In this document: positions 1 through 64,000 of the stretch, piece after piece | Numbering within the stretch: the stretch's first letter is position 1 | How the letters are laid out: every line of letters begins with the position of its first letter | Source: Thalassotalea psychrophila | GTDB taxonomy: Bacteria > Pseudomonadota > Gammaproteobacteria > Enterobacterales > Alteromonadaceae | DNA length: 64,000 nucleotides | Direction: 5' to 3' | Assembly (NCBI RefSeq): GCF_031583595.1 | Contig: NZ_CP134145.1 | Span: 3,286,001 to 3,350,000 of the forward strand | Made by a program: the position numbers and the translations under genes | Notes under the pieces: model-generated | What the model was told of the DNA's origin: nothing | The model's input: only the letters and a program-made list of their open reading frames with translations | Database searches by the model: none

Positions 1-68
1 TCTTAGAATTTTTAGAAGGTAAGAAATTACCTGCAGTTGCCATTTTAGAAGAACGCGCAGCTCAATAG
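1..68 (+). CDS. pgk: phosphoglycerate kinase, C-terminal end (partial)
   Basis: Only the last 22 codons are in the window. They read LEFLEGKKLPAVAILEERAA then Q and TAG, which is the typical C-terminus of bacterial phosphoglycerate kinase (glycolysis, 1,3-bisphosphoglycerate to 3-phosphoglycerate with ATP formation). The position directly upstream of class II aldolase matches the common gapA/epd-pgk-fba order of gammaproteobacteria. The 100-bp gap to fba leaves room for either an operon or a separate promoter. The call rests on a short tail plus context. Confidence 0.8.
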   Translation, partial: LEFLEGKKLPAVAILEERAAQ

Positions 69-168
69 GCTTAATTAAATAAGCTAATTAAAATATATTT
101 TTTATAACTTTAATCTATACTAAAAGTGGTTTTAACCGCTTATATCACACACAAAAGGAGTGTTGGTA

Positions 169-1233
169 ATGGCTTTAATTTCTATGCGTCAAATGCTGGA
201 CCATGCAGCAGAGTTTGACTATGGTATTCCTGCGTTTAACGTAAATAATCTTGAGCAAGTACGTGCAATTATGCTTGCCGCTCGCGATACTGACAGCCCG
301 GTAATTTTACAAGCGTCAGCTGGTGCTCGCAAATATGCTGGTGCGCCTTTCTTACGTCATTTAATTTTAGCCGCGACTGAAGAGTTTCCAGAAATTCCTG
401 TAGTTATGCACCAAGATCATGGTACATCTCCGGCAGTATGTCAGCGTTCAATTCAACTTGGTTTTTCATCAGTAATGATGGATGGCTCGTTAGGCGAAGA
501 CGGTAAAACCCCTTCATCTTATGAATATAACGTAGACGTAACTCGCAGAACTGTTGAAATGGCTCATGCGTGTGGCGTTAGTGTTGAAGGTGAACTTGGT
601 TGTTTGGGTTCATTAGAAACAGGTATGGCGGGTGAAGAAGACGGTATTGGTGCTGAAGGCATTCTAACTGCCGATCAAATGCTTACCGATCCAGAAGAAG
701 CTGCTGATTTTGTGAACAAAACACAAGTTGATGCATTAGCTATTGCTTGTGGTACTTCACACGGCGCATACAAGTTTACGCGTCCACCAACAAGTGACAT
801 ATTATCCATTGATCGCATTAAAGCTATCCACGCTCGTATTCCTAACACTCACTTAGTAATGCATGGCTCTTCATCAGTGCCACAAGAATGGTTAGCAGTA
901 ATTAACGAATATGGTGGCAACATTCCTGAAACTTACGGTGTGCCAGTTGAGCAAATTCAAGAAGGCATTAAAAACGGCGTTCGCAAAGTAAACATCGATA
1001 CTGATTTACGTCTTGCTTCTACAGGTGCAGTTCGTCGCTTCTTAGCGCACAACCCATCTGAATTTGACCCTCGTAAATTTTTACAAACAACTACAGATGC
1101 TATGTACGATATTGTTAAAGCCCGTTATGAAGCTTTTAACACTGCTGGCCATGCAAGTAAAATTAAATGTATCTCTTTAGACGCTATGTACGACAGATAC
1201 ATTAGCGGCGAGTTAAACGCATTAATTAAATAA
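169..1233 (+). CDS. fba: fructose-bisphosphate aldolase class II
   Basis: Zinc-dependent aldolase of glycolysis and gluconeogenesis, cleaving fructose 1,6-bisphosphate to DHAP and glyceraldehyde 3-phosphate in the cytosol. The protein of 354 residues has the length and motifs of the class IIB (Calvin-cycle subtype) branch: the metal/substrate motif HQDHG at residues 81-85, the segment [17 protein letters not shown], and [12 protein letters not shown] near residue 280. I chose the ATG at 169 because AAAGGAG at 154-160 lies 8 nt upstream. An in-frame GTG at 160 overlaps that ribosome binding site and is rejected. It follows pgk on the same strand and is closed by a strong terminator. High confidence. 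Confidence 0.96.
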
Positions 1234-1260
1234 ATCAGATAGTTAACTGTTTATTTTATT

Positions 1261-1287
1261 AAAAAGGACCTGAAGGTCCTTTTTTTA
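1261..1287 (+). terminator. Rho-independent terminator of fba
   Basis: Ten-base arms (1261-1270 and 1275-1284) around a TGAA loop run directly into a T tract, 27 bp after the fba stop codon. Confidence 0.92.
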
Positions 1288-1402
1288 TTGCCATTTCTAT
1301 TGAAAATCACTGGTCTGATTTGTTAACTTCGTTATAATGCCCTGGCTAATAAAAATTAACCTTAAGAAAAAATAGAGTTAAAAAGCTCTGTTTATTATAA
1401 AA

Positions 1403-2308
1403 ATGAAAAAACTGCTACTCCTTCCATTAATAACTGGCGCTACCTTTTCGGTTTTAGCTCAAGATGAACTATCAACTCAGTCTAGTAACGCTGAAGCAAT
1501 TGATGCCATTGTTGCTTCTTTATATGAAGAAGATAAGCCTGATTGTTATCATTTCACCGATGAAGTTCCCCCTGAAGAATTTATCGGTTTTCCTGAATGT
1601 GATATTACTCCTTCTACTATTAGCGGCGCTGTTGAAGTAGGTGCTTTTTTCAATACAGGTGATAACGACTATGCTATTGGAATTGTAAAATCTGATTTAA
1701 TCCATGAAGTGGGCAAAATGCGCTCTAATTGGAAAATGGGTTTTTTTGGTCGTAAATCAGAAGAAGAAAATGATGAGGGTAAAGACGAATATGTAACAAC
1801 TGACCAAAAATGGGGAACCTCATTACAAAGTAATTACACCCTTGAAGAAGGTGGTAAAAATTACCTTTTTGGTTATGGCTCATACGAAGCTGACCGATTT
1901 AATGGTTTTGATTACCAAAGCTCAATAGCTGCCGGTTGGGGTCGTCGTTGGTACGAAACAGAAGTTGCTTTTTTCGATGCTGAAATGGGGCCAGGTTTTA
2001 AAGTAGATGAAATTGCAGAAACAGATGAGCATAATAACAAAACTGAGAAAGCAACTATTATTCGTGCCGCTGCAACCTATGAACGACGTTTCTTTGAAAC
2101 TATGGAATTTAAACAGAGTTTTTCAGCAGAGATGGCCACGTCATCAAACGAAAATAGTAAATATCAATCGGTAAGCTCAATTACGACAAAGTTAATTGAA
2201 TCATTAGCATTAAAATTTGCTTTTACAGTTGATCATAATAGTGTGGTTGAAAATGATACTGAAAAAACTCGTACCGAAACATCATTAACTTTGGTTTACA
2301 GTATTTAA
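1403..2308 (+). CDS. DUF481-type outer-membrane beta-barrel protein
   Basis: Predicted exported protein of 301 residues. A Sec signal peptide occupies roughly residues 1-19 (MKK, hydrophobic core, cleavage near VLA-Q). Alternating aromatic/polar strands such as KNYLFGYGSYEADRF and the terminal SLTLVYSI suit an outer-membrane barrel. The pattern of paired strands with WGTSLQSNYTLEEG and GWGRRWYETE resembles the DUF481 (YdiY, salt-induced outer membrane protein) family. The mature N-terminus (residues 20-70) is acidic and holds two cysteines. It is a single-gene unit with its own terminator. Function is unknown and family assignment is by pattern only. Confidence 0.65.
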   Translation: MKKLLLLPLITGATFSVLAQDELSTQSSNAEAIDAIVASLYEEDKPDCYHFTDEVPPEEFIGFPECDITPSTISGAVEVGAFFNTGDNDYAIGIVKSDLIHEVGKMRSNWKMGFFGRKSEEENDEGKDEYVTTDQKWGTSLQSNYTLEEGGKNYLFGYGSYEADRFNGFDYQSSIAAGWGRRWYETEVAFFDAEMGPGFKVDEIAETDEHNNKTEKATIIRAAATYERRFFETMEFKQSFSAEMATSSNENSKYQSVSSITTKLIESLALKFAFTVDHNSVVENDTEKTRTETSLTLVYSI

Positions 2309-2327
2309 AGCTTTCCAAGCCGTAAAT

Positions 2328-2352
2328 AAGCCCGTGAGTTCGGGCTTTAAAT
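2328..2352 (+). terminator. hairpin terminator after the DUF481 gene
   Basis: Arms AAGCCCG (2328-2334) and CGGGCTT (2341-2347) with a 6-nt loop, followed by a mixed T/A tract, 20 bp after the stop codon. Confidence 0.75.
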
Positions 2353-2448
2353 TTTAAATAAAACTCAGTTCAATTAATCAAAGCCTTACTCCCTAGTAAA
2401 AACTAAATAATTCATGTAATTTATAGTTTTTACCTAGCTATTAATTTC

Positions 2449-3384
2449 ATGAATATTACAAAAATAGATCTAAACTTGCTCGTCGCTTTTGATGTATTAC
2501 TGCGCGAAAAGAATGTCACCAGAGCAGCCAATCACCTAGGTATTACCCAACCAGCAATGAGTAATAGCTTAAAACGTCTTAGAAACTTATTAAACGATCC
2601 TGTTCTTGTTAGAACTTCTGATGGCATGGTGGCAACTGAAAGAGCGAGCTCTTTAGCACCAAAAATTCGAAAAATATTGTTAGAAACCAAAGAAGCGTTA
2701 CAAACGGTAGAAGACTTCGAACCATTAAGTAGTACTCGTGTTTTTAGGCTAATGGCCAGCGATTATGCTGCATCTACCCTACTGCCAAAGCTTTTAGAAA
2801 AAATTAATAAGATAGCGCCTAACATCACTATCGATATAATGACACCAAGCGATGTAACGTTTCATGACGTTGAAGATGGCAAAATAGATATGGCGATTAA
2901 TTTATTTGATCAATTACCGCAATCTTTTCATCAAAAAGTATTATGGAATGATGGATTCTCTTGCTTAACCCGAAGTTCAAACCCAATACTAGAAAACTTT
3001 GATTTAAACAGTTACCTAACGAGTAAACATGTTTGGGTTTCTAAAACAGGTTTTGGAGTTGGTTTAGGGATGAACCCAAAAGACGTACAAAAACTTGGCT
3101 GGGTCGATGAAGCGCTTGCCAATATAGGTAAACAACGCGATATAAAGATATTTACTCGTAATTATCATGTTGCCATGCAATTAGCTCATGACGATCAAAT
3201 TATTGCCACGCTCCCTAAAAAAGCAGCAATGATACATAGTAAAGATCCTGGCTATACTATCCTCGATACACCATTTGATGTTCCTGATATAGAATTAAAA
3301 ATGATCTGGTCACCCCTACTTCATCATGAGCCTAGCCATATTTGGTTTAGGCATTTAGTAGATGAAGCGGCGAAAGAATGTTAA
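2449..3384 (+). CDS. LysR-family transcriptional regulator
   Basis: DNA-binding regulator of 311 residues. The N-terminal winged helix-turn-helix covers about residues 6-65 and contains NVTRAANHLGITQPAMSNSL, the canonical LysR recognition segment. The remainder is a periplasmic-binding-protein-like effector domain starting near SSTRVFRLMASDYAASTL, which is the NodD/LeuO-like subtype. The gene is alone on its strand between an unrelated barrel protein and a convergent PEP-CTERM gene, so the context does not reveal its targets or effector. Confidence 0.92.
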   Translation: MNITKIDLNLLVAFDVLLREKNVTRAANHLGITQPAMSNSLKRLRNLLNDPVLVRTSDGMVATERASSLAPKIRKILLETKEALQTVEDFEPLSSTRVFRLMASDYAASTLLPKLLEKINKIAPNITIDIMTPSDVTFHDVEDGKIDMAINLFDQLPQSFHQKVLWNDGFSCLTRSSNPILENFDLNSYLTSKHVWVSKTGFGVGLGMNPKDVQKLGWVDEALANIGKQRDIKIFTRNYHVAMQLAHDDQIIATLPKKAAMIHSKDPGYTILDTPFDVPDIELKMIWSPLLHHEPSHIWFRHLVDEAAKEC

Positions 3385-3480
3385 TTATTTGAAGATAATG
3401 TATTCATTTTCAACCGTGGGTTGGTATCTATAGGGTTATTGACCACTACATTCATCACCTGTTAATACCTATAAACACAA

Positions 3481-3505
3481 AAAGACCACGTAACCGTGGC
3501 CTTTA
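3481..3505. terminator. bidirectional terminator between lysR-type gene and PEP-CTERM gene
   Basis: Ten-base arms (3481-3490 and 3495-3504, one G-U position) flanked by A residues on the left and T residues on the right, placed between convergent stop codons. Confidence 0.8.
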
Positions 3506-3537
3506 TCTAACGCTAATTAATGTATTTATTTAAAAGT

Positions 3538-4164
3538 CTATTTAGATGTCTTTCTCATAGCAACAAGCCCAATTAAACCAAATGCTAATAACAAAATACT
3601 ACTTGGCTCTGGAACAGGAATGCTTTGTGGTGTAACTATACCATCAGATTCAAATGACTCAACATAAAACTCCCCAGCAGCTCTACCACCATAGGCAATG
3701 CTATAAACTCCATAACCACCATCAGCAGAAAACCAACCATCGTTGCCTGAAACATTTACACCTTGCTCGGAGCCCATCCATAAAACAGTAGTTGGAGCAT
3801 CACCGTCATCATGGTTATTGTTTAAGTTAACCAAGAAACTATTTTTAACGACACCAACTTCACCATCAACTTTAAAGGTGAATGTAAGCATTTCACCTAT
3901 ATTATCAATATTATCATCAGATCCACAGTGATTTGTGTCTGTTTGACAAACACCTAAGCCGGCATCATGATCATCAAAATAAGTAAAATGCGAAGAAGTT
4001 ATTTCTATGGTGATCCCAGCACCAAGATCTAAAGTCAAAGCTGCATCACCATTTGTATATGCGCCTTCGCTAGCTAAATCTTGAAGATTAATCAAAACAG
4101 CATTCGCTTGTGCTGACATGAAAAGCAATGCACTTGCTAAAACAGCACTCAATAATTTTTTCAT
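3538..4164 (-). CDS. PEP-CTERM sorting domain-containing protein
   Basis: Secreted protein of 208 residues. It begins with a signal peptide (about residues 1-22, ending SAQANA). It ends with a PEP-CTERM tail: the VPEPSS motif near residue 184, a hydrophobic helix ILLLAFGLIGLVAM, and the basic end RKTSK. In known systems this tail is recognised by an exosortase (EpsH/XrtA type), and the substrates are exopolysaccharide-associated surface proteins. The middle is acidic, rich in D, G and N, with one CQTDTNHC cysteine pair, and looks like a small beta-sandwich. No exosortase gene is in this window, although an exopolysaccharide locus lies 40 kb away. The sorting class is certain, the function unknown. 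Confidence 0.88.
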   Translation of the reverse strand: MKKLLSAVLASALLFMSAQANAVLINLQDLASEGAYTNGDAALTLDLGAGITIEITSSHFTYFDDHDAGLGVCQTDTNHCGSDDNIDNIGEMLTFTFKVDGEVGVVKNSFLVNLNNNHDDGDAPTTVLWMGSEQGVNVSGNDGWFSADGGYGVYSIAYGGRAAGEFYVESFESDGIVTPQSIPVPEPSSILLLAFGLIGLVAMRKTSK

Positions 4165-4483
4165 ATATATTCCTTCATTTACAGTTAAAGCACGTGTTAA
4201 TACGAAGCAATTAGTAGGCCAGAATATAAATCATAAAAAAAAATTCTATAATTTCAATATACTGTAAAAATGAATTTAATTTATTCTTACGATTTACTTT
4301 AAATAATGGTTAAGGTGTAAAAATAGCTGACACCGTGAAATTTATTTCCAATATATCCGTTCATCTCATAAATCATGCATTTTATCTATTAGCACTAGCT
4401 TTTAACATCTCGTTAACATAAGTTAACATTAGCAAAAACGTATTACCTTTCTAATTCAGATGTGGCTCAAAGGGGTGAGAACT
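4165..4483. promoter_or_regulatory. divergent promoter region, AT-rich
   Basis: About 320 bp between two divergent genes for exported proteins. It contains a GTTAAC-N4-GTTAAC direct/palindromic pair near 4412-4427 that could be an operator half-site pair. No gene was found. Confidence 0.35.
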
Positions 4484-4870
4484 ATGAAGACGAATACCAA
4501 CATTAAAAGTTTTTTATTAGCAGCATTGATAAGTATAGGATTACCTATGTCGGCGCAAGCGATAGAAGACAGCAAAACAAACTTCACTAAAGATATGCAC
4601 GTAAACATAACTACTGTTACCGGTAATTACTTTAATGCTTACGATGCAATAATTAATAAACCATTAGCGCAACTAATGGTAGTAAATAATTTCTCCGCAT
4701 ATAGTCCACACCCAGTAAAAACATCAAACAGTGTTTTTGCGATGGCTATGCGAGCACAAGATAAAATTCAATATTTTATGGCTGTAGTAGATAGTGTGTT
4801 TGCTGACAATGAAACAGAAGAAGTTGAGCAAGAATGTAGAACAACTAGACTTGCTAACTTATTTTTTTAA
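4484..4870 (+). CDS. small exported protein of unknown function
   Basis: I do not recognise this protein. It has 128 residues from the ATG at 4484, which follows AGGGGTGAG (4471-4479) at a suitable distance; an in-frame upstream ATG at 4460 would place charged residues before the signal and lacks a ribosome binding site. Residues 1-24 form a clear Sec signal peptide (hydrophobic core FLLAALISIGLP, cleavage after SAQA). The mature part is about 100 residues, ends with an acidic stretch DNETEEVEQE, and has a single cysteine. It stands alone between a PEP-CTERM gene and convergent rnfH. Confidence 0.6.
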   Translation: MKTNTNIKSFLLAALISIGLPMSAQAIEDSKTNFTKDMHVNITTVTGNYFNAYDAIINKPLAQLMVVNNFSAYSPHPVKTSNSVFAMAMRAQDKIQYFMAVVDSVFADNETEEVEQECRTTRLANLFF

Positions 4871-4891
4871 GCTCGTTATACTTTTAAAAGT

Positions 4892-5245
4892 TTAACCATT
4901 GGTTTTGGCGCGTTGAGGGTTAACCCTACCTCCGGTAACTATATCAGCACGGCCCTCTTCTTTTGCTTTTTCAGCTCTACGTTTACGAACTTCTTTAGGA
5001 TCAGCAATTAGTGGCCGATATATTTCAATTCGGTCACCATCTTCAACTATTTGACCAAGCTTAACAGCACGGTTCCAAACACCAACTTTGTTAACGGCCA
5101 AATCTATCTCTTTATATTGCTGACAAATACCTGATTCAACAATTGCTTGTTCTACGGTAGATTGTGCATCTATTTGTAGAGATAATAATGTTTGCTCATT
5201 AGGCAGGCCATAAACCAGTTCAATTGCAATTTGTTCAATCGTCAT
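4892..5245 (-). CDS. rnfH: RnfH family protein (RatB, UPF0125)
   Basis: Small ubiquitin-like (beta-grasp) protein of 117 residues. It carries the family motif VGVWNRAVKLGQIVEDGDRIEIYRPL around residues 53-78 and the basic tail DPKEVRKRRAEKAKEEGR. Its exact biochemical role is not settled; the name comes from an association with Rnf in other bacteria. It lies 3 bp downstream of ratA on the same strand, the arrangement found in most gammaproteobacteria, divergent from smpB. The two genes are almost certainly cotranscribed. Confidence 0.93.
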   Translation of the reverse strand: MTIEQIAIELVYGLPNEQTLLSLQIDAQSTVEQAIVESGICQQYKEIDLAVNKVGVWNRAVKLGQIVEDGDRIEIYRPLIADPKEVRKRRAEKAKEEGRADIVTGGRVNPQRAKTNG

Positions 5246-5248
5246 TTG

Positions 5249-5677
5249 TTAATAAACCTCTTTTGCTCTATTCGTAAAAGCAGACACCATATTATTGGTT
5301 AGACTATCAAATATACGGCCAAAAGCCATCTCTATTAGTTTGTTTGAAAATTCATAATCTAATACAAGTTCAACTTTACACGCTTCTTCGCTTAACGGTG
5401 TTAGTTGCCAATAGCCCGTTAACTTTTTAAACGGGCCATCTTTTAAATTCATCGTAATTTTTTTATTTTGTTCTAACGTGTTTTCGGTGGTGAACCATTT
5501 TTGTACGCCCCCCTTTGACACTAATAACGACGCAGTCATTTTATCATCGGTATGTGAAACAAGCTTTGAGTTGCTACACCCGGGCAAAAATTTAGGATAC
5601 GAGACTACATCATTAATTAATTTGTACATCTCTGCAGCACTATACATAACAAGTGCGTGTCGATTTACTGCTGGCAT
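5249..5677 (-). CDS. ratA: RatA/PasT/Coq10-family START-like protein
   Basis: Protein of 142 residues with a SRPBCC (START-like) lipid-binding fold. Visible motifs are MYKLINDVVSYPKFLPGC near the N-terminus and the Coq10-type strand LVLDYEFSNKLIEMAFG with the C-terminal helix IFDSLTNNMVSAFTNRAKEVY. In E. coli the homologue was reported to bind 50S ribosomal subunits (RatA) and is also viewed as a ubiquinone-binding Coq10 homologue. It is first in the rnfH operon and divergent from smpB, so the 170-bp gap (5678-5848) should hold both promoters. Confidence 0.93.
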   Translation of the reverse strand: MPAVNRHALVMYSAAEMYKLINDVVSYPKFLPGCSNSKLVSHTDDKMTASLLVSKGGVQKWFTTENTLEQNKKITMNLKDGPFKKLTGYWQLTPLSEEACKVELVLDYEFSNKLIEMAFGRIFDSLTNNMVSAFTNRAKEVY

Positions 5678-5832
5678 TTACTTCCCCTATTAATACCAAT
5701 GAACTTATCGATATTTAATGCGCTGTTATAATAACAAAGGCAAATTAAAAGCTCACTATATCAAGTAATTATTTTTCATCTATTTTTCTCAAAAAATTTA
5801 AATCTATCAGTATCAATGTATGAATTCTTACG

Positions 5833-5838
5833 TATAAT
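5833..5838 (+). promoter_or_regulatory. candidate -10 element of smpB
   Basis: A perfect TATAAT (5833-5838) lies 10 bp before the smpB ATG. A start about 7 bp downstream would leave only 3-5 nt of leader. No good -35 box is visible 17 bp upstream, so an upstream promoter cannot be excluded. Confidence 0.4.
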
Positions 5839-5848
5839 AGGCGCCATT

Positions 5849-6328
5849 ATGGCAAAGAAAAAATCTAAACAACCAAGTAACACTATCGCTTTAAATAAAA
5901 AAGCGAGGCATGAATATTCCTTAGAGGATAAATTTGAAGCTGGCATGAGTTTGCAGGGCTGGGAATTAAAAAGTATTCGCCAAGGAAAAGTAAATATTTC
6001 CGACTGTTACGTATTTATTAAAGACCGAGAAGCATACCTTCTTGGCGCAGAAATTCACCCATTACTTTCTGCATCCTCGCATGTAGTTTGTGAACCAACT
6101 CGTGATCGTAAACTGTTATTAAACCGCAGAGAGCTTGACCGTTTAATTGGCGCTGTAGATCGCCAAGGCTATTCATTAATTGCTACCGCAATGTATTGGA
6201 AAAAGAACTGGGTTAAACTAGAGTTCTGTCTTGGTAAAGGTAAGAAAACACACGACAAACGTGCCGATATTAAAGATAGAGAGTGGAAGGTTGACCAAGG
6301 TCGATTAATGAAGCAAAAATCTCAATAA
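5849..6328 (+). CDS. smpB: SsrA-binding protein SmpB
   Basis: Partner of tmRNA in trans-translation: it binds the tRNA-like domain of ssrA RNA and loads it on stalled ribosomes. The 159-residue protein starts [20 protein letters not shown], then has the OB-fold core ([19 protein letters not shown]) and the C-terminal basic tail [18 protein letters not shown] needed in the decoding site. I take the ATG at 5849, which matches known SmpB N-termini, rather than the in-frame upstream ATG at 5819. The ssrA gene itself lies 0.9 kb downstream on the same strand. Confidence 0.97.
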
Positions 6329-6366
6329 GAATTGCACTCAGTTTATTTATTATAAACAAGTACACA

Positions 6367-6401
6367 AAAACGCCAGCTTAATCAATTTAAGCTGGCGTTT
6401 T
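6367..6401 (+). terminator. Rho-independent terminator of smpB
   Basis: Long arms (AAAACGCCAGCTTA at 6367-6380 and its complement at 6387-6400) around a 6-nt loop, ending in a TTTT tract. Confidence 0.92.
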
Positions 6402-6501
6402 ACTTCAAGGAAGAAGTAATGCAAATCACCATGGATGGTATTAGATTTGTAACTTCAAGGAAGAAGTAATGCAAATCTCCATCGAAGGTATCAGATTTGT
6501 A
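6402..6501 (+). repeat. 50-bp tandem duplication with two mini-ORFs
   Basis: Two head-to-tail 50-bp copies (6402-6451 and 6452-6501) differ at four positions. Each has AAGGAAGAAGTA followed by an ATG, and each contains a short inverted repeat CAAATC...GATTTG. The mini-ORFs read MQITMDGIRFVTSRKK (6419-6469) and MQISIEGIRFVHLS (6469-6513). The differences within the shared part give T/S, M/I and D/E plus one silent change. Translation is not proven. Confidence 0.75.
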
Positions 6502-6515
6502 CACCTCTCATAATA

Positions 6516-6983
6516 TTACTTTTTAGGCTTTTTACTTACCCATAATTTGATACTACCAGTAACTACTACAACATTATTAGCATCATAAGCTGTAACGGGT
6601 ACTAAAAAGTCCCCTTCTTCCCAAACTAAATCTTCTAAATCAGCTACACAGCGAATATCAGTTCCCGCTTTTGCAGTGTAATCTAAGCTCATACCTTTTG
6701 GGATCCAACGAAGGTGTGCAGGAATAGATGCTTCAGATACTGCCCCCATAGCCATCTCTAAACCATTGCAAATTGCAATAACGTGAACTGTGCCAATATG
6801 GTTTTCGACAATCTTGCGCTTTTTAATTAACACTTCACAATAACCTGGGCGAAGTTCAACAACGTAGGGCTTAATTGTTTGAAAATACGGTGCCCAACGA
6901 GCAAAGAACCAAGAGAATAAGCGATTACCAAACGAATATTTGTGCCATTTATTATATATTTCTAACAGTTTTGGCTGTGCCAT
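6516..6983 (-). CDS. DUF4442 hotdog-fold thioesterase-like protein
   Basis: Protein of 155 residues, matching the DUF4442 branch of the hotdog (acyl-CoA thioesterase-like) superfamily. It has the N-terminal aromatic helix region FGNRLFSWFFARWAPYF, the central helix IGTVHVIAICNGLEMAMGA and the strand RWIPKGMSLDYTAKAGTDI. Proteins of this group probably act on acyl-thioesters but no substrate is known. It is a monocistronic gene between smpB and ssrA, transcribed against both, and the 227-bp gap to ssrA is a divergent promoter region. Confidence 0.85.
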   Translation of the reverse strand: MAQPKLLEIYNKWHKYSFGNRLFSWFFARWAPYFQTIKPYVVELRPGYCEVLIKKRKIVENHIGTVHVIAICNGLEMAMGAVSEASIPAHLRWIPKGMSLDYTAKAGTDIRCVADLEDLVWEEGDFLVPVTAYDANNVVVVTGSIKLWVSKKPKK

Positions 6984-7140
6984 GTATAACCCTTTAATAA
7001 AAGTAAAAAACTAAAACAGAACTTAAATCAACAGAACTGGTCTAATGAGTGTAGCGATTGAACAATAATATAGGATTTTTATGTGTAATTGCAATCAAAA
7101 GTCTAATGTTGCTACGATAGTTGTACGTTTATTGCTCGCG

Positions 7141-7169
7141 TTGTTTATTCACTAAATACGCGATACAAT
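7141..7169 (+). promoter_or_regulatory. sigma-70 promoter of ssrA
   Basis: TTGTTT (7141-7146), a 17-bp spacer and TACAAT (7164-7169) lie about 40 bp upstream of the mature tmRNA 5' end. That is consistent with a precursor trimmed by RNase P. Confidence 0.65.
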
Positions 7170-7210
7170 AGCCATTCTACTCTGTTATTTCGTTATCAGG
7201 TAGAACCTTT

Positions 7211-7561
7211 GGGGCGGATTCAGGATTCGACGAGATTCACGAAACCCAAGGTGCATGCCCAGGGGCGGTTGGCCTGGTAAAAAGCCGCAAAACTATAATT
7301 GCTAACGACGAAACGTTCGCACTAGCCGCTTAAGGCTAGCCATCCCCTCGTAAATTTACCTGTTGTTTAGAGGATAGATGGTCACCCCAAATAGGTTAGC
7401 GAGGGAACTGCGTCTGACGGTGAACCGCGAAACAGTATCAGACTCACCAGAATGAAGCCTGTCGCTTGGCGTCTGACTGGTTAAATAAATGAGCGACTAA
7501 GCATGTAGTACCGAGGATGTAGGTTTTTCGGACGGGGGTTCAAATCCCCCCCGCTCCACCA
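7211..7561 (+). ncRNA. ssrA: transfer-messenger RNA (tmRNA)
   Basis: Rescues stalled ribosomes together with SmpB. The 5' end GGGGCGGATTCAGGATTCGA and the 3' end with TTCAAATCC and CCGCTCCACCA form the tRNA-Ala-like domain, with acceptor stem GGGGCGG pairing with CCGCTCC. The tag reading frame runs 7301-7333 and encodes ANDETFALAA then TAA, with the first alanine supplied by the charged tRNA domain. The pseudoknot-rich middle (7335-7480) shows the expected paired GC blocks. About 351 nt, normal for the family. No integrase or attachment duplication is visible at its 3' end. Confidence 0.97.
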
Positions 7562-7574
7562 AGTATAGAGATTA

Positions 7575-7601
7575 AGGCGCTTATCCTGCGCCTTTTTTTT
7601 C
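7575..7601 (+). terminator. Rho-independent terminator of ssrA
   Basis: AGGCGC (7575-7580) and GCGCCT (7588-7593) with a 7-nt loop and eight T residues, 13 bp after the tmRNA CCA end. Confidence 0.92.
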
Positions 7602-7741
7602 GCCTAAAATTTGTGGTTACACTGGGGAGTTATATAATTTAAAATCCCTATCGATAGTTTTTTAATGTCATAATCTAATCAATAAAGAGTGATGGTTCAC
7701 ATTGCTACATTCAAACAATAGTTACATGGACAAGATATATC

Positions 7742-9520
7742 ATGCGAGTAGCCGTTACTCAGTTTGCCACCTCCTTAGATACCCAAGAAAACCTAACAAC
7801 CTGCATTAGGATGATAAATGAGGCAGCAGTTTGCGAGCCATCTCTTATCGTTCTTCCTGAATTTTGTAATACACAGCCGTGGTACGTTGATCATAATCAG
7901 GCATGGAATGAAGCGTTATCTACTAAGGGTACTTTTTTACAGCGAATTGCTAAGCAAGCGAAAAAGCATGGCTGTTACATTGTGCTTAATGTCACGTTAC
8001 GAAGAGATCTTTTACGTGACCACCAAGACGGTTCAGTTAAATCAAATATTAGTGTGACTTCATGTTTATTTTCCCCGCTTGGAAAGCTCATTCACCAAGA
8101 GGATAAACAAACGTTAACGGGGCATGAAAAGGACTTTTTCATTAGCGCCAGTAAAGTGTCTGAAGTTATGGCTACGCCTTTTGGTAAACTCGGTTTTTTA
8201 GCCGGCAGCGATGGGACTACCTTTGAAGCATCACGTGGATTAGCTTTAGGTGGTGCACAATTATTGTGTCATTCTTTGAATTCATTTGCATTAGATCAAA
8301 GCTGTTTACATGGCCCTGCTCGAGCGTGCGATAATAAAGTGTTTTTAGCTGCGGCTAATAAAGTTGGCTCACTCAGACCAAAAGAGCAACGGGCAATTTT
8401 CTCAAAGAAAAATGTTATTCTGCAAGAGCATCTTGCTGGCGTTGGTCAAAGCCAAATAGTTTCTCCCAACGGCAAAATACTAGCCCAAATAGCTAACAAT
8501 GAAGAAGGTTATGTTTTTGCTGACATTGATTTAGCAAAATGCAACCTCCACGAAAATAAATTCCGTCCTGATGGCACTGAGCTTGTTAAGCAGCGACGTC
8601 CTGAACTTTACCAAGGGCTACATCTGCCAATGACGCAAGCCCCTCTTCTTGATGATGCTTATAATGTACAGAAGAGTAAGGTTCCGGTAACTGCGAATGT
8701 TGCTATATTTGCAACCTACAAAATTAACGAGCAAGCTATTGAAGATGTATGTCATTACATTGAAAACAACCTCAGTGACATAATTCAATTACCTGAATTA
8801 TTCTTTATCGCAGATAAAACAATCACCAATGATACTGAACAATTAGCGCGTATAGCACGCTTAAGCACAGAGTTAATTAGTCAAGTAAGCTCAGTGCTAA
8901 GACCCTTTCAGTACGTGAGTACTAGTTTAGTTATTGATGGCATGCATCAGGCGGTAATTGTAAGCGAGCATGGTTTATTCGCAACGCAACAGCAGCTGCA
9001 TTTTTGTCAAAGATATCAGTGGACTGCACTAGGTGAAGCTATAAATATAATAGAGTTACCGTTAGAACAAGGGAATATTAACGTTGCTATGTTAACAGCC
9101 GATGACGCTAACGTACCTGAAATAGTCAAAGTTGCGGCGTTAAATAACATCCACTTGTTACTGGTACCTTTTGATATTCAAGAGCCTTGCGAAGCTGAAT
9201 ATAGCTTGTTATCTCGTGCAGTTGAAAATAGAATTTGTATCGTAGCTGCCAGTCGCGAGAAAAGCTTTGCCACTGATTTGCCTATCGATAAAGACGATAA
9301 CAATCCTTATAGTAAAAACAAAGTGAAAGCTCAGAAGTCCACAGGGTTAATTATCAATTTAAGCACAGATCCCGCTTTGCTACCCCAGTGGAAATCTCGA
9401 AAGTTTGATGGCTATATCAACCAGCCTTTAACAACATATCAATATGGTAAAATCACCAAAGCCGTAATTCATCCTATTGCGGCTTGTAATAAATTGATAT
9501 TGAGCAAATATTTGGAGTAA
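7742..9520 (+). CDS. tandem carbon-nitrogen hydrolase (nitrilase) superfamily protein, catalytic Cys missing
   Basis: Protein of 592 residues made of two nitrilase-fold domains, about residues 1-285 and 315-590. Domain 1 keeps the Glu (LPEF, E40) and the Lys (EDKQTL, K122) of the Glu-Lys-Cys triad. Where the nucleophile should stand (usually ICYD) it reads AGSD at residues 154-157, so the cysteine is glycine. Domain 2 keeps a Glu (LPEL, E352), but the Lys site reads QQQLHF and the Cys site MLTADD. Neither half should therefore be an ordinary amidase. It may be a binding or regulatory protein, or use another nucleophile. It stands alone after ssrA, convergent with a GST gene. Confidence 0.82.
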   Translation: MRVAVTQFATSLDTQENLTTCIRMINEAAVCEPSLIVLPEFCNTQPWYVDHNQAWNEALSTKGTFLQRIAKQAKKHGCYIVLNVTLRRDLLRDHQDGSVKSNISVTSCLFSPLGKLIHQEDKQTLTGHEKDFFISASKVSEVMATPFGKLGFLAGSDGTTFEASRGLALGGAQLLCHSLNSFALDQSCLHGPARACDNKVFLAAANKVGSLRPKEQRAIFSKKNVILQEHLAGVGQSQIVSPNGKILAQIANNEEGYVFADIDLAKCNLHENKFRPDGTELVKQRRPELYQGLHLPMTQAPLLDDAYNVQKSKVPVTANVAIFATYKINEQAIEDVCHYIENNLSDIIQLPELFFIADKTITNDTEQLARIARLSTELISQVSSVLRPFQYVSTSLVIDGMHQAVIVSEHGLFATQQQLHFCQRYQWTALGEAINIIELPLEQGNINVAMLTADDANVPEIVKVAALNNIHLLLVPFDIQEPCEAEYSLLSRAVENRICIVAASREKSFATDLPIDKDDNNPYSKNKVKAQKSTGLIINLSTDPALLPQWKSRKFDGYINQPLTTYQYGKITKAVIHPIAACNKLILSKYLE

Positions 9521-9566
9521 TAAATTTATGTACTTTAAAAGCAGCTTAAAGCATCAGTTACCTGCA

Positions 9567-10280
9567 CTATGAATCTCCAAATAACACATCTTCATGGCTA
9601 TCTAACCACAATGGATGTTTTGCCATGACCTTTGTAAACATAGGGCTTTGCAAATAGTTATTTAGCCATTGTCTTACCTTTGGATAAGGCGATTGTAAAT
9701 ACCATTGACGCTCTACCCGTGCAAACTGGCGAATAAATGGCAGTAATGCAATATCGGCGAGGCTTTCTTTATCTGACATTAAAAATAAATGTTTAGTTAA
9801 ACGCTGCTCTAGTAACTGCAGATATTGTTCACACTCTTCTCTGCAATCAACAATATTGGTTTCGCAGTAACGCTTGGCACATTTGTACTGTTCTAAACTG
9901 ACTTTAAATTCAAGATCAAACTTATGAATTAAATTGAGCATTTCAGAGTGCAAACTATTATCATTTTCATCAGCTTGTTTATGCATTAAGTCATCAGGAT
10001 CAGAGTTATGCAACGCCCATAACATTACGTCATAGCTTTCTTCTATTACCTTACCATCGACCAAAACTACTACGGGTACCGTACCTTTTGGTGATGCAAC
10101 TAGCATTTCTTGTGGTTTATTAGTTAATACTAAATCTCGCAATAAAACCGTCTGCTTCGATTTAAAAATAGCTATTCTGGCACGCATTGCGTAAGGACAA
10201 TTTCTTAGGGAATAAAGAATCGGCAGCTTATCGGTACTTATTCCGTTTCTATTGATACTATTTTTCACTGTTTCATTCAT
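9567..10280 (-). CDS. glutathione S-transferase family protein
   Basis: Protein of 237 residues. A thioredoxin-fold N-terminal domain (about 20-100) contains LRNCPYAMRARIA, a CPYA motif like that of glutaredoxin-2/omega-type GSTs, followed by the glutathione-binding cis-proline GTVPV and the ESYDVM segment. The helical C-terminal domain (about 110-230) includes SLADIALLPFIRQFARVER. The CPYA cysteine suggests thiol transferase or reductase rather than conjugating activity. The first 18 residues form an extension before the fold. Monocistronic and convergent with the nitrilase-like gene; the physiological substrate is unknown. Confidence 0.88.
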   Translation of the reverse strand: MNETVKNSINRNGISTDKLPILYSLRNCPYAMRARIAIFKSKQTVLLRDLVLTNKPQEMLVASPKGTVPVVVLVDGKVIEESYDVMLWALHNSDPDDLMHKQADENDNSLHSEMLNLIHKFDLEFKVSLEQYKCAKRYCETNIVDCREECEQYLQLLEQRLTKHLFLMSDKESLADIALLPFIRQFARVERQWYLQSPYPKVRQWLNNYLQSPMFTKVMAKHPLWLDSHEDVLFGDS

Positions 10281-10427
10281 TAATAGGTATTTTCCAGCGC
10301 CATATAGAGTAATTAAAGGATATTACGGTTAATAAGCTACTTTAACTGTATTCATCGCTTAGATATACGAGTAAAATCCCCCCATTGAAAGTTAACAGCC
10401 TAAATTACTGGCTAGAGTTGTAGAAAA

Positions 10428-12728
10428 ATGAGTTCTAAAATTGAATTATTAGCCCCAGGTGGCGATATAGACGCGATAAAAGCGGCAATAATTGCAGGTG
10501 CAGATGCTGTTTACTGTGGATTAGACACCTTTAATGCACGAAATCGCGCAGCTAATATTTCTTTTGATCAACTCGTAGGTATTATTCGGCTTGCGCACCA
10601 TTACCAATGCCAAATATTTTTAACGTTAAATATTGTTATTTTAGAGCGTGAATTTAAGTCACTTACTAAATTATTAAGCAAACTGGCAAATACCACTCTT
10701 GATGGCGTTATAGTTCAAGATATAGGGTTGCTTTATGTTCTTAAAAAGTACTTTCCTACTTTAGATGTTCACGCGTCTACACAATTAACTACTCATAATG
10801 TTGGCCAAATCCCTTTCCTTAAAAAGTTGGGCGTTTCGCGTGTCAATTTATCAAGAGAGTTAAATTTAAGAGAGATCACTGCTATTACGGCAGTGGGCAA
10901 TGAGCAGAACGTATTAAGTGAAGTATTTGTTCATGGTTCGTTATGTGTCGCTTTTTCTGGCTTATGTTACTCAACATCAGCAAGTGTTGGTAATTCAGGT
11001 AACCGTGGCCGTTGTAGTCAGGCATGTCGTGAAGAGTATGAAACAACGCCTTCAGGTAATAACTTCCCGTTAAATGTTAAAGACAACTCAGCATTTTTCG
11101 ATTTACCGGCATTAATCGAAGCTGGCGTGCACTCCTTCAAAGTTGAAGGTCGTATTAAAGGCGCTAGTTATGTGCATACGGTAATTGATAGCTTTCGCAA
11201 ACAAATTGATGGTTTTGTTAAAACGGGTGAATTATTAGAAGATGGTGAGCGACTGTATAAAGTATTTAATCGCGATTTAACCAATGGTTTTCTTAAAGGC
11301 GACTTAAACCAAAACATGTTTATTGAAAACCCTCGCGATAATTCAAAGTATCATGCCATTGATAAAAGCAACGCAATTTCTGTTGTGCAAATACATGAAG
11401 TTGAAGAAAACCTTAGCAATGAAAAGCAGCAAATAAACACAACCGTGTTTGATAAAATTAAGCACTTAAGCATAGAAAAACGTCCATTAACCTTAACGTT
11501 TACCGGTGCAGTTGGCAGCCCATTAACACTAACTGTAGTAACCACAGACTATGCAGCAGGAAAAACAACCGATGAAGAGCAAACAATTGTTGTTCATTCT
11601 AACAATTTGTTATTAGCGAGTGACAAAAATAGTATTGATAAAGAAGCCGTTGAAAAGCGCTTCAAGAGCTTTAACAACTCCCATTTCAATTTAACTGAAT
11701 TAAATCTCGATGGTATTCCTGAAGGTGTAAGTATTCCATTTAAAGATCTTACCGTTCTAAAAAACGAACTAGCTGCCCTACTTAATAGTAATACAGCTGT
11801 AATCCCTGAAGTAACATTGCCTAAATTAGCACGACACCCTAAAAGTACAGAGAACACAAAAGCAAACCTATCGATATTGATTTGTGACGATACTGACTTA
11901 GATCTTACCAAGGTAACGGATGCTGACATTTACTTTAAGCTACCGGATGCTTATAAACGTGGCTGCACTAAGTATGTCGATTTCTTTAACGATAATCCTC
12001 GACTTATCCCATGGTTTCCTTCGGTATTAATTGGTAAAGATTATGACGTTGCGTTAAATATATTAGAGCAAGTTAAACCTGAGTTAATTGTGACTAATAA
12101 CACGGGTATCGCTAATAGAGCGTTTGAGCTTGGAATTAAATGGATAGCAGGACCATTCTTAAATACCACTAATTCTTATGCGTTATTAGCAATGAAAGAA
12201 GAACTAGACTGTGCTGGTGCCTTTATTTCAAACGAAATAAACAATCAGCAAATGAAAACGATTGCTCGTCCTGAAAACTTTAAAATGTTGTACAGTATTT
12301 ATCATCCAATTTTGCTAATGACCAGCAGACAATGTTTCTTCCAGCAAAGTGTTGGTTGTGAAAAACCCCGTATCGATAACGGTTGTATGCTTTCTTGTGA
12401 TAAATCTACCAGCATAACCAATCTTAAAGGCGTTTCATTTGCTATTGATAAGCAAAAAGCGGGCTACCCAAGTATTTATAATAACGATCAGTTTTTAAAT
12501 ATGGAAATTATCAATGATTTAACCAAATTGTTTGATGGTTTTATGATCGACTTAACCAACATAGGTGCAGGCGATAAACAATCGCCAGATAAAACAACAC
12601 TGATTAAGTTATTTGAACAACTGCTTGTTCAAGAAGGTGGCGAGTTGAGTGAGCAATTAAACGCACAAACTACACTCTTAGATATGGTGCCAGAATCGAC
12701 TAATACTCAGTATCATAAGGGCTTGTAA
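10428..12728 (+). CDS. U32 family (RlhA-like) protein with DUF3656
   Basis: Protein of 766 residues. The N-terminal U32 domain starts ELLAPGGDIDAIKAAIIAGA, has the HASTQLTTHN and VHGSLCVAFSGLCY segments, and the RGRCSQACREEY cysteine cluster near residue 200. A DUF3656 region follows (about 345-460), and a second cysteine-rich module TSRQCFFQQSVGCEK...GCMLSC lies near residues 630-665. Collagenase-like U32 proteins of this build include RlhA, which hydroxylates 23S rRNA C2501 through a prephenate-dependent route, and TrhP, which acts on tRNA U34. The protein is longer than E. coli RlhA (653) because of the C-terminal part. RNA hydroxylation is the most likely role, but I did not assign the symbol. 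Confidence 0.82.
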   Translation: MSSKIELLAPGGDIDAIKAAIIAGADAVYCGLDTFNARNRAANISFDQLVGIIRLAHHYQCQIFLTLNIVILEREFKSLTKLLSKLANTTLDGVIVQDIGLLYVLKKYFPTLDVHASTQLTTHNVGQIPFLKKLGVSRVNLSRELNLREITAITAVGNEQNVLSEVFVHGSLCVAFSGLCYSTSASVGNSGNRGRCSQACREEYETTPSGNNFPLNVKDNSAFFDLPALIEAGVHSFKVEGRIKGASYVHTVIDSFRKQIDGFVKTGELLEDGERLYKVFNRDLTNGFLKGDLNQNMFIENPRDNSKYHAIDKSNAISVVQIHEVEENLSNEKQQINTTVFDKIKHLSIEKRPLTLTFTGAVGSPLTLTVVTTDYAAGKTTDEEQTIVVHSNNLLLASDKNSIDKEAVEKRFKSFNNSHFNLTELNLDGIPEGVSIPFKDLTVLKNELAALLNSNTAVIPEVTLPKLARHPKSTENTKANLSILICDDTDLDLTKVTDADIYFKLPDAYKRGCTKYVDFFNDNPRLIPWFPSVLIGKDYDVALNILEQVKPELIVTNNTGIANRAFELGIKWIAGPFLNTTNSYALLAMKEELDCAGAFISNEINNQQMKTIARPENFKMLYSIYHPILLMTSRQCFFQQSVGCEKPRIDNGCMLSCDKSTSITNLKGVSFAIDKQKAGYPSIYNNDQFLNMEIINDLTKLFDGFMIDLTNIGAGDKQSPDKTTLIKLFEQLLVQEGGELSEQLNAQTTLLDMVPESTNTQYHKGL

Positions 12729-12743
12729 CCTTATTCACAAAGC

Positions 12744-12765
12744 ATTGGGGGACATGTCCCCCAAT
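12744..12765. repeat. perfect 22-bp palindrome after the U32 gene
   Basis: Arms ATTGGGGG (12744-12751) and CCCCCAAT (12758-12765) surround the self-complementary centre ACATGT, giving a perfect 22-bp dyad 15 bp after the stop codon. It lacks a T tract, so it is not a standard intrinsic terminator. It could be an operator or an mRNA-end hairpin. Confidence 0.7.
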
Positions 12766-12940
12766 AGTTTCAAACCAAGCCCGATCATATTCTCAATAAT
12801 CAATGCTAATAATTGTATTAAAAAGATACTTATTGCCCTATCAAACAATATTTGTCATTGTAGGTATTCAATAAAAATAATAAACATATTCGTTATAATC
12901 TGTCTTGTTACAAATTGACGAATATCAGCACGGAACATTC

Positions 12941-15328
12941 ATGATGATTAATAAGTTTAATAGCTTAAGAAGCAGAATATTTTTCTTTTTTATTTTATTA
13001 CTTATTGCCGTGCAAGCGATTTCTTTCATCACTTCGTTTTATTCAAATAAACGAAACGAACAGCAACAACTTGCCTCCCACTTATCTCAAGCTGAAACAC
13101 TTTTAAAAGAAGAGATTAGCAATCGTAATTATTACTTAACGGCTTTTACTGAAATTTCAGCCACAGATACAGAATTAAGAAAAGAATTTTTTGCTAGTAC
13201 ACCAAACTTTTCTATTGCATTAAATAACCACCGTAAAAGAATTGATGCAGATATTGCACTAGCAATAGGTATTGACGGCATGATATTAGGTGAGCTACTG
13301 GTTAAAGATAGCAATAGAGAGATCAAGCGAGTTTTTACGGGTAATCAAATCAATCAGCCATTTGAGCATACCGAGTGGTTGAAAGATCAACCTAATAGTG
13401 TGTTTTATTCAAATAATGATGAAATTTACCAGCTTATCCTTACTCCAGTGTTAGATAAACTAGAGGTTATAGGCCATATAGGGCTTGGCTACTCTCTTAA
13501 TAATAAATTGGCTAATGAACTTTCAAATTTAACCTCTTTCAACGTTGGTTTTATATTAGAAAACAAGCAAGAGTTAAATTGGCTATCTTTTAACGCTGAT
13601 ATTAAAAATCATGATGTCGTGAAAAATTCTGTTTCGCCTCTGTCACCTCAATATTCAGAAAGTATTGTTGCTGAAAATTATCAATTAGGTAGGGTTGGGA
13701 ATTGGCAACTTAGTGCTTCAATTTTTCAATTGCACTCAAACCTAATTGCCGCAATTATTCAAGATGGTTGGAACCTGCTAATACTAATATTTATTACATT
13801 GGGCGTTTCATTGATCGGTGCGTATTTTATCGCAAGTAGTGTTACCGAACCTGTTAGAAGGTTAGTAAAAATATCAAAAGGCATTGCCAAAGGTAATTAC
13901 CATTTAGATACTCATGTTGGAGATACTCATGAGTTAAATCAACTTGCTGAGCAGTTTGGCAAAATGATTGAAGCAATTAAGTCGCGTGAAAATGAAATTA
14001 CCGAGCAAGCATTTTTAGACTCTCTAACAGGCTTACCAAATCGCAACCAATTTAATCGAGATATGCACGGCATATCAAAGCCATTTTTATTGTGCCAGGT
14101 AAATATTCGACGTTTATCCGAAATAAACGATACCTTAGGTCATGATGTTGGCGATGAAGTTATTCAAGAAGTGGCTATTCGTTTACAGAAATTAAATAAG
14201 CCAATATTTCACACCTCAGGAAACGGATTTTTAATACGTTTTGATGATGAATCAATCGATAACATAAAAAATTGTGTCCAAACAATTACTAGAGTGATTG
14301 AGCCAAGTTTTATCTACCAAAATATCACTATACATTTGCAAGTCAACATTGGAGTTACTGCAAGTGATGGTTGGGCGCAAACGAATCAATTATTAAAAGA
14401 AGTAGATGCCGCTATGCAAATAGCTAAGCGCCAAAATTTGTTGTATCAAATGTATGACCGTCAAATAGATCTTAACACCTTAGACCGATTGCAGCTTGTT
14501 AACCGATTAAAAGGTGCCATAGAGCATGACGAGTTTACTCTTTATTACCAACCAAAATTAAATTTAACCAATAATATTGTTGAAGAAGTTGAAGCCTTAG
14601 TTCGTTGGAACCACCCGGTAAATGGGTTAATAACACCAGAATCATTTATCCATATAGCAGATCAAACAGGCCAAATGACCGCATTAAGCCATTGGGTAGT
14701 TAATAAAGCGATAGAGCAATACTTTGCTTGGCAAGCTGAGGGCTTAGATATAAAAATTGCTATCAACATCTCACCTGAAAATTTACTTGATGATGAATTT
14801 TGTTATCAGTTGATTGAAAAGTTATGTGGGGATAATAATTTACAAGAAGCGTTATGTCTTGAAATTACAGAAGATGCCTTTGTTGACCATAATTCAAAAG
14901 CGGTAGAGAATATAAAATTATTACGCAAGAATGGTATTTATTTATCAATTGATGACTATGGCACGGGTTATTCATCACTAGCTCAATTGAAAAACCTACC
15001 AGTACAAGAGTTAAAGATTGATCGTTGTTTCATCCAACACTTGGTTAAACAACCTCAAGACAAGCTTATTGTTAATTCTACTATTCAATTATCCCATCAG
15101 CTGGGGTTATCAGTGGTTGCAGAAGGCGTTGAAGATCAAGAAACCTTAGATTGGCTAACAGAGCATAATTGTGAAAAAGCTCAAGGATATTTTATTAGCC
15201 GCCCTCTTCCTGCACTTGATTTTGCACAATGGTTATCCAGCTCAAAATTCAGCTTAGCTCAAATAGGCACTCAACCTATAGAGTCAGAGCAACAGAGTTT
15301 GAAGCAAGTTAATTTTAAGCAGAGCTAA
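12941..15328 (+). CDS. membrane sensor with HAMP, degenerate GGDEF and EAL domains (c-di-GMP phosphodiesterase)
   Basis: About 795 residues from the ATG at 12941 (GGA 6-7 nt upstream). Order: a transmembrane helix near residues 10-35, a periplasmic sensor of about 240 residues, a second transmembrane helix (LILIFITLGVSLIGAYFIA), HAMP (SSVTEPVRRL...), then GGDEF and EAL domains. The GGDEF signature reads SGNGF, so cyclase activity should be lost. The EAL domain has EVEALVRW, NISPENL, EITEDAF, DDYGTGYSS, KIDR, EGVED and QGYF, i.e. the full set of metal and catalytic residues. Predicted to hydrolyse c-di-GMP in response to a periplasmic signal. Its 3' untranslated region carries a hairpin-repeat array. 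Confidence 0.9.
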   Translation: MMINKFNSLRSRIFFFFILLLIAVQAISFITSFYSNKRNEQQQLASHLSQAETLLKEEISNRNYYLTAFTEISATDTELRKEFFASTPNFSIALNNHRKRIDADIALAIGIDGMILGELLVKDSNREIKRVFTGNQINQPFEHTEWLKDQPNSVFYSNNDEIYQLILTPVLDKLEVIGHIGLGYSLNNKLANELSNLTSFNVGFILENKQELNWLSFNADIKNHDVVKNSVSPLSPQYSESIVAENYQLGRVGNWQLSASIFQLHSNLIAAIIQDGWNLLILIFITLGVSLIGAYFIASSVTEPVRRLVKISKGIAKGNYHLDTHVGDTHELNQLAEQFGKMIEAIKSRENEITEQAFLDSLTGLPNRNQFNRDMHGISKPFLLCQVNIRRLSEINDTLGHDVGDEVIQEVAIRLQKLNKPIFHTSGNGFLIRFDDESIDNIKNCVQTITRVIEPSFIYQNITIHLQVNIGVTASDGWAQTNQLLKEVDAAMQIAKRQNLLYQMYDRQIDLNTLDRLQLVNRLKGAIEHDEFTLYYQPKLNLTNNIVEEVEALVRWNHPVNGLITPESFIHIADQTGQMTALSHWVVNKAIEQYFAWQAEGLDIKIAINISPENLLDDEFCYQLIEKLCGDNNLQEALCLEITEDAFVDHNSKAVENIKLLRKNGIYLSIDDYGTGYSSLAQLKNLPVQELKIDRCFIQHLVKQPQDKLIVNSTIQLSHQLGLSVVAEGVEDQETLDWLTEHNCEKAQGYFISRPLPALDFAQWLSSSKFSLAQIGTQPIESEQQSLKQVNFKQS

Positions 15329-15333
15329 ATTCT

Positions 15334-15489
15334 TCGTATTTCGAAATGAAATGTGATTTAGATACGAATACATAGCTTCGCTACTTCGGATACGTTACTA
15401 CGTAACTCCGCATACGCTACGCTTCGATAGTACTTTTAATTCGAAGGGGCGAAGTACCGTATTCGGAGTGAAACGTATTCGCGATTCGT
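15334..15489. repeat. hairpin-repeat array A (C-GNA-G family)
   Basis: Modules separated by CGAATAC/GTATTCG linkers. Examples are TAGC-TTC-GCTA and GTTAC-TAC-GTAAC cores on this strand, then a reverse half. It starts 6 bp after the EAL gene stop codon and ends 11 bp before the terminator at 15501, so it is transcribed as 3' UTR. Confidence 0.85.
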
Positions 15490-15500
15490 TCCTGAAATAA

Positions 15501-15526
15501 AAAACGCCAATTAAGGCGTTTTTATA
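15501..15526. terminator. bidirectional terminator between EAL and M16 genes
   Basis: AAAACGCC (15501-15508) and GGCGTTTT (15515-15522) with a 6-nt loop, A-rich on the left and T-rich on the right, between convergent genes. Confidence 0.9.
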
Positions 15527-15549
15527 TTTTTAATATTGATCACTTAATA

Positions 15550-18333
15550 TTATTTTTGTTCTGCAACCTTAGCAAAATCACCAGCTTTAAATATATTAAT
15601 GTCTAAAGCACCAATATATTTGTTAAATGCTGCATTAATATCTTCGACTGTAAGTTTTTGTACATCAGCAATTTGCTCGTCATAAAGCGCTAAGTCTTCA
15701 TTCTTTTTACTGGTACCTATAAGTATGCTTGCAATTGTTGCATCACTTGCCCAAGATCTGTTGCGGCTACTTACAAAGCCTTTTACAGCTTCTTCTAACT
15801 CAGTCTCGGTAAAACCATCCGTTACAACTCTTTCAACTTCTTCTTTGTAGGCGGCAATCACACCAGCCATATTTTCAGGAGCAGAAATGGCCAAGGCATA
15901 ATACATACCTTGTTTGTCAAGCGTATTAACTTGCAAACCTGATGCAACAGTGTAGCTATAGCCTTCTTTTACTCGAATGCGAGCACCTATTCGAGATGAA
16001 AATGAATCCCCACCAAAAATGGTATTGGCTATTTGCAATGCCAAATAATCTTCATGTCTATTGTCCATAGTGATTGGGTTTATCACATAAAGTTGCGAAT
16101 TAGCTTTGTCTGGTGTTTCGGTAGAAACAACTAAACCTTCCACTTGTTTCATGCTAATTTTTATGTGCTCATATGGCGTGTCATTAACAAAACTTGATAA
16201 TTGAGCATGCAATTGTTCAGATATTTGATCAGCATTAACATCACCTACAATACTAATATGGCCATTATTTATATTAGTATGGCTATTATATAAGCTGGCC
16301 ATTTCGTCTACGGTTAAGGCATTAATTGCTGCTATTTTATCATCCAAGCTCATGTAAGCTTTAGGGTGTCCTTTAGGATAATTATTTAACTCTTTTCTAA
16401 AGCTATTGCCAGCAACCGAGCTTGGATCATTACGTTGTTGCTCTATACCTGCAATAGCGCCACGTTTCATTACTTCAAGTTCATTTTCAGGGAATGTAGG
16501 AGCAGCCATTAATTCACCTAATAATTTAACTGTTGCATCTAAGTTAGCTTTGTCTGTGCTAATAGATACATTAGTAGAACCAAGTGTTGTCGAGATTGAA
16601 ATAGAGCTCTTCAATTGGTCAAGTTTGCTGGCTATTTGCTCTTTAGAGTAATTGGCATTTCCTTGCTTGATCATACCGCCAACAAAACCAATCGCAACGC
16701 CTTTGTTTGCCAAGGTCTCAGCAGTTCCACTTGGAAAGTGCATTGAAATGATTACTTGTTCACCACGAAGTTTTTTCGGGTAAACATTAACTTTAGTTCC
16801 TTCAGACCACTCACTTTTCACTAAACGGTTTTTAATGTTTGCTACAGTGTTGTCATAAACTTCACCTGCAGCAGCAACTTCTTTGCCTTTATAGTCTTTT
16901 AACACTTCAGTCAAATCTGGCGCAGCTGGAATTTCAGCACGTACCGGTTTTTCGGTAGGAATAAAACGTCCTGTTGTACGGTTACTTTGAATTAGGTATT
17001 TTTCAGCTGCCGCTTGTACTTGTTCCACGCTTACTTCAGCAACTAGATCTCTTAAATAAAACGCATGACGGTAATCACCTTTAGCGATATATTCAGAAAG
17101 TGCCATACCTACACCAGTTACGCTGCGCATCGCTTGTTCAGATTGACGTGCTAATTTAGCTTTGGTTAAATCAATTTCTTCTTGAGTTATAGGCTGTTTT
17201 ACTAAGCTCTCAACAATAGTCAGTAATTCAGTTTCTATTTTGGCGATATCAGAGTCTTTGCTACCTTCAACAAAGAACAAAAACTGAGAACTGTCTTTAA
17301 GCTCAAACATAAAACTTGATGCCGAAGTAGCAATGCCCTTTTCTACTAGAGCTTTTTGTAATCGCCCACGAGTACCATCTCCTAAAACATCAGCTAAAAT
17401 TGATAATGCAGCATGTTCAGGGTGTAAGCCAGATGGAGTATGGTAAGACAAGCCAACGATAGGTAAATCACCGACACGACGAATATTGACTGATCTTTCA
17501 CCATCTTGCGTTGGCTCTACAGTATAAAGTGGTTGAATAGGATTTTCTGGTTTAGCAATGGTGCCGAATTTTTGCTCAACTAAGGCCATGGTTTTATCTT
17601 TATCAAAACGGCCAGCAATTGTTAAAACGGCATTATCAGGTCGGTAATGCTTATTGTAGAATTCTCTTAAACGCTGAAACGGAAAGTTCTCTACATCTGA
17701 ACGCGCACCAATGGTGCTATTACCATAGTTGTGCCATAAAAATGCCGTTGATGCCATACGGCCCATTAGCATTCTGAACGGACTGTTTTCACCACGCTCC
17801 ATTTCGTTACGAACAACGGTCATTTCACTTTTTAAATCATCTTCAGTGAATGTGGCGTTAACCATACGGTCAGCTTCCATACCAATAGCCCATTCTAGGC
17901 TGTCTTCATTGGCATCAAATGTTTCAAAATAATTAGTGCGATCTAACCACGTAGAAGCATTTTTACCCATGCCACGTTTTTTAAATTCTTTATCAATACT
18001 TTTATAATTTGTAGATCCTTTAAAAAGCATGTGTTCAAGTAAATGAGCCATCCCCGTTTCACCATAGTACTCATGCACAGAGCCTACACGGTAGGTTACA
18101 TTAACTAACGTTTTTGGTTGTGATGGATCTGGATAAAGTAAAACTTTCAAGCCATTTTCTAGCGTATATTCTTCAATACCTTCAACGGTACGAACATATG
18201 TTAATGGACTACTTTGCAATTGCTCTGCTTGAACATTCTGACCTGTTGTAGAATTATCATTTGTTGCACATCCCGATAGGCCAAGTGCAATTGTTACTGA
18301 GAGACCAAGGAGAGTTGGTTTTAAAAATTTCAT
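15550..18333 (-). CDS. M16 family zinc metallopeptidase, lipoprotein
   Basis: Protein of 927 residues made of two M16 (insulinase/pitrilysin-like) halves. The N-terminus is a lipoprotein signal with lipobox LSGC at residues 19-22, so it is probably membrane-anchored facing the periplasm. The catalytic zinc motif HLLEH is at residues 97-101, followed by the downstream Glu helix EMTVVRNEMERGEN. The C-terminal half (from about 510) has the M16_C features GDSFSSRIGARIRVKEGYSY and lacks a second HxxEH, as usual. A likely role is degradation of periplasmic peptides. Monocistronic, convergent with the EAL gene. Confidence 0.93.
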   Translation of the reverse strand: MKFLKPTLLGLSVTIALGLSGCATNDNSTTGQNVQAEQLQSSPLTYVRTVEGIEEYTLENGLKVLLYPDPSQPKTLVNVTYRVGSVHEYYGETGMAHLLEHMLFKGSTNYKSIDKEFKKRGMGKNASTWLDRTNYFETFDANEDSLEWAIGMEADRMVNATFTEDDLKSEMTVVRNEMERGENSPFRMLMGRMASTAFLWHNYGNSTIGARSDVENFPFQRLREFYNKHYRPDNAVLTIAGRFDKDKTMALVEQKFGTIAKPENPIQPLYTVEPTQDGERSVNIRRVGDLPIVGLSYHTPSGLHPEHAALSILADVLGDGTRGRLQKALVEKGIATSASSFMFELKDSSQFLFFVEGSKDSDIAKIETELLTIVESLVKQPITQEEIDLTKAKLARQSEQAMRSVTGVGMALSEYIAKGDYRHAFYLRDLVAEVSVEQVQAAAEKYLIQSNRTTGRFIPTEKPVRAEIPAAPDLTEVLKDYKGKEVAAAGEVYDNTVANIKNRLVKSEWSEGTKVNVYPKKLRGEQVIISMHFPSGTAETLANKGVAIGFVGGMIKQGNANYSKEQIASKLDQLKSSISISTTLGSTNVSISTDKANLDATVKLLGELMAAPTFPENELEVMKRGAIAGIEQQRNDPSSVAGNSFRKELNNYPKGHPKAYMSLDDKIAAINALTVDEMASLYNSHTNINNGHISIVGDVNADQISEQLHAQLSSFVNDTPYEHIKISMKQVEGLVVSTETPDKANSQLYVINPITMDNRHEDYLALQIANTIFGGDSFSSRIGARIRVKEGYSYTVASGLQVNTLDKQGMYYALAISAPENMAGVIAAYKEEVERVVTDGFTETELEEAVKGFVSSRNRSWASDATIASILIGTSKKNEDLALYDEQIADVQKLTVEDINAAFNKYIGALDINIFKAGDFAKVAEQK

Positions 18334-18978
18334 TTATTAACCTTCATGTTTTTTAGTATATTTTGTTCCGCGACTATTCTTCAATAAGACAGTACGAAGA
18401 GCGGATAGTTAACTCTGTAAATTATAAATTTAGCATAGTATAAAATTGCACGAACCATAGCTGATTTTGAACAGGCAGTACAATCAAGGGCCAATAATTT
18501 TCATTAATTATTTATCAAATTTTTATTTATTCTAAATTAAAACAAAATCAACCATTCAAGGGGAGTATTAACCCCATGTTTTTATTGTAAATAGATAAAC
18601 TAAAGCAAATAAAACAATATTAGTTTATACCTATAAATATCGCAAAAAGTATACTCCATGAAAAAGGTTCAATTGTAACAATAGATGAAGAATATTTTTA
18701 ACAGAGTCGTTTTTCCAAAACTTGATACATATAGCCACACTCACATTTAAACAAATTTCACTAGCCAAATGATTGCGAGGATAGTAAGCCTTGCACTCTC
18801 TCCTTTCATTTAAAAAAATTAACAAACCATTAACGCAATACAAAATTGTAGAGAATTACTCTCTGATATAGATCAAGAAAGTTTAACTCCTAAAACTTTA
18901 ATCTATTGATGAACTTTATCTCTATATCTCCTTATAAGTTTAGCTGATACAATTTACGGTATTATTAATGATAAAAAA
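18334..18978. other. 645-bp AT-rich intergenic region
   Basis: Divergent promoter region between the M16 peptidase and pdxH. A 70-codon reading frame on the minus strand (18631-18843) has no signal, ribosome binding site or recognisable domain and is not called. Nothing else was identified. Confidence 0.5.
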
Positions 18979-19638
18979 ATGCTCATGACCCTTATTGAAA
19001 AACTTCGCTGCTTATTTACTTTCGGCCAAGGTGTTGCCCTACCGTTACCGCAAATACCTGAAAACAAATCTCCATTTGAAATTTTTAATCGTTGGTTTGA
19101 AGATGCAAATAAATCTGGGATTCTATTGCATGAGTCGATGTCAGTTAGCAGTTGTGATACACAAGGACAACCCTCGTCAAGAATGGTGCTGCTAAAATCA
19201 GTAGATGAGCAAGGTTTTGTGTTTTACACCAACTATGGCAGCCGTAAAAGCCAAGAATTGACCGATAACTCTAAAGTAGCCCTACTCTTCCATTGGGGCG
19301 TTTTACAGCGTCAAGTGCGCATTGAGGGCGTTGTAGAACGAATATCGGTAGAACAATCTGAACAATATTTTCACAGTAGAGACCGTGGCAGTCAAATTGG
19401 CGCCTGGGCATCTAAACAAAGTACTAAACTAACGACACCAACAGAGCTAAAAGAACGCGAAAAATACTTTACTGATAAATTTGCCGGTAAAGAAGTGCCA
19501 CTGCCTGAATTTTGGGGTGGATATCGCGTAGTACCGCACTATATTGAATTTTGGCAAGGACGAGCGAGTCGTCTACACGATAGAGTGTGTTTTCAGAAAG
19601 ATAAAAGCAGCTGGGAAATATTTAACTTACATCCTTAA
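18979..19638 (+). CDS. pdxH: pyridoxamine 5'-phosphate oxidase
   Basis: FMN-dependent enzyme of pyridoxal 5'-phosphate synthesis and salvage, oxidising PNP or PMP. The protein of about 219 residues has the PdxH landmarks PSSRMVLLKSVDEQGFVFYT, NYGSRKSQEL (FMN phosphate contacts), RDRGSQIGAWASKQS and the C-terminal dimerisation segment EFWQGRASRLHDR. The start is ambiguous between ATG 18979 and ATG 18985, and neither has a clear ribosome binding site. Monocistronic. Its 3' side is occupied at once by a hairpin-repeat array and a convergent gene. Confidence 0.95.
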   Translation: MLMTLIEKLRCLFTFGQGVALPLPQIPENKSPFEIFNRWFEDANKSGILLHESMSVSSCDTQGQPSSRMVLLKSVDEQGFVFYTNYGSRKSQELTDNSKVALLFHWGVLQRQVRIEGVVERISVEQSEQYFHSRDRGSQIGAWASKQSTKLTTPTELKEREKYFTDKFAGKEVPLPEFWGGYRVVPHYIEFWQGRASRLHDRVCFQKDKSSWEIFNLHP

Positions 19639-19640
19639 TG

Positions 19641-19784
19641 ACTTCAGTAGCGAATACATTTCATTCCGAATACGTAGCACTACGAATTACGAAGAAATTA
19701 TCGAAGCAACGCGTACTCGAAGTTACGAAGTAACGTACTCGAAGCGTAGCGTATTCGAAGTAGCGAAGCTACGTATTCGTACCT
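19641..19784. repeat. hairpin-repeat array B (C-GNA-G family)
   Basis: Fills the whole gap between convergent pdxH and DUF5916 genes. Cores include GTTAC-GAA-GTAAC (19722-19734) and GTAGC-GAA-GCTAC (19760-19772), with GTACTCG/GTATTCG linkers. The last bases GTACCTA supply the TAG stop of the minus-strand gene. Confidence 0.88.
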
Positions 19785-22224
19785 AATTCCCTATAAACCC
19801 CATATTATAATTAAGTTTTAAATAGAACTGACGGTCGTTAGTGAAATCATGCGCTATGGTGTTGTCTTTTTCTCGTTCAAATTTAAGACCGGTAAGAATT
19901 GCTAAGTTTTTAGTTATATAACGAGTATGGGTAAATTCAATTTCAACTTCACGTTCGTATGAATTTTCTTCACCACGCCATCTATCAACGTCTCGGTCTG
20001 TTTCATCCCACTTAACTAGCAAGCGAAATACACGGTCATCACTCCTGCGGTAGTTAGCGGTAAATGTAGTGAAGTTTTCTTGATATAATTCTTTACTTTC
20101 AAAGTCAAAATTACGAAACGTATGCTGCAGGCTAAAGTTAAAATCGCCTATTTGATATCGGACTCTAGGTTTAAATTCTTTCATCTTACCTAATACAATA
20201 TTGTCAGCGTCAGCAATATCACCATATCGTCCATCTAAATTAAATGTCCAATCAGTAATTGGTGATGTTTCTAGGTACCATTGAAAATACTTCTCATCGA
20301 ACTTTGGGGCATTACTATTTAACTCAAGGGTGTTTTGCTGGATGCGATTAACGGCCTTTTGCTTGATTCTATAACCTGGGCGCAGCACGGTTTGGTATGA
20401 GCCCCTAAACTCCCCCCAAATGTCATAGCCTGTTTCAATTTTTTGGCCTGACTGAGATTCAATATGAGTCGCAACTAAATATACTCGTCCACGAGATTTC
20501 CCATCATCACCACTGAAAGTTTTAAAATACCAGTTACGACCGTATGCCATATTGTATAAACGATAATCAGACTTTCTTAAAAACCCCAAATCAGCACGAA
20601 AATCTTTACTAATATCAAAATAGTTTCCCCAAAATAAAGTTTCAGGGCTCTGATGTTTATACTTCAACTGAACCGCATAGCCTTCCATGCTATCTCCCGG
20701 ATTGACCCTAAGCACTTCACTAGTGGTAGCACAATCACCTAGTTCACAATCTTCTTCAGGATCAACATCAAGACAGCCATCTTCTTCACATATACTTTCA
20801 GCAAAAGCAGCTGGATACTCTGTAGATGATAACGCTACTTGATAGCGAAGTTTATCATCAATTCCTAAGTTTATAAGTCCGTCGTGGGCCACGACACCGT
20901 TTTCATAATCTTCGGCGGTTCTTATTGTTGTTAAAAAACCGTAGGCACTGCCCCCAGCAGCGCTAACATACCTTGCCGCCATTGACTGACTATCAAGTGT
21001 ATCTAACTCAACAGTATCACTACCAAGGTTATCAGGAATAATAACTTCAGTTTCTTCATCATTGGCCCAAAACACACCGGAGGCAAACTCTTTAGTTTCA
21101 TGAGAGACACTTAGCCCCAAATCAGGGTCAATAATATTACGAGTGTAAACTAGCGACATTAATGTTGAATATAAATCCATACCTTCTTGGAAAAATCGTC
21201 TTTTTTCGGGTTTGAATACATTGAAAGGGTTGTTGATGCTGTCACGGGCAATATCTGCTTCAACGTCTGTAAAGTTTGGATTTATCGTACCGGCAATAAT
21301 AGTCGAATTATTAATGGTCAAGGTCATATCCATACCGGCATCAAATTCTTCTATTTCATCTCTTTGCTCAAACGGTTGTTGATAATCTCGTTTCTCACTT
21401 GAATGGTAAATAGCATACGGATAGAGTTCTAAGTTTCTTGTCGCGTTTTCAAATTGCATCTCCCCGCCTTGAGTTGAAGCTATTTGTTGCCCAGATATTG
21501 GATTAGGAGGATAAATTATATAGATCCCTCCCATGGTCCTATCAATTTTTCTTGGGTATGAACGCTTTAGTATAAGTGCCCACATATTACGCTCTTCACC
21601 TTCCGCTTTTGGTGAGCGTAGAGAATCAATTGGAATGGCTATTTCTACCAGGTAACCTGATTCTGTGATTTTTGCGGCGGCATCCCACTCGGTATCCCAA
21701 TCATATATGTATCGATCACTCACAGTGTTTTGTAGTACGTCTGATTTAGAACCACTTGGATTTACCCTAAATTCGTATTTTTTACGTAAATTACCGGTAG
21801 GATCAATTACCACAGAAACGTAATCATCGTCCTTAACACCATCCTCATCACGCACTGCAGTTCTGAGCTGAGAAATATCAGGATCATATGCATTAAAGGC
21901 AAAATACACATGGGTTTTAGTAACACCAATAAGCGCATCGGTATCAACAATAGATTTAGCAAAACGAGTTGGGTACATCTCTAAATCGATAGCTAATATG
22001 CTCGAAGATGCCCAAAACTTATCGGTTAAATCACCATCTATAACCGGTGGAGTGTCAAGAACTTCCAATTCGAGTTTTTCAATGTCATCAAGAGAAAAAG
22101 TTGCTGCGGCGGCATTATCTACTTCGGCTAGATCTTTTTCAGGCTCTTCATCAAGCTCAATGGCCAGTGCGGAAAATGTAAAAAATGAAATAATAAATAG
22201 GAATAAAACGAAAAGGTTTCTCAT
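19783..22224 (-). CDS. CBM9-like / DUF5916 outer-membrane protein
   Basis: Exported protein of 813 residues. The signal peptide covers about residues 1-21. An N-terminal carbohydrate-binding-module-9-like domain (about 55-240) has PPVIDGDLTDKFWASS and YVSVVIDPTGNLRKKYEFRVNPSGSKSD. The rest is a DUF5916-type beta-barrel ending in alternating strands (FYLKLNYNMGF). An acidic insert with clustered cysteines (ICEEDGCLDVDPEEDCELGDC) sits near residue 475 and looks like an extracellular loop. Members are outer-membrane proteins of unknown substrate, sometimes near peptidases. The stop codon lies in the repeat array. Confidence 0.85.
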   Translation of the reverse strand: MRNLFVLFLFIISFFTFSALAIELDEEPEKDLAEVDNAAAATFSLDDIEKLELEVLDTPPVIDGDLTDKFWASSSILAIDLEMYPTRFAKSIVDTDALIGVTKTHVYFAFNAYDPDISQLRTAVRDEDGVKDDDYVSVVIDPTGNLRKKYEFRVNPSGSKSDVLQNTVSDRYIYDWDTEWDAAAKITESGYLVEIAIPIDSLRSPKAEGEERNMWALILKRSYPRKIDRTMGGIYIIYPPNPISGQQIASTQGGEMQFENATRNLELYPYAIYHSSEKRDYQQPFEQRDEIEEFDAGMDMTLTINNSTIIAGTINPNFTDVEADIARDSINNPFNVFKPEKRRFFQEGMDLYSTLMSLVYTRNIIDPDLGLSVSHETKEFASGVFWANDEETEVIIPDNLGSDTVELDTLDSQSMAARYVSAAGGSAYGFLTTIRTAEDYENGVVAHDGLINLGIDDKLRYQVALSSTEYPAAFAESICEEDGCLDVDPEEDCELGDCATTSEVLRVNPGDSMEGYAVQLKYKHQSPETLFWGNYFDISKDFRADLGFLRKSDYRLYNMAYGRNWYFKTFSGDDGKSRGRVYLVATHIESQSGQKIETGYDIWGEFRGSYQTVLRPGYRIKQKAVNRIQQNTLELNSNAPKFDEKYFQWYLETSPITDWTFNLDGRYGDIADADNIVLGKMKEFKPRVRYQIGDFNFSLQHTFRNFDFESKELYQENFTTFTANYRRSDDRVFRLLVKWDETDRDVDRWRGEENSYEREVEIEFTHTRYITKNLAILTGLKFEREKDNTIAHDFTNDRQFYLKLNYNMGFIGN

Positions 22225-22347
22225 AAGCTAACCAAGAATTCTCTGAAAATTTAAGAAATTGTTTTTATTAACAATAATGATAGCTGTTTTGTGTATTTTT
22301 GTAATGCTTTTATTGTTTTATGTTACCACCGAATAAAATTTAGGCAT

Positions 22348-22377
22348 AAAAAAACCAGCATTTAAGCTGGTTTTTTA
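22348..22377. terminator. terminator of the TonB2 operon
   Basis: ACCAGC (22354-22359) and GCTGGT (22366-22371) with a 6-nt loop, flanked by A and T runs. It lies 22 bp downstream of the last operon gene on the minus strand and could also act for plus-strand reads. Confidence 0.88.
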
Positions 22378-22398
22378 AATGATTATAAAAAGCTTAGA

Positions 22399-23661
22399 TT
22401 AAACTTTTTTCTTACGCTCTGCTGTATCGCGAATGTAAGAAGCCCAAGCACGTGCTGCTTTCTTGGTTTTAGGATCTTCTTGTGCTTTTTTAATTGCTTT
22501 AGTCGCTTGTGAATATTTCTCTTGATAGAAGTAAGCTTCTGCAAGAGTCATCCAAACACGACCCGGGTTTTCAATACCTAAATCAAGAGCTTTTTGAAGT
22601 GCTTTAGTAGCAGCATCATATTGCTCAGACTGTTGTAACAACATGCCTTGACGACGGTAATGTTTCGGGTTGTTAGATAGCTTAGCCGTTTCACCAAAGT
22701 ATTTAGCTGCAGTTTTTACTTCTTGCGAAGCATGAAATGCATTAGCCATGGTGTAAAGGTTAGAATCTGTACGGGCAATTAAACCACTGTCGATGTACTT
22801 TTCCAGTAACATAGCAGACTTATGCGGAACATCATTCGTTGCGTATAAGTTAGCAAGAGTTTTTATTTCTGATTCTTTAACCAAATAACCTTGCTGATAT
22901 GCTAAGTCTAACGTGTAAAGCGCCTTAGTATAATCTTCTACTAACATGTAGAACATACCAAGCTGAGTCCACCATTGCTTATTCTCAGGGAATATTTCAA
23001 TAACGTTTTCAAGTACTTTAACCGCATTTTTATACTGTTTACGTTCGTAGTAAGACGTTAACTTCAAAATGTATGGATTTTGACTTGGCTTTTCAGCCAA
23101 AGCGATAGCTTTGTCTGCTGGCGAAATCATTTTATCCAATTGCTTAAGCTCATAATGTGCTTGAGCAATTTTTACATAAGTGTTTGCGTCTTCTTTACAC
23201 GTATCGTCCATCCAAAATTGATAGTTATCTAAAGCTTTTCGATATTCCTTTTCTTGCATCTGCAAGTCAGCTAATAACTTAATCGTATCTGCATGCTCTT
23301 TTTCGTTAAGAACTTTATCCTTAACAGAACTTTCAAGATACGGAAGTGCTTTTTTAGAACTATCGCCGCCTTTGGTTGCATACATGTTCGCAATAAAGCG
23401 ATCAACATATGCACGATCATATTCTTTGCTAGTTTCAATATCTAATAATATTGAAATAGCATCATCTATACGATCTTCCGAGTAGGCTTCAAAAGCTTTA
23501 CCAACTTTTTTACCAACGCTAGGACCAACAATTTTAGTACGAGCTTTTTTCTTGCCTACTTCCTTAGGACAAGCCGCTGCATAAGCGTTGGCTGTCATAG
23601 GAAGTGTAGCGCTAGCTACAAATGCAACCATTACTGAAGAGGTGATAAGTTTTTTCAACAT
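22399..23661 (-). CDS. TPR-repeat periplasmic protein of the TonB2 operon
   Basis: Exported protein of 420 residues. Signal peptide about residues 1-28 (ending TANAYAA). The rest is a run of tetratricopeptide-like helical hairpins (for example KALYTLDLAYQQGY, AATKALQKALDLGI, SQATKAIKKAQED). It is the last gene of the operon, and its ATG overlaps the tonB stop codon by one base (TAATG). TPR proteins are regularly found at this place in Vibrio/Alteromonadales TonB2 clusters and are thought to help couple the complex to receptors. Its partners here are not known. Confidence 0.88.
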   Translation of the reverse strand: MLKKLITSSVMVAFVASATLPMTANAYAAACPKEVGKKKARTKIVGPSVGKKVGKAFEAYSEDRIDDAISILLDIETSKEYDRAYVDRFIANMYATKGGDSSKKALPYLESSVKDKVLNEKEHADTIKLLADLQMQEKEYRKALDNYQFWMDDTCKEDANTYVKIAQAHYELKQLDKMISPADKAIALAEKPSQNPYILKLTSYYERKQYKNAVKVLENVIEIFPENKQWWTQLGMFYMLVEDYTKALYTLDLAYQQGYLVKESEIKTLANLYATNDVPHKSAMLLEKYIDSGLIARTDSNLYTMANAFHASQEVKTAAKYFGETAKLSNNPKHYRRQGMLLQQSEQYDAATKALQKALDLGIENPGRVWMTLAEAYFYQEKYSQATKAIKKAQEDPKTKKAARAWASYIRDTAERKKKV

Positions 23662-24287
23662 TATTGTGCTCCTCCTTCTTGGTTCATCTTAAAGTCTAAC
23701 TGCACGGTCATACCAGGTTGCATCATTGGCTTACCGTCAACAATTTTAGGCTTGTATTTCCATTTTCGAAGCGCTCGTTTGGCTTCTTTATCAAAAACAC
23801 GTTTTGGTTGAGCTTTAATAACTTTTACGTCTTCAACTCCACCTACCATGTTAATTGTAAAGCTCAGTTGTACCCAACCTTCTTTACCATCTCGTGCTGC
23901 TTGTATTGGGTATTTAGGTTCGATTCGAACGATTGGTGTAGCTTCACCATCACGTCCAAAACCTGCACCTGGTGCATCCATACCTGCTGACGCCCCTGAT
24001 AACTGAACACCTGGTACGTTAAACGTCATACCAGCATTGTCGTTACTCATTTCCGGCTCAGGCGCTTGTGGCTTAGGCGGAGTTTTAGGTGGCGGTGGCG
24101 GCGGTGGCGGCACACGTCTACGCTGTTGAACATTTGATTTAGGCGGTGTTGAAACAATATCGATAATAACGCTATCTGCACTATTATCGTTACGCTTCGA
24201 GCCACCTGATATCAAGAATGCCATAAAGACAAACAATAAAAATGTTACAGCAACGCCCAATAGTATTGATACTAAAAAGCGAACCAT
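23661..24287 (-). CDS. tonB: TonB2-type energy transducer TonB
   Basis: Protein of 208 residues. One N-terminal inner-membrane helix (about residues 4-28, LVSILLGVAVTFLLFVFMAFLI), a proline-rich spacer with eight consecutive prolines followed by KTPPKPQAPEPE, and a C-terminal TonB domain (about 118-203) with RIEPKYPIQAARDGKEGWVQ. The short periplasmic span is typical of TonB2. It transmits proton-motive force to outer-membrane TonB-dependent receptors such as the one at 29430-32354. Two bases separate it from exbD. Confidence 0.95.
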   Translation of the reverse strand: MVRFLVSILLGVAVTFLLFVFMAFLISGGSKRNDNSADSVIIDIVSTPPKSNVQQRRRVPPPPPPPPKTPPKPQAPEPEMSNDNAGMTFNVPGVQLSGASAGMDAPGAGFGRDGEATPIVRIEPKYPIQAARDGKEGWVQLSFTINMVGGVEDVKVIKAQPKRVFDKEAKRALRKWKYKPKIVDGKPMMQPGMTVQLDFKMNQEGGAQ

Positions 24288-24289
24288 AA

Positions 24290-24694
24290 TTAATTACCCG
24301 ACGCTGCAGCAATAGAAATCTTATCGATCCCTGCATCCTTAATTGCATCCATAACTTTAACAACTACGCCATGTTCCGCTTTTTTGTCAGCTTGGATAAT
24401 TACGATGTCAGTTGGTTGTTCAGCTAGTAGTTTTTCAATGTTTGCAGAAACACGTTCTACATCAACTACACGCTTGTCCATCCAAATTTCACCATTTTCA
24501 CGAACTGCAATAAAGATGTTCGCTGTAGGTTTTTTACTTGCATTAGCCGCTTTAGGCTTTTGCACATCTATACCGGCTTCTTTTACGAAAGAAGTGGTTA
24601 CGATGAAGAAGATAAGCATGATAAACACGATATCTAGCATCGGTGTCATATCAATCGTAGCTTCTTCGTCTTCACGTTTTATTTTACGAGCCAT
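24290..24694 (-). CDS. exbD: biopolymer transporter ExbD
   Basis: Protein of 134 residues. A single N-terminal transmembrane helix (MTPMLDIVFIMLIFFIVTTSF) includes the conserved Asp of the proton path (D in PMLDIVF). The periplasmic domain follows, with VVIIQADKKAEHGVVVKVMDAIKDAG. Part of the ExbB-ExbD-TonB motor. Confidence 0.96.
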   Translation of the reverse strand: MARKIKREDEEATIDMTPMLDIVFIMLIFFIVTTSFVKEAGIDVQKPKAANASKKPTANIFIAVRENGEIWMDKRVVDVERVSANIEKLLAEQPTDIVIIQADKKAEHGVVVKVMDAIKDAGIDKISIAAASGN

Positions 24695-24706
24695 TAGAAA
24701 ATCTCT

Positions 24707-25231
24707 CTAGTGATGAGGTAAGCTATCAACTAGCTTAGCCTTCGCCATTTTAACTTTTGCGTCTAATCTAGAGCTAAAAAACACTCCAGATAATGCTGCA
24801 ACCATACCTGCCATTGTAGGAATTGTCGCCATTGAGATACCCGATGCCATTAAGCGCGGGTTACCAGTACCTTGTACAGCCATAATTTCGAATACTGCAA
24901 TCATTCCGGTTACAGTACCTAATAGGCCAATAAGGGGACACATAGCTACCAATGTTTTAATGGTTATCATGCGCGCGTCTAATATCTCTGTCGTTTCAGA
25001 AATCCATGTATCTCTAATTCTGTGAGCATACCAAGAAGTAGTGTCTGTTCTTGCGTCCCATTTAGCGATAACATCTCGCTTAACTTTTGGGTAACTCGCT
25101 GATAAGAACCAAAACTTCTCGATCATCAATATCCACATTAAGAAGACTGCCATGGCAACGAAGTATAATACTCCACCACCAGTGGCTATAAATTCCCTGA
25201 CAGATTCCCAAAGCTCTATCAGGTAAATCAT
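24707..25231 (-). CDS. exbB: MotA/TolQ/ExbB proton channel, second copy (ExbB2)
   Basis: Protein of 174 residues. An N-terminal helix (GGVLYFVAMAVFLMWILMIEKFW) and the conserved paired-helix core TLVAMCPLIGLLGTVTGMIAVFEIMA near residue 90-120, then GISMATIPTMAGMVAALSGVFF. It is the shorter of two ExbB-type subunits in this operon, as in TonB2 systems. Its start overlaps the stop codon of the longer copy by one base (TAATG). Confidence 0.95.
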   Translation of the reverse strand: MIYLIELWESVREFIATGGGVLYFVAMAVFLMWILMIEKFWFLSASYPKVKRDVIAKWDARTDTTSWYAHRIRDTWISETTEILDARMITIKTLVAMCPLIGLLGTVTGMIAVFEIMAVQGTGNPRLMASGISMATIPTMAGMVAALSGVFFSSRLDAKVKMAKAKLVDSLPHH

Positions 25232-26586
25232 TACTGTTTCTCCTTCTCGGCGATTTCAGCAACAATACCTGCGCTTTGTTCGTCAAGAATGTGGAAGATT
25301 GATTTACCGCGACCAGCTACAACTGAATGTATTAGGATTAATGGTAATGCAGCAATTAGACCTTGTGCTGTTGTCACAAGTGCCATTGAGATATCGCCAG
25401 CCATAATTTTAGGGTCACCAGTACCGTAAAGAGTGATTGATTGGAACGTACCGATCATACCAACAACTGTACCTAATAGACCTAATAGTGGTGCGATAGC
25501 CGCTAAAATTTTGATGATATTAATACCACGTTCAATTTTTGGCGTTTCACGTAAAATGGCTTCATCTAGTTTAAGTTCTAGAGTTTCTGCATCAACGTTC
25601 TTATTATCTTGGTAAACCTGTAGCAAACGACCTAGAGGGTTATTTGCGCTAGGGTTAGCACGATTCTTAAGTTGTGCTGCAATTTTGCCGCCCATTAAGA
25701 ATAAGAATACTAAACGTTCGATAGCAATTAATAGACCGAAGGCTAAAACACCCGCGATTACATAACCAACTGTACCACCTTGGTGGAAACGTTCTTCTAA
25801 AGTCGCTTTTTGCGTTTCTAGATTTAAAATTGTACCTTTTGATGGATCAAGGAACAATGGCGCGTAACCTGAAGTCATTGAGATGAACGGAGAAACCGTA
25901 CCAACAATGCTACCATCTGGTTGCTTACCTAGAGGTTGAATTTGACCTTGGTCATCGTTGTAGTTTAAGTAGCCTTGCTCTGATACAAGGTTAAATGAAC
26001 CGATACGAGTGATTTGTTGTGAAGATTTTGAACCGTCTAATTGTGTAACTTCAGCTTCGAAAGAAGTGATTTTACCAGATTCAGTCATCTCAGTTTGCAT
26101 TGCAAACCATAGTTCTTCTAATTCAGCAAGAACTGGAATTTCTTTAGCATTAGCTAATTTGTCAAGCGTAGCTTCACGACCTGGGTATTGCGCACTTACA
26201 ATTGAAGTAGCAATAGTACCGTAGGCATTACCAGATGCACGACGAACAACACCAAACATTTCACCTAAGTCGCCTTTAGCTGCTTCCAGCTCGGCTTCTC
26301 TTTGAGTTAACATTCTTTCGTTGTCAGCAAACGCTTTCGTTAAACGAGCGTTACGAGCTTGCTCTGCAGCGCGATCTGCTTGTGCTTTCTTTAAAAGAGC
26401 TTGTTTATCAGCACGGGCTGATAAAAATTCTTGTTCACGTTTCTTGTCAAGCTTGGCAACTGATACACGATCAGCTTTAACTTGCTTTAATAAGTCATCT
26501 AATTGGTTAGCTGCTACGTTTGTAGAAATACCAGCAGTTAACATTAGAGTTGCAGCTACTGCTGCCGTTTTAATAAATTTATTCAT
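25231..26586 (-). CDS. ttpC: long MotA/TolQ/ExbB protein (TtpC-like)
   Basis: Protein of 451 residues. A signal-like N-terminus (about 1-26, ending NVAANQ) precedes a charged coiled-coil periplasmic region (about 28-115, many K/R/E/Q). The membrane part comprises a helix near 275 (VGYVIAGVLAFGLLIAIERLVFLF) and the ExbB core LAAIAPLLGLLGTVVGMIGTF...GLIAALPLILIHSVVAG. In Vibrio TonB2 systems the equivalent protein, TtpC, is needed for function. Translationally coupled at both ends by TAATG overlaps. Confidence 0.92.
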   Translation of the reverse strand: MNKFIKTAAVAATLMLTAGISTNVAANQLDDLLKQVKADRVSVAKLDKKREQEFLSARADKQALLKKAQADRAAEQARNARLTKAFADNERMLTQREAELEAAKGDLGEMFGVVRRASGNAYGTIATSIVSAQYPGREATLDKLANAKEIPVLAELEELWFAMQTEMTESGKITSFEAEVTQLDGSKSSQQITRIGSFNLVSEQGYLNYNDDQGQIQPLGKQPDGSIVGTVSPFISMTSGYAPLFLDPSKGTILNLETQKATLEERFHQGGTVGYVIAGVLAFGLLIAIERLVFLFLMGGKIAAQLKNRANPSANNPLGRLLQVYQDNKNVDAETLELKLDEAILRETPKIERGINIIKILAAIAPLLGLLGTVVGMIGTFQSITLYGTGDPKIMAGDISMALVTTAQGLIAALPLILIHSVVAGRGKSIFHILDEQSAGIVAEIAEKEKQ

Positions 26587-27368
26587 TATTCACCAGCCCC
26601 CGCTGCATATACAGGTAACTTGATTAGATCTGGAGCAGTTTGCTTACGAGCCATACGTACGGCTTTAGTAATTGGGTTAAGGTATTCATCACCAAGCGCT
26701 AACCAAGAGCGTGTGCTGTTGTCCCAAATCCAAGCATTTCTCATATCAAGAGATTGTGCTACTAACACGGTACGACCCATGTGCACGAAATCTACAGTAA
26801 TCTTTTGGCCTTCAAATTCTAACTCACCTTGGTAAGCACCAAACATAGAACCGTAAGATGTTTCAATATCATAAGCTTCAAGTACAAGACGGAATTGCTC
26901 AGCTACTGAGATACCTTGACGAGACATAACATCGTTAAGTTGGTCTAAACGCTTGTTACGGTCAACTAGGTTAACAGGGATATCTGCAGCAACAAATTGC
27001 TCTAAAGAAGCAATCATTTTGTACATTAACGGTACAACACCCATTTTAGTTTCAGCGATAGTACCAATTTGGCGTACTAAAGAATCAATACCTTTTTGTT
27101 GGTCGTTAACTAAACGTTGAACATGATCGTTATAAACTTTCAAGTTTTCAGTTTCGTCAACAACTGTACGATACTCAGCAAGTAACTCTTGTGATTGCTC
27201 GTAGATGTTATTGATTTTCTGTTGTGATTTGGCAGAAGCTTTAACTGTTGCAGCTTCACTCTTGTGTAATTCTTTAAGGCTATTAGCGCTAGCAACATTG
27301 CTACCTACTAATGCCATAGCCCCGATAATCGACGTTGCGATAAGGCTTTTCTTGCTTATTTTGGACAT
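26586..27368 (-). CDS. DUF3450 domain-containing periplasmic protein
   Basis: Exported protein of 260 residues, first gene of the TonB2 operon. I use the ATG at 27368 (preceded by GGGAAC) instead of the in-frame TTG at 27377. Signal peptide about residues 1-29 (ending NVASA). A long alpha-helical, coiled-coil-like segment (about 30-120) is followed by a compact C-terminal domain with MFGAYQGELEFEGQKITVDFVHMGRT. DUF3450 proteins are constant members of this operon type, and their exact role is not established. Confidence 0.93.
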   Translation of the reverse strand: MSKISKKSLIATSIIGAMALVGSNVASANSLKELHKSEAATVKASAKSQQKINNIYEQSQELLAEYRTVVDETENLKVYNDHVQRLVNDQQKGIDSLVRQIGTIAETKMGVVPLMYKMIASLEQFVAADIPVNLVDRNKRLDQLNDVMSRQGISVAEQFRLVLEAYDIETSYGSMFGAYQGELEFEGQKITVDFVHMGRTVLVAQSLDMRNAWIWDNSTRSWLALGDEYLNPITKAVRMARKQTAPDLIKLPVYAAGAGE

Positions 27369-28621
27369 AGTTCCCAACCAATTGCTATTTAACTTTTATT
27401 CCAACAAAATCCATTAAATTAGATTTAAGGACCCAAACATATTTTATTGTTCAGTGCTTATAAGTTGTTAATCTTAAAAATACAATCTTGTTAACCTTTC
27501 GGTTACAAGGACAACCTGTGAAGTTATCAAAATTGTTATTTCTAGTCTGTTCTTCAAATGAAAACAGCTCTCTATAAGACAATAGCTGCACGCTAAAGTC
27601 AAACATTTTGCTCAATTTGAATAAAACAGCATGAAAAACATACAAAAAGTATGGTTTTCAAGCTAATTTTTCTAAACACACAACTTAATTGCATTCAGGT
27701 TACATTTTTACTGACTCTTTAAGGATAGTCAATCATATAAATTTCATCAATTTGTAACAACGAAAATCCCCTATCTCAAGGTAAGTTTCGCCAACATTAA
27801 AAAACGGTTCTACACAGTGGTTTATATAGCAGTTATTAATTTGAACTGTTTGCCTTTAAAATCAGCCAATCTAATTGTTGAAACCTTTCATATATAGGCA
27901 ACAAATTGCCAAGTAAATCTTCTTCGGATAAGTTTCTGCCATCCAACATTTCATTTATCAATGAAAATATTGTTTTTAGATCCCTCCTTCCATCGATGTA
28001 GTTAAATAAAAGTGCCATTATTTTATTTGGCGATAAATCAAATTCAAAGCCTGTAGAATGTTTTAACTTGATTACTTGTATTGGTTTTTATCAATACTAT
28101 ACATTCTTCTTATTCATGAAGAAGCAGGTAATAAAGGGGGATATTTCATAGTTGTTTAAACACTACTACTCATATTTCATTGTGATTAAACCAGTGTGAC
28201 TCGGAGTGTTTTCTAATACTGTTTTGTAGTTTGATATTTTTTCAACTTGGCCTGTGCGTTAATTACGGCTTTGATTACGGTTTTGATTACTCAATGCAAT
28301 TAACTTTCGTATATTACAGCTCCCGTCCCCCCCCCTCTGTTCTATATTACAAGCTACATAGGACCTTGGGGGTAGATTCTGAACCAAGTACCTTTAAATC
28401 TAATTGAGTCACACCTAAATGATGAAATACACAATCACAATAAAAAATTATTTTTCGGATGTTAGGGTTACGATGTACTATCTTTTAAATAACCAAATTG
28501 ACCGATTAAATCCTTTGTAACCGTTAAACCTTTTCATCTAATAAATTGTTACAAATTAAATTATAATCTATATTTCTATATGGTAGTGTTACATCTTATT
28601 TACATTGAATGGATTTCAAAA
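27369..28621. other. 1.25-kb region with TonB2 operon promoter and a gene remnant
   Basis: Divergent region between the TonB2 operon and a small lipoprotein gene. It is AT-rich apart from a run of eight C at 28327-28334. The only coding trace I accept is the fragment at 27836-28018. The TonB2 operon must start from the 27.4-27.8 kb part, but I could not single out a promoter, and no Fur box was recognised. Confidence 0.45.
27836..28018 (-). pseudogene. possible small or truncated winged-helix-like (PqqD-like) protein
   Basis: Sixty residues from the only ATG in the frame (FNYIDGRRDLKTIF, then two amphipathic helices). The frame stays open upstream to a TAA and reads VIKLKHSTGFEFDLSPNKI immediately before the ATG, in keeping with the domain. 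This suggests the coding trace is longer than the ATG-initiated part, so the gene is either a remnant or uses an unusual start. The pattern DGRRDLKTIF resembles PqqD-like and related winged-helix tails of larger enzymes. The call is tentative. Confidence 0.35.
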
Positions 28622-28909
28622 ATGAACATTAAAACAATTATATTAGTCGCATCCGTTATAACATTAGGTGCGTGTAGCTCTACCGAGTCACAAGATAACA
28701 AAAAAGATGAGATGACGTTAGCTTCAGCGAAAAGCAATGGAATGGTTTGTGAACACCGAGCAAGTACTGGTAGCCATTTAAAGAAAAGATCGTGTATGTC
28801 AAAAGAGTTAGCCGATGAAATTAGAGAGCATAACAAGCACGACATGGGCAAGCTGCTTAATAGTAATAAAGGTGATCGACAAACTCGTGATATCGCTGGT
28901 GGTCAATAA
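28622..28909 (+). CDS. small lipoprotein with a conserved Cys pair
   Basis: Protein of 95 residues from the ATG at 28622. Lipoprotein signal with lipobox LGAC near residues 15-18. The mature part contains CEHRASTGSHLKKRSC, a Cys-x14-Cys arrangement with a TGS motif; similar short proteins are frequent in Alteromonadales, but I know of no function. No useful neighbours; followed by its own terminator. Confidence 0.65.
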   Translation: MNIKTIILVASVITLGACSSTESQDNKKDEMTLASAKSNGMVCEHRASTGSHLKKRSCMSKELADEIREHNKHDMGKLLNSNKGDRQTRDIAGGQ

Positions 28910-28952
28910 GCACTAAAAGCTTTTTTAAATAAACACTTTAAAAATTTATTGG

Positions 28953-28988
28953 AGATCATTTAATTTACTATTAAGTGGTCTTTTTTTA
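28953..28988 (+). terminator. terminator of the small lipoprotein gene
   Basis: AGATCATTT (28953-28961) pairs with AAGTGGTCT (28973-28981), including two G-U pairs, followed by TTTTTTT. Confidence 0.75.
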
Positions 28989-29360
28989 TATTATTTTTCT
29001 GCAATTAACTCTACTAGCACTTGGTTTACTCCCGCCCGACTCGAATACCCTCGTATTCCATTGACCCCAACACTAGTAACACTATTACCAATTCCATTAA
29101 GCTTGTGATCTTGTCATGCGAAATAAAAGCTAATCAGGGCACAGATTAATTGCTCCAGACGTAATCTAAGGACCTATATCCATGTATTCAAGGCATTCGA
29201 TTGATTTATACAGGAATGTAATTAATTAGAGCAAAATGGGCAATAATTTAACGCAATAGCCATAATATTATGCATTGTATTGCTCATAGTGATATTGCCA
29301 TATTATACGCCATTCGGCTGTGGTACTACGCATAGATAGAAATTCACTTTGTTTTATGCA
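28989..29360. other. 370-bp intergenic region without recognised features
   Basis: Lies between two terminators of convergent genes. No reading frame with a plausible start, no RNA gene and no repeat shared with the rest of the window was seen. Confidence 0.5.
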
Positions 29361-29393
29361 AAAAAAAAGCTAGTCATTACTGACTAGCTTTTT
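29361..29393 (-). terminator. Rho-independent terminator of the TonB-dependent receptor
   Basis: Thirteen-base arms (29364-29376 and 29381-29393) around a 4-nt loop. The A run at 29361-29368 is a T tract on the minus strand. Confidence 0.93.
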
Positions 29394-29429
29394 ACATTTG
29401 ATTATTTAAAATCAATAATTAACTTACTG

Positions 29430-32354
29430 TTAGAATTTTACGCCTACAGAAACATATGCATGACGACCTGTTGTACTATATGTACGAGGGTCAGTATTAT
29501 CATTGAAGCCTTGCTCTAAGAACGGAGGCTCTTCATCTGTAAGGTTGTTAAGACCAATGCTAGCAGTTACATTATCCATGAAGTAAGTGAATCGTGCATC
29601 ATGTATAACTTGTGAATCAACTGTACGAGTAATTTGATCACCTGCGTCATCTACATACCAGTTTTCATCAACTTCACCAATGTAACGTACTGCATAACTT
29701 GCAGACCAGTCATCTTGAGTTAGTGAAACATTTAAGTTTGACTTGTATTCAGCAAAGTTACCATGACCACCTTCATTATCACTCAAATAGTAGCCGCCGT
29801 TTGAAAGAACGTCACCATTTGCTTGAATAATATCGTAAGTATCGTAGTACGTAGTATCTAAGTTCACAGATAACTGACCAAATGAAAGTTCAGTAGTGTA
29901 ACGAGCATTAAAGTCGTAACCTGATGAGTCTACACCACCAACGTTAGAAGTACGATCATCGATATCAGACGAGTTACCGTATAAACCACCAGCATCTGGA
30001 CCGTAACGTACGATTTTATCACAATGTTCACCTGTAGCTGCACAGCTATCTAGGATTAACTGTTCACCGATCGTACTGATAGCATCAGTAATTTCGATAT
30101 TCCAGTAATCAACTGTTACTGATAAACCTTCAACAAACCCTGGGCTGTAAACAAAACCTACAGTATAGATATCAGCTTCTTCAGGTTGAACGTCTTCTGA
30201 ACCACCACGAGTAGATGATAATTGGTCACCAATTGGTTCAAAACCACCAGCTGGAACGCCATCAGCGATACAAGTTGGTGTTGGGTTAGTCGCACATGGA
30301 TCGATTACTGTTGGGCTGTTATCAGAAGCGCCCGCGAATAAATCCGATGTAGATGGAGCGCGGAATGCTGTTGATGCAGTACCACGTACAATTAAGTTTT
30401 CTGTAGGAGCCCAACGAATACCTACTTTGTAGTTTGTAGTATCACCAAACGTGTTGTAGTCAGAGTAACGAGCTGCTAAATCTAAATCTAACGCTTCAGC
30501 CATGAATACGCCATTAAGAAGAGGAATACTTGTTTCAACAAATACTTCATCAACTTCGTAGCTACCTACAGTAGCAGTACGAGATGAACCCGAAGTGATA
30601 CCTAGTGCAATTAATGCATCTGGGTAATCAGCACCCTTTTCTTCTCTGTGTTCAACACCAAATGCAACGCCAACTTCACCAGCAGGTAATTCAAAAGCAG
30701 AACCAAACATTGAAGCAGAGATGATTTGTTGTTCGTTAGAGCCTAAATCATGCGCTTCAAATAAAATGAAATCCATCATTTCTTGTGAAACAGCTGTATC
30801 TGTACCTGGTACACCAAATACATTTAAAGGAACACAACCTGCAATAGCCTCATCTGCATTAGCACCACATGATAAAACACCATCAGCATTTTCGTGAGTT
30901 GGACCCACCGCTTCAGCAACCTTCTCAAAGTTTACACCACCAGCACCGGCAGTAGCTGCATCGTTAGCGCCGAAGATATAAGATACTTCGTAGCCCCAAT
31001 CATCGAAAATTTCACCTTCAATACCAAACATTGCACGTACAGTTTCAACGCGGAAGCGAGTATCACGACCGCCTGTTTCAACCATACGACGACGCCAATC
31101 AGAAATTTCAACCGTGTCACCGTTCATATCAACAGGACCTTGAGTCATGTTGTAGTGGTTATCAGCAGAGTAAGGAGCTGAATAACCAAAGAACGCTAGC
31201 GGAGCTAAAGGAAGCGGAGCTAGTTTAGTATCAGAGGTACGACGGTTAAAGCTTAACTCTGTTTTAACACGTACTGAGTCATTAATTTCATATTGAGCTT
31301 CAGCATAAATACCGTATTTTTCTTGTGGTGTTAAGTGGTAGTTTGCTGGAGCGTAGTTGTATGTATCTTTGCCCCAATCCCAACATTGGTCATTCAAAGC
31401 ACTTGTATGATCAGATGGGTCAGATTGACCAGGGCCACTATTTGCGCCATGAGTGAATGAATCACAAGTGCCAGCAGGTAATACCATGCTTGGAGAACCA
31501 TCATCTTCAAATACTGGATCGCCATTCTCATCTAACTCAGGAATAAAATTATCTGGATTAAATGAGTTAACGCCATTGTAACGACCCCATGGTGGAGCCG
31601 AAGAGCCACCTTTAGAGAATGAACCATCTGGGTCTTTACTAAATTCGTATGCAGACCAATCACGATCGCCAGACCATTGTGCTTCTTGCTGAACGTAGTA
31701 TGCGTTAACTACCGCACTACCTTTTTCGCTAGCAAAACCAATAGTTAAATCAACTGTTTTAGTTGCGCCATCGCTTTCTTCAGTACCAACATCGTAACTA
31801 GCGTTAAATTCCATACCTTCGAAATCATTACGCGTAATGATGTTTACAACACCACCAATGGCATCAGAACCGTAGATAGCAGATGCACCATCTTTAAGAA
31901 CTTCAACACGCTTAACGATTGCAGTAGGGATTGTACTTAAATCTACAGAGGCATTAGCACCTAGACCTGAGGCAACCATACGACGACCGTTTAAAAGTAC
32001 TAATGTTCTTTCTGCACCTAGACCACGAAGTGATACACGAACTGCACCAGAACCACCATTGTTGATTGCAGTGTTAGTTCCTGCACCCGCTACAGATGGA
32101 ATCTTTTGAAGGATATCACCCATGTTTGAAATACCCGTGGCGATTAAATCTTCGCGAGTAATAACTTGTACTGGGTTAGCACCTTCCATATCGGTACGTT
32201 TGATACGTGAACCGGTAACTTCAATGCGTTCTACTTCTTCTTCAGCTGTTGCTTCTTCTGCCGCGAATGCGTTTGCAGAAATACCAGCTGTTGATGCTGC
32301 GCCAAACACTAATGCTAGGCGAACTGCTTTAGCAAGTTTATTATTGCTATACAT
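29430..32354 (-). CDS. TonB-dependent outer-membrane receptor
   Basis: Protein of about 974 residues, starting at the ATG at 32354 because GGAG lies just upstream. Signal peptide about residues 1-32 (MYSNNKLAKAVRLAL..., ending ANAFA). A TonB box-like EVERIEVTGSRI is followed by the plug domain (about 50-165: NPVQVITREDL, VRVSLRGLGAERTLVLLNGRR, KDGASAIYGSDAIGGVVNIIT) and a 22-strand barrel ending in aromatic YVSVGVKF. The family imports siderophores, cobalamin, sugars, peptides or other ligands; the substrate cannot be told from sequence. It can be energised by the TonB2 complex encoded 2 kb away. Monocistronic. Confidence 0.95.
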   Translation of the reverse strand: MYSNNKLAKAVRLALVFGAASTAGISANAFAAEEATAEEEVERIEVTGSRIKRTDMEGANPVQVITREDLIATGISNMGDILQKIPSVAGAGTNTAINNGGSGAVRVSLRGLGAERTLVLLNGRRMVASGLGANASVDLSTIPTAIVKRVEVLKDGASAIYGSDAIGGVVNIITRNDFEGMEFNASYDVGTEESDGATKTVDLTIGFASEKGSAVVNAYYVQQEAQWSGDRDWSAYEFSKDPDGSFSKGGSSAPPWGRYNGVNSFNPDNFIPELDENGDPVFEDDGSPSMVLPAGTCDSFTHGANSGPGQSDPSDHTSALNDQCWDWGKDTYNYAPANYHLTPQEKYGIYAEAQYEINDSVRVKTELSFNRRTSDTKLAPLPLAPLAFFGYSAPYSADNHYNMTQGPVDMNGDTVEISDWRRRMVETGGRDTRFRVETVRAMFGIEGEIFDDWGYEVSYIFGANDAATAGAGGVNFEKVAEAVGPTHENADGVLSCGANADEAIAGCVPLNVFGVPGTDTAVSQEMMDFILFEAHDLGSNEQQIISASMFGSAFELPAGEVGVAFGVEHREEKGADYPDALIALGITSGSSRTATVGSYEVDEVFVETSIPLLNGVFMAEALDLDLAARYSDYNTFGDTTNYKVGIRWAPTENLIVRGTASTAFRAPSTSDLFAGASDNSPTVIDPCATNPTPTCIADGVPAGGFEPIGDQLSSTRGGSEDVQPEEADIYTVGFVYSPGFVEGLSVTVDYWNIEITDAISTIGEQLILDSCAATGEHCDKIVRYGPDAGGLYGNSSDIDDRTSNVGGVDSSGYDFNARYTTELSFGQLSVNLDTTYYDTYDIIQANGDVLSNGGYYLSDNEGGHGNFAEYKSNLNVSLTQDDWSASYAVRYIGEVDENWYVDDAGDQITRTVDSQVIHDARFTYFMDNVTASIGLNNLTDEEPPFLEQGFNDNTDPRTYSTTGRHAYVSVGVKF

Positions 32355-32886
32355 GTTTACTCCCTGGACCACTCTAAGGTGATTCTATTGTTTAAAAATC
32401 AAAGCTATATTGCTTTGTTAGATTTTTTTATTGTTTGGTCATTAGACCTGATCTGTCGACAGTGATAATAAAACGATTTTATTTAACAGGTCAACAACAT
32501 AAGTTACATAAAGTTAATTTTTCTTACAAAACTACACACTTTAGTTACAACTTTCAAAGCAATGGCCGCATAAATACATGAAGTTTCAGAATATTTATGC
32601 ACAAATGTGAATAATAAAAAACGGCTTATTACTATAAATTATACTTTAGATGAAATTAATTTTTACTTTAAAAACAATAACTAAAAAAGTCATTGAAAAT
32701 TATCCCTAAAATATTAATGGACACTTTTCTATACAAATAATAAGCATTTAGTATCTATTTGGTAATCCAAGATAAAATATTACAAATAATATTATTTTCT
32801 GGCTATTTTAATTGGATTAGGTCACCCTTACTCAGATCCCGTTAACTAATTAACACTTCAATTGTTTTAGAGTCATTAATCTGCCC
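32355..32886. promoter_or_regulatory. 530-bp divergent promoter region of the receptor and TSUP gene
   Basis: Strongly AT-rich. The receptor side contains the self-complementary TGTCGACA (32454-32461, about 100 bp upstream of the ATG), which could be an operator. No Fur-box-like sequence was recognised, which argues weakly against iron control. No gene found. Confidence 0.35.
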
Positions 32887-33663
32887 ATGTTTGAACTTTT
32901 CTCAGATCCCTACTTATTATTAACATTATCTATAGTTGGGTTTATCGCAGGTTTTATTGATGCAATTGCAGGTGGGGGTGGCTTGTTAACCGTGCCAGTT
33001 TTATTGTCCTCAGGTCTTCCCCCTCATATTGCCCTGGGTACAAACAAGCTAGCCGCGTGTTTTAGCTCATTTACCGCATCAGTTACTTTTTATCGAAAAA
33101 AACTATTTAACCCGCTATTTTGGATTATGGCGGCTATCGCAACAGCATTTGGCGCTTTAGTTGGCACCATAATTGTTAATTTTGTTAGTGCCGAGCTAAT
33201 AAATAAGTTGCTACCTATTATTATCTTACTTTGTGCTTTATACACCTTGTGCTCACAATCAGCGTTGAATGAATCGGCCAATTTGCCAAAGACAAATGCA
33301 ATATTAAAAATAAAGCAAAGCATACAAGGTTTTGTGTTGGGCTTTTATGACGGTTTTGCTGGGCCTGGAACAGGTACATTTTGGACCGTTTCTTCTTTAG
33401 CTTTATATAAAATGAACATTTTATTAAGCTCGGGCTTGTCTAGAAGCATGAACTTTATCAGTAACTTTACATCTCTATTAACCTTCATATACTTTGGTCA
33501 AGTTAACTTTTTGCTGGGTTTGGCAATGGGAGTGTTTATGATAGTAGGATCATGGCTTGGCGCCCATTCAGCTATTCGCTATGGCAGCAGGTTCATCCGC
33601 CCTATATTTATTACGGTGGTAATAATCATGGCAATAAAGCTTGCTTATCAGGCTTGGTTTTAA
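32887..33663 (+). CDS. TSUP family transporter (TauE/SafE, YfcA-like)
   Basis: Inner-membrane protein of 258 residues with 7-8 hydrophobic helices. Typical motifs are GFIAGFIDAIAGGGGLLTVPVLL near residues 17-39, ALGTNKLAA (about 54-62), and the repeat-half equivalents GFYDGFAGPGTGTFW and SRSMNFISNF. The family exports sulfite, sulfoacetate or related anions; the substrate is unknown. It precedes priC by 9 bp, a common order in Alteromonadales and Vibrio, so the two are likely cotranscribed. Confidence 0.93.
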   Translation: MFELFSDPYLLLTLSIVGFIAGFIDAIAGGGGLLTVPVLLSSGLPPHIALGTNKLAACFSSFTASVTFYRKKLFNPLFWIMAAIATAFGALVGTIIVNFVSAELINKLLPIIILLCALYTLCSQSALNESANLPKTNAILKIKQSIQGFVLGFYDGFAGPGTGTFWTVSSLALYKMNILLSSGLSRSMNFISNFTSLLTFIYFGQVNFLLGLAMGVFMIVGSWLGAHSAIRYGSRFIRPIFITVVIIMAIKLAYQAWF

Positions 33664-33672
33664 AGGATACTT

Positions 33673-34314
33673 ATGGAACGTTCTTTAACTCGATTAAAGT
33701 CAATATTAGATCAGCTTGAAACTGATGCCAATGCGGCAGATCAAGCTAACAAGCAACGTAAATCACATTATTATTTGCAAGATGAAGCAATGTTTGATGA
33801 GAAATTATTTCCTATCACCAGCTCTAGTTATTACGCCTACGTTAAATACACTCAAAAACGCTTAGATCATTTACAGCAATTACTAAACACTAAACACAGA
33901 GATTTTTGTGATGCGTTAATGGCAGAGTTAGAAGAACAGATCTCGTCACTTATTACCGCAATAAAATCGAACGACAGTCGCCATCATGATAGTGAATATC
34001 GACTTGATCGTCGTAACAGGTTAAATAAACAAAAAACCCAAGCAAAAGCCAAACACACAGCTAAATTTAAAAACCAAGCAAAGGCAGTATTAATGTCATC
34101 GCATCAACTTTATGCGAAACTTGCTGAATTTCAAGGTTTTGAGCGACGTTTGCAAGAAATGATCCGAATTAAAGAGCATGAATTAGCAAAAACTAAAAAA
34201 CATGACACTGCAACTATGCAGCAAGAGATCTTAACTCTGCATCAACGTTTAGGTCGATGCAGAAAAGCGATTAGCGATGTTGAAAAGCAAATAGAAGATT
34301 CAGAAAAAAGATAA
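33673..34314 (+). CDS. priC: primosomal replication protein PriC
   Basis: Helical protein of 213 residues. The C-terminal half matches PriC: FERRLQEMIRIKEHELAK, then HQRLGRCRKAISDVEKQIE, equivalent to the FERRLREM and RLARC...IE segments of E. coli PriC. The N-terminus is a coiled-coil-like helical bundle, and the KKTQAKAKHTAKFKNQAK stretch is very basic. PriC works in replication restart by loading DnaB at SSB-coated abandoned forks. AAGGA lies just upstream of the ATG, and the gene is convergent with the DUF6445 gene at a distance of only 17 bp. Confidence 0.85.
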   Translation: MERSLTRLKSILDQLETDANAADQANKQRKSHYYLQDEAMFDEKLFPITSSSYYAYVKYTQKRLDHLQQLLNTKHRDFCDALMAELEEQISSLITAIKSNDSRHHDSEYRLDRRNRLNKQKTQAKAKHTAKFKNQAKAVLMSSHQLYAKLAEFQGFERRLQEMIRIKEHELAKTKKHDTATMQQEILTLHQRLGRCRKAISDVEKQIEDSEKR

Positions 34315-34331
34315 CCTACTAAAAATCTGTA

Positions 34332-35039
34332 TTATTCTGCCATCCAAAAAAACGTAACTGCTAATCGCCTGTCTCTTTTATCTTGGCCAAAATAACTTGA
34401 AGCGCTATGTGCAATATTTCCTTTGAAGAGAAATAATCTATTGAATTTGTTTTCTATACTCAGGTCTTCATACCAAGCACTAGGTGGCAAGCTAGTTGTT
34501 TTTAAAGCATCTACTAAATTATTATACGGTGCATTAACAATATTTCCCCCTGCAGCTCCATTTGGGTATTTAAGTCGATAAAATGAAGTACCTGAGTGTG
34601 GTTGTGGTTTCTGGCTTAAATACAGTACAGCACCGTATTGGCATAACTGTCTATTATCTACATGGGGACGGGAAGCACCTTCATTTGCCCCAACCAAAAT
34701 TGCCGTATTACTATCGACTACAACTTCATTAGAAGTTGCAACCCATAGCTTGCTTTTACCAAGTTGTTCCTTTGCCCATTCTTCAACTAAGGACAGCTCA
34801 TTTTTCTTTAAAGCATTTTTGGATCTCATTCCTGGCCATAGTTCGTTTGTATACGGCTTGCCTAATTTCCACTTCTTTTTGTTAAAACATCTATTTGCTA
34901 TTTCAGTTGCTTTTTTCTGAGAGAAAAAATCATCAACAATCCAGTAATTCTTATTTAACTCAGGTTTCTCATAGCTTAATGTTGCGGCGTCAAAAGGCAC
35001 ATCTTGAAGATTTAATTCATCGGTATATTTGTCATGCAT
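34332..35039 (-). CDS. DUF6445 family, 2-oxoglutarate/Fe(II) oxygenase-like protein
   Basis: Protein of 235 residues, resembling DUF6445 proteins of Alteromonadales. The double-stranded beta-helix part contains an HxD pair (SRPHVDN, near residue 125), a distal His (NIAHSASS) and an Arg further on (RRLAVTFFW), the order expected for Fe(II) and 2-oxoglutarate binding. Such proteins are often encoded near TonB-dependent receptors and flavin-dependent halogenases; here a receptor lies 2 kb away but no halogenase. The substrate is unknown. Confidence 0.75.
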   Translation of the reverse strand: MHDKYTDELNLQDVPFDAATLSYEKPELNKNYWIVDDFFSQKKATEIANRCFNKKKWKLGKPYTNELWPGMRSKNALKKNELSLVEEWAKEQLGKSKLWVATSNEVVVDSNTAILVGANEGASRPHVDNRQLCQYGAVLYLSQKPQPHSGTSFYRLKYPNGAAGGNIVNAPYNNLVDALKTTSLPPSAWYEDLSIENKFNRLFLFKGNIAHSASSYFGQDKRDRRLAVTFFWMAE

Positions 35040-35207
35040 AAAACGGAAATCTATAAAATAAAACTTAAGCTTAAATTAGCAGAAAACCATAGCATTTCAA
35101 ACGATTTTCTTCATGCTAAGTATTTTAACAATAGCAATTAAATTTCAATATTAAGAACATTAATATTGATGGATAAATAAAGAGAAAAAAGGGGGGTATA
35201 AGAAAGA

Positions 35208-35320
35208 GGTGGCCCCTCTTTCAGCCACATCCCGGCACATGAGTCGTCTGCTGCGGTTGCTCCCTTCCAGGCCTGGCCGAGTTCACAGAGTATCATTGCG
35301 GGAGGACCAAAAGAGGCACC
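35208..35320 (-). ncRNA. ffs: signal recognition particle RNA (4.5S RNA)
   Basis: Read on the minus strand, the RNA begins GGTGCCTCTTTTGGTCCTCC and contains the conserved tip region with GGCCAGGCCTGGAAGGGAGC and the return strand CGACTCATGTGCCGGGATG. It ends GAGGGGCCACC, which pairs with the 5' end. This is the bacterial small SRP RNA, which with Ffh targets nascent membrane proteins. Length about 113 nt, normal for gammaproteobacteria. Exact ends are inferred from pairing. Confidence 0.95.
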
Positions 35321-35356
35321 ATAATGGCGATAGGTAATTTACCTAAAGCGAGGCGC

Positions 35357-35385
35357 ATTATGGCTAATTGTAAGGTTGTGTGCAA
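35357..35385 (-). promoter_or_regulatory. sigma-70 promoter of ffs
   Basis: On the minus strand TTGCAC (35385-35380), a 17-bp spacer and CATAAT (35362-35357) are followed by the GC-rich discriminator GCGCCTCG, a hallmark of stringently controlled stable-RNA promoters. Transcription would start near 35350, leaving a leader of about 30 nt for RNase P, as known for E. coli 4.5S RNA. Confidence 0.75.
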
Positions 35386-35422
35386 GAGCTATTTACTGAA
35401 AAGCAGCCAATTTTAAAAACAG

Positions 35423-36013
35423 TTAAAAATTATGCGGATTTTTTGCACAATCCTTGCTGAAAATTGATTTGATATCTTGCAGTTCGTCATCAATATCGGC
35501 GCTTATGTTACGCGCTTGATAAAATATTACTTGTTTGCCTTTATAGTCTATTTGAATAGGTAGTACGGGTACGTTAGCTTTATTTGCTATATGTAAAAAT
35601 CCACTTTTCCATTCATGAACTTTCGAACGAGTTCCTTCCGGTGCTAAAGCGAGTACTAACGTTTCCTGCTGTCCAAACTTGTCGACCATTTGCCCTACTA
35701 CACCATGGGCTGACTTTCTATCAATAGCGATACCACCAATGGATTCTAACCAAATATTAAATGGCCAAATAAATATTGCATCTTTACCAAGAAAATTTAA
35801 CTTTAAATCAAGTGCCAGCTTTACTATCACGCCTATGACAAAGTCCCAGTTTGAAGTATGCGGCGCTACCGCTAAAATTAATTTTTTCTCGTTTGGAAAG
35901 CTACCGCTAATCTGCCAACCTAATAGCGTTAGTAAATGACAGCTACACCATTTAATAAAGCGTCTATTGGTTCTAGGTATTTTCACCGGGACAAAATTAG
36001 ATAAATTAGCCAT
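35423..36013 (-). CDS. lysophospholipid acyltransferase (PlsC-like) family protein
   Basis: Protein of 196 residues. The acyltransferase block I motif is HTSNWD (HX4D, near residue 53) and block III is EGTR (about 126-129), with GGIAIDR between them, in the order of 1-acyl-glycerol-phosphate acyltransferases. There is no strong transmembrane helix beyond a short N-terminal hydrophobic stretch. Homologues transfer acyl groups to lysophospholipids or related lipids; the acceptor is unknown. It lies 36 bp downstream of the DUF3014 gene and may be cotranscribed with it. Confidence 0.9.
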   Translation of the reverse strand: MANLSNFVPVKIPRTNRRFIKWCSCHLLTLLGWQISGSFPNEKKLILAVAPHTSNWDFVIGVIVKLALDLKLNFLGKDAIFIWPFNIWLESIGGIAIDRKSAHGVVGQMVDKFGQQETLVLALAPEGTRSKVHEWKSGFLHIANKANVPVLPIQIDYKGKQVIFYQARNISADIDDELQDIKSIFSKDCAKNPHNF

Positions 36014-36049
36014 AACTTTTCGTTAAACGAACTCTTTACTCATTATAAA

Positions 36050-36922
36050 TCACTGCATGCTTTGTAGACTAAGCTGATTTTCTAATGCTAAAGCGATGGC
36101 TTTTAATTGTAATAAATTTTCTTTGCCTAACCGCAATAAAAATTTATCGGCAGCAGCTAATTCTTCAAGCTCTGGATTTTGATATTTATAAACCACACTT
36201 GGTTGCACCAATGCCGGCTGCTCTGCTGGCACAGGAAAATCGAGTATTCGGTCAATTGCAAGGTGTAGCACTTGTTCAAAAGTTTGATCGGGGTAACCTA
36301 ATTCGCTAAAGGCTTGCTCAAATAAAGGTTTTATTTCAATAAAATTGTTCGCTAAGGCTTCGGGTTCAAATGAATGCAGTAACTCAATGTAGTCTTCATA
36401 ACGAGTAAAGTTTGACTCGTTAAATTGGTAGCTATCATCAGTTTCAATAGCACTTGGTTTTACTGAAAACTTTCCAGTTAATGGTTTTAAAGGTAAATGA
36501 CTATACGCCATTTCACCGCGAGAAAAATTATCAGTAAAAACAACAATTCTGCGTACCAAATCGTCTGTTATTATTAAGTCCAACAACTCTTTTCGCCAAG
36601 ATATTTCGGTGGCTTTAACAACAATAAAATCATCACTTACATCTAAATCAGGTAGAACGGGCTTTATAATTTCAGGCTCAACTTCAACAGGCTGTTCTAT
36701 TTGTACAGGCTCGCTTATTGTTTCAGTTTTAACTGGCACTATCACTTCTGGCTCAGCAATAACTTCTTCTTTAACTACTGGCTTTAACTCTTGCTCTTCA
36801 CCTTGTAAAAATAAATAGCCAAACACACTAATTACCACCACGATAATAATTACAAATACTAATGTAGACGAAGCATTTTTGTTGGCGGCGGATGATTCTA
36901 TATTTGAGTTTACGTCTGACAA
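36050..36922 (-). CDS. DUF3014 domain-containing membrane protein
   Basis: Protein of 290 residues. One transmembrane helix (about residues 21-40, LVFVIIIVVVISVFGYLFLQ), a proline/valine/glutamate-rich linker to about residue 95, then a folded C-terminal domain with the DUF3014 pattern DLVRRIVVFTDNFSRGEMAYSHLPLKPLTGKF. It is probably anchored in the inner membrane with the domain in the periplasm. No function is known. It is downstream of maiA, separated by a large repeat array. Confidence 0.88.
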   Translation of the reverse strand: MSDVNSNIESSAANKNASSTLVFVIIIVVVISVFGYLFLQGEEQELKPVVKEEVIAEPEVIVPVKTETISEPVQIEQPVEVEPEIIKPVLPDLDVSDDFIVVKATEISWRKELLDLIITDDLVRRIVVFTDNFSRGEMAYSHLPLKPLTGKFSVKPSAIETDDSYQFNESNFTRYEDYIELLHSFEPEALANNFIEIKPLFEQAFSELGYPDQTFEQVLHLAIDRILDFPVPAEQPALVQPSVVYKYQNPELEELAAADKFLLRLGKENLLQLKAIALALENQLSLQSMQ

Positions 36923-37014
36923 TTGGATACCCTAAAAAATTTTAATACGCTTATATTAAAGATAGCTAAAACATAAAAAAGTTTAAAGTTTTTTTGTTTT
37001 ATTTGAAAAAATAC

Positions 37015-37310
37015 AAATACGCTGACGCTTCGAATTCGTTTCACTTCGAATACGTTTCACTTCGAATACGCTATCGCTTCGGATACGTAGCTTCGCTACT
37101 TCGAATACATTACATTCCGAATTACGAATTACGAAGTGGTTATCGAAGCTTCAGCGTATTAGGAGGCGCGAAGCGCCGTATTCGAAACTAAGGTTTGTAT
37201 TCGTAGTGCAACGTATTCGAGATTCGTCACTAAGGTACGTATTCGAAGCCCCTGCGTATTAGGAGGCGCGTAGCGCCGTATCCGAAGGCACGAAGTGCCG
37301 TATTCGTAAC
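37015..37310. repeat. hairpin-repeat array C (largest, about 295 bp)
   Basis: Cores include GGCGC-GAA-GCGCC (37165-37177), GGCGC-GTA-GCGCC (37265-37277), GGCAC-GAA-GTGCC (37287-37299) and TAGC-TTC-GCTA near 37100. Linkers are CGAATACG on the left half and CGTATTCG on the right half, around a centre GAATTACGAAGTGGTTATCG. It lies directly behind the maiA stop codon in the 3' UTR. Confidence 0.9.
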
Positions 37311-37952
37311 TTAAGTGGCATCCGCTTGATTCTCAGGCTCTGCATCTATAAATGCAGGTAATTTAGCGCAATTGCTTTCTATTTTATTAATTAATGGAAA
37401 TGCTGACATATCCACATTAAAACGTTTGGCATTATAAATTTGTGGGATCAAACATAAGTCAGCAACGGTAATGTTATCGCCAAAGCAGTATTGACCAGAC
37501 GTTTTTGCTAAACGAAGCTCTAGTGCAGAAAAGCCCTCGATGATCCAATGATGGTACCAAGCCGTTTTTTGATCAACAGTAATGCTTAGTTCATTTGATA
37601 AATACTGCAGCACTCTTAAATTATTTAGTGGGTGAATTTCACACGCTAAATCATAAGCTAGGGCTTTAACTAAAGCTTTATTTTTTATATCTCTTGGGTA
37701 AAGCGCAACGTTTGAATTTGTTTCTTCAAGATAATCAATAATCGCTAGCGATTGATTTAAATTAAAATCACCATCGACCAAGGTTGGTACCAGGTGGCTT
37801 GGATTCATTTTGACATAACTGTCACTATGCTGCTGCCCACCATCTTTTACTAAATGAACTGAAACGAGTTCATGCTCAATTTTTTTCAGATTTAATGCAA
37901 TTCGCACTCGATAAGCAGCTGAAGAGCGCCAGTATCCATATAACTTAATCAT
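37311..37952 (-). CDS. maiA: maleylacetoacetate isomerase (zeta-class GST)
   Basis: Glutathione-dependent isomerase of tyrosine/homogentisate breakdown, converting maleylacetoacetate to fumarylacetoacetate. The 213-residue protein begins with the zeta-GST motif YGYWRSSAAYRVRIALNLK (the usual SSCS is SSAA, with the active Ser kept). It continues with NPSHLVPTLVDGD, QSLAIIDYLEE and the C-terminal domain DNITVADLCLIPQIYNAKRF. It lies 3 bp behind tyrR on the same strand. No hydroxyphenylpyruvate dioxygenase, homogentisate dioxygenase or fumarylacetoacetase gene is in the window. Confidence 0.93.
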   Translation of the reverse strand: MIKLYGYWRSSAAYRVRIALNLKKIEHELVSVHLVKDGGQQHSDSYVKMNPSHLVPTLVDGDFNLNQSLAIIDYLEETNSNVALYPRDIKNKALVKALAYDLACEIHPLNNLRVLQYLSNELSITVDQKTAWYHHWIIEGFSALELRLAKTSGQYCFGDNITVADLCLIPQIYNAKRFNVDMSAFPLINKIESNCAKLPAFIDAEPENQADAT

Positions 37953-37955
37953 ATT

Positions 37956-39506
37956 TTATATTTTCACAGTTTTTTTATTGATGTTGTATTCACGTAGCTT
38001 ATTAGCAATTGCCGTATGGCTTAAACCAAGCTTTTTAGCCAATTGTCTGGTACTTGGGTAAGCGGGATATAATTTCCTCAGTAAATCGGCCTCAAAGCCC
38101 TTAACCACTTCTTCTAGTGTGCCTTCAAACTCTTCTTCAAGGTAGCCATGATCTGGCGTATAGTTTGGCAGTTGTAAGTTAGATATTCTGATCGTTTCGC
38201 CTTCTAGTAACGATACAGCTCTTAAAATTACATTTTCAAGCTGTCTAACGTTACCAGGCCAAGGGTAATGCTCAATAAAGTCACGACAATTTTTATCAAA
38301 CTGAACGTTAGCGCGATGATTTAACTGCGCCGATTTACGAATAAATGTGTCGGCAAGCGGCAAAATATCTTGTTTTCTATCGCGCAACGGTGGAATAGAA
38401 AGACCTAAAACGTTTAAGCGATAATATAAATCTTCTCTAAATTCGTTTTTTTCAACCATCGCCAATAAATCTTTATTGGTAGAGCTGATAAATCGTATAT
38501 TAACGGTTATTTCATTTTCGTCATCAATTCTTCTAAAACTGCTATTTTCTAGAACTCTGATCAATTTAGATTGCAGTTTTTCTGACATTTCTGACACTTC
38601 ATCTAAAAAGATAGTGCCGCCATCGGCTAATTCAAAAATGCCTTTTTTAGTTTCTGTCTGGCTCAGTAATTTACCAAACAATTCAGTTTCACTAACGTCA
38701 TCAGGTAAAGCAGCACAATTTAACACCACAAACGGGCTATCTGCTCTGTCACTGGCATTATGACAAGAGCGCGCCAATAACTCTTTACCGGTTCCAGTTT
38801 CTCCCATAATTAATATAGAAGAATCAAGGTGTGCCATTCGGCGGGCTTCTCGCACCACTTTTCGCATCATTGCAGAGCTTGCTTGTATACCAGCAAAATC
38901 ATTATCTTTGGGATGCTTAAATGCGGTTATTTGTTGACCAAGACGGGCTTCAGACTTAAGCATTAAAATAGCGCCAGCAAGCACTTTATCTTCGCTTTCG
39001 CCAGCGACAGTCACCGGTAAAATATCGGCAACATAGTCTTCATCAAGAAACTTTAATTTGCGGGTATGCGGTAATGTCTCTTCAGATTCTAAGTATCGGT
39101 TAAAATTAAATCCCTTTAACCATTGGCTCACTTGTTGGCCGACAATGTCTTTTAAATCTTCAGAAATTTTTTGTTTCGCAAGGTCATTAACCCCATAAAT
39201 GGCGGCTTTGGCGTCAATAGTAATAACAGGATCGGGTAAAGTCCGAACGATAGTATCTAAAACTTCACGCTCGCGCTCTGAAGGCATATGTGTAGTAGTT
39301 TTAACATCAAGTACACCATCAATCAGCCTTAACTGTGGCATAAAGTCTTGCAGTTGGCTGAAATCTAAATCAGGTATATGAACAAATATTTGCCCAGATT
39401 CAGTAACCGCATCTATCCCTCTAACATTAATTTCTCGCTCGACGAAAATTGCTAATACTTCCTGAGCTATACCGAACCTGTCCTGACATTCAATTTGTAA
39501 ACGCAC
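37956..39506 (-). CDS. tyrR: TyrR family transcriptional regulator
   Basis: Aromatic-amino-acid-responsive regulator of 516 residues. Order: N-terminal ACT domain (about 1-75, RLQIECQDRFGIAQEVLAIF), PAS domain (about 80-190), AAA+ domain with Walker A GETGTGKE and the segment ELFGKLLSQTETKKGIFELADGG, and a C-terminal Fis-type HTH ending STRQLAKKLGLSHTAIANKL. The GAFTGA loop for sigma-54 contact is missing, as in TyrR. The gene carries a perfect TyrR box in its own promoter, lies downstream of phhAB and upstream of maiA, and is therefore the likely regulator of this catabolic group. Confidence 0.95.
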   Translation of the reverse strand: MRLQIECQDRFGIAQEVLAIFVEREINVRGIDAVTESGQIFVHIPDLDFSQLQDFMPQLRLIDGVLDVKTTTHMPSEREREVLDTIVRTLPDPVITIDAKAAIYGVNDLAKQKISEDLKDIVGQQVSQWLKGFNFNRYLESEETLPHTRKLKFLDEDYVADILPVTVAGESEDKVLAGAILMLKSEARLGQQITAFKHPKDNDFAGIQASSAMMRKVVREARRMAHLDSSILIMGETGTGKELLARSCHNASDRADSPFVVLNCAALPDDVSETELFGKLLSQTETKKGIFELADGGTIFLDEVSEMSEKLQSKLIRVLENSSFRRIDDENEITVNIRFISSTNKDLLAMVEKNEFREDLYYRLNVLGLSIPPLRDRKQDILPLADTFIRKSAQLNHRANVQFDKNCRDFIEHYPWPGNVRQLENVILRAVSLLEGETIRISNLQLPNYTPDHGYLEEEFEGTLEEVVKGFEADLLRKLYPAYPSTRQLAKKLGLSHTAIANKLREYNINKKTVKI

Positions 39507-39540
39507 TATATATTCCGCTACTTTTAATAGTTAATTTTGC

Positions 39541-39558
39541 TGTAAAGTTTATTTTACA
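39541..39558. promoter_or_regulatory. perfect TyrR box upstream of tyrR
   Basis: TGTAAA-GTTTAT-TTTACA, an exact match to the TyrR consensus TGTAAA-N6-TTTACA. It lies 34 bp upstream of the tyrR ATG and implies autoregulation of the tyrR-maiA unit. Confidence 0.88.
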
Positions 39559-39600
39559 ACAAAAAAGACGATAAATACTAATAGATATTTATCGTCTTTG
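39559..39600 (-). terminator. terminator of the phhAB transcript
   Basis: Fourteen-base arms (39564-39577 and 39586-39599) with an 8-nt loop. The A run at 39561-39566 becomes a T tract on the minus strand. It stands between array D and the tyrR box. Confidence 0.9.
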
Positions 39601-39614
39601 AAAAAACTTTACTT

Positions 39615-39784
39615 CAATACGCTGACGCTTCGAATACGTTGCACTTCTAATACGTTTCACTCCGAATACGCTGCGCTTCGATAACGGCTTCGTAATTCGG
39701 AATGAAATGTATTCGGAGTAGCGAAGCTACGTATTCGTAATTACGAAGTAATGTATTCGAAACCACAAAGTGGTGTATTCGTAC
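39615..39784. repeat. hairpin-repeat array D (C-GNA-G family)
   Basis: Three successive right-hand modules have different but self-paired cores: GTAGC-GAA-GCTAC, ATTAC-GAA-GTAAT (39740-39752) and ACCAC-AAA-GTGGT (39762-39774). The left half has CGAATACG linkers. It occupies the phhB 3' UTR between stop codon and terminator; the last CTA supplies the phhB TAG. Confidence 0.9.
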
Positions 39785-40123
39785 CTAAAGTAGTTCATCC
39801 GTCTTAGCAGCACATATAAAGTCATTCTGATGAAGACCTTTAATCGCGTGTGTCCACCATGTTACCGTTACTTTACCCCATTCAGTGGTAATTGCCGGGT
39901 GATGAAATTCAGCTTCAGCTAATTCAGCAACCTTGTTGGTAAACTCTAACGCTAATTTAAAGTTTTTAAATTTAAATACACGCTCTAACATCATCACACC
40001 ATTGCGCACTTCTGGTACCCAATCAGGTATTTGGCCAATTAGTTGTGCTAATTCTTCGTCTGAAACTTTTGGAGCGCCTACTTGGCATGCTTCGCATTCT
40101 TGTTTTGCTAATGTAGTTGTCAT
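39785..40123 (-). CDS. phhB: pterin-4a-carbinolamine dehydratase
   Basis: Recycles the 4a-hydroxy-tetrahydropterin formed by phenylalanine hydroxylase. About 112 residues from the second ATG (40123), which has AAGG at the proper distance; the first ATG at 40129 directly abuts that sequence. Motifs: [20 protein letters not shown], then [43 protein letters not shown], the catalytic His-His region. It is cotranscribed with phhA, whose stop codon overlaps the phhB ribosome binding site. Confidence 0.96.
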
Positions 40124-40131
40124 TTGCATCC

Positions 40132-40947
40132 TTAACTTGCTATTGCTTTTGTTTTAGGTGGAAACATTGGTTCATGTAAACCAAGCTTTTTAGCTTGTTC
40201 TACCAATGCTAGTAAATCGAGTTTACCAATTTTGTCTAATTCTTTAATGCTGTTTAACATAAAATAAATTGGTTGCATTATATCTATTCTATACGGTGTT
40301 CTATATACATCAACCAACTGCTCAGCATTATCCAATTCTTTTCTAATTACCGAAGTATCATGCATGGCATATAAGGTTTCACCTGGCGAAGATATAATGC
40401 CGCCACCGTAAATACGTAAACCATCTTTAGTATTTAATAAACCAAACTCAATGGTAAACCAGTATAAACGCGCCAAATACACTCTATCTTCTTTGCTGGC
40501 ATTTAATCCTATTTCACCATACAACTGGGTAAAGTTAGCAAAAGATGGATTGGTTAATAATGGACAATGACCAAATATTTCATGAAAAATATCTGGCTCT
40601 TGTAAATAATCAAACTCTTCAGTGCTACGAATAAAAGTAGCAACTGGGAATTTTCTTTCTGATAATAATTTAAAAAACTCACCAAAACCTATTAAGGCTG
40701 GCACTTGATAACACTGCCAGCCAGTTTCTTTAAGTAATACTTCACTTACTTCAGCAAGTTGAGGTATACGGTCTTCTGGTAAATTCAGTTTTTTCAGGCC
40801 TTCTGCATACTCATCACAAGCTTTATTTTCTATGCATGCCAGTTGACGAGAATAAAGCTTTTGCCAAGTAGAGTTTTCTTCGTCGGTCCAATTGATAAAG
40901 CCATGTTCATCGGCTGGTTTAGAAACATATGAAGTTGCCTTCGCCAT
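40132..40947 (-). CDS. phhA: phenylalanine 4-monooxygenase
   Basis: Non-haem iron, tetrahydropterin-dependent hydroxylase converting phenylalanine to tyrosine. The 271-residue bacterial-size protein carries the iron ligands in [15 protein letters not shown] (His-x4-His, near residues 118-123) and a Glu in the WFTIEFGLL stretch. It is first gene of phhAB, and the upstream region holds a 24-bp dyad and an imperfect TyrR box. Together with tyrR and maiA it indicates use of phenylalanine and tyrosine as nutrients. Confidence 0.96.
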
Positions 40948-40983
40948 GTATATTGTCCTTTTGTTCCTACATGAGTTTATTCA

Positions 40984-41007
40984 AAACAAATAAAACTTTA
41001 TTTGTTT
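40984..41007. promoter_or_regulatory. 24-bp palindrome in the phhA promoter region
   Basis: Arms AAACAAATAAA (40984-40994) and TTTATTTGTTT (40997-41007) with AC at the centre, about 37 bp upstream of the phhA ATG. A candidate operator; it does not fit the TyrR consensus. Confidence 0.55.
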
Positions 41008-41141
41008 ATGTAACCCCCATTGAGATCATAGGCTCGAACAAATCTATTTTGATCGGTTAAGCCTATTTATTAGTTGGACCTAAGACTATAAGAAGTGGTT
41101 CTAGATGAGAAATTTTTACCATGGAAATATTACTGAAAACC

Positions 41142-41159
41142 TGTATTAATATCTTTACA
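41142..41159. promoter_or_regulatory. imperfect TyrR box upstream of phhA
   Basis: TGTATT-AATATC-TTTACA matches ten of the twelve consensus bases, with one perfect half-site. It lies about 195 bp upstream of phhA, a distance suited to activation by looping or to a distant promoter. Confidence 0.5.
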
Positions 41160-41223
41160 GGGTATTAACATTGTCTGATTTTCAGTAAGTTAGTTAATGA
41201 AGAGAGCATTATACTGATTGCTA

Positions 41224-42252
41224 TCACTTAACTTTTGCGGTTAACAGCCCTTTAACTTGGCTAATTACTTGCTGGCGAACTTGGCTTATGCCTGGTGGAT
41301 TATCAGTAAATGGAATTGGTCTACACAGATTAATTGTTTTAATTCCTAAGCGAGCAGTTAACATTCCCGCACCTAGGCCCTGCGCAGCACGGGTTGATAA
41401 CCGACCTAGTGTTTCAACGCCTAATAAATCTAAGCCAACGTCTGCAATTATTTCACTAGCACCCGCGTAGGCCATGTTGGTAAATACATGTTTAATTAAT
41501 TTCAGGCGGCTCCAATAGCCAAGCCTAACGCCATATAAGCCAGCAATTTTATCCAGCATGCGCAAGTTGCGCCACATTAACACCAACATATCAATAATAG
41601 CGACAGGGCTTACTGCTACTAATACAACGGCTTCGGTCGAAAACTTGGCTACCTGATTTAACGCTTGTTCATCTACATGGCTTAATACTTGTTTAGAATA
41701 CAGGTGCAATACTTCTTGTTCGGTTAACTCTTCTCCAATGTTTTCTTCAAACGTTTGTTGGTGTTCATCCACTGCATCAGAAGGTAATTTCAGGCTAATT
41801 TTTTGACAAAATGTTTTAGCATCAAAAAGTGTTTCATTGGCGAGCAGCTGCGCAGCTTTATGCTGATTTTTAGTTTGGCGTTTAAACTGTCTTAACCCTC
41901 TTAATTCTTTTAATAACGCCAAACCAGAAATACCGGCAATAGCCGCAAAAAACACTGAATAAACGGCAGTAATTATTGGCGAGCTACTAAAGCCAGTGAT
42001 CAAAAAGTCGATTAGCTCATAACTTAGCAGCGCTAAAGATGATACTCCAACGACTCGCCATAACCACCGTGGTTTAGATTTTTTGAGCTCAATTACATCG
42101 TCGCTAAAGCTTTCATCAACGGGTTGCCACGCAGCTTCGGGTAAAATCACCTGATTTTCAGGTTGGTTATTTAAATCCGCTTGTACATTGGTTAAGTCAG
42201 GCCCTTCATTAAATAAAATTTGCTGTTCATATTTATCGTTTTCCTGACTCAT
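41224..42252 (-). CDS. ycjF: YcjF family membrane protein (DUF697, TIGR01620)
   Basis: Inner-membrane protein of 342 residues. A soluble N-terminal part with proline-rich stretch precedes two transmembrane helices (about 70-115, LWRVVGVSSLALLSYELIDFL and AVYSVFFAAIAGISGLALL). A DUF697-type C-terminal domain has VVLVAVSPVAIIDMLVLMWRNLRMLDKIAGLYG and FTNMAYAGASEIIADVGLDLLG. Its ATG overlaps the ycjX stop (ATGA). The pair accompanies phage-shock/envelope-stress genes in other gammaproteobacteria; no psp genes are present here. Confidence 0.92.
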   Translation of the reverse strand: MSQENDKYEQQILFNEGPDLTNVQADLNNQPENQVILPEAAWQPVDESFSDDVIELKKSKPRWLWRVVGVSSLALLSYELIDFLITGFSSSPIITAVYSVFFAAIAGISGLALLKELRGLRQFKRQTKNQHKAAQLLANETLFDAKTFCQKISLKLPSDAVDEHQQTFEENIGEELTEQEVLHLYSKQVLSHVDEQALNQVAKFSTEAVVLVAVSPVAIIDMLVLMWRNLRMLDKIAGLYGVRLGYWSRLKLIKHVFTNMAYAGASEIIADVGLDLLGVETLGRLSTRAAQGLGAGMLTARLGIKTINLCRPIPFTDNPPGISQVRQQVISQVKGLLTAKVK

Positions 42253-43691
42253 TTTAATTTATCTCCCAATAAAAACTGTAACACCTGATCTATTCTAATA
42301 TTTGGCAACGCTTCATGCTCTGCAATTTTATTCATAGGTTTAAAGGCGATGTATTTAAACCCTTGTTCAGTCCAATACTCTTTGCTCGGCAACTTTGCTG
42401 GTACCGCGCCAGGGTAGACGGTAATTGATTTTTGCGTATCTAAGCGTTTACCTTTTAATACCGACAATGACTTACCCTGATATTCGCTTTTACCTTGCTG
42501 GGTAGTCTGCACCGAGGCAATGGCAAGGGTTTTCATTTTTATTGCATCAAAACTTAGTGTTTTTTTCGCTTTATAAACTAACTGTTCCAGTAACGCGGTT
42601 AAATTTGTATGTTGCTCACCAGTAATATGATCAGCTTTCGTAGCGGCAAATAATAACTTATCAATTTTAGGCGAAAACAACCTGGTAAGGATATTGGCTT
42701 TTCCATAGGCAAAGCTTTCTAAAATAAGCGCTACTGCTTGTTGTAAATCATTAAACGCATGCGGGCCATTGGTTAATGGCGTTAAACAATCGGCCAAGAC
42801 AATTTGACGGTCAAATTTAACAAAGTGTTTTTTATAAAACTCCCGTACTATGCGCTCACGGTATTCTAAATATCGAGCTCTAAGCATACCAATAAAGGTA
42901 TCTTGCCCTGCTGACTGGTATTCATTTTTTTCTACATCGTTAAAAAACGGATAAGGCACAAATTGCAAAATAGGCGCGCCTTCATGCTCCCCGGGTAATA
43001 TAAAACGCCCAGGCTGAATAACAGAAAGCCCTAGCTCGTGCCTAAACTTTAATAATAATTCGGTATATTCACTAGCAAGTTCAGCCAATAAATCTTCATT
43101 CACCGGCCCTAAAGGATCAATTTCTTCCAGCTTTGTTAAAAAGTCGGCGGCTAGCTCTTTTCGCGGCTCTTGTAACAACAAATCGCCCATGTACTGAGAC
43201 CATTCTTCAAAGGTTTGATTCAGCATGGGCAAATCAAGCAACCACTCACCTGGATAATCGGTAATATCAACATACAAAGTCGCCATTTCTTTGGCATATT
43301 TTAATAGTGATTGATCAGGGTAATAACGAATGGCTAAACGTAATTCACTAATATTTTTAGTGGGCTCTGGCCAGATAGGTTCATCTTGTCCCAAGTTTTG
43401 CATTGCGCCGTCATAATCAAAACGGCTGATGTGTAAGTTTGATTGCGGAACACGCTTAGCCGCAATAAAACGACCTTCATGAACAACATTAAAAAAGGTT
43501 AACGGTTTGCCATTACCTTCATTAACCAGCTGATTAACTAAAGAGGTAATAAATGCAGTTTTACCACTTTGCGACAACCCGGTTACAGCTAGGTTTATAT
43601 GCTGATCAAGGCTTCTATTGAACAATTCTTTAGTGGAATCTTTTACCCGTTGCTTTAGATTTTTAATTGTTTTTTTATTAATTATGGCCAT
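42249..43691 (-). CDS. ycjX: YcjX family P-loop GTPase-like protein (DUF463)
   Basis: Protein of 480 residues with Walker A GLSQSGKTA at residues 38-46 and the family segments LYVDITDYPGEWLLDLPML (Walker B-like) and VLADCLTPLTNG. E. coli YcjX is a stress-linked nucleotide-binding protein encoded with YcjF. First gene of the ycjXF pair; its 5' region abuts array E. Confidence 0.94.
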   Translation of the reverse strand: MAIINKKTIKNLKQRVKDSTKELFNRSLDQHINLAVTGLSQSGKTAFITSLVNQLVNEGNGKPLTFFNVVHEGRFIAAKRVPQSNLHISRFDYDGAMQNLGQDEPIWPEPTKNISELRLAIRYYPDQSLLKYAKEMATLYVDITDYPGEWLLDLPMLNQTFEEWSQYMGDLLLQEPRKELAADFLTKLEEIDPLGPVNEDLLAELASEYTELLLKFRHELGLSVIQPGRFILPGEHEGAPILQFVPYPFFNDVEKNEYQSAGQDTFIGMLRARYLEYRERIVREFYKKHFVKFDRQIVLADCLTPLTNGPHAFNDLQQAVALILESFAYGKANILTRLFSPKIDKLLFAATKADHITGEQHTNLTALLEQLVYKAKKTLSFDAIKMKTLAIASVQTTQQGKSEYQGKSLSVLKGKRLDTQKSITVYPGAVPAKLPSKEYWTEQGFKYIAFKPMNKIAEHEALPNIRIDQVLQFLLGDKLK

Positions 43692-43767
43692 CGGTTCACG
43701 CGATAAAAGCGCCTATCTATATGGTGAATATATAATGTAAAACAAAAGCTTAAAACTTGCCATAGAG

Positions 43768-43935
43768 AATTCGTTTCGAGTTACGAATAATAATAGGTGC
43801 AAATTACGAATACGTTGCACTTCGAATACATTGCATTCCGAATCACGAAGCAGCTATCGAAGCGCAGCGTCTTCGGAGCGGGGCGTATCCGAAGTGTAGC
43901 GTATCCGAAGGTACGAAGTACCGTATTCGAAATAA
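43768..43935. repeat. hairpin-repeat array E (C-GNA-G family)
   Basis: Between the divergent ycjX and S23-type genes. Shows CGAATACGTTGCACTTCG and CATTGCATTCCG left modules, the conserved centre CGAATCACGAAGCAGCTATC, and right modules ending in GGTAC-GAA-GTACC (43910-43922). One of the few arrays in a 5' rather than a 3' position. Confidence 0.88.
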
Positions 43936-43991
43936 TCGTCTATGCTTATTTTTATGCACAGGCTGTGCAGCTCATCTATAAGGATATTACT

Positions 43992-44339
43992 ATGCAATAC
44001 GAAAACTTAGATCTATGGCAGCGTAGCTGTGAATTAAGTAGCACTGTCTACAAGTCTCTTGCATCATTGAAAGACTATGGCTTTAAAGATCAAATCACCC
44101 GCTCGTGCCTTTCTGTCCCCAGCAATATTGCCGAAGGATTAGAAAGGTATACCCCACAAGAAAAGTTTCGCTTTTTAACAATAGCGAAAGGCTCTCTTGG
44201 TGAGTTCAAAACACAAACCTATGTAGGGATGAAAGTAGGCTACATTTCAAAAGAAAGTGGTGATGCCTGGCTTAAAGAGTCTGAAGAAATTTCAAAAATG
44301 ATAGGCGGCTTCATGAAATATTTGAAAACTAAACTTTAG
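43992..44339 (+). CDS. four-helix-bundle protein (S23/IVP, Avd-like)
   Basis: Protein of 115 residues from the ATG at 43992, with AAGGA 8 nt upstream. It matches the S23 family (TIGR02436) pattern: NLDLWQRSCELSSTVYK, DQITRSCLSVPSNIAEGLER near residues 33-53, and FLTIAKGSLGEFKTQTYVGM. Relatives were first seen inside intervening sequences of 23S rRNA genes, and the Avd protein of diversity-generating retroelements has the same fold. Basic patches suggest nucleic-acid binding. Here it is solitary, with repeat arrays immediately on both sides (43768-43935 and 44340-44515). The first base after its stop codon already belongs to the array. Confidence 0.9.
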   Translation: MQYENLDLWQRSCELSSTVYKSLASLKDYGFKDQITRSCLSVPSNIAEGLERYTPQEKFRFLTIAKGSLGEFKTQTYVGMKVGYISKESGDAWLKESEEISKMIGGFMKYLKTKL

Positions 44340-44515
44340 TTACGAATACGGCGCTCCGCGCCTTCGAATACGTTGCACTACGAATACATTTCATTACGAA
44401 GCAGCTATCGAAGCGCAGCGTCTTCGGAGTCCGGCAGTGACATATTCGAAGAAGCGAAGCTACGTATTCGAAGCGATAGCGTATCCGGAGGTACGATGTA
44501 CCGTATTCGTATCTA
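44340..44515. repeat. hairpin-repeat array F (C-GNA-G family)
   Basis: Begins directly after the S23 gene stop and ends 5 bp before the ugd stop codon. Cores include GGCGC-TCC-GCGCC (44347-44359), GGTAC-GAT-GTACC (44490-44502) and an imperfect GAAGC-GAA-GCTAC. The centre is GAAGCAGCTATCGAAGCGCA, identical over 20 bases to array E. Confidence 0.9.
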
Positions 44516-44519
44516 AGGT

Positions 44520-45686
44520 TCAATCTGAACCAAACAAGTCACGGGTATAAACTTTGTCAGCAACATCAACCAATTCTTCCGCCATGCGGTTCGAAACAAT
44601 CACATCAGATATAGCTTTAAACGCATCTAAGTCGCTATATACTTTAGAATTAAAAAACTCATCTTCTTCTAGCACAGGTTCATAGATAACTACTTCAATA
44701 CCCTTAGCTTTAATGCGTTTCATAATGCCTTGTATTGATGAAGCTCTAAAATTATCAGAGCCAGACTTCATAATTAAACGATACACACCAACGACTTTTG
44801 GCCCTTTAGCAATAATAGAGTCGGCAACAAAGTCTTTGCGGGTGGTATTGGCATCAACAATGGCACTAATAATGTTATTAGGCACATCTTGGTAGTTAGC
44901 TCTAAGTTGTTTAGTATCTTTTGGTAAACAGTAACCACCATAACCAAATGAAGGGTTATTGTAATGGTTACCAATACGAGGGTCTAAACCAACGCCTTCA
45001 ATAATATGTTTTGAGTCTAAACCATGAACTTCAGCATAAGAATCTAATTCATTAAAATACGCTACGCGCATCGCTAAATAAGTATTTGAAAATAACTTAA
45101 CTGCTTCAGCTTCGGTAGATTGTGTATATAACACATCAATATTTTCTTTTTTTGCGCCCTGCACCAACAGGTTGGCAAAAATACTCGCACGTTCACTTTC
45201 TTCACCAACAATAATGCGAGATGGATACAAATTATCATGAAGCGCTTTACCTTCACGTAAAAACTCAGGTGAAAAGATAATATTAGTACAGTTATATTTA
45301 GCTCTAACCTCCTCAGTAAAGCCAACAGGAACCGTTGACTTAATTACCATTACTGCATCAGGGTTTATCGCTAAAACGTCTTTTATAACCGCTTCAACTG
45401 AGCTGGTATTAAAATAGTTTGATACTGGGTCATAATCTGTAGGGGTAGCAATAACCACAAACTTAGCATTTTTATAAGCAATGGTTTTGTCTAAAGTGGC
45501 ATTAAAATTAATGTCTTTATTTGCTAAAAAATCTTCAATTTCAGTATCTACAATGGGAGATTGGCGTTTATTAAGTAACTCTACTTTCTCGGGTATAATA
45601 TCTACCGCAACCACTTCGTTGTGTTGCGCTAATAACATAGCATTAGATAAACCTACATAGCCGGTGCCGGCAATTGCAATTTTCAT
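44520..45686 (-). CDS. ugd: UDP-glucose 6-dehydrogenase
   Basis: Oxidises UDP-glucose to UDP-glucuronate for surface polysaccharide. The 388 residues equal the E. coli Ugd length. N-terminal NAD motif GTGYVGLS at residues 7-14, [12 protein letters not shown], and the catalytic Cys in [14 protein letters not shown] near residue 255. In this window it lies 6 kb from wcaJ and yjbH, is flanked by repeat arrays on both sides, and is transcribed in the direction of the exopolysaccharide genes. Confidence 0.95.
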
Positions 45687-45732
45687 GTTTCTTAAAAGTC
45701 CTTATTTTTTATGCGCTGAAGTTTAGCATACA

Positions 45733-45983
45733 TTAGGTACGAATTACGAATACGTTCCACTTCGAATACGGTACTTCGTACCTCCGAATTAAAATACAAA
45801 ACAGCACAGAATATCGAATGAATTCAATTACGAATACGACGCTCTGCGCCTCCGAATGCGTTGCACTATGAATACATACCTTAGTTACGAATCTCGAATA
45901 CGTTGCACTACGAATACTTTTCATTTCGAAGCAGCTATCGAAGCGAAACGTATTCGAAGTCACGTAGTGACGTATTCGAAACT
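45733..45983. repeat. hairpin-repeat array G (C-GNA-G family, two blocks)
   Basis: A left block (45735-45790) has GGTAC-TTC-GTACC. About 40 bp of unrelated AT-rich sequence follow, then a right block with GCAGCTATCGAAGCGAAACG and GTCAC-GTA-GTGAC (45959-45971). It lies between the divergent ugd and beta-barrel genes, so it would be in both 5' regions. Confidence 0.87.
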
Positions 45984-46042
45984 AAAGAAAAGATCGTCTA
46001 TGATTAATTCAATGTAAAAATAAAAAATTCAGGAGTTTCACT

Positions 46043-46678
46043 GTGAATTCTTTCGCTAAACTAACTACTCTTACGATAGCGTTTTTGTTATCAATTTCCG
46101 TTTACGCTCAAACATATGAATACAATAATTTCCAACCAAACCAGCAATATTATTTAGGCTTATCAATTGGCCACGGTATACATGTAGAAGACTCGTTTAG
46201 TGAGTTCGCCTTAACAACATTAACAGCTAGACTAGGCTATAACTACACCAGTAACATAGGGTTTGAAGTAAGATACGCGAGTGGCTTATCGGAAGATGAA
46301 ATAGATTCATTTGATCGAGAGTTAGACAGCTTAATGGGAATTTATGCAGTATATACCTACCCAGTACAAAAAAAATTAAACCTATTTGCTATTGCTGGTA
46401 TTACCGACCTAGAGATTATACAAAACCAACACAGTATTGAAAATGACATCCCCTCCCCACCTAGCCTTGGCGGAGTTTCAAGCACAATTCCCCAAGAAAC
46501 AAATCAAAACCAATCCAATATCAAAAAGGAATTTAGCGAAACCGGCCCAAGCCTTGGTGCTGGTATTGAATACAAAATAAATAACCGAGCAAGATGGATA
46601 CTTGAAGCTATGATATATGTTGATGGTAGTGATGTAGATTATGGGCAAATATCAGGAGGGTTTCGGATCAGTTTTTAA
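46043..46678 (+). CDS. small outer-membrane beta-barrel protein (paralogue 1)
   Basis: Exported protein of 211 residues, signal peptide about 1-22 (ending VYAQ). Eight-stranded barrel pattern: YYLGLSIGHGIHVEDSF, LTARLGYNYTSNIGFEVRYASGL, GIYAVYTYPV, LNLFAIAGIT, SLGAGIEYKI and a terminal GGFRISF. It is clearly related to the protein at 50714-51247, sharing YLGL...HG.H..DSF and A.LGY/ARFGY blocks and a LAGIYGV/LMGIYAV segment. It has an extra proline/glutamine/asparagine-rich loop near residues 133-165. Role unknown; genomic position suggests an envelope function linked to exopolysaccharide. Confidence 0.75.
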   Translation: MNSFAKLTTLTIAFLLSISVYAQTYEYNNFQPNQQYYLGLSIGHGIHVEDSFSEFALTTLTARLGYNYTSNIGFEVRYASGLSEDEIDSFDRELDSLMGIYAVYTYPVQKKLNLFAIAGITDLEIIQNQHSIENDIPSPPSLGGVSSTIPQETNQNQSNIKKEFSETGPSLGAGIEYKINNRARWILEAMIYVDGSDVDYGQISGGFRISF

Positions 46679-46683
46679 ACTAA

Positions 46684-46838
46684 CTAGGTACGAATACGGC
46701 GCTCTGCGCCTTCGAATACGTTTCACTCCGAATCACGAAGCAACTATCAAAGCGATAGCGTATTCAAAGTAGCGAAGCTACATATTCGAAATCTCGCAGT
46801 GATGTATTCGTAACTAGGCGCAGCGTTAGCGTATTAGA
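46684..46838. repeat. hairpin-repeat array H (C-GNA-G family)
   Basis: Starts 6 bp after the stop codon of the beta-barrel gene and ends just before the terminator at 46842. Cores include GGCGC-TCT-GCGCC (46694-46706) and GTAGC-GAA-GCTAC, with the centre CGAATCACGAAGCAACTATC. Confidence 0.88.
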
Positions 46839-46841
46839 AAC

Positions 46842-46872
46842 AAAAAACCAGTGCAATTAGCACTGGTTTTTT
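46842..46872. terminator. bidirectional terminator between two repeat arrays
   Basis: Thirteen-base arms (46842-46854 and 46860-46872) with loop AATTA, A and T tracts on either side. It serves the convergent beta-barrel and lipoprotein genes. Confidence 0.95.
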
Positions 46873-46892
46873 AAATTTACATATACTCTTTG

Positions 46893-46992
46893 ATACGAAT
46901 CACGAATACATTTCATTCCAAACTCGAAGCGTTAGCGTACTCGGAGTAGCGAAGCTACGTATTCGAAGGCGCAAAGCGCCGTATTCGAAACT
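46893..46992. repeat. hairpin-repeat array I (C-GNA-G family, short)
   Basis: Mirror-placed to array H across the shared terminator, in the 3' UTR of the minus-strand lipoprotein gene. Contains GTAGC-GAA-GCTAC and GGCGC-AAA-GCGCC (46968-46980). Confidence 0.88.
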
Positions 46993-47000
46993 AGAGTCTA

Positions 47001-48038
47001 TTAAGCGCCGCCACTTTCTCCACCCGTTGGGTTACCAACAGTGTCTTCTGCATCTTCAACAGCATCTTCAATCTCTTCTAAGTCTACACCTTCATTAGCT
47101 GCATCTTCAATTTCAGTAACTGCTTCAGCAGCTTCTTCAGAAAGAGTAATTTCAGGGTTTTGTGAAACTACAACAGCTTCTGCCATAACATCTGCCTGAA
47201 CGTCTTCCCAAGCACTTGCTGCTTCTTGGTAAGCAGGATCTGAAGAGTCCGTTTCAGTAAGCACTACAGCTGTCTCAACAATAGTAGCAATTGATTCGGC
47301 AATATTATCACTAGTCGAAGTAGTAACCGCCGCATTAATAATGGCAAAACCAGACTCAGAAGCATCAGCAGCAGCAGTTTCTTCAGGGTCATTCAGGTTT
47401 GGTAACTCTAAAGTAAATACGTTGGTATGGGCTGTTACTTCTACACCAAATATCGCAGCAACCGTTTTAGTTACAGCAGTTTGGCTTGCAGTGAAATCAT
47501 CAGCAGTGATAGCACCTAAATCAGGGTTAGTTGTTTCTAGGTTAGAAACATAAAGTTCAGTCGCAATTGATGTAACCGCATTAACTTGAGCGTTAACTGT
47601 TACTGCTTCTTCTGCATCATCTACATAAGTTACATTACTAAGTTCAACACCTGCTAATGAAGCACTTGGTACTGTTTCACCAAAAGCAATTGGCGCATCT
47701 GCTGTGCCACAGTTTTCAACGTCACATAGCATTGTTGTGTTGTCGTTGGCAGTAACACTAATTAAGTAAACACCAGCATCATCCAATAAACCACTCAGTT
47801 CGTAGTCACCATTTTCATCTGTAGTTGTAGAAAGTACAGCGTTAGTAATATCTGTGTAGTGGTATAAGTTTACATCTGCGTTAGCTAAAACACCTTTTAA
47901 GGCGTTACCAGAAAAAGTAGCTAATGTGCCTGATGGAGAATCATCAGAATCATTATCAAATAAATCACACCCAGTTAGCGTTAAACTGGCTCCTAATAGC
48001 ATTAAGCCTGAAAGTTTTTTTAATTTTGTAGTTAACAT
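47001..48038 (-). CDS. lipoprotein with carboxypeptidase-regulatory-like (Ig-like) domain
   Basis: Protein of 345 residues. Lipoprotein signal with lipobox LTGC near residues 21-24, then an acidic DNDSDDS linker. A beta-sandwich of the CarboxypepD_reg/CNA-B type (about 40-130) contains NALKGVLANADVNLYHY...TTTDENGDYELSGL. The C-terminal half is alanine-, glutamate- and aspartate-rich and probably helical, ending in GGESGG. Very acidic overall, as common in marine surface proteins. Function unknown; neighbours are envelope proteins of the exopolysaccharide region. Confidence 0.7.
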   Translation of the reverse strand: MLTTKLKKLSGLMLLGASLTLTGCDLFDNDSDDSPSGTLATFSGNALKGVLANADVNLYHYTDITNAVLSTTTDENGDYELSGLLDDAGVYLISVTANDNTTMLCDVENCGTADAPIAFGETVPSASLAGVELSNVTYVDDAEEAVTVNAQVNAVTSIATELYVSNLETTNPDLGAITADDFTASQTAVTKTVAAIFGVEVTAHTNVFTLELPNLNDPEETAAADASESGFAIINAAVTTSTSDNIAESIATIVETAVVLTETDSSDPAYQEAASAWEDVQADVMAEAVVVSQNPEITLSEEAAEAVTEIEDAANEGVDLEEIEDAVEDAEDTVGNPTGGESGGA

Positions 48039-48222
48039 TTTTTTATATTTCTTTATTTAAGTGAGTAAATCCGTTTAACACATGGGTGCCATGTGTTTAA
48101 GCCCTGAGCACAACTTGTAAAAAATTATTACAAGTATGTAATATAATATAAAACAACAACGAAGACGACAACCCTTAGTTGTTGTTTATTTTAAGTTTGT
48201 ACAATGTAATTTTACATCTTCA

Positions 48223-48394
48223 GTTACAAATACGCTTTGCTCCGAATGCGTTTCACTTCGAATCACGAATGAACTATCGAAGCGCAGCGTATCCGAAGGT
48301 ACGAAGTACCGTATCCGAAATAGCGAAGCTACGTATTCGAAGTCACGCAGTGACGTACTCGAAGTAGCGAAGGTACAAAGTACCGTATTCGTAA
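48223..48394. repeat. hairpin-repeat array J (C-GNA-G family)
   Basis: Cores in order: GGTAC-GAA-GTACC, ATAGC-GAA-GCTAC (one mismatch), GTCAC-GCA-GTGAC (48342-48354) and GGTAC-AAA-GTACC. It ends at the YjbH stop codon; GTAACTAA supplies the TAG. Confidence 0.9.
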
Positions 48395-50530
48395 CTAATA
48401 CCTATCGCGGTTAAAGTAAGCTCTATTCAAGTTATGATAAAGGCTTGGCTCCTTACCAAACCCAGACTTAATCGTATTACCGGTGTTTTCTTCAGTAAGG
48501 GATGTTTCAATATAGTAATCCCATTGTTCAGTACCCATTACTTGCACACCGTAATTAGGCTTCATTGATTTGCCAAAGTTTAGTGGAATACTAAAACCAA
48601 GCGCTAAAAAGTCTTCTTCTTCGCCGCCATCGGCATCGTCAAATTTGGTACGCTTATAACGAACACCAACTTGCACATTGTTAAACCAGTGTAGCGAGCG
48701 TAAGGTAAAACCTTTATCGCCATGCCAATATTCACCAGCGGTTAATTCTATATCCCAATTAAGTGGGTGATATCGGTAACGGTACTTAACTAGTTTGGGT
48801 TGCTGCTTAATTGTTTTTTTACCGCCCCAAACCCAAATATCATTTTCAAAATCACCAACTAACGTAGTTACCCTATGCGTATTAGTATTATCAGCCCAGC
48901 GAGTTTCATTTAATAAACCGTCATGGTCGCCATAAACACGTCCAAAGCTAAACTTAGTAAATACATTAAATGGCAACACAAAGGTTTGATGAAATAAGCG
49001 AGTATCAATGCCTTCATCCAAGCCATATTTCTTTTGATAGTACTCGCCACCATCAAAGTCATCGCTATTCACCACAGAGTCAGACAAGTGGCGTACTTCA
49101 ATAACGCCACCATCCCATAAACTCATTTGCAAACGAGAGCTAATAGCAACTTCATAATCATATGCACCGTACTCAGTACCCACTAATGACTTAAGTTCTG
49201 GGGCAAGTATTAACCTTGGAGTAAAATGGGTAGAACTTTCATTTTTAACTAGCCAATTAACAGAATCATCACCAAACCAACCAGCAAAGATACCAGTTTC
49301 ACTACTTCCTGAACTTGTTTCAGGATCTCCACCACGTAATGCTTCAGCGTAACTAACAACACCAGAGTTTGTTAATTCAATTGTCCCTTGCACATCACCC
49401 AGTGCAACTAATGATAAATGACGTACAACCGCAATCGCATCCATTTCATTTTGGTTATAAATATTATTCTCAATACGAATAAGGACATCGTCGCCAGACA
49501 ATCCTAAAGAAACACTTTCAAAACCCTCGTTCTCAAGGCGTTGCGCCAACATAGCAACGCGTTCATTAATACCATCATTCCCGTGCTTTCCCCCGTCATT
49601 CCCGCGAAGGCGGGAACCCATGTATTCGTTTTCACCTTCCCCCTTAGTACTTAGCCCTTCTACTTCACCAAGCATCTCAACCCGATAAGCTTCATCACTA
49701 CTAAAAGCCAAAGAACGATCCTCTGTGGCACTTCCAGCCCCAAGCGGTACGCTTATACCAAAATTAAACCAAGCATCCCGTTCATTATGCTCATCATCAC
49801 TAGAGTACAAGTGCGCGCTTACATATAAATCCCAACCATTAGGCAACCATGAATCAGGCGCAAACGCTTTTACGCCAACATTAACCGCATTCGCATCATA
49901 TTCTGCTGCAACTTGTAATACCTCAAACGGTTGATACTCAACAGAGCCAATTGCCCCATCCATATAACCAATGGCATTATCTGAAGTAGCAACACCTAAA
50001 CTTGTACGTACAGCCCCAATAGATGAAAAAGTAAACTCTTTAGAAGCACTAACATAATAAGCCTCAGATTTAACCACCGAGCCGCCAACATCTTGGCCAC
50101 CAATTGCCAAACTGAACCAGTCTTTGGGGATAAACGGTATTTGCCATTTAATAGAACCCGATAAATCACGAGTGCCGCAGCCTCCTTCAGTAATACCATT
50201 ACAAGCCCAAGTTTCAGTTGCCAGTCGTGCAACTACTTCAAGCCCAGGTAAAATTCCAACTCCAAACTTTAAATCATGATAATTTTGAAAACCTTTATCA
50301 TATAATTCCGTATTACCTTGATCAAAATAGTTATCTGAATAACTAAAGCCAAAATCCCCCCAATTAATTACTTCAGCTGTAGGGGTGTTAAACACCCCAG
50401 TAAACGCCTGCATTGAATAACTGTTATTTATTGAGGAAGGTTTGCTTTCTGTTTCATTAAGTAAAAATTGAGTTTGAGCTGAATTAGCAAAGGCTAATAA
50501 TATGCAAGAGGTTAAAAATTGTTTTTTCAT
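48395..50530 (-). CDS. yjbH: YjbH domain-containing outer-membrane protein
   Basis: Exopolysaccharide-associated outer-membrane protein of 711 residues. Signal peptide about 1-20. The family start SMQAFTGVFNTPTAEVINWGDFGFSYSD is followed by GFQNYHDLKFGVGILPGLEVVARL. A large barrel ends with FNVFTKFSFGRVYGDHDGL and GFSIPLNFGKSMKPNYG. In E. coli yjbEFGH and related gfc operons, YjbH serves polysaccharide export. Two dispersed palindromes lie inside the reading frame: an SRLRGND-type unit (residues about 304-320, MGSRLRGNDGGKHGNDG) and one encoding GGDPETSSGSSETG near residue 405. Both are in frame. Confidence 0.88.
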   Translation of the reverse strand: MKKQFLTSCILLAFANSAQTQFLLNETESKPSSINNSYSMQAFTGVFNTPTAEVINWGDFGFSYSDNYFDQGNTELYDKGFQNYHDLKFGVGILPGLEVVARLATETWACNGITEGGCGTRDLSGSIKWQIPFIPKDWFSLAIGGQDVGGSVVKSEAYYVSASKEFTFSSIGAVRTSLGVATSDNAIGYMDGAIGSVEYQPFEVLQVAAEYDANAVNVGVKAFAPDSWLPNGWDLYVSAHLYSSDDEHNERDAWFNFGISVPLGAGSATEDRSLAFSSDEAYRVEMLGEVEGLSTKGEGENEYMGSRLRGNDGGKHGNDGINERVAMLAQRLENEGFESVSLGLSGDDVLIRIENNIYNQNEMDAIAVVRHLSLVALGDVQGTIELTNSGVVSYAEALRGGDPETSSGSSETGIFAGWFGDDSVNWLVKNESSTHFTPRLILAPELKSLVGTEYGAYDYEVAISSRLQMSLWDGGVIEVRHLSDSVVNSDDFDGGEYYQKKYGLDEGIDTRLFHQTFVLPFNVFTKFSFGRVYGDHDGLLNETRWADNTNTHRVTTLVGDFENDIWVWGGKKTIKQQPKLVKYRYRYHPLNWDIELTAGEYWHGDKGFTLRSLHWFNNVQVGVRYKRTKFDDADGGEEEDFLALGFSIPLNFGKSMKPNYGVQVMGTEQWDYYIETSLTEENTGNTIKSGFGKEPSLYHNLNRAYFNRDRY
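49307..49325. repeat. dispersed palindrome TCCTGAA...TTCAGGA inside yjbH
   Basis: TCCTGAA and TTCAGGA arms with a CTTGT centre. Related copies occur outside genes at 58569-58589 (CTGAATTTATTTCAG) and, degenerate, at 51427-51446. The in-gene copy encodes DPETSSG on the minus strand. Confidence 0.7.
49570..49622. repeat. SRLRGND-type palindromic repeat inserted in yjbH
   Basis: Contains ATTCCCGCGAAGGCGGGAA (49599-49617), preceded by a decayed second copy (CATTCCCGTGCTTTCCC). Intact copies lie at 57643-57670 and 57680-57707. Translated on the minus strand it gives GSRLRGNDG, a peptide familiar as the product of this repeat class in many genomes. Confidence 0.85.
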
Positions 50531-50713
50531 ATCCCTGAAACTGTGCGGTTATTGTTATTTTAATATGACAATTATTTTACTTATAAATATATCAACAAGC
50601 AATCAACATTATTATTACAGCGGTTACCAATTCATACGATTAACGACAGTTAGATACAAGCCATACGCGTAATATTAGCCGCTAATAACAAATTTAATTT
50701 AATCGTGACCTAA

Positions 50714-51247
50714 ATGAAAAAATCACTCCTTACTTTATTACTATTAACTAGCACAACAGCCTTTGCCTCTTCCGAGGTTTTTCCAACAACAGAGCCAAAA
50801 AACAACATGTATTTAGGCTTACAACTCACCCATGGACTGCATAGCGGAGACAGCTTTGAAGAAATTGAACCTTCAATGTTAATTGCGCGCTTTGGTTATT
50901 CTTTCGCGACTAACCTAGCAGTTGAAGCACGTTTGGGTACTGGTTTTAGTGATTACAACGTAAATGGTGTAAACAATGAATTAGATAATTTAGCCGGTAT
51001 ATACGGTGTTGCTACGATACCTTTAAGCAAAAACTTTGATGTTTATGCATTACTTGGTTTTACTAGTGCAGAAATAGCCAATACCAACAATAACCATACA
51101 GCAAGTTTATCAGGTGCCTCTGTTGGCGCTGGTGTTAATTACAAGATGACCGACAGAATTTCATTTAATGCGGAATTAATTAATTATGTTGATGAAGCCG
51201 ATTCAGCATTTGGTGGATTAAGCGCTGGCGTAACCTATAAGTTTTAA
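50714..51247 (+). CDS. small outer-membrane beta-barrel protein (paralogue 2)
   Basis: Exported protein of 177 residues, signal peptide about 1-18 (ending AFAS). Eight-stranded barrel pattern: MYLGLQLTHGLHSGDSF, LIARFGYSFATNLAVEARLG, LAGIYGVATIPL, FDVYALLGFT, SVGAGVNYKM and a final AGVTYKF. Paralogue of the protein at 46043-46678 but without its Pro/Gln loop. The two barrels bracket the lipoprotein and YjbH genes, which suggests a common envelope role. It is divergent from yjbH over a 183-bp promoter region. Confidence 0.78.
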   Translation: MKKSLLTLLLLTSTTAFASSEVFPTTEPKNNMYLGLQLTHGLHSGDSFEEIEPSMLIARFGYSFATNLAVEARLGTGFSDYNVNGVNNELDNLAGIYGVATIPLSKNFDVYALLGFTSAEIANTNNNHTASLSGASVGAGVNYKMTDRISFNAELINYVDEADSAFGGLSAGVTYKF

Positions 51248-51267
51248 AACTTAGCAAGTGATAAACA

Positions 51268-51293
51268 AAAAAACCGGCGTAAGCCGGTTTTTT
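51268..51293. terminator. terminator after beta-barrel paralogue 2
   Basis: AAAAAACCGGC (51268-51278) and GCCGGTTTTTT (51283-51293) with a GTAA tetraloop; symmetric A/T tracts make it usable in both directions. Confidence 0.93.
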
Positions 51294-51496
51294 GTGTTTA
51301 TCAATAATGCTCCACGTATTCACGGGGATGACTATGTTAATCTCATAGCTTTCTAACTTGGAACTTTGCAGCTATCTAATGGATCCCCGCCTACGTGTAC
51401 CCCCCTTCAGTTCAGGGACTTAAAATTCTGAAACAAGTTCAGAAAGACGGTATTGAGCATAGTTCTACTACAATTTTGTCATTCTAACGAAGGTCC
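51294..51496. other. repeat debris before the MITE-like element
   Basis: Holds decayed palindromes: CGGGGAT (51318-51324) facing ATCCCCG (51382-51388), the CATAGCTTTCTA motif seen in other gaps of the locus, and a TTCTGAAAC...TTCAGAA dyad. No gene. Confidence 0.5.
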
Positions 51497-51756
51497 AACA
51501 CCGTTCAGTTAAGGATTAAATAAGATCCTGACCTTCGTCAGGAAAATTAGATACTATTTTCCGTTGTTCTCGGTGTAACACGAAGTGCCTCGGTGAAGTG
51601 CGTAACACCTCGGTGGTTCAATGGTTTCAGCTCTAAAAGTCAAATAAACCACAGAGGAAATCGATGCTTCAATAAACAGATAAAAAACTTAGTTCCTTAA
51701 CTGAACGGTGTTAGACGAAGGTCAGGATCTTATTTAACTCTTAACTGATCGGTGTT
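51497..51756. mobile_element. MITE-like element, single copy (260 bp)
   Basis: Non-coding element with imperfect inverted ends of about 44 bp (51497-51540 and 51713-51756). The left end begins AACACCGTTCAGTTAAGGA and recurs inverted without mismatch at 51694-51712. Inside the core CCTCGGTG is repeated three times, with CTCTAAAAGTCAAATAAACC and ACCACAGAGG. The same core occurs three times in tandem at 53867-54449. No transposase is encoded. Confidence 0.85.
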
Positions 51757-51785
51757 ACGCCTGTGCGAGAACGACCTATGGTCGC

Positions 51786-53189
51786 TTAATACGCATTCTT
51801 ATTAACAAACCCTTTAAATATTGTTAAAAAAATAATTTTTAAATCCCAAACCAGAGACCAGTTTGAAATGTATTCTAAATCAAACTCAATACGTTTTTCC
51901 ATTTTATCTAGCGTATCGGTTTCACCACGCCAACCATTTATTTGCGCCCAACCGGTTATACCTGGTTTTACTTTATGGCGTAGCATGTAACCACCGATTA
52001 GTTTGCGGTATTCTTCATTATGAGCAACAGCATGCGGGCGAGGACCAACAATCGACATTTCACCATTAAAAGAGTTAATAAACTGTGGTAACTCATCTAA
52101 CGAAGTTTTTCTTAAAAATGCCCCTAACGGTGTAATACGAGCATCGCCTTTTGTTGCTTGTACTATTTTGTCACCATTATCGGCAACAGTCATTGAACGA
52201 AACTTCCAAACATTTATAGGCTTGCCATCAATACCGTAACGATTTTGTTTAAACAAAACAGGTCCTGGTGATGTTACTTTAATCGCAATAGCAATTATTA
52301 ATAATATAGGGCTAATTAAGGTTAATATAATTGCCGACAGTACCATATCTTCAATACGCTTAACTAAACGGTTAGCACCTTCCATTGGTGTGTCGTAAAT
52401 TGAAATAGTAGGGATGCCATTTAAATGGCCCATTCTTGAATTTAACAAATCAAAAGCGAACATATCAGGTACAAAAACTACAGAGCAAGTAGTGTCAGCC
52501 AAAGCTTCAACCATATCTTTAATATAAGGCATATGGCGCATAGACAAGGTTATGTAAATGCGATCAAAGTTCATTAATTTAGCATCATTAAGTAAATCAT
52601 TTAAATTGCCAGCAACTTCTAACCCTTGTTGTTTGGTTTCAATTAATCCTTGCGCTTCGTCATCATAAAAACCAACTACTTTTAGCCCAAGCTCAGATGA
52701 CTGATAAATATTATCGGCAAGTTTTATTCCAACATCACCCGCACCAACAATAACAATGTTGCGCTGGTTATAGCCTTTGCGACGTATGTAACGAAGGAAC
52801 CCCCTCATACTTACACGAGATAATAGGAAATAAACTACAACTGATACATACCATGTAAGAAATGCAAAGCTGATACTATTACCATCTTTAATAAACGCAC
52901 TCATTACGACCGCAGCAAGTAGAAATGCAACGGTCCAATATTTAAAACATTTAAAAAATTCAGTTTCAATACTTTCACCGCGCATACTTAAATAAAGGCC
53001 GCGCACACTCGCCATAAATTGAAAAAACATGGTGGCGATTAATGCACCAACAACCAATGACAATGGTAAAAGCTCTGAGCCCATAAAATAAACACTCCCA
53101 TACAAAAATAGCGGGATTATAAATAAATCTATGAGCTGACTAAAAAAGGTGATCAGTGAGGCGTGGGTTTGTAGTATTCCGTGTTTCAT
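51786..53189 (-). CDS. wcaJ: undecaprenyl-phosphate glucose phosphotransferase (WcaJ type)
   Basis: Initiating sugar-1-phosphate transferase for lipid-linked exopolysaccharide, 467 residues, inner membrane. Four N-terminal transmembrane helices (about 12-130) and a Rossmann-like region (IVIVGAGDVGIKLADNI, about 145-260) are followed by the C-terminal catalytic domain. That domain has the membrane helix MVLSAIILTLISPILLIIAIAIK, PGPVLFKQNRYG, RKTSLDELPQFINSFNGEMSIVGPRP and GITGWAQINGWRG. Its place at the end of a manB-manC-gmm-fcl-gmd group parallels the E. coli colanic-acid locus, where WcaJ loads glucose-1-phosphate on undecaprenyl phosphate. It lies 13 bp after the VanZ gene. Confidence 0.93.
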   Translation of the reverse strand: MKHGILQTHASLITFFSQLIDLFIIPLFLYGSVYFMGSELLPLSLVVGALIATMFFQFMASVRGLYLSMRGESIETEFFKCFKYWTVAFLLAAVVMSAFIKDGNSISFAFLTWYVSVVVYFLLSRVSMRGFLRYIRRKGYNQRNIVIVGAGDVGIKLADNIYQSSELGLKVVGFYDDEAQGLIETKQQGLEVAGNLNDLLNDAKLMNFDRIYITLSMRHMPYIKDMVEALADTTCSVVFVPDMFAFDLLNSRMGHLNGIPTISIYDTPMEGANRLVKRIEDMVLSAIILTLISPILLIIAIAIKVTSPGPVLFKQNRYGIDGKPINVWKFRSMTVADNGDKIVQATKGDARITPLGAFLRKTSLDELPQFINSFNGEMSIVGPRPHAVAHNEEYRKLIGGYMLRHKVKPGITGWAQINGWRGETDTLDKMEKRIEFDLEYISNWSLVWDLKIIFLTIFKGFVNKNAY

Positions 53190-53202
53190 AACGTCTTATT
53201 TT

Positions 53203-53568
53203 TTAATTAATTTTATTCGGTCTTAAATAAGGCCATAGAGTTGTGGTAAGAATTAAACCAACTACAATGCCGAAAACATCGGCGAGTAAGTCAAGGTATG
53301 AAAAGTGCCTAAATGTGGTAGTTCCCTGTAATACTTCTAATAACATACCATATACAAACAACCAGGCCATAACATTTACATTTCTTGACTTTGTATAACA
53401 AAAGCTCTGCAAAACAGAAAGTACGAAAAATGCAATAAAATGATTTGCTTTATCGTAACTTGAAATATTTGGAAGTTCAGCAATTGGCATCAGCGCTAAA
53501 TAACTTACCGAGAGTAAACAAACCACAAAAAGCACTTTAAAGTGAAATCTAGTGACTTTTTTTAACAT
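53203..53568 (-). CDS. VanZ family membrane protein
   Basis: Small inner-membrane protein of 121 residues with four hydrophobic helices. The VanZ-like pattern is DKANHFIAFFVLSVLQSFCY (helix 2 with the conserved D-K/N-H) and YGMLLEVLQ...RHFSYLDLLADVFGIVVG. Start chosen at the ATG 53568, with GGAAT 6-7 nt upstream, over a TTG at 53583. VanZ-like proteins are frequent in exopolysaccharide loci; their biochemical role is not defined. Probably coupled with wcaJ. Confidence 0.87.
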   Translation of the reverse strand: MLKKVTRFHFKVLFVVCLLSVSYLALMPIAELPNISSYDKANHFIAFFVLSVLQSFCYTKSRNVNVMAWLFVYGMLLEVLQGTTTFRHFSYLDLLADVFGIVVGLILTTTLWPYLRPNKIN

Positions 53569-53866
53569 AGGGATTCCAATCAAGCGACAAGCTAGCTTGT
53601 CACTTTCTAAAAGAGTACGTCAACAAATTTCACTAATTACCCGAATAGATCCAAACAAATTAAAAATAATTAGCGTAATCTGGATAATTCATTGACTAAA
53701 TTTTTCTAAAATATCGTCATTGTGTCCAACTAGTGCATGAATGTACGTAGGTACGACGATATGGATATAGGAGATAGAGCATTGTCGGGAACAAGTGCTG
53801 AGAACAATGTAGGAGCAATTGTCGATCTAGCTAGGTGCTTTCTATTATGGTTCCCCGCTTGCGAAC
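53569..53866. other. 300-bp non-coding region upstream of the VanZ gene
   Basis: Contains a perfect 16-bp palindrome GACAAGCTAGCTTGTC (53586-53601) close to the VanZ start, then AT-rich sequence. It may hold a promoter for the VanZ-wcaJ pair, since the MITE cluster separates these genes from manB. Confidence 0.4.
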
Positions 53867-54449
53867 AACACCGTTCAGTTAAGGATTAAATATGATCCTG
53901 ACCTTCATCAGGAAAATTAGATACTATTTCCCGTTGTTCTCGGTGTAACACGAAGTGCCTCGGTGAAGTGCGTAGCACCTCGGTGGTTCAATGGCTTCAG
54001 CTCTAAAAGTCAAATAAACCACAGAGGAAATCGAGGCTTCACTACACAGATAAAAAACTTATTTCCTTAACTGAACGGTGTTATACCTTCGTCAGGAAAA
54101 TTAGATACTATTTCCCGTTGTTCTCGGTGTAACACGAAGTGCCTCGGTGAAGTGCGTAGCACCTCGGTGGTTCAATGGTTTCAGCTCTAAAAGTCAAATA
54201 AACCACAGAGGAAATCGAGGCTTCACTACACAGATAAAAAACTTATTTCCTTAACTGAACGGTGTTAGACCTTCGTCAGGAAAATTAGATACTATTTCCC
54301 GTTGTTCTCGGTGTAACACGAAGTGCCTCGGTGAAGTGCATAGCGCCTCGGTGGTTCAATGGTTTCAGCTCTAAAAGTCAAATAAACCACAGAGGAAAAC
54401 GAGGCTTCACTACACAGAGAAAAAACTTTAGTTTCTTAACTGATCGGTT
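53867..54449. mobile_element. MITE-like element, tandemly amplified (three cores)
   Basis: The left end AACACCGTTCAGTTAAGGA (53867-53885) is followed by three cores. The first core ends in the inverted sequence at 54064-54082. The second (54083-54266) and third (54267 to about 54449) repeat with a period of 184 bp. The copies differ at few positions, so amplification is recent. It splits manB from the VanZ-wcaJ genes. No coding capacity. Confidence 0.87.
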
Positions 54450-54490
54450 CCCCGCCTGTGCGGGGATGACGGATGTCATTCCCGCTTTCC

Positions 54491-54518
54491 AGCTTCTAGC
54501 TTCTAGCTTCTAGCTTCT
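54491..54518. repeat. heptamer tandem repeat overlapping the manB stop codon
   Basis: Four copies of AGCTTCT (AGAAGCT on the coding strand). The manB TAG lies at 54510-54512 inside the third and fourth units, so the last codons (RS) and the stop are made of repeat. Confidence 0.88.
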
Positions 54519-55931
54519 AAGTATTTGCAAAATAGCTTCGGTTTTAGCTTCCATCAAACCAACATCCGCTTTCGACTCAACGTTCAAACGCACTACAGGC
54601 TCAGTGTTAGAAGAGCGAAGATTAAATCGCCATTCACCGTCGTTGCCTGCAAACTCTAATGAAATACCATCGGTTTGATCAAACACAACCGCATCATCTT
54701 TAAATGCAGCCAGTACGTTCGCGATAGAAGCTTTAGGATCAGCAAGTTTTGAATTAATTTCACCACTTGAAGGATACGCAGCAATACGTTCTTTAACCAT
54801 TGACGATAGTGTTGTGCCTTTAACTGAAAGTAACTCAGCAACTAATAACCAAGGGATCATACCAGAGTCACAATAAGCAAAATCTCTAAAGTAATGATGA
54901 GCACTCATTTCGCCGCCGTAAATAGCATTTTCTTTGCGCATACGCTCTTTAATAAACGCATGCCCGGTTTTACTCATTACGGCCTCACCACCAGAGTTTT
55001 CAACAATATCAATAGTATTCCAAGAAAGACGAGGATCATGAATGATCTTCTCTTTAGCTACTAGCTTTGAGCTTTTAGCTCGCTTTAAAAACGCCTCAGC
55101 AAGAAGCCCAACGATATAATAGCCTTCAATAAACTCGCCGCTTTCATCAAACAAGAAACAGCGGTCAAAATCGCCATCCCAGGCAATACCCATATCAGCT
55201 TTATGTTCAATTACTGCGTTTGCAGTATCAGCCCTACATTCAGGTAATAAAGGATTAGGAATACCATTTGGAAAGTTACCATCTGGCTTGTGGTGCACTT
55301 TAATAAATTCAATATTTACGCCAGCAGCAATGAGCTCTTTTTCAATAGCATCTAATGCCGGCCCGGCTGCACCATTTCCACTGTTAACCACTAGTTTTAA
55401 TGGTTTAAGCTTACTTGCATCAATAAACCCAAGCATGTGCTTAGCAAACTCAATTTTTAAAGGTTTGGTGATGTACTTACCCCTTTTACCTGAATTTTTT
55501 CGGACGTTATCATCAACTTCAGATAATAACTTTTCAGCAGTCGCTTTTATTGCATTCAAACCAGTATCACCTGAAATTGGTTTAGAGTCTTCACGTACCA
55601 ATTTCATACCGTTGTAATCCATAGGGTTATGCGAGGCCGTTACTTCTACCCCACCACAAACACCTAAATATTTAGTCGCAAAGTAAATTTCTTCAGTACC
55701 GGTCATACCAAGGTCAATTACATCTACCCCTTCATCTTGCAAGCCTTTGGCAAGGGCAAGTTTAAGTTGCTCTGATGTTAATCGAATATCACCGCCTACA
55801 ACAACCTTTTTAGGTTTTATTTCAAGGGCGAATGCACGACCAATGGCATAAGCAATCTCTTCATTTAATTCAGTGCCAAGTTGGCCGCGAATATCATAGG
55901 CTTTAAAACAAGTTAATGGTGTAACAGACAA
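54510..55931 (-). CDS. manB: phosphomannomutase / phosphoglucomutase
   Basis: Converts mannose-6-phosphate to mannose-1-phosphate for GDP-mannose synthesis (CpsG/ManB type), 473 residues. Phosphoserine loop [14 protein letters not shown] near residues 98-111, metal loop GDFDRCF near 243-249, sugar loop [13 protein letters not shown] near 338-350 and C-terminal phosphate loop [12 protein letters not shown]. It follows manC on the same strand but 246 bp of repeat array lie between. Its stop codon falls in a heptamer repeat. Confidence 0.95.
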
Positions 55932-55968
55932 GGTATACCTCGGTAATAATGTTTAAAAATTAGTAACT

Positions 55969-56180
55969 AATTACGAATAAAAATAGTTGCGAATCACGAA
56001 TACGTTGCACTACGAATACATTTCATTTCGAAGCTACTATCGAAGCGCAGCGTATTCGAACCGATAGTGTATCCAAATCACGAAGCAGCTATCGAAGCGT
56101 CAGTGAATTCGGAGGTACGTAGTACCATATTCGAAATGAAATGTATTCGAAGCGATAGCATATTGGCAGTAGCGAAGCTA
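55969..56180. repeat. hairpin-repeat array K, reaching into manC
   Basis: Left modules CGAATACGTTGCACTACG and the centre CACGAAGCAGCTATCGAAGC are followed by GGTAC-GTA-GTACC and finally GTAGC-GAA-GCTAC (56169-56181). The CTA within this last core (56178-56180) is the manC stop codon on the minus strand. Confidence 0.9.
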
Positions 56181-57623
56181 CGCTCTGCCGTATCTATCCT
56201 CAAAGCGAACAATATCATCTTCGCCTAAGTAGTCACCCGATTGCACTTCAATAAGTTCAAGCGGCAATACGCCAGGGTTTTCAAGAGCGTGAATAGTGCC
56301 AATAGGAATAAACGTAGACTCGTTTTCACGTACTAAAAAGGTATCATCGCCATTAGTCACTTTTGCAGTACCAGATACTACAACCCAATGTTCAGCGCGA
56401 TGGTGATGCATTTGAATTGACAGCTTTTCACCAGGTTTTACCGTAATTCGTTTAACCTGATCACGTTTACCTACGTCGATTGAGTCGTAATGGCCCCAAG
56501 GACGATACACTTGGCGGTGAATATTAGCTTCAGTTCTGCCAAGGGCTTTAATTTGTTCAACAATTTTTTTAACGTCTTGTACGTTGTCTTTATTAACTAC
56601 AAGTACTGCATCTTTGGTTTCAACCACAATGCAATTGTCTAGGCCAACCGTTGCTACAAGTTTTTGCTCGGCAATTACCAAGTTATTAGTACTACCATGG
56701 CTTAATACATCACCTTGATGTACATTGCCATTATCATCTTTTTCTTTTAAATCCCAAATAGCTGAAAAACTGCCAATATCATTCCAGGCAGCATCAAGAG
56801 GCACAACAACTACAGAGTCAGAGCCTTGTGCTTTGCACAGCGGTTCCATTACCGCATAATCAATAGAATCATCAGGGCATGCCGCAAACGCATCAGCATC
56901 TACTCGAATAAAATCCATATCATTACTGGTATGTTTAAGGGATGCTTTACAATATTTAAGAATTTCCGGTTGGTATTTTTCAAGCTCTTCAATATAACGA
57001 GATGCTTTGAACATAAACATACCCGAGTTCCAGTAATATTCACCAGAGGCCAAATAACCTTCAGCAGTAACAAGATCAGGTTTTTCTACAAATGAATCAA
57101 CAGAAAAAGCATCAAGCGGCTTGCTTTCTAGCTCTCTAGCTTCAAGCTGCGCCCCTGCACGTATATACCCATATCCTGTTTCAGCATGAGTTGGCACAAT
57201 CCCAAAGGTAACCAACTTACCTTCTGCCGCAAGAGATTCAGCACTTGCCACAACACGACAAAATTCGGCTTCATTCTCAATAACATGATCAGCCGCCAAC
57301 ACCAGCATTACAGGATCGTTACCAGCATTAAGTTCACTTAGTGCTGCAAGGGCAATAGCAGGCGCAGTATTACGCCCAACAGGCTCTAGTATAATTGAAC
57401 CTAATGCATCTATTGCTTGCATCTGCTCTGCAACAATAAAGCGATGTTCTTCATTACAAATACAAAGTGGTGTTGCAACGTCTAAACCCGACAAACGTAA
57501 AACCGTTTCTTGGATCATAGAGTTTTCTGAAGCAATTTTTAAAAACTGCTTAGGCATTAACTTACGTGACAAAGGCCATAAACGAGAGCCCGAGCCCCCT
57601 GCCATAATTACTGGTGTGATCAT
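56178..57623 (-). CDS. manC: mannose-1-phosphate guanylyltransferase / mannose-6-phosphate isomerase
   Basis: Bifunctional type II enzyme making GDP-mannose, 481 residues. N-terminal nucleotidyltransferase with [20 protein letters not shown] (residues 9-28) and the segment [16 protein letters not shown]-terminal cupin isomerase domain with [10 protein letters not shown] and [18 protein letters not shown] (about 405-440). The last residues GRA and the stop codon lie at the edge of a hairpin core of array K, so the C-terminus has been shaped by the repeat. It feeds gmd and fcl next in the locus. Confidence 0.96.
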
Positions 57624-57642
57624 AATCTATTTCTTTTTATCA

Positions 57643-57707
57643 GTCATTCCCGCGAAGGCGGGAATCCATTATTTAATCTGTCATTCCCGCGAAGGCGGGA
57701 ATCCATT
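57643..57707. repeat. two copies of the SRLRGND-type palindrome
   Basis: Two identical 28-bp copies of GTCATTCCCGCGAAGGCGGGAATCCATT (57643-57670 and 57680-57707), described here by its arms ATTCCCGC and GCGGGAAT. They lie upstream of manC, and the same palindrome is inserted in yjbH. Confidence 0.9.
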
Positions 57708-57902
57708 TTTTATCATTATAGTGCAAAGCTCATAGCTTTCTAGCTTTCAGCTTCCACATAGGTCCATACCCGAACTAATCGACCTGGACGCAATGTCGCT
57801 TTCTACTTTTCCAACTTTCTATGATTAACCTAATTAGCGAAATTCGATGATAAAAAATTTAACTAAGGCCAACAAATTACACAGACTCACCGAATAGTAC
57901 TT

Positions 57903-58022
57903 AAATTCGAAATACAAAATAACGTATTCTTATCTCAGATTCGAATTACGAATACATTACATTCCGAATTACGAAACACCTATCGAAGCGACAGCGTATT
58001 CGAAGCACAGCGTATTCGTAAT
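57903..58022. repeat. hairpin-repeat array L (degenerate)
   Basis: Linkers CGAATTACGAATAC and GTATTCGAAGC and the centre GAATTACGAAACACCTATCG are present, but the GNA cores are mostly eroded. It lies in the 3' region of gmm, 8 bp before its stop codon. Confidence 0.8.
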
Positions 58023-58030
58023 TCGCATTT

Positions 58031-58498
58031 CTAGCTTACATACCATTTACTATGAACATGCACATCTGAAGCCGCTAGCATCTCATCAGCATCAACCCAC
58101 TTATACTGACTATGCTGAGCATCAGGTAAATCATCTAAAGCAATATCAAGTACTACTTCATAGGCAAGTACAATGTAGTGTGTACTAACTTCATCACAGA
58201 ACACCTTATCGTCACTAAAAACACAGTCATCGTAAAAGTGTTCATACACACCATGAAACTTAGCATTTTCAATAGATAAGTGAACGCCAAGTTCATTTAA
58301 TACCAAACGAGTAAACGCATCATCTTTGCGTTCATCTTTTAATATACGGCCACCAGGTACAAACCAATAACCTTGTGCTGGTTTGTTATTACGATAACCT
58401 AACAAGTATTGTCCTTGGCTGTTTCGAATAACCAAGTCAATTGATATAAGAGGCGTTGAGGCAATAACAGTTTTAAAAGTTTCTTTTTCTAAGAACAT
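58031..58498 (-). CDS. gmm: GDP-mannose mannosyl hydrolase (Nudix)
   Basis: Hydrolyses GDP-mannose or GDP-glucose to GDP and sugar, 155 residues. The characteristic altered Nudix box is PGGRILKDERKDDAFTRLVLNELG (about residues 48-71), lacking the usual REUXEE just as in E. coli GDPMH. The N-terminal PLISIDLVIRN and YRNNKPAQGYWFVPGG agree with that family. It sits between fcl and manC as in the colanic-acid cluster. Confidence 0.93.
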   Translation of the reverse strand: MFLEKETFKTVIASTPLISIDLVIRNSQGQYLLGYRNNKPAQGYWFVPGGRILKDERKDDAFTRLVLNELGVHLSIENAKFHGVYEHFYDDCVFSDDKVFCDEVSTHYIVLAYEVVLDIALDDLPDAQHSQYKWVDADEMLAASDVHVHSKWYVS

Positions 58499-58606
58499 AA
58501 TTTCTCTACAAGCTTTCTACTTCTTTACAAACCGTCATTGTGGCGGAGGCCGCAATCTAGCTTTCTACTTCCTGAATTTATTTCAGGATCTCGCTTTAGC
58601 TTTTGG

Positions 58607-58675
58607 CTTTCTAGCTTTCTAGCTTTCTAGCTTTCTAGCTTTCTAGCTTTCTAGTTTTCTAGTTTTCTAGTTTTT
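58607..58675. repeat. octamer tandem repeat at the fcl 3' end
   Basis: Six CTTTCTAG and two TTTTCTAG units in a row (58607-58670). The fcl stop codon TAA (58674-58676) adjoins the array. Scattered single units occur at 57735, 58500-58565 and 60955-60975. Confidence 0.92.
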
Positions 58676-59639
58676 AGCTACGATAATCATCCTGATGCTC
58701 AAGGAACCAAGCATACGTCTCAGCTAGCCCATCTTTAAGAGAAATCTTAGCTTCATAACCAAGCGACTTTAAGCGAGATACGTCCATCAGCTTTCTTGGC
58801 GCACCATCTGGCTTAGTAGTATCAAACTCTAATTCAGCTGTTAAGCCAATAACATCGGCTAAGGTTTCAGCAAGTTCACGTATAGTACAATCTATACCTG
58901 TACCTACATTAATATGGCTCATCATTTCTTGAGTATTCGCTGTATAAATATCACTACTTAGCTCTAATACATGAATACTTGCAGCTGCCATATCATCTAC
59001 GTGTAAAAATTCACGCATTGGCTTACCTGTACCCCAAACAACTACTTTATCATCACCATTAAGCTTTGCTTCGTGAAAACGGCGCATCATGGCAGGAATA
59101 ACGTGAGAGTTTTCAGGATGAAAGTTATCGTTTTCACCATAAAGGTTAGTAGGCATTACCGAGCGGTAATCTACTCCATATTGGCGGTTATAACTTTCAC
59201 AAAGCTTTATACCAGCAATTTTAGCAATGGCGTATGGTTCATTCGTTGGTTCTAAATAACCTTTTAGCAACTCTTCTTCTACCATTGGTTGCGTGGCAAG
59301 CTTTGGGTAAATACATGAAGAGCCTAAGAAACAAAGTTTTTTAACACCAGCTTTAAACGCTTGATGAATAATGTTTGCTTCTATCATTAGGTTTTCATAA
59401 ATAAATTCGGCTGGGTAAGTATTATTCGCATGAATACCTCCAACTTTAGCCGCAGCTAAATAAACCTGATCTATATTTTCAGAGTCGAAAAAATCTGCAA
59501 CCGCAGCTTGATCTAATAAGTTAAGCTCAGAGCGCGAACGAGTAACAATCTCATGACCACCACAAGCTTCTAAGTTACGAACAATAGCAGAGCCCACCAT
59601 ACCACGGTGCCCTGCTACAAATACGCGAATATTTTTCAT
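58674..59639 (-). CDS. fcl: GDP-L-fucose synthase
   Basis: NADPH-dependent epimerase-reductase that makes GDP-L-fucose from the Gmd product, 321 residues. Extended SDR with [12 protein letters not shown] at residues 10-21, GSSCIYPK, catalytic Tyr-x3-Lys in [15 protein letters not shown] near 136-150, and [19 protein letters not shown]. It is downstream of gmd with 96 bp between them; that gap holds short CACCGAG and CTCTGTG repeats similar to pieces of the MITE-like core. Confidence 0.96.
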
Positions 59640-59735
59640 TTTTAAAACCTTTTAAATTCACCACCGAGACACCGAGTTAAACGAGACAAAAATCTCTGTG
59701 TTCTCTGTGCCCTCTGTGGCAAAACATTTTTTTGA

Positions 59736-60860
59736 TTAATTTTCTAAAGAAATAGAAACATCATGCCCATGAGCTTTAAGCAATGCATGGCGTTTAGCCT
59801 TATCAAGGTCGTGCTGTACCATTTCAGCACACATTTCTTCAACAGTAATTTCTGGTACCCAACCAAGCTTTTCTTTTGCTTTTGTAGGGTCACCTAATAA
59901 CGTTTCAACTTCTGCTGGACGATAATAACGAGGATCAACACGCACAATCACATCACCAACACTAAGCGCAGCAGCGTTATCACCAGTAATAGCGGTAACA
60001 GTAGCAATTTCTTGCTCACCTTCACCACTAAACTCTAATTCAACACCAAGTTCTAATGCAGATAAACGTACAAATTCACGAACCGAAATTTGTTTACCCG
60101 TAGCAATAACAAAATCGTCTGCTACATCTTGTTGTAACATCATCCATTGCATTCTTACGTAATCTTTTGCATGACCCCAATCACGTAATGCATCCATGTT
60201 ACCTAAAAATAGACATTTTTCTAACCCTTGAGAAATATTACTCAGTGCACGAGTAATTTTACGGGTAACAAATGTTTCACCACGACGTGGTGATTCATGG
60301 TTAAACAAAATACCATTACAAGCATACATCCCGTAAGATTCACGGTAATTTACGGTGATCCAATATGCATACATTTTAGCAACGGCATAAGGTGAACGAG
60401 GATGGAATGGCGTAGTTTCTTTTTGTGGTATTTCTTGAACTTCACCATATAGCTCTGAAGTTGAAGCTTGATAAAAACGTGTCTTTTTCTCTAACCCTAA
60501 AAAGCGAATCGCTTCTAAAATTCTAAGAGCGCCCATTGCATCAACATCGGCCGTATATTCAGGACATTCAAACGATACTGCAACGTGTGATTGTGCACCT
60601 AAGTTATACACTTCATCAGGCTGTACGTCTTTAATAATACGAGTTAGGTTAGACGAGTCTGATAAATCACCATAATGTAAAAAGAACTTTGGGCTTTCCT
60701 CATGTGCATCTTGGTAGATATGATCAACACGTTCAGTGTTAAAACTTGAAGCTCTACGTTTAATACCGTGTACTTCATAACCTTTTTCTAATAATAATTC
60801 GGCTAAATACGAGCCATCTTGGCCAGTTACGCCAGTGATTAATGCTACTTTGTTAGTCAT
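59736..60860 (-). CDS. gmd: GDP-mannose 4,6-dehydratase
   Basis: First committed enzyme of GDP-L-fucose synthesis, 374 residues. SDR with [19 protein letters not shown] at residues 9-27, [15 protein letters not shown], catalytic region STSELYG and [19 protein letters not shown], and [19 protein letters not shown]. Length and motifs agree with E. coli Gmd (373). First of the GDP-sugar gene set gmd-fcl-gmm-manC-manB. Confidence 0.97.
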
Positions 60861-60930
60861 TTCTATTCCTTTACTGAATCTTAATTTTTGAATTCTGTGT
60901 TTAAACTATAAGCTCTTAATTCGAAGTTTT

Positions 60931-61728
60931 CTAATTTGAGGCTTGTGGTTTGTCTCTTTCTAGCTTTCTAGCTTTAAGCTTGTGCTTAATAAGCTGTTTT
61001 GAAAAGTGATAAATAAAACGAGGGTTTTGTTTTAGGTAGCGTTTCCATAAACGTTTTGGTTCAGAGCAAAGTCTAAATAACCACTCTAATCCTAATTTTT
61101 GCATCCATCTTGGCGCATGTTTTTTACTGCCAGCAATAAAATCAAATGCAGCACCAACACCAAGCATCACACAATTTAAATTTTCTTTGTGCTCTGCCAT
61201 CCAAATTTCTTGTTTAGGACAACCAATACCAACAAAAAGAATATTCACATCTGCATTTTTAATATCTTGTATTACTTGCTGATCTTCGTCTTCTTTTAAC
61301 GGTCTAAATGGTGGAGAGTAAGTATATGTAATTTGGATATCAGGATATTGTTTCTTTAACTTTGAAACGACCTCTTTTAGAAGTTTGTCCGAGCTACCAC
61401 CATAAAAACCAACATTTAAATTTTCTATACCTGATAATTCACAAATTGCATTCATTATATCTTGGCCTCTAACTTGTTCAGCTTCAGCAGAGCCCAACAG
61501 TTTTTGCCCCCAAGATATTGGCTTACCGTCAGCTAATACAAGGTCAGCTTGATTTACTACACTCTTAAAAGAATTAGAGTCAAATACCTCCATACACATA
61601 TGTACATTTGAAACGCAAACATAAGCAGGTTGTTTACTTTGAGACTTTTGTATTATTTTAAATAATGCTTTTTGTAAATTGGTTACTGCAACTTGCATAT
61701 TTATGATCGTAGAAAAAGAATCAAACAT
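60931..61728 (-). CDS. WecG/TagA/CpsF family glycosyltransferase
   Basis: GT26 family transferase of about 265 residues. I use the ATG at 61728, which overlaps the stop of the upstream acyltransferase gene in ATGTTTGA, instead of a further upstream start inside that gene. Motifs: [33 protein letters not shown], the family signature [21 protein letters not shown] and [43 protein letters not shown]. Members add N-acetylmannosaminuronic acid or another sugar to a lipid-linked acceptor. The C-terminal LKARKLERD is encoded by units of the CTTTCTAG octamer. Confidence 0.93.
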
Positions 61729-62329
61729 TAGCTTTACCGGGGTTTCTGACAGAGAATTCCAATCCTCTAGCGTCATACTCAAACGCACCATTTTTTATAC
61801 GGCATTCATGTTCAATAATATCCAAATCATTAAAGCGGCACCCTATAATTTTTGCAGGATTTCCTCCTACTATAGAGTAAGGATCTACATCTTTAGTCAC
61901 TACGGCACCAGCTGCTACAATAGCACCTCGGCCAATTTTAACCGGATTTAACACAATAGCCCCAGCACCGATCCATACATCATCCTCTATATCAATGAAC
62001 TGTTTCCGTATGTTTGAATCAGTTTCAATGTCACCTATCCATGTTGAAAACCGTATAGGCGTTCCAATTTGCTTATGGTCGTGATCAAAACGCCCAATTA
62101 AATTAACAGAGTTAGCAATTAACACTGAGTTGCCTATCTTGGTATTTGTTTCAATATTGACCCATTTTCCTAAGTAAACGTTATTACCAATTTTAATAAA
62201 ATCTGGAGCCCATAATTCACCACCTTTACCGATATGTAAATTTCTTCCATAAGTTAAAAACGATTTTTTTCTTAACAACTTGGATTGTGTTCTTAGTTTT
62301 TTTAAATAAGCGATAATTGTTTTTTTCAT
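61721..62329 (-). CDS. left-handed beta-helix acyltransferase (CatB/WcaF-like)
   Basis: Protein of 202 residues, hexapeptide-repeat O-acetyltransferase type. After a basic N-terminus (residues 1-35) come hexapeptide turns ([31 protein letters not shown]), then the active-site-like DHDH and the C-terminal run [48 protein letters not shown]. It probably acetylates a sugar of the exopolysaccharide with acetyl-CoA. It lies 7 bp after the GT4 gene. Confidence 0.92.
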
Positions 62330-62336
62330 TACTAAA

Positions 62337-63467
62337 TTAATCCGATAAACACTTAACTATGCCATCAACAAAATTATTCGCCATAGATTCAACAGTGTAT
62401 TTTTCACTATCATTTAAGGCCTGGTCACACATTGCTTTATATCTATCACTTTCATTTAAAAGTTCAATTATTCCAATGGCGTAGTCTTTGGCATTTCCAG
62501 GCAAGACTAGCCCGTTTATGTCATTTTCTAAATAATCATACTCTGGACTATGTAATGCATCTTCTGTAGTTATCATAGGAATGCCCACCGCAAAAGAATC
62601 TAATATATGCAACCCTACTAATCCAGGATTTAAAAAAATATGTGACAAACGATAAAACAAGGCTTTATCTTGCCCTTTTTTTACCCCCACAAGTGAAAGC
62701 CAATCTCTTGTCTGTGAAGCATTTTTCAAGATATGTGCATCAGGCCCATCACCAATTATAACTAAATGAAATTTTTTATTCTTAGTTTTAATGTAATCAG
62801 CAGCTTCTAACATTAGGTTTAGACGCTTTTCTTTATAAAGTGATCCACAATAAATCCCCACTACAGAGTTTTCTTCAATTCCTAAATCACTTCTAACTCG
62901 TTCAAGATCTTCATTGCTAATGTTAGCTAATTGATCTTTGAAGCCATCAATATCAATAGCATTGTTTAGGCAAGTTATATTACGTTCAGGAAAAGATTTA
63001 TTTACTAAGTAATCAACTGTAGACTTTGTGTAGCCAAACCACCAATCAACACTGGTTAACCACTTTAATTTCCAAAGCTCTTTTATACCTTCAGGTTTGG
63101 TACTTTGTAAATTCTTGCCATGTCCCCAAAACGCAATTTTTTTCTTCAATAACTTTCTTTTTATAATTTGTGGATAATTGGAAATAATTCGATTTTCTTG
63201 CATTAATACAAGAAGTTCACATTCATTGACCACATTTGGAAGTTTTTGCCAGATTAAATCTACACCTGATACGGTACAAAAATAATTCTTAATTTTATTG
63301 GCCCAAGTCAAGTGTCCTTCATCTTTTCGCTGTGATTCTTTTGCCGATGCACCACCGTGCACTAAATGTAACTCCACATTTTTATGCTTAAGCTTCTTTT
63401 TCATTAAATTAAATAAATCAACACGATAATGAAGTAATCGATGCTGAACAATGACAACTTTTTTCAT
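62337..63467 (-). CDS. glycosyltransferase family 4 protein
   Basis: GT-B fold glycosyltransferase of 376 residues. The N-terminal part begins [19 protein letters not shown]. The C-terminal donor domain has [31 protein letters not shown] and the E-x7-E-like segment around [21 protein letters not shown]. Donor and acceptor are not predictable. Its ATG overlaps the stop codon of the next upstream gene (ATGA), so both are coupled in the exopolysaccharide operon. Confidence 0.92.
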
Positions 63468-64000
63468 TTATTTTTTCTTGTAATTAGGTATTTAAATCGG
63501 GAAAACGTTTTGCTCAATTGAATTTTAAGCCAAGTTAACAAATCAATGCATGTACAATACTTTAGTGAAAACAACGTCATATTGTGGTTTTTATTACTCA
63601 ATTTTTTAAAGTCAACAAAGTCTAATCCTAAAATTTTCTTTAAGGCAAAAGGATAAAATGGGACACCATGAATTGAGGAATTTATTTCTATAATTGTTAT
63701 TAGTTTATTTTTAATTGCAAATAAATTTTGTTCTTTATCATATTCAGAAAAACGAGGATAAAAATATACTATATTTTTATTGGTTAAATTAGCTAACTGT
63801 AAATATTCAAGTCTTGGAGAATGATGAAGAATTTCATTAGCTTGGGATCGTTTTTTTTCTTCTGTTAGATCAAACTGGCCTGATAAAGAAATAATTAAGT
63901 CAACGGTGCATATATCACCAAGTAGCACCGCTGCATAGCCACCAGCACTTGAACCGATGAATGTTGTGTTAAATCCTTCAATTTCTTTATCTAAAAAGCA
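63464..64000 (-). CDS. alpha/beta-hydrolase-like protein of the polysaccharide locus (5' end outside the window)
   Basis: Partial gene, at least 178 codons; the frame runs open through the window edge, so any start inside (for example GTG at 63928) is not real. The nucleophile-elbow motif GSSAGGYAA is encoded at about 63955-63929, and IHGVPFY carries a His that could complete a catalytic triad. The end is basic ([13 protein letters not shown]). It may be an esterase or deacylase acting on the polymer, or an accessory hydrolase. The family is not certain because the N-terminus is missing. Confidence 0.6.
   Translation of the reverse strand, partial: CFLDKEIEGFNTTFIGSSAGGYAAVLLGDICTVDLIISLSGQFDLTEEKKRSQANEILHHSPRLEYLQLANLTNKNIVYFYPRFSEYDKEQNLFAIKNKLITIIEINSSIHGVPFYPFALKKILGLDFVDFKKLSNKNHNMTLFSLKYCTCIDLLTWLKIQLSKTFSRFKYLITRKNK

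Follow-up and report, generated by a model that had tools for sequence, protein, structure and literature searches.

The 64,000-nucleotide window from Thalassotalea psychrophila (the source genome, G000) contains twelve arrays of mini-hairpins, spanning 15365 to 58019. Their cores stay paired while the arms change in matched pairs, their loop strand (R-N-A) tolerates G.T mismatches but hardly A.C, and their orthologous sites remain occupied, though by modules of other kinds and numbers and, in one case, of the opposite orientation. The explanation we favour, with a probability of about one half, is that the arrays are narrowly distributed mosaic palindromic elements, which settled in ancestors of three related species, 3′ of stop codons, and whose modules have been gained, lost and inverted under selection for folding. 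The family may be relict or non-autonomous.

The linker CGAATACG/CGTATTCG was found 36 times in the window against 1.3 expected, a number reached in none of 100 shuffles, and the original observation of twelve intergenic arrays with common linkers was borne out, with one exception. Genes were delimited by a crude ORF caller, which placed array F inside a longer GTG-start frame upstream of a 23S-IVP gene and all other window arrays between genes (Table 1). The stretches examined in G000 held 33 arrays, because one of the 34 calls, L037, is a coding repeat, which was also excluded when units and ends were counted later. The number of arrays varies with the stretches examined, some of which served for units and orthology and not for the array list. 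A1 omits window:12863-12892, which is not repeat-like, and L073:3515-3544:-, whose opposite-strand register was retained in error.

Table 1. Arrays of the window, and one hairpin unit, with window positions, strand and surroundings.
Feature	Position	Strand	Remarks
Array A	15365..15481	.	an EAL-domain gene and an M16 peptidase gene converge on it; terminator-like hairpin next (by reading)
Array B	19651..19779	+	3′ of PNPOx (pdxH-like) gene; different hairpins at the G004 site, no array at the G010 site
Array C/D	37014..37306	+	293 bp, the longest; resembles two fused arrays; adjoins 3′ end of GST-like gene
Array E	39631..39781	-	centre inverted relative to the orthologous G004 array
Hairpin unit of array E	39752..39781	+	arms ACCAC/GTGGT; ATCAC/GTGGT in G004; ACCAC/GTGAT in G010
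Array F	43807..43929	+	upstream of 23S-IVP gene; in breakpoint interval of an inversion relative to G010 (read from the G010 stretches examined)
Array G	44343..44509	+	3′ of 23S-IVP gene; breakpoint interval shared with F
Array H	45747..45978	+	two blocks (from 45747; 45831-45978); between divergent genes
Array I (first)	46691..46837	+	3′ of outer-membrane beta-barrel gene, followed by terminator-like hairpin (by reading)
Array I (second)	46903..46987	.	opposite side of the terminator-like hairpin that follows the first array I
Array J	48227..48391	+	adjoins 3′ end of gene 48395-50530
Array K	55997..56150	+	two tandem centres; more unit-like sequence to ~56177
Array L (short)	57923..58018	+	close to 3′ end of gene 58031-58498

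Each array is built from the constant linker and hairpin cores at 22, 16 or 17 nt spacing. Among 176 linker gaps of 12-33 nt in the stretches examined from the three array-bearing genomes, spacing was quantised at 22 nt (n=82), 16 nt (n=57) and 17 nt (n=18). There are two kinds of core, one of 5 bp in the 22-nt units and one of 2 bp with a 3- or 4-nt loop in the 16- and 17-nt units, so that the earlier description of 5-base arms around a 3-base loop fits the first kind and not the second; all eight arm pairs it had listed were present in the window. By reading, the palindromes come after linker CGTATTCG and two further bases, in most cases AA or GA. Every array forms an inverted repeat; where a centre was recognised, 269 of 289 linkers face outward, and the two halves of an array carry hairpins on opposite strands. 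Whole-array fold z-scores were modest in some arrays (B -2.2, J -1.7, second I -1.5).

Of 111 22-nt units located by their linkers alone, 86 had all five Watson-Crick pairs. In the covariation analysis the proportion of paired cells was 94.5%, compared with 65.9% in shuffles, and there were 143 double-change cells compared with 48.6; covariation was well over both shuffled and slid controls, lending good support to the proposal that pairing is maintained. Covariation had been expected at all five arm positions and appeared at four, the innermost C-G pair being nearly invariant (80/87). The 12 perfect arm types form one network in which all 11 links are single-pair double changes (random sets had a mean of 4.9, and none of 2,000 reached 11). 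Changes of the outer pair from G-C to A-T occurred in several backgrounds (GTAGC/ATAGC, GTTAC/ATTAC and GTCAC/ATCAC) and one-sided intermediates exist (GTAGC/GCTAT, ATAGC/GCTAC, GTTAC/GTAAT and ATCAC/GTGGT), indicating that intact copying alone does not account for the arms. Both one-sided intermediates of the array E hairpin were seen across the three species. The opposing idea, that a few fixed sequences were copied intact, was half right: 77 of the 86 perfect units belong to just six types.

The loops are conserved on one strand. The form R..A was found in 205 of 223 units and the inverted T..Y loop in none of them. Perfect 22-nt units had GNA loops in 66 of 86 cases and ANA in 14; the loops, first described as GAA, GTA, GCA or AAA closed by C-G, are better given as mostly R-N-A on the near-constant C-G pair, from which the 16-nt units deviate. 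In perfect 16-nt units a T-A pair closed 43 of 50 GNA loops, and ANA loops stood on 21 of 34 G-C arms with exact GC-GNA-GC in only 7 of 34, so that this exact core occurs in a minority of perfect 16-nt units. PMC4686876 describes d(GNA) and d(GNNA) as classes of extraordinarily stable DNA mini-hairpin loops, and the C(GNA)G cores of 22-nt units and GC-GNNA-GC cores of 17-nt units fit these classes as given there. Those hairpins are laboratory oligonucleotides and not a repeat family, and the 16-nt cores mostly deviate from them. The suggested link to stable DNA triloops therefore held for 22-nt units and four-base loops and was weaker for 16-nt units.

Mismatches were also strand-specific. On the R-N-A loop strand we found 23 G.T mismatches and 2 A.C (16 and 2 distinct cases) when 8 poorly paired units out of 231 were excluded, and 25 and 9 when they were included; the excess rests on few events, and copied units are not independent. 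The G.T:A.C ratio was 12:1 on the plus and 11:1 on the minus genome strand; by replication strand in G000 the ratios were 4:0 and 3:2, small counts for which the terminus position was assumed. In tandem gene pairs, units antisense to both neighbouring genes had five G.T and one A.C. An excess on the loop strand that persists whichever genome strand bears the unit, and also in antisense units, points to folding of a single strand, and the folded molecule is probably single-stranded DNA.

Mutation alone might also keep the hairpins paired, if polymerase template switching copied one arm onto the other, so that matched changes arose together with no selection involved. PMC8794818 reports that stems are fixed and compensatory changes produced through template switching, and PMC8604942 that it homogenises arms and inverts spacers; the inverted centre of array E is compatible with a spacer inversion. 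However, the one-sided intermediates suggest stepwise change, and template switching gives no reason for the G.T excess and leaves the loop conservation unexplained. This last is a weak point, and the absence of inverted loops counts for little, because PMC8604942 reports spacer inversions only with arms >9 bp. We consider template switching an unlikely sole cause, although it retains an appreciable chance.

Under our preferred reading, the element would be a centre flanked by outward linkers and self-complementary mini-hairpins. When the array became single-stranded during replication, repair or as a ssDNA intermediate, each module would fold alone, and switching or slippage between identical linkers could add, delete or invert modules. 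Modules that do not fold would be lost or left uncopied, and such loss would let the arms drift via wobble intermediates. A more specific proposal, which we put forward very tentatively, is a hairpin-cassette system with fixed intergenic docking sites, in which ssDNA mini-hairpins would be the unit of inheritance, gained, lost, inverted or exchanged via identical linkers of 8-9 nt while selection acted on how the loop strand folds, and in which recombination between arrays would also have made a replichore-scale inversion. If arrays do seed large inversions, this would bear on genome order. With numerous small hairpins that pair despite their different arms, sites shared by two species and a strand-specific mismatch signature, the arrays offer a natural system for how hairpins are kept and copied. 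Whether selection on folded single strands or template-switch mutation maintains hairpin pairing is usually asked of RNA genes, and the arrays allow it to be asked of a chromosome.

The arrays lie mostly directly 3′ of stop codons; a gene 3′ end was found ≤40 nt away in 58 of 88 arrays and a 5′ end in 7 of 88. This location would suit a role as RNA, with the arrays as structured mRNA 3′ ends acting in stability, termination or processing, and by reading array A and both arrays I have a stop codon on one side and a terminator-like hairpin on the other. Against it, the hairpins of the two array halves are on opposite strands, and in tandem gene pairs the antisense units (39/47) were paired nearly as well as the sense units (45/49), the former still with their G.T excess. 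The four-base loops are not of the GNRA type familiar from RNA, because their third place was T or C in 25 of 26. An Rfam search of the window matched tmRNA and small SRP RNA only and none of the arrays. We regard the RNA role as improbable.

Among the genomes searched, the family was found only in G000 and two congeners, G004 and G010. The unit model was scored on ≤37 candidates per genome, a scoring in which G010 was either not drawn or had no match; in G005 it matched none of the scored candidates, and the centre pattern had no match there. An 18-base pattern gave nine matches in eight records of genome_contigs, about the 7-8 estimated by chance in a collection from which close relatives are possibly absent; none of the nine can form more than three of the five Watson-Crick pairs, which excludes all of them as hairpins of the family. 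The same pattern had no match in viral contigs, nor had array I as a query in plasmids and phages, nor the pattern CGAATACGAAG in the source genome. G000 and G004 share array sites in 14 of 19 tested, and at the common sites the hairpin modules have largely been replaced; of 18 array pairs, just 4 had the true ortholog as best match, under hand-set limits and with unreliable orientation flags for pairs A, U and V. Site B of G004 holds seven hairpins of the GTACC type in tandem. It was the sole site compared across the genus (12 of 15 genomes listed), and beyond G004 and G010 it had other neighbours or a contig end. Array-less sites were seen in G010, where the flanks have diverged. Independent re-insertion could be an alternative origin of the varied modules at shared sites.

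The arrays are comparable to BIMEs, REPINs and MITEs, yet their build is new. The claim that no such family had been described stood in so far as neither Rfam nor the open-access literature searched contained one, while the broad kind, mosaic intergenic palindromes, is familiar. BIMEs are known for alternating orientation and 3′ location. The arrays share these features and are likewise intergenic mosaics of short palindromes, but they are not built from REP units and have free arms, mostly perfect stems and the linker as their constant part; E. coli REPs have GTAG in front and a conserved bulge (PMC8266576). REPINs with RAYT in Pseudomonas are likewise palindromic paired elements, and here a Y1-family gene lies among arrays; REPINs have two highly conserved end regions around a spacer, whereas here each element has several hairpins, whose arms come in a dozen types. 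ERIC, Correia and other MITEs are also short, non-coding and of inverted-repeat build with alike ends, and PMC10969869 reports a 3′ UTR location for one MITE.

Many arrays end alike on both sides, by unscored reading, with ATTCG, three mostly A/T bases, C and then often CTAR or CTTA, which amounts to terminal inverted repeats and would agree with a MITE of some transposase carrying the internal hairpins as passengers. This is very unlikely, since the modular hairpins have covarying arms, unexpected in passengers, and the one transposase family searched, DDE_3 (IS630-type), had no match in G000, so that IS630 was rejected as the mover.

A current REP/RAYT-type element moved by the genome's own Y1 (HUH) protein is hardly probable either. 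PF01797 (Y1, RAYT-like) matched once per array-bearing genome, and arrays flank the match to left and right at up to ~15 kb (the nearest detected array in G000 at ~3 kb); according to PMC8266576, known RAYT substrates include ssDNA hairpins whose loops are 3 or 4 nt long. But with the HUH and Y--NP motifs of TnpA_REP as reference (PMC6006769), HUH was replaced by NHIQ in G000 and G010 and by TQIQ in G004, and the Y of Y--NP by F in all three. Catalytic residues being thus missing, RAYT was rejected as the mover and no mobiliser was identified; the searches for an enzyme driving module change (PF01797 in the array-bearing genomes, DDE_3 in G000) found none. A diverged copy of the Y1-family gene also lies beside galU in G005, where array searches gave no match. 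There are 12 perfect arm types in place of one conserved palindrome per class, and no GTAG tag stands 5′ of the palindromes; GTAG occurs inside one stem type (31/86 perfect units).

Genes for 23S-IVP number three in G000, two in G004 and one in G010. Two other G000 copies are not between detected arrays, and the gene was rejected as a partner of the arrays; the copies at 3330001 in G000 and 1300160 in G004 do lie between detected arrays. Near 3402 kb, REP-like repeats adjoin arrays.

We counted 36 copies of the linker CGAATACG/CGTATTCG in the window (1.3 expected); they mark twelve arrays there (A-L). The array centre is close to CGAATYACGAAGYNRYTATCGAAGC, and the linkers to either side face outward (269 of 289 in arrays with a recognised centre). 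Between linkers, the units hold a hairpin core with 5-bp arms and a 3-nt loop (22-nt spacing), 2-bp arms and a 3-nt loop (16-nt spacing) or 2-bp arms and a 4-nt loop (17-nt spacing). The shared linkers, CGAATYACGAAGYNRYTATCGAAGC-like centre and hairpin cores of the original prediction were confirmed.

To describe pairing, units were gathered by their linkers only, pairing being no criterion. All five pairs, G.T included, formed in 88 of 102 22-nt units of a first set; in an extended set, five Watson-Crick pairs formed in 86 of 111 22-nt units, and both pairs formed in 80 of 92 16-nt and 23 of 28 17-nt units. An alignment of 87 distinct units revealed more paired cells than shuffles (94.5% versus 65.9%), more double-change cells (143 versus 48.6) and a higher covariation score (0.748 versus 0.222). 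The signal was gone when the partner was slid by 1-3 columns (no more than 52.2% of cells paired and a score of 0.113 or lower). Pairs that had changed on both sides numbered 4, versus 3.8 in shuffles, which by itself is no excess. Covariation had been proposed as a check at all five arm positions; it was found at four, since the innermost C-G was almost invariant (80 of 87 units). As an outside control, nine unit-like pattern matches in genomes of other species each formed at most three of the five pairs.

Twelve perfect arm types were present, and six of them made up 77 of the 86 perfect 22-nt units, indicating that copying matters. In a minimal tree of the twelve, all 11 steps were single-pair double changes; random arm-type sets averaged 4.9 such steps, and 11 was reached in 0 of 2000. 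One-sided intermediates were also present; for instance, GTAGC/GCTAT and ATAGC/GCTAC lie between GTAGC/GCTAC and ATAGC/GCTAT. Furthermore, the final hairpin of array E, before a gene end common to three species, read ACCAC/GTGGT in T. psychrophila, ATCAC/GTGGT in the congener G004 and ACCAC/GTGAT in the congener G010, the latter two supplying both one-step intermediates of one pair.

We then asked which strand folds. G.T on one strand is A.C on the other, so a duplex-reading protein or strand-blind homogenisation predicts equal counts. On the strand bearing the R-N-A loop, G.T outnumbered A.C by 23 to 2 once 8 poorly paired units were set aside (binomial 2e-5; 25 to 9 with them), or 16 to 2 in distinct cases (binomial 0.001), the events being few and the copied units non-independent. 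The excess held on each genome strand (12:1 and 11:1), and units antisense to both neighbours in tandem gene pairs showed it too (5:1). In our reading, it is the loop strand that folds, in single-stranded form, and mRNA is an unlikely candidate for the main folded molecule. Of 223 units, 205 had R..A loops. The third base of four-base loops was C or T in 25 of 26, unlike in GNRA loops, an RNA loop class. GNA or GNNA loops on two or more G-C pairs form the extraordinarily stable DNA mini-hairpins described in PMC4686876. Perfect 16-nt units deviated from these: their GNA loops were mostly T-A-closed, and their G-C arms mostly bore ANA loops.

From these patterns we infer a mechanism in which array single strands would fold, modules would turn over via their linkers, and modules unable to fold would be lost. 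The nearest known kinds are BIMEs, REPINs and MITEs. Compensatory hairpin changes are common to the arrays and REPINs, for which they are described in PMC3116915. The arrays failed REP/RAYT membership tests for the tag, for the enzyme's motifs and for a fixed palindrome. Each of the three array-bearing genomes had one Y1-family match (E 0.001 or better), adjoining galU in T. psychrophila and G010; the T. psychrophila protein shared 84% identity with its G010 and 77% with its G004 counterpart. In all three, NHIQ or TQIQ stood in for the HUH motif and F for the catalytic Y; with these residues replaced, no active RAYT was seen as mover, and the protein is perhaps a domesticated DNA-binding protein. 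DDE_3 was absent from T. psychrophila. A different REP-like palindrome, CATTCCCGCGAAGGCGGGAATCCAT, had two copies in the window, with similar repeats near 3402 kb and in G010.

Among 97 related genomes, a centre-pattern search (at most one mismatch, reversed pattern as control) gave 21 matches in T. psychrophila, 19 in G004 and four in G010; eight other genomes had 1-2 each, similar to the reversed control. With a covariance model built on the 22-nt units and at most 37 candidates scored per genome in 196 family genomes, T. psychrophila gave 35 matches and G004 34; two further genomes had a single marginal match each. In a genus-wide DNA search, G010 gave 12 matches, mostly to the query's array parts, and four other genomes gave one each, on gene parts by query coordinates. 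Within T. psychrophila, 26 of 38 CGTATTCGNAG matches lay within 3.27-3.49 Mb and five within 1.36-1.44 Mb, regions about equidistant from base 1.

T. psychrophila 3.30-3.43 Mb was largely collinear with G004 1.215-1.335 Mb, inverted and with local rearrangements. Of 19 arrays compared, 14 had a G004 ortholog site that also carried array sequence (N and O sharing one stretch), M had a matching place free of arrays, and four were left without assignment. Modules differed at common sites, the true ortholog being the best match in just 4 of 18 pairs. Site B held a run of seven GTACC-type hairpins in G004, none in T. psychrophila, and other sequence without an array in G010; at site E the centre was inverted relative to G004, within flanks that the two genomes share. 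At least two sites were array-occupied in all three species. A gene 3' end lay within 40 nt of 58 of 88 arrays, and a 5' end within 40 nt of 7. At some places where T. psychrophila and G004 have arrays, G010 (stretches L182 and L148) carried tandem repeats of AACGAG type or different hairpin-rich repeats, as if such intergenic sites attracted repeats.

T. psychrophila 1.360-1.3947 Mb aligned with G010 4.80-4.84 Mb and 1.3962-1.440 with 1.71-1.65, while 3.305-3.3298 aligned with 4.86-4.84 and pieces from 3.3305 on with 1.71-1.78. The switched partners indicate that the two genomes differ by an inversion running from about 1.395 to about 3.330 Mb in T. psychrophila. Both breakpoint intervals hold arrays in T. 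psychrophila. This evidence is suggestive only, given the density of arrays in the region, the shortness of the later pieces and the match of one piece to a second place in G010. In T. psychrophila, arrays F and G flank a 23S-rRNA intervening-sequence protein gene (PF05635) at a breakpoint, and arrays likewise flank its G004 equivalent. Elsewhere, a 30-base tandem repeat in an open frame contains CGTATTCG-like words and, by reading, encodes a TRIRIEPTGS-like peptide; it seems unrelated to the arrays.

Coordinates of the arrays' surroundings and associated features (G000, T. psychrophila; L-numbers, numbered sequence stretches)
Feature	Coordinates	Detail
Window	G000:C1:3286001-3350000	genome 4.81 Mb, single contig; base 1 is the dnaA start by reading
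Inversion breakpoint interval	G000 1394701-1396168	1.47 kb
Inversion breakpoint interval	G000 3329767-3330519	0.75 kb
Arrays with G004 counterpart		A, B, D, E, F, G, I, I2, J, K, N, O, P, Q
PF05635 gene	window 43992-44336	
Further PF05635 gene copies	G000 3362428, 3363356	
tmRNA gene	window 7211-7561	
Small SRP RNA gene	window 35216-35312	
REP-like palindrome copies	window about 57645-57706	
Y1-transposase-like protein	L050:1141-1959	beside galU
30-base tandem repeat	L037:18315-18472
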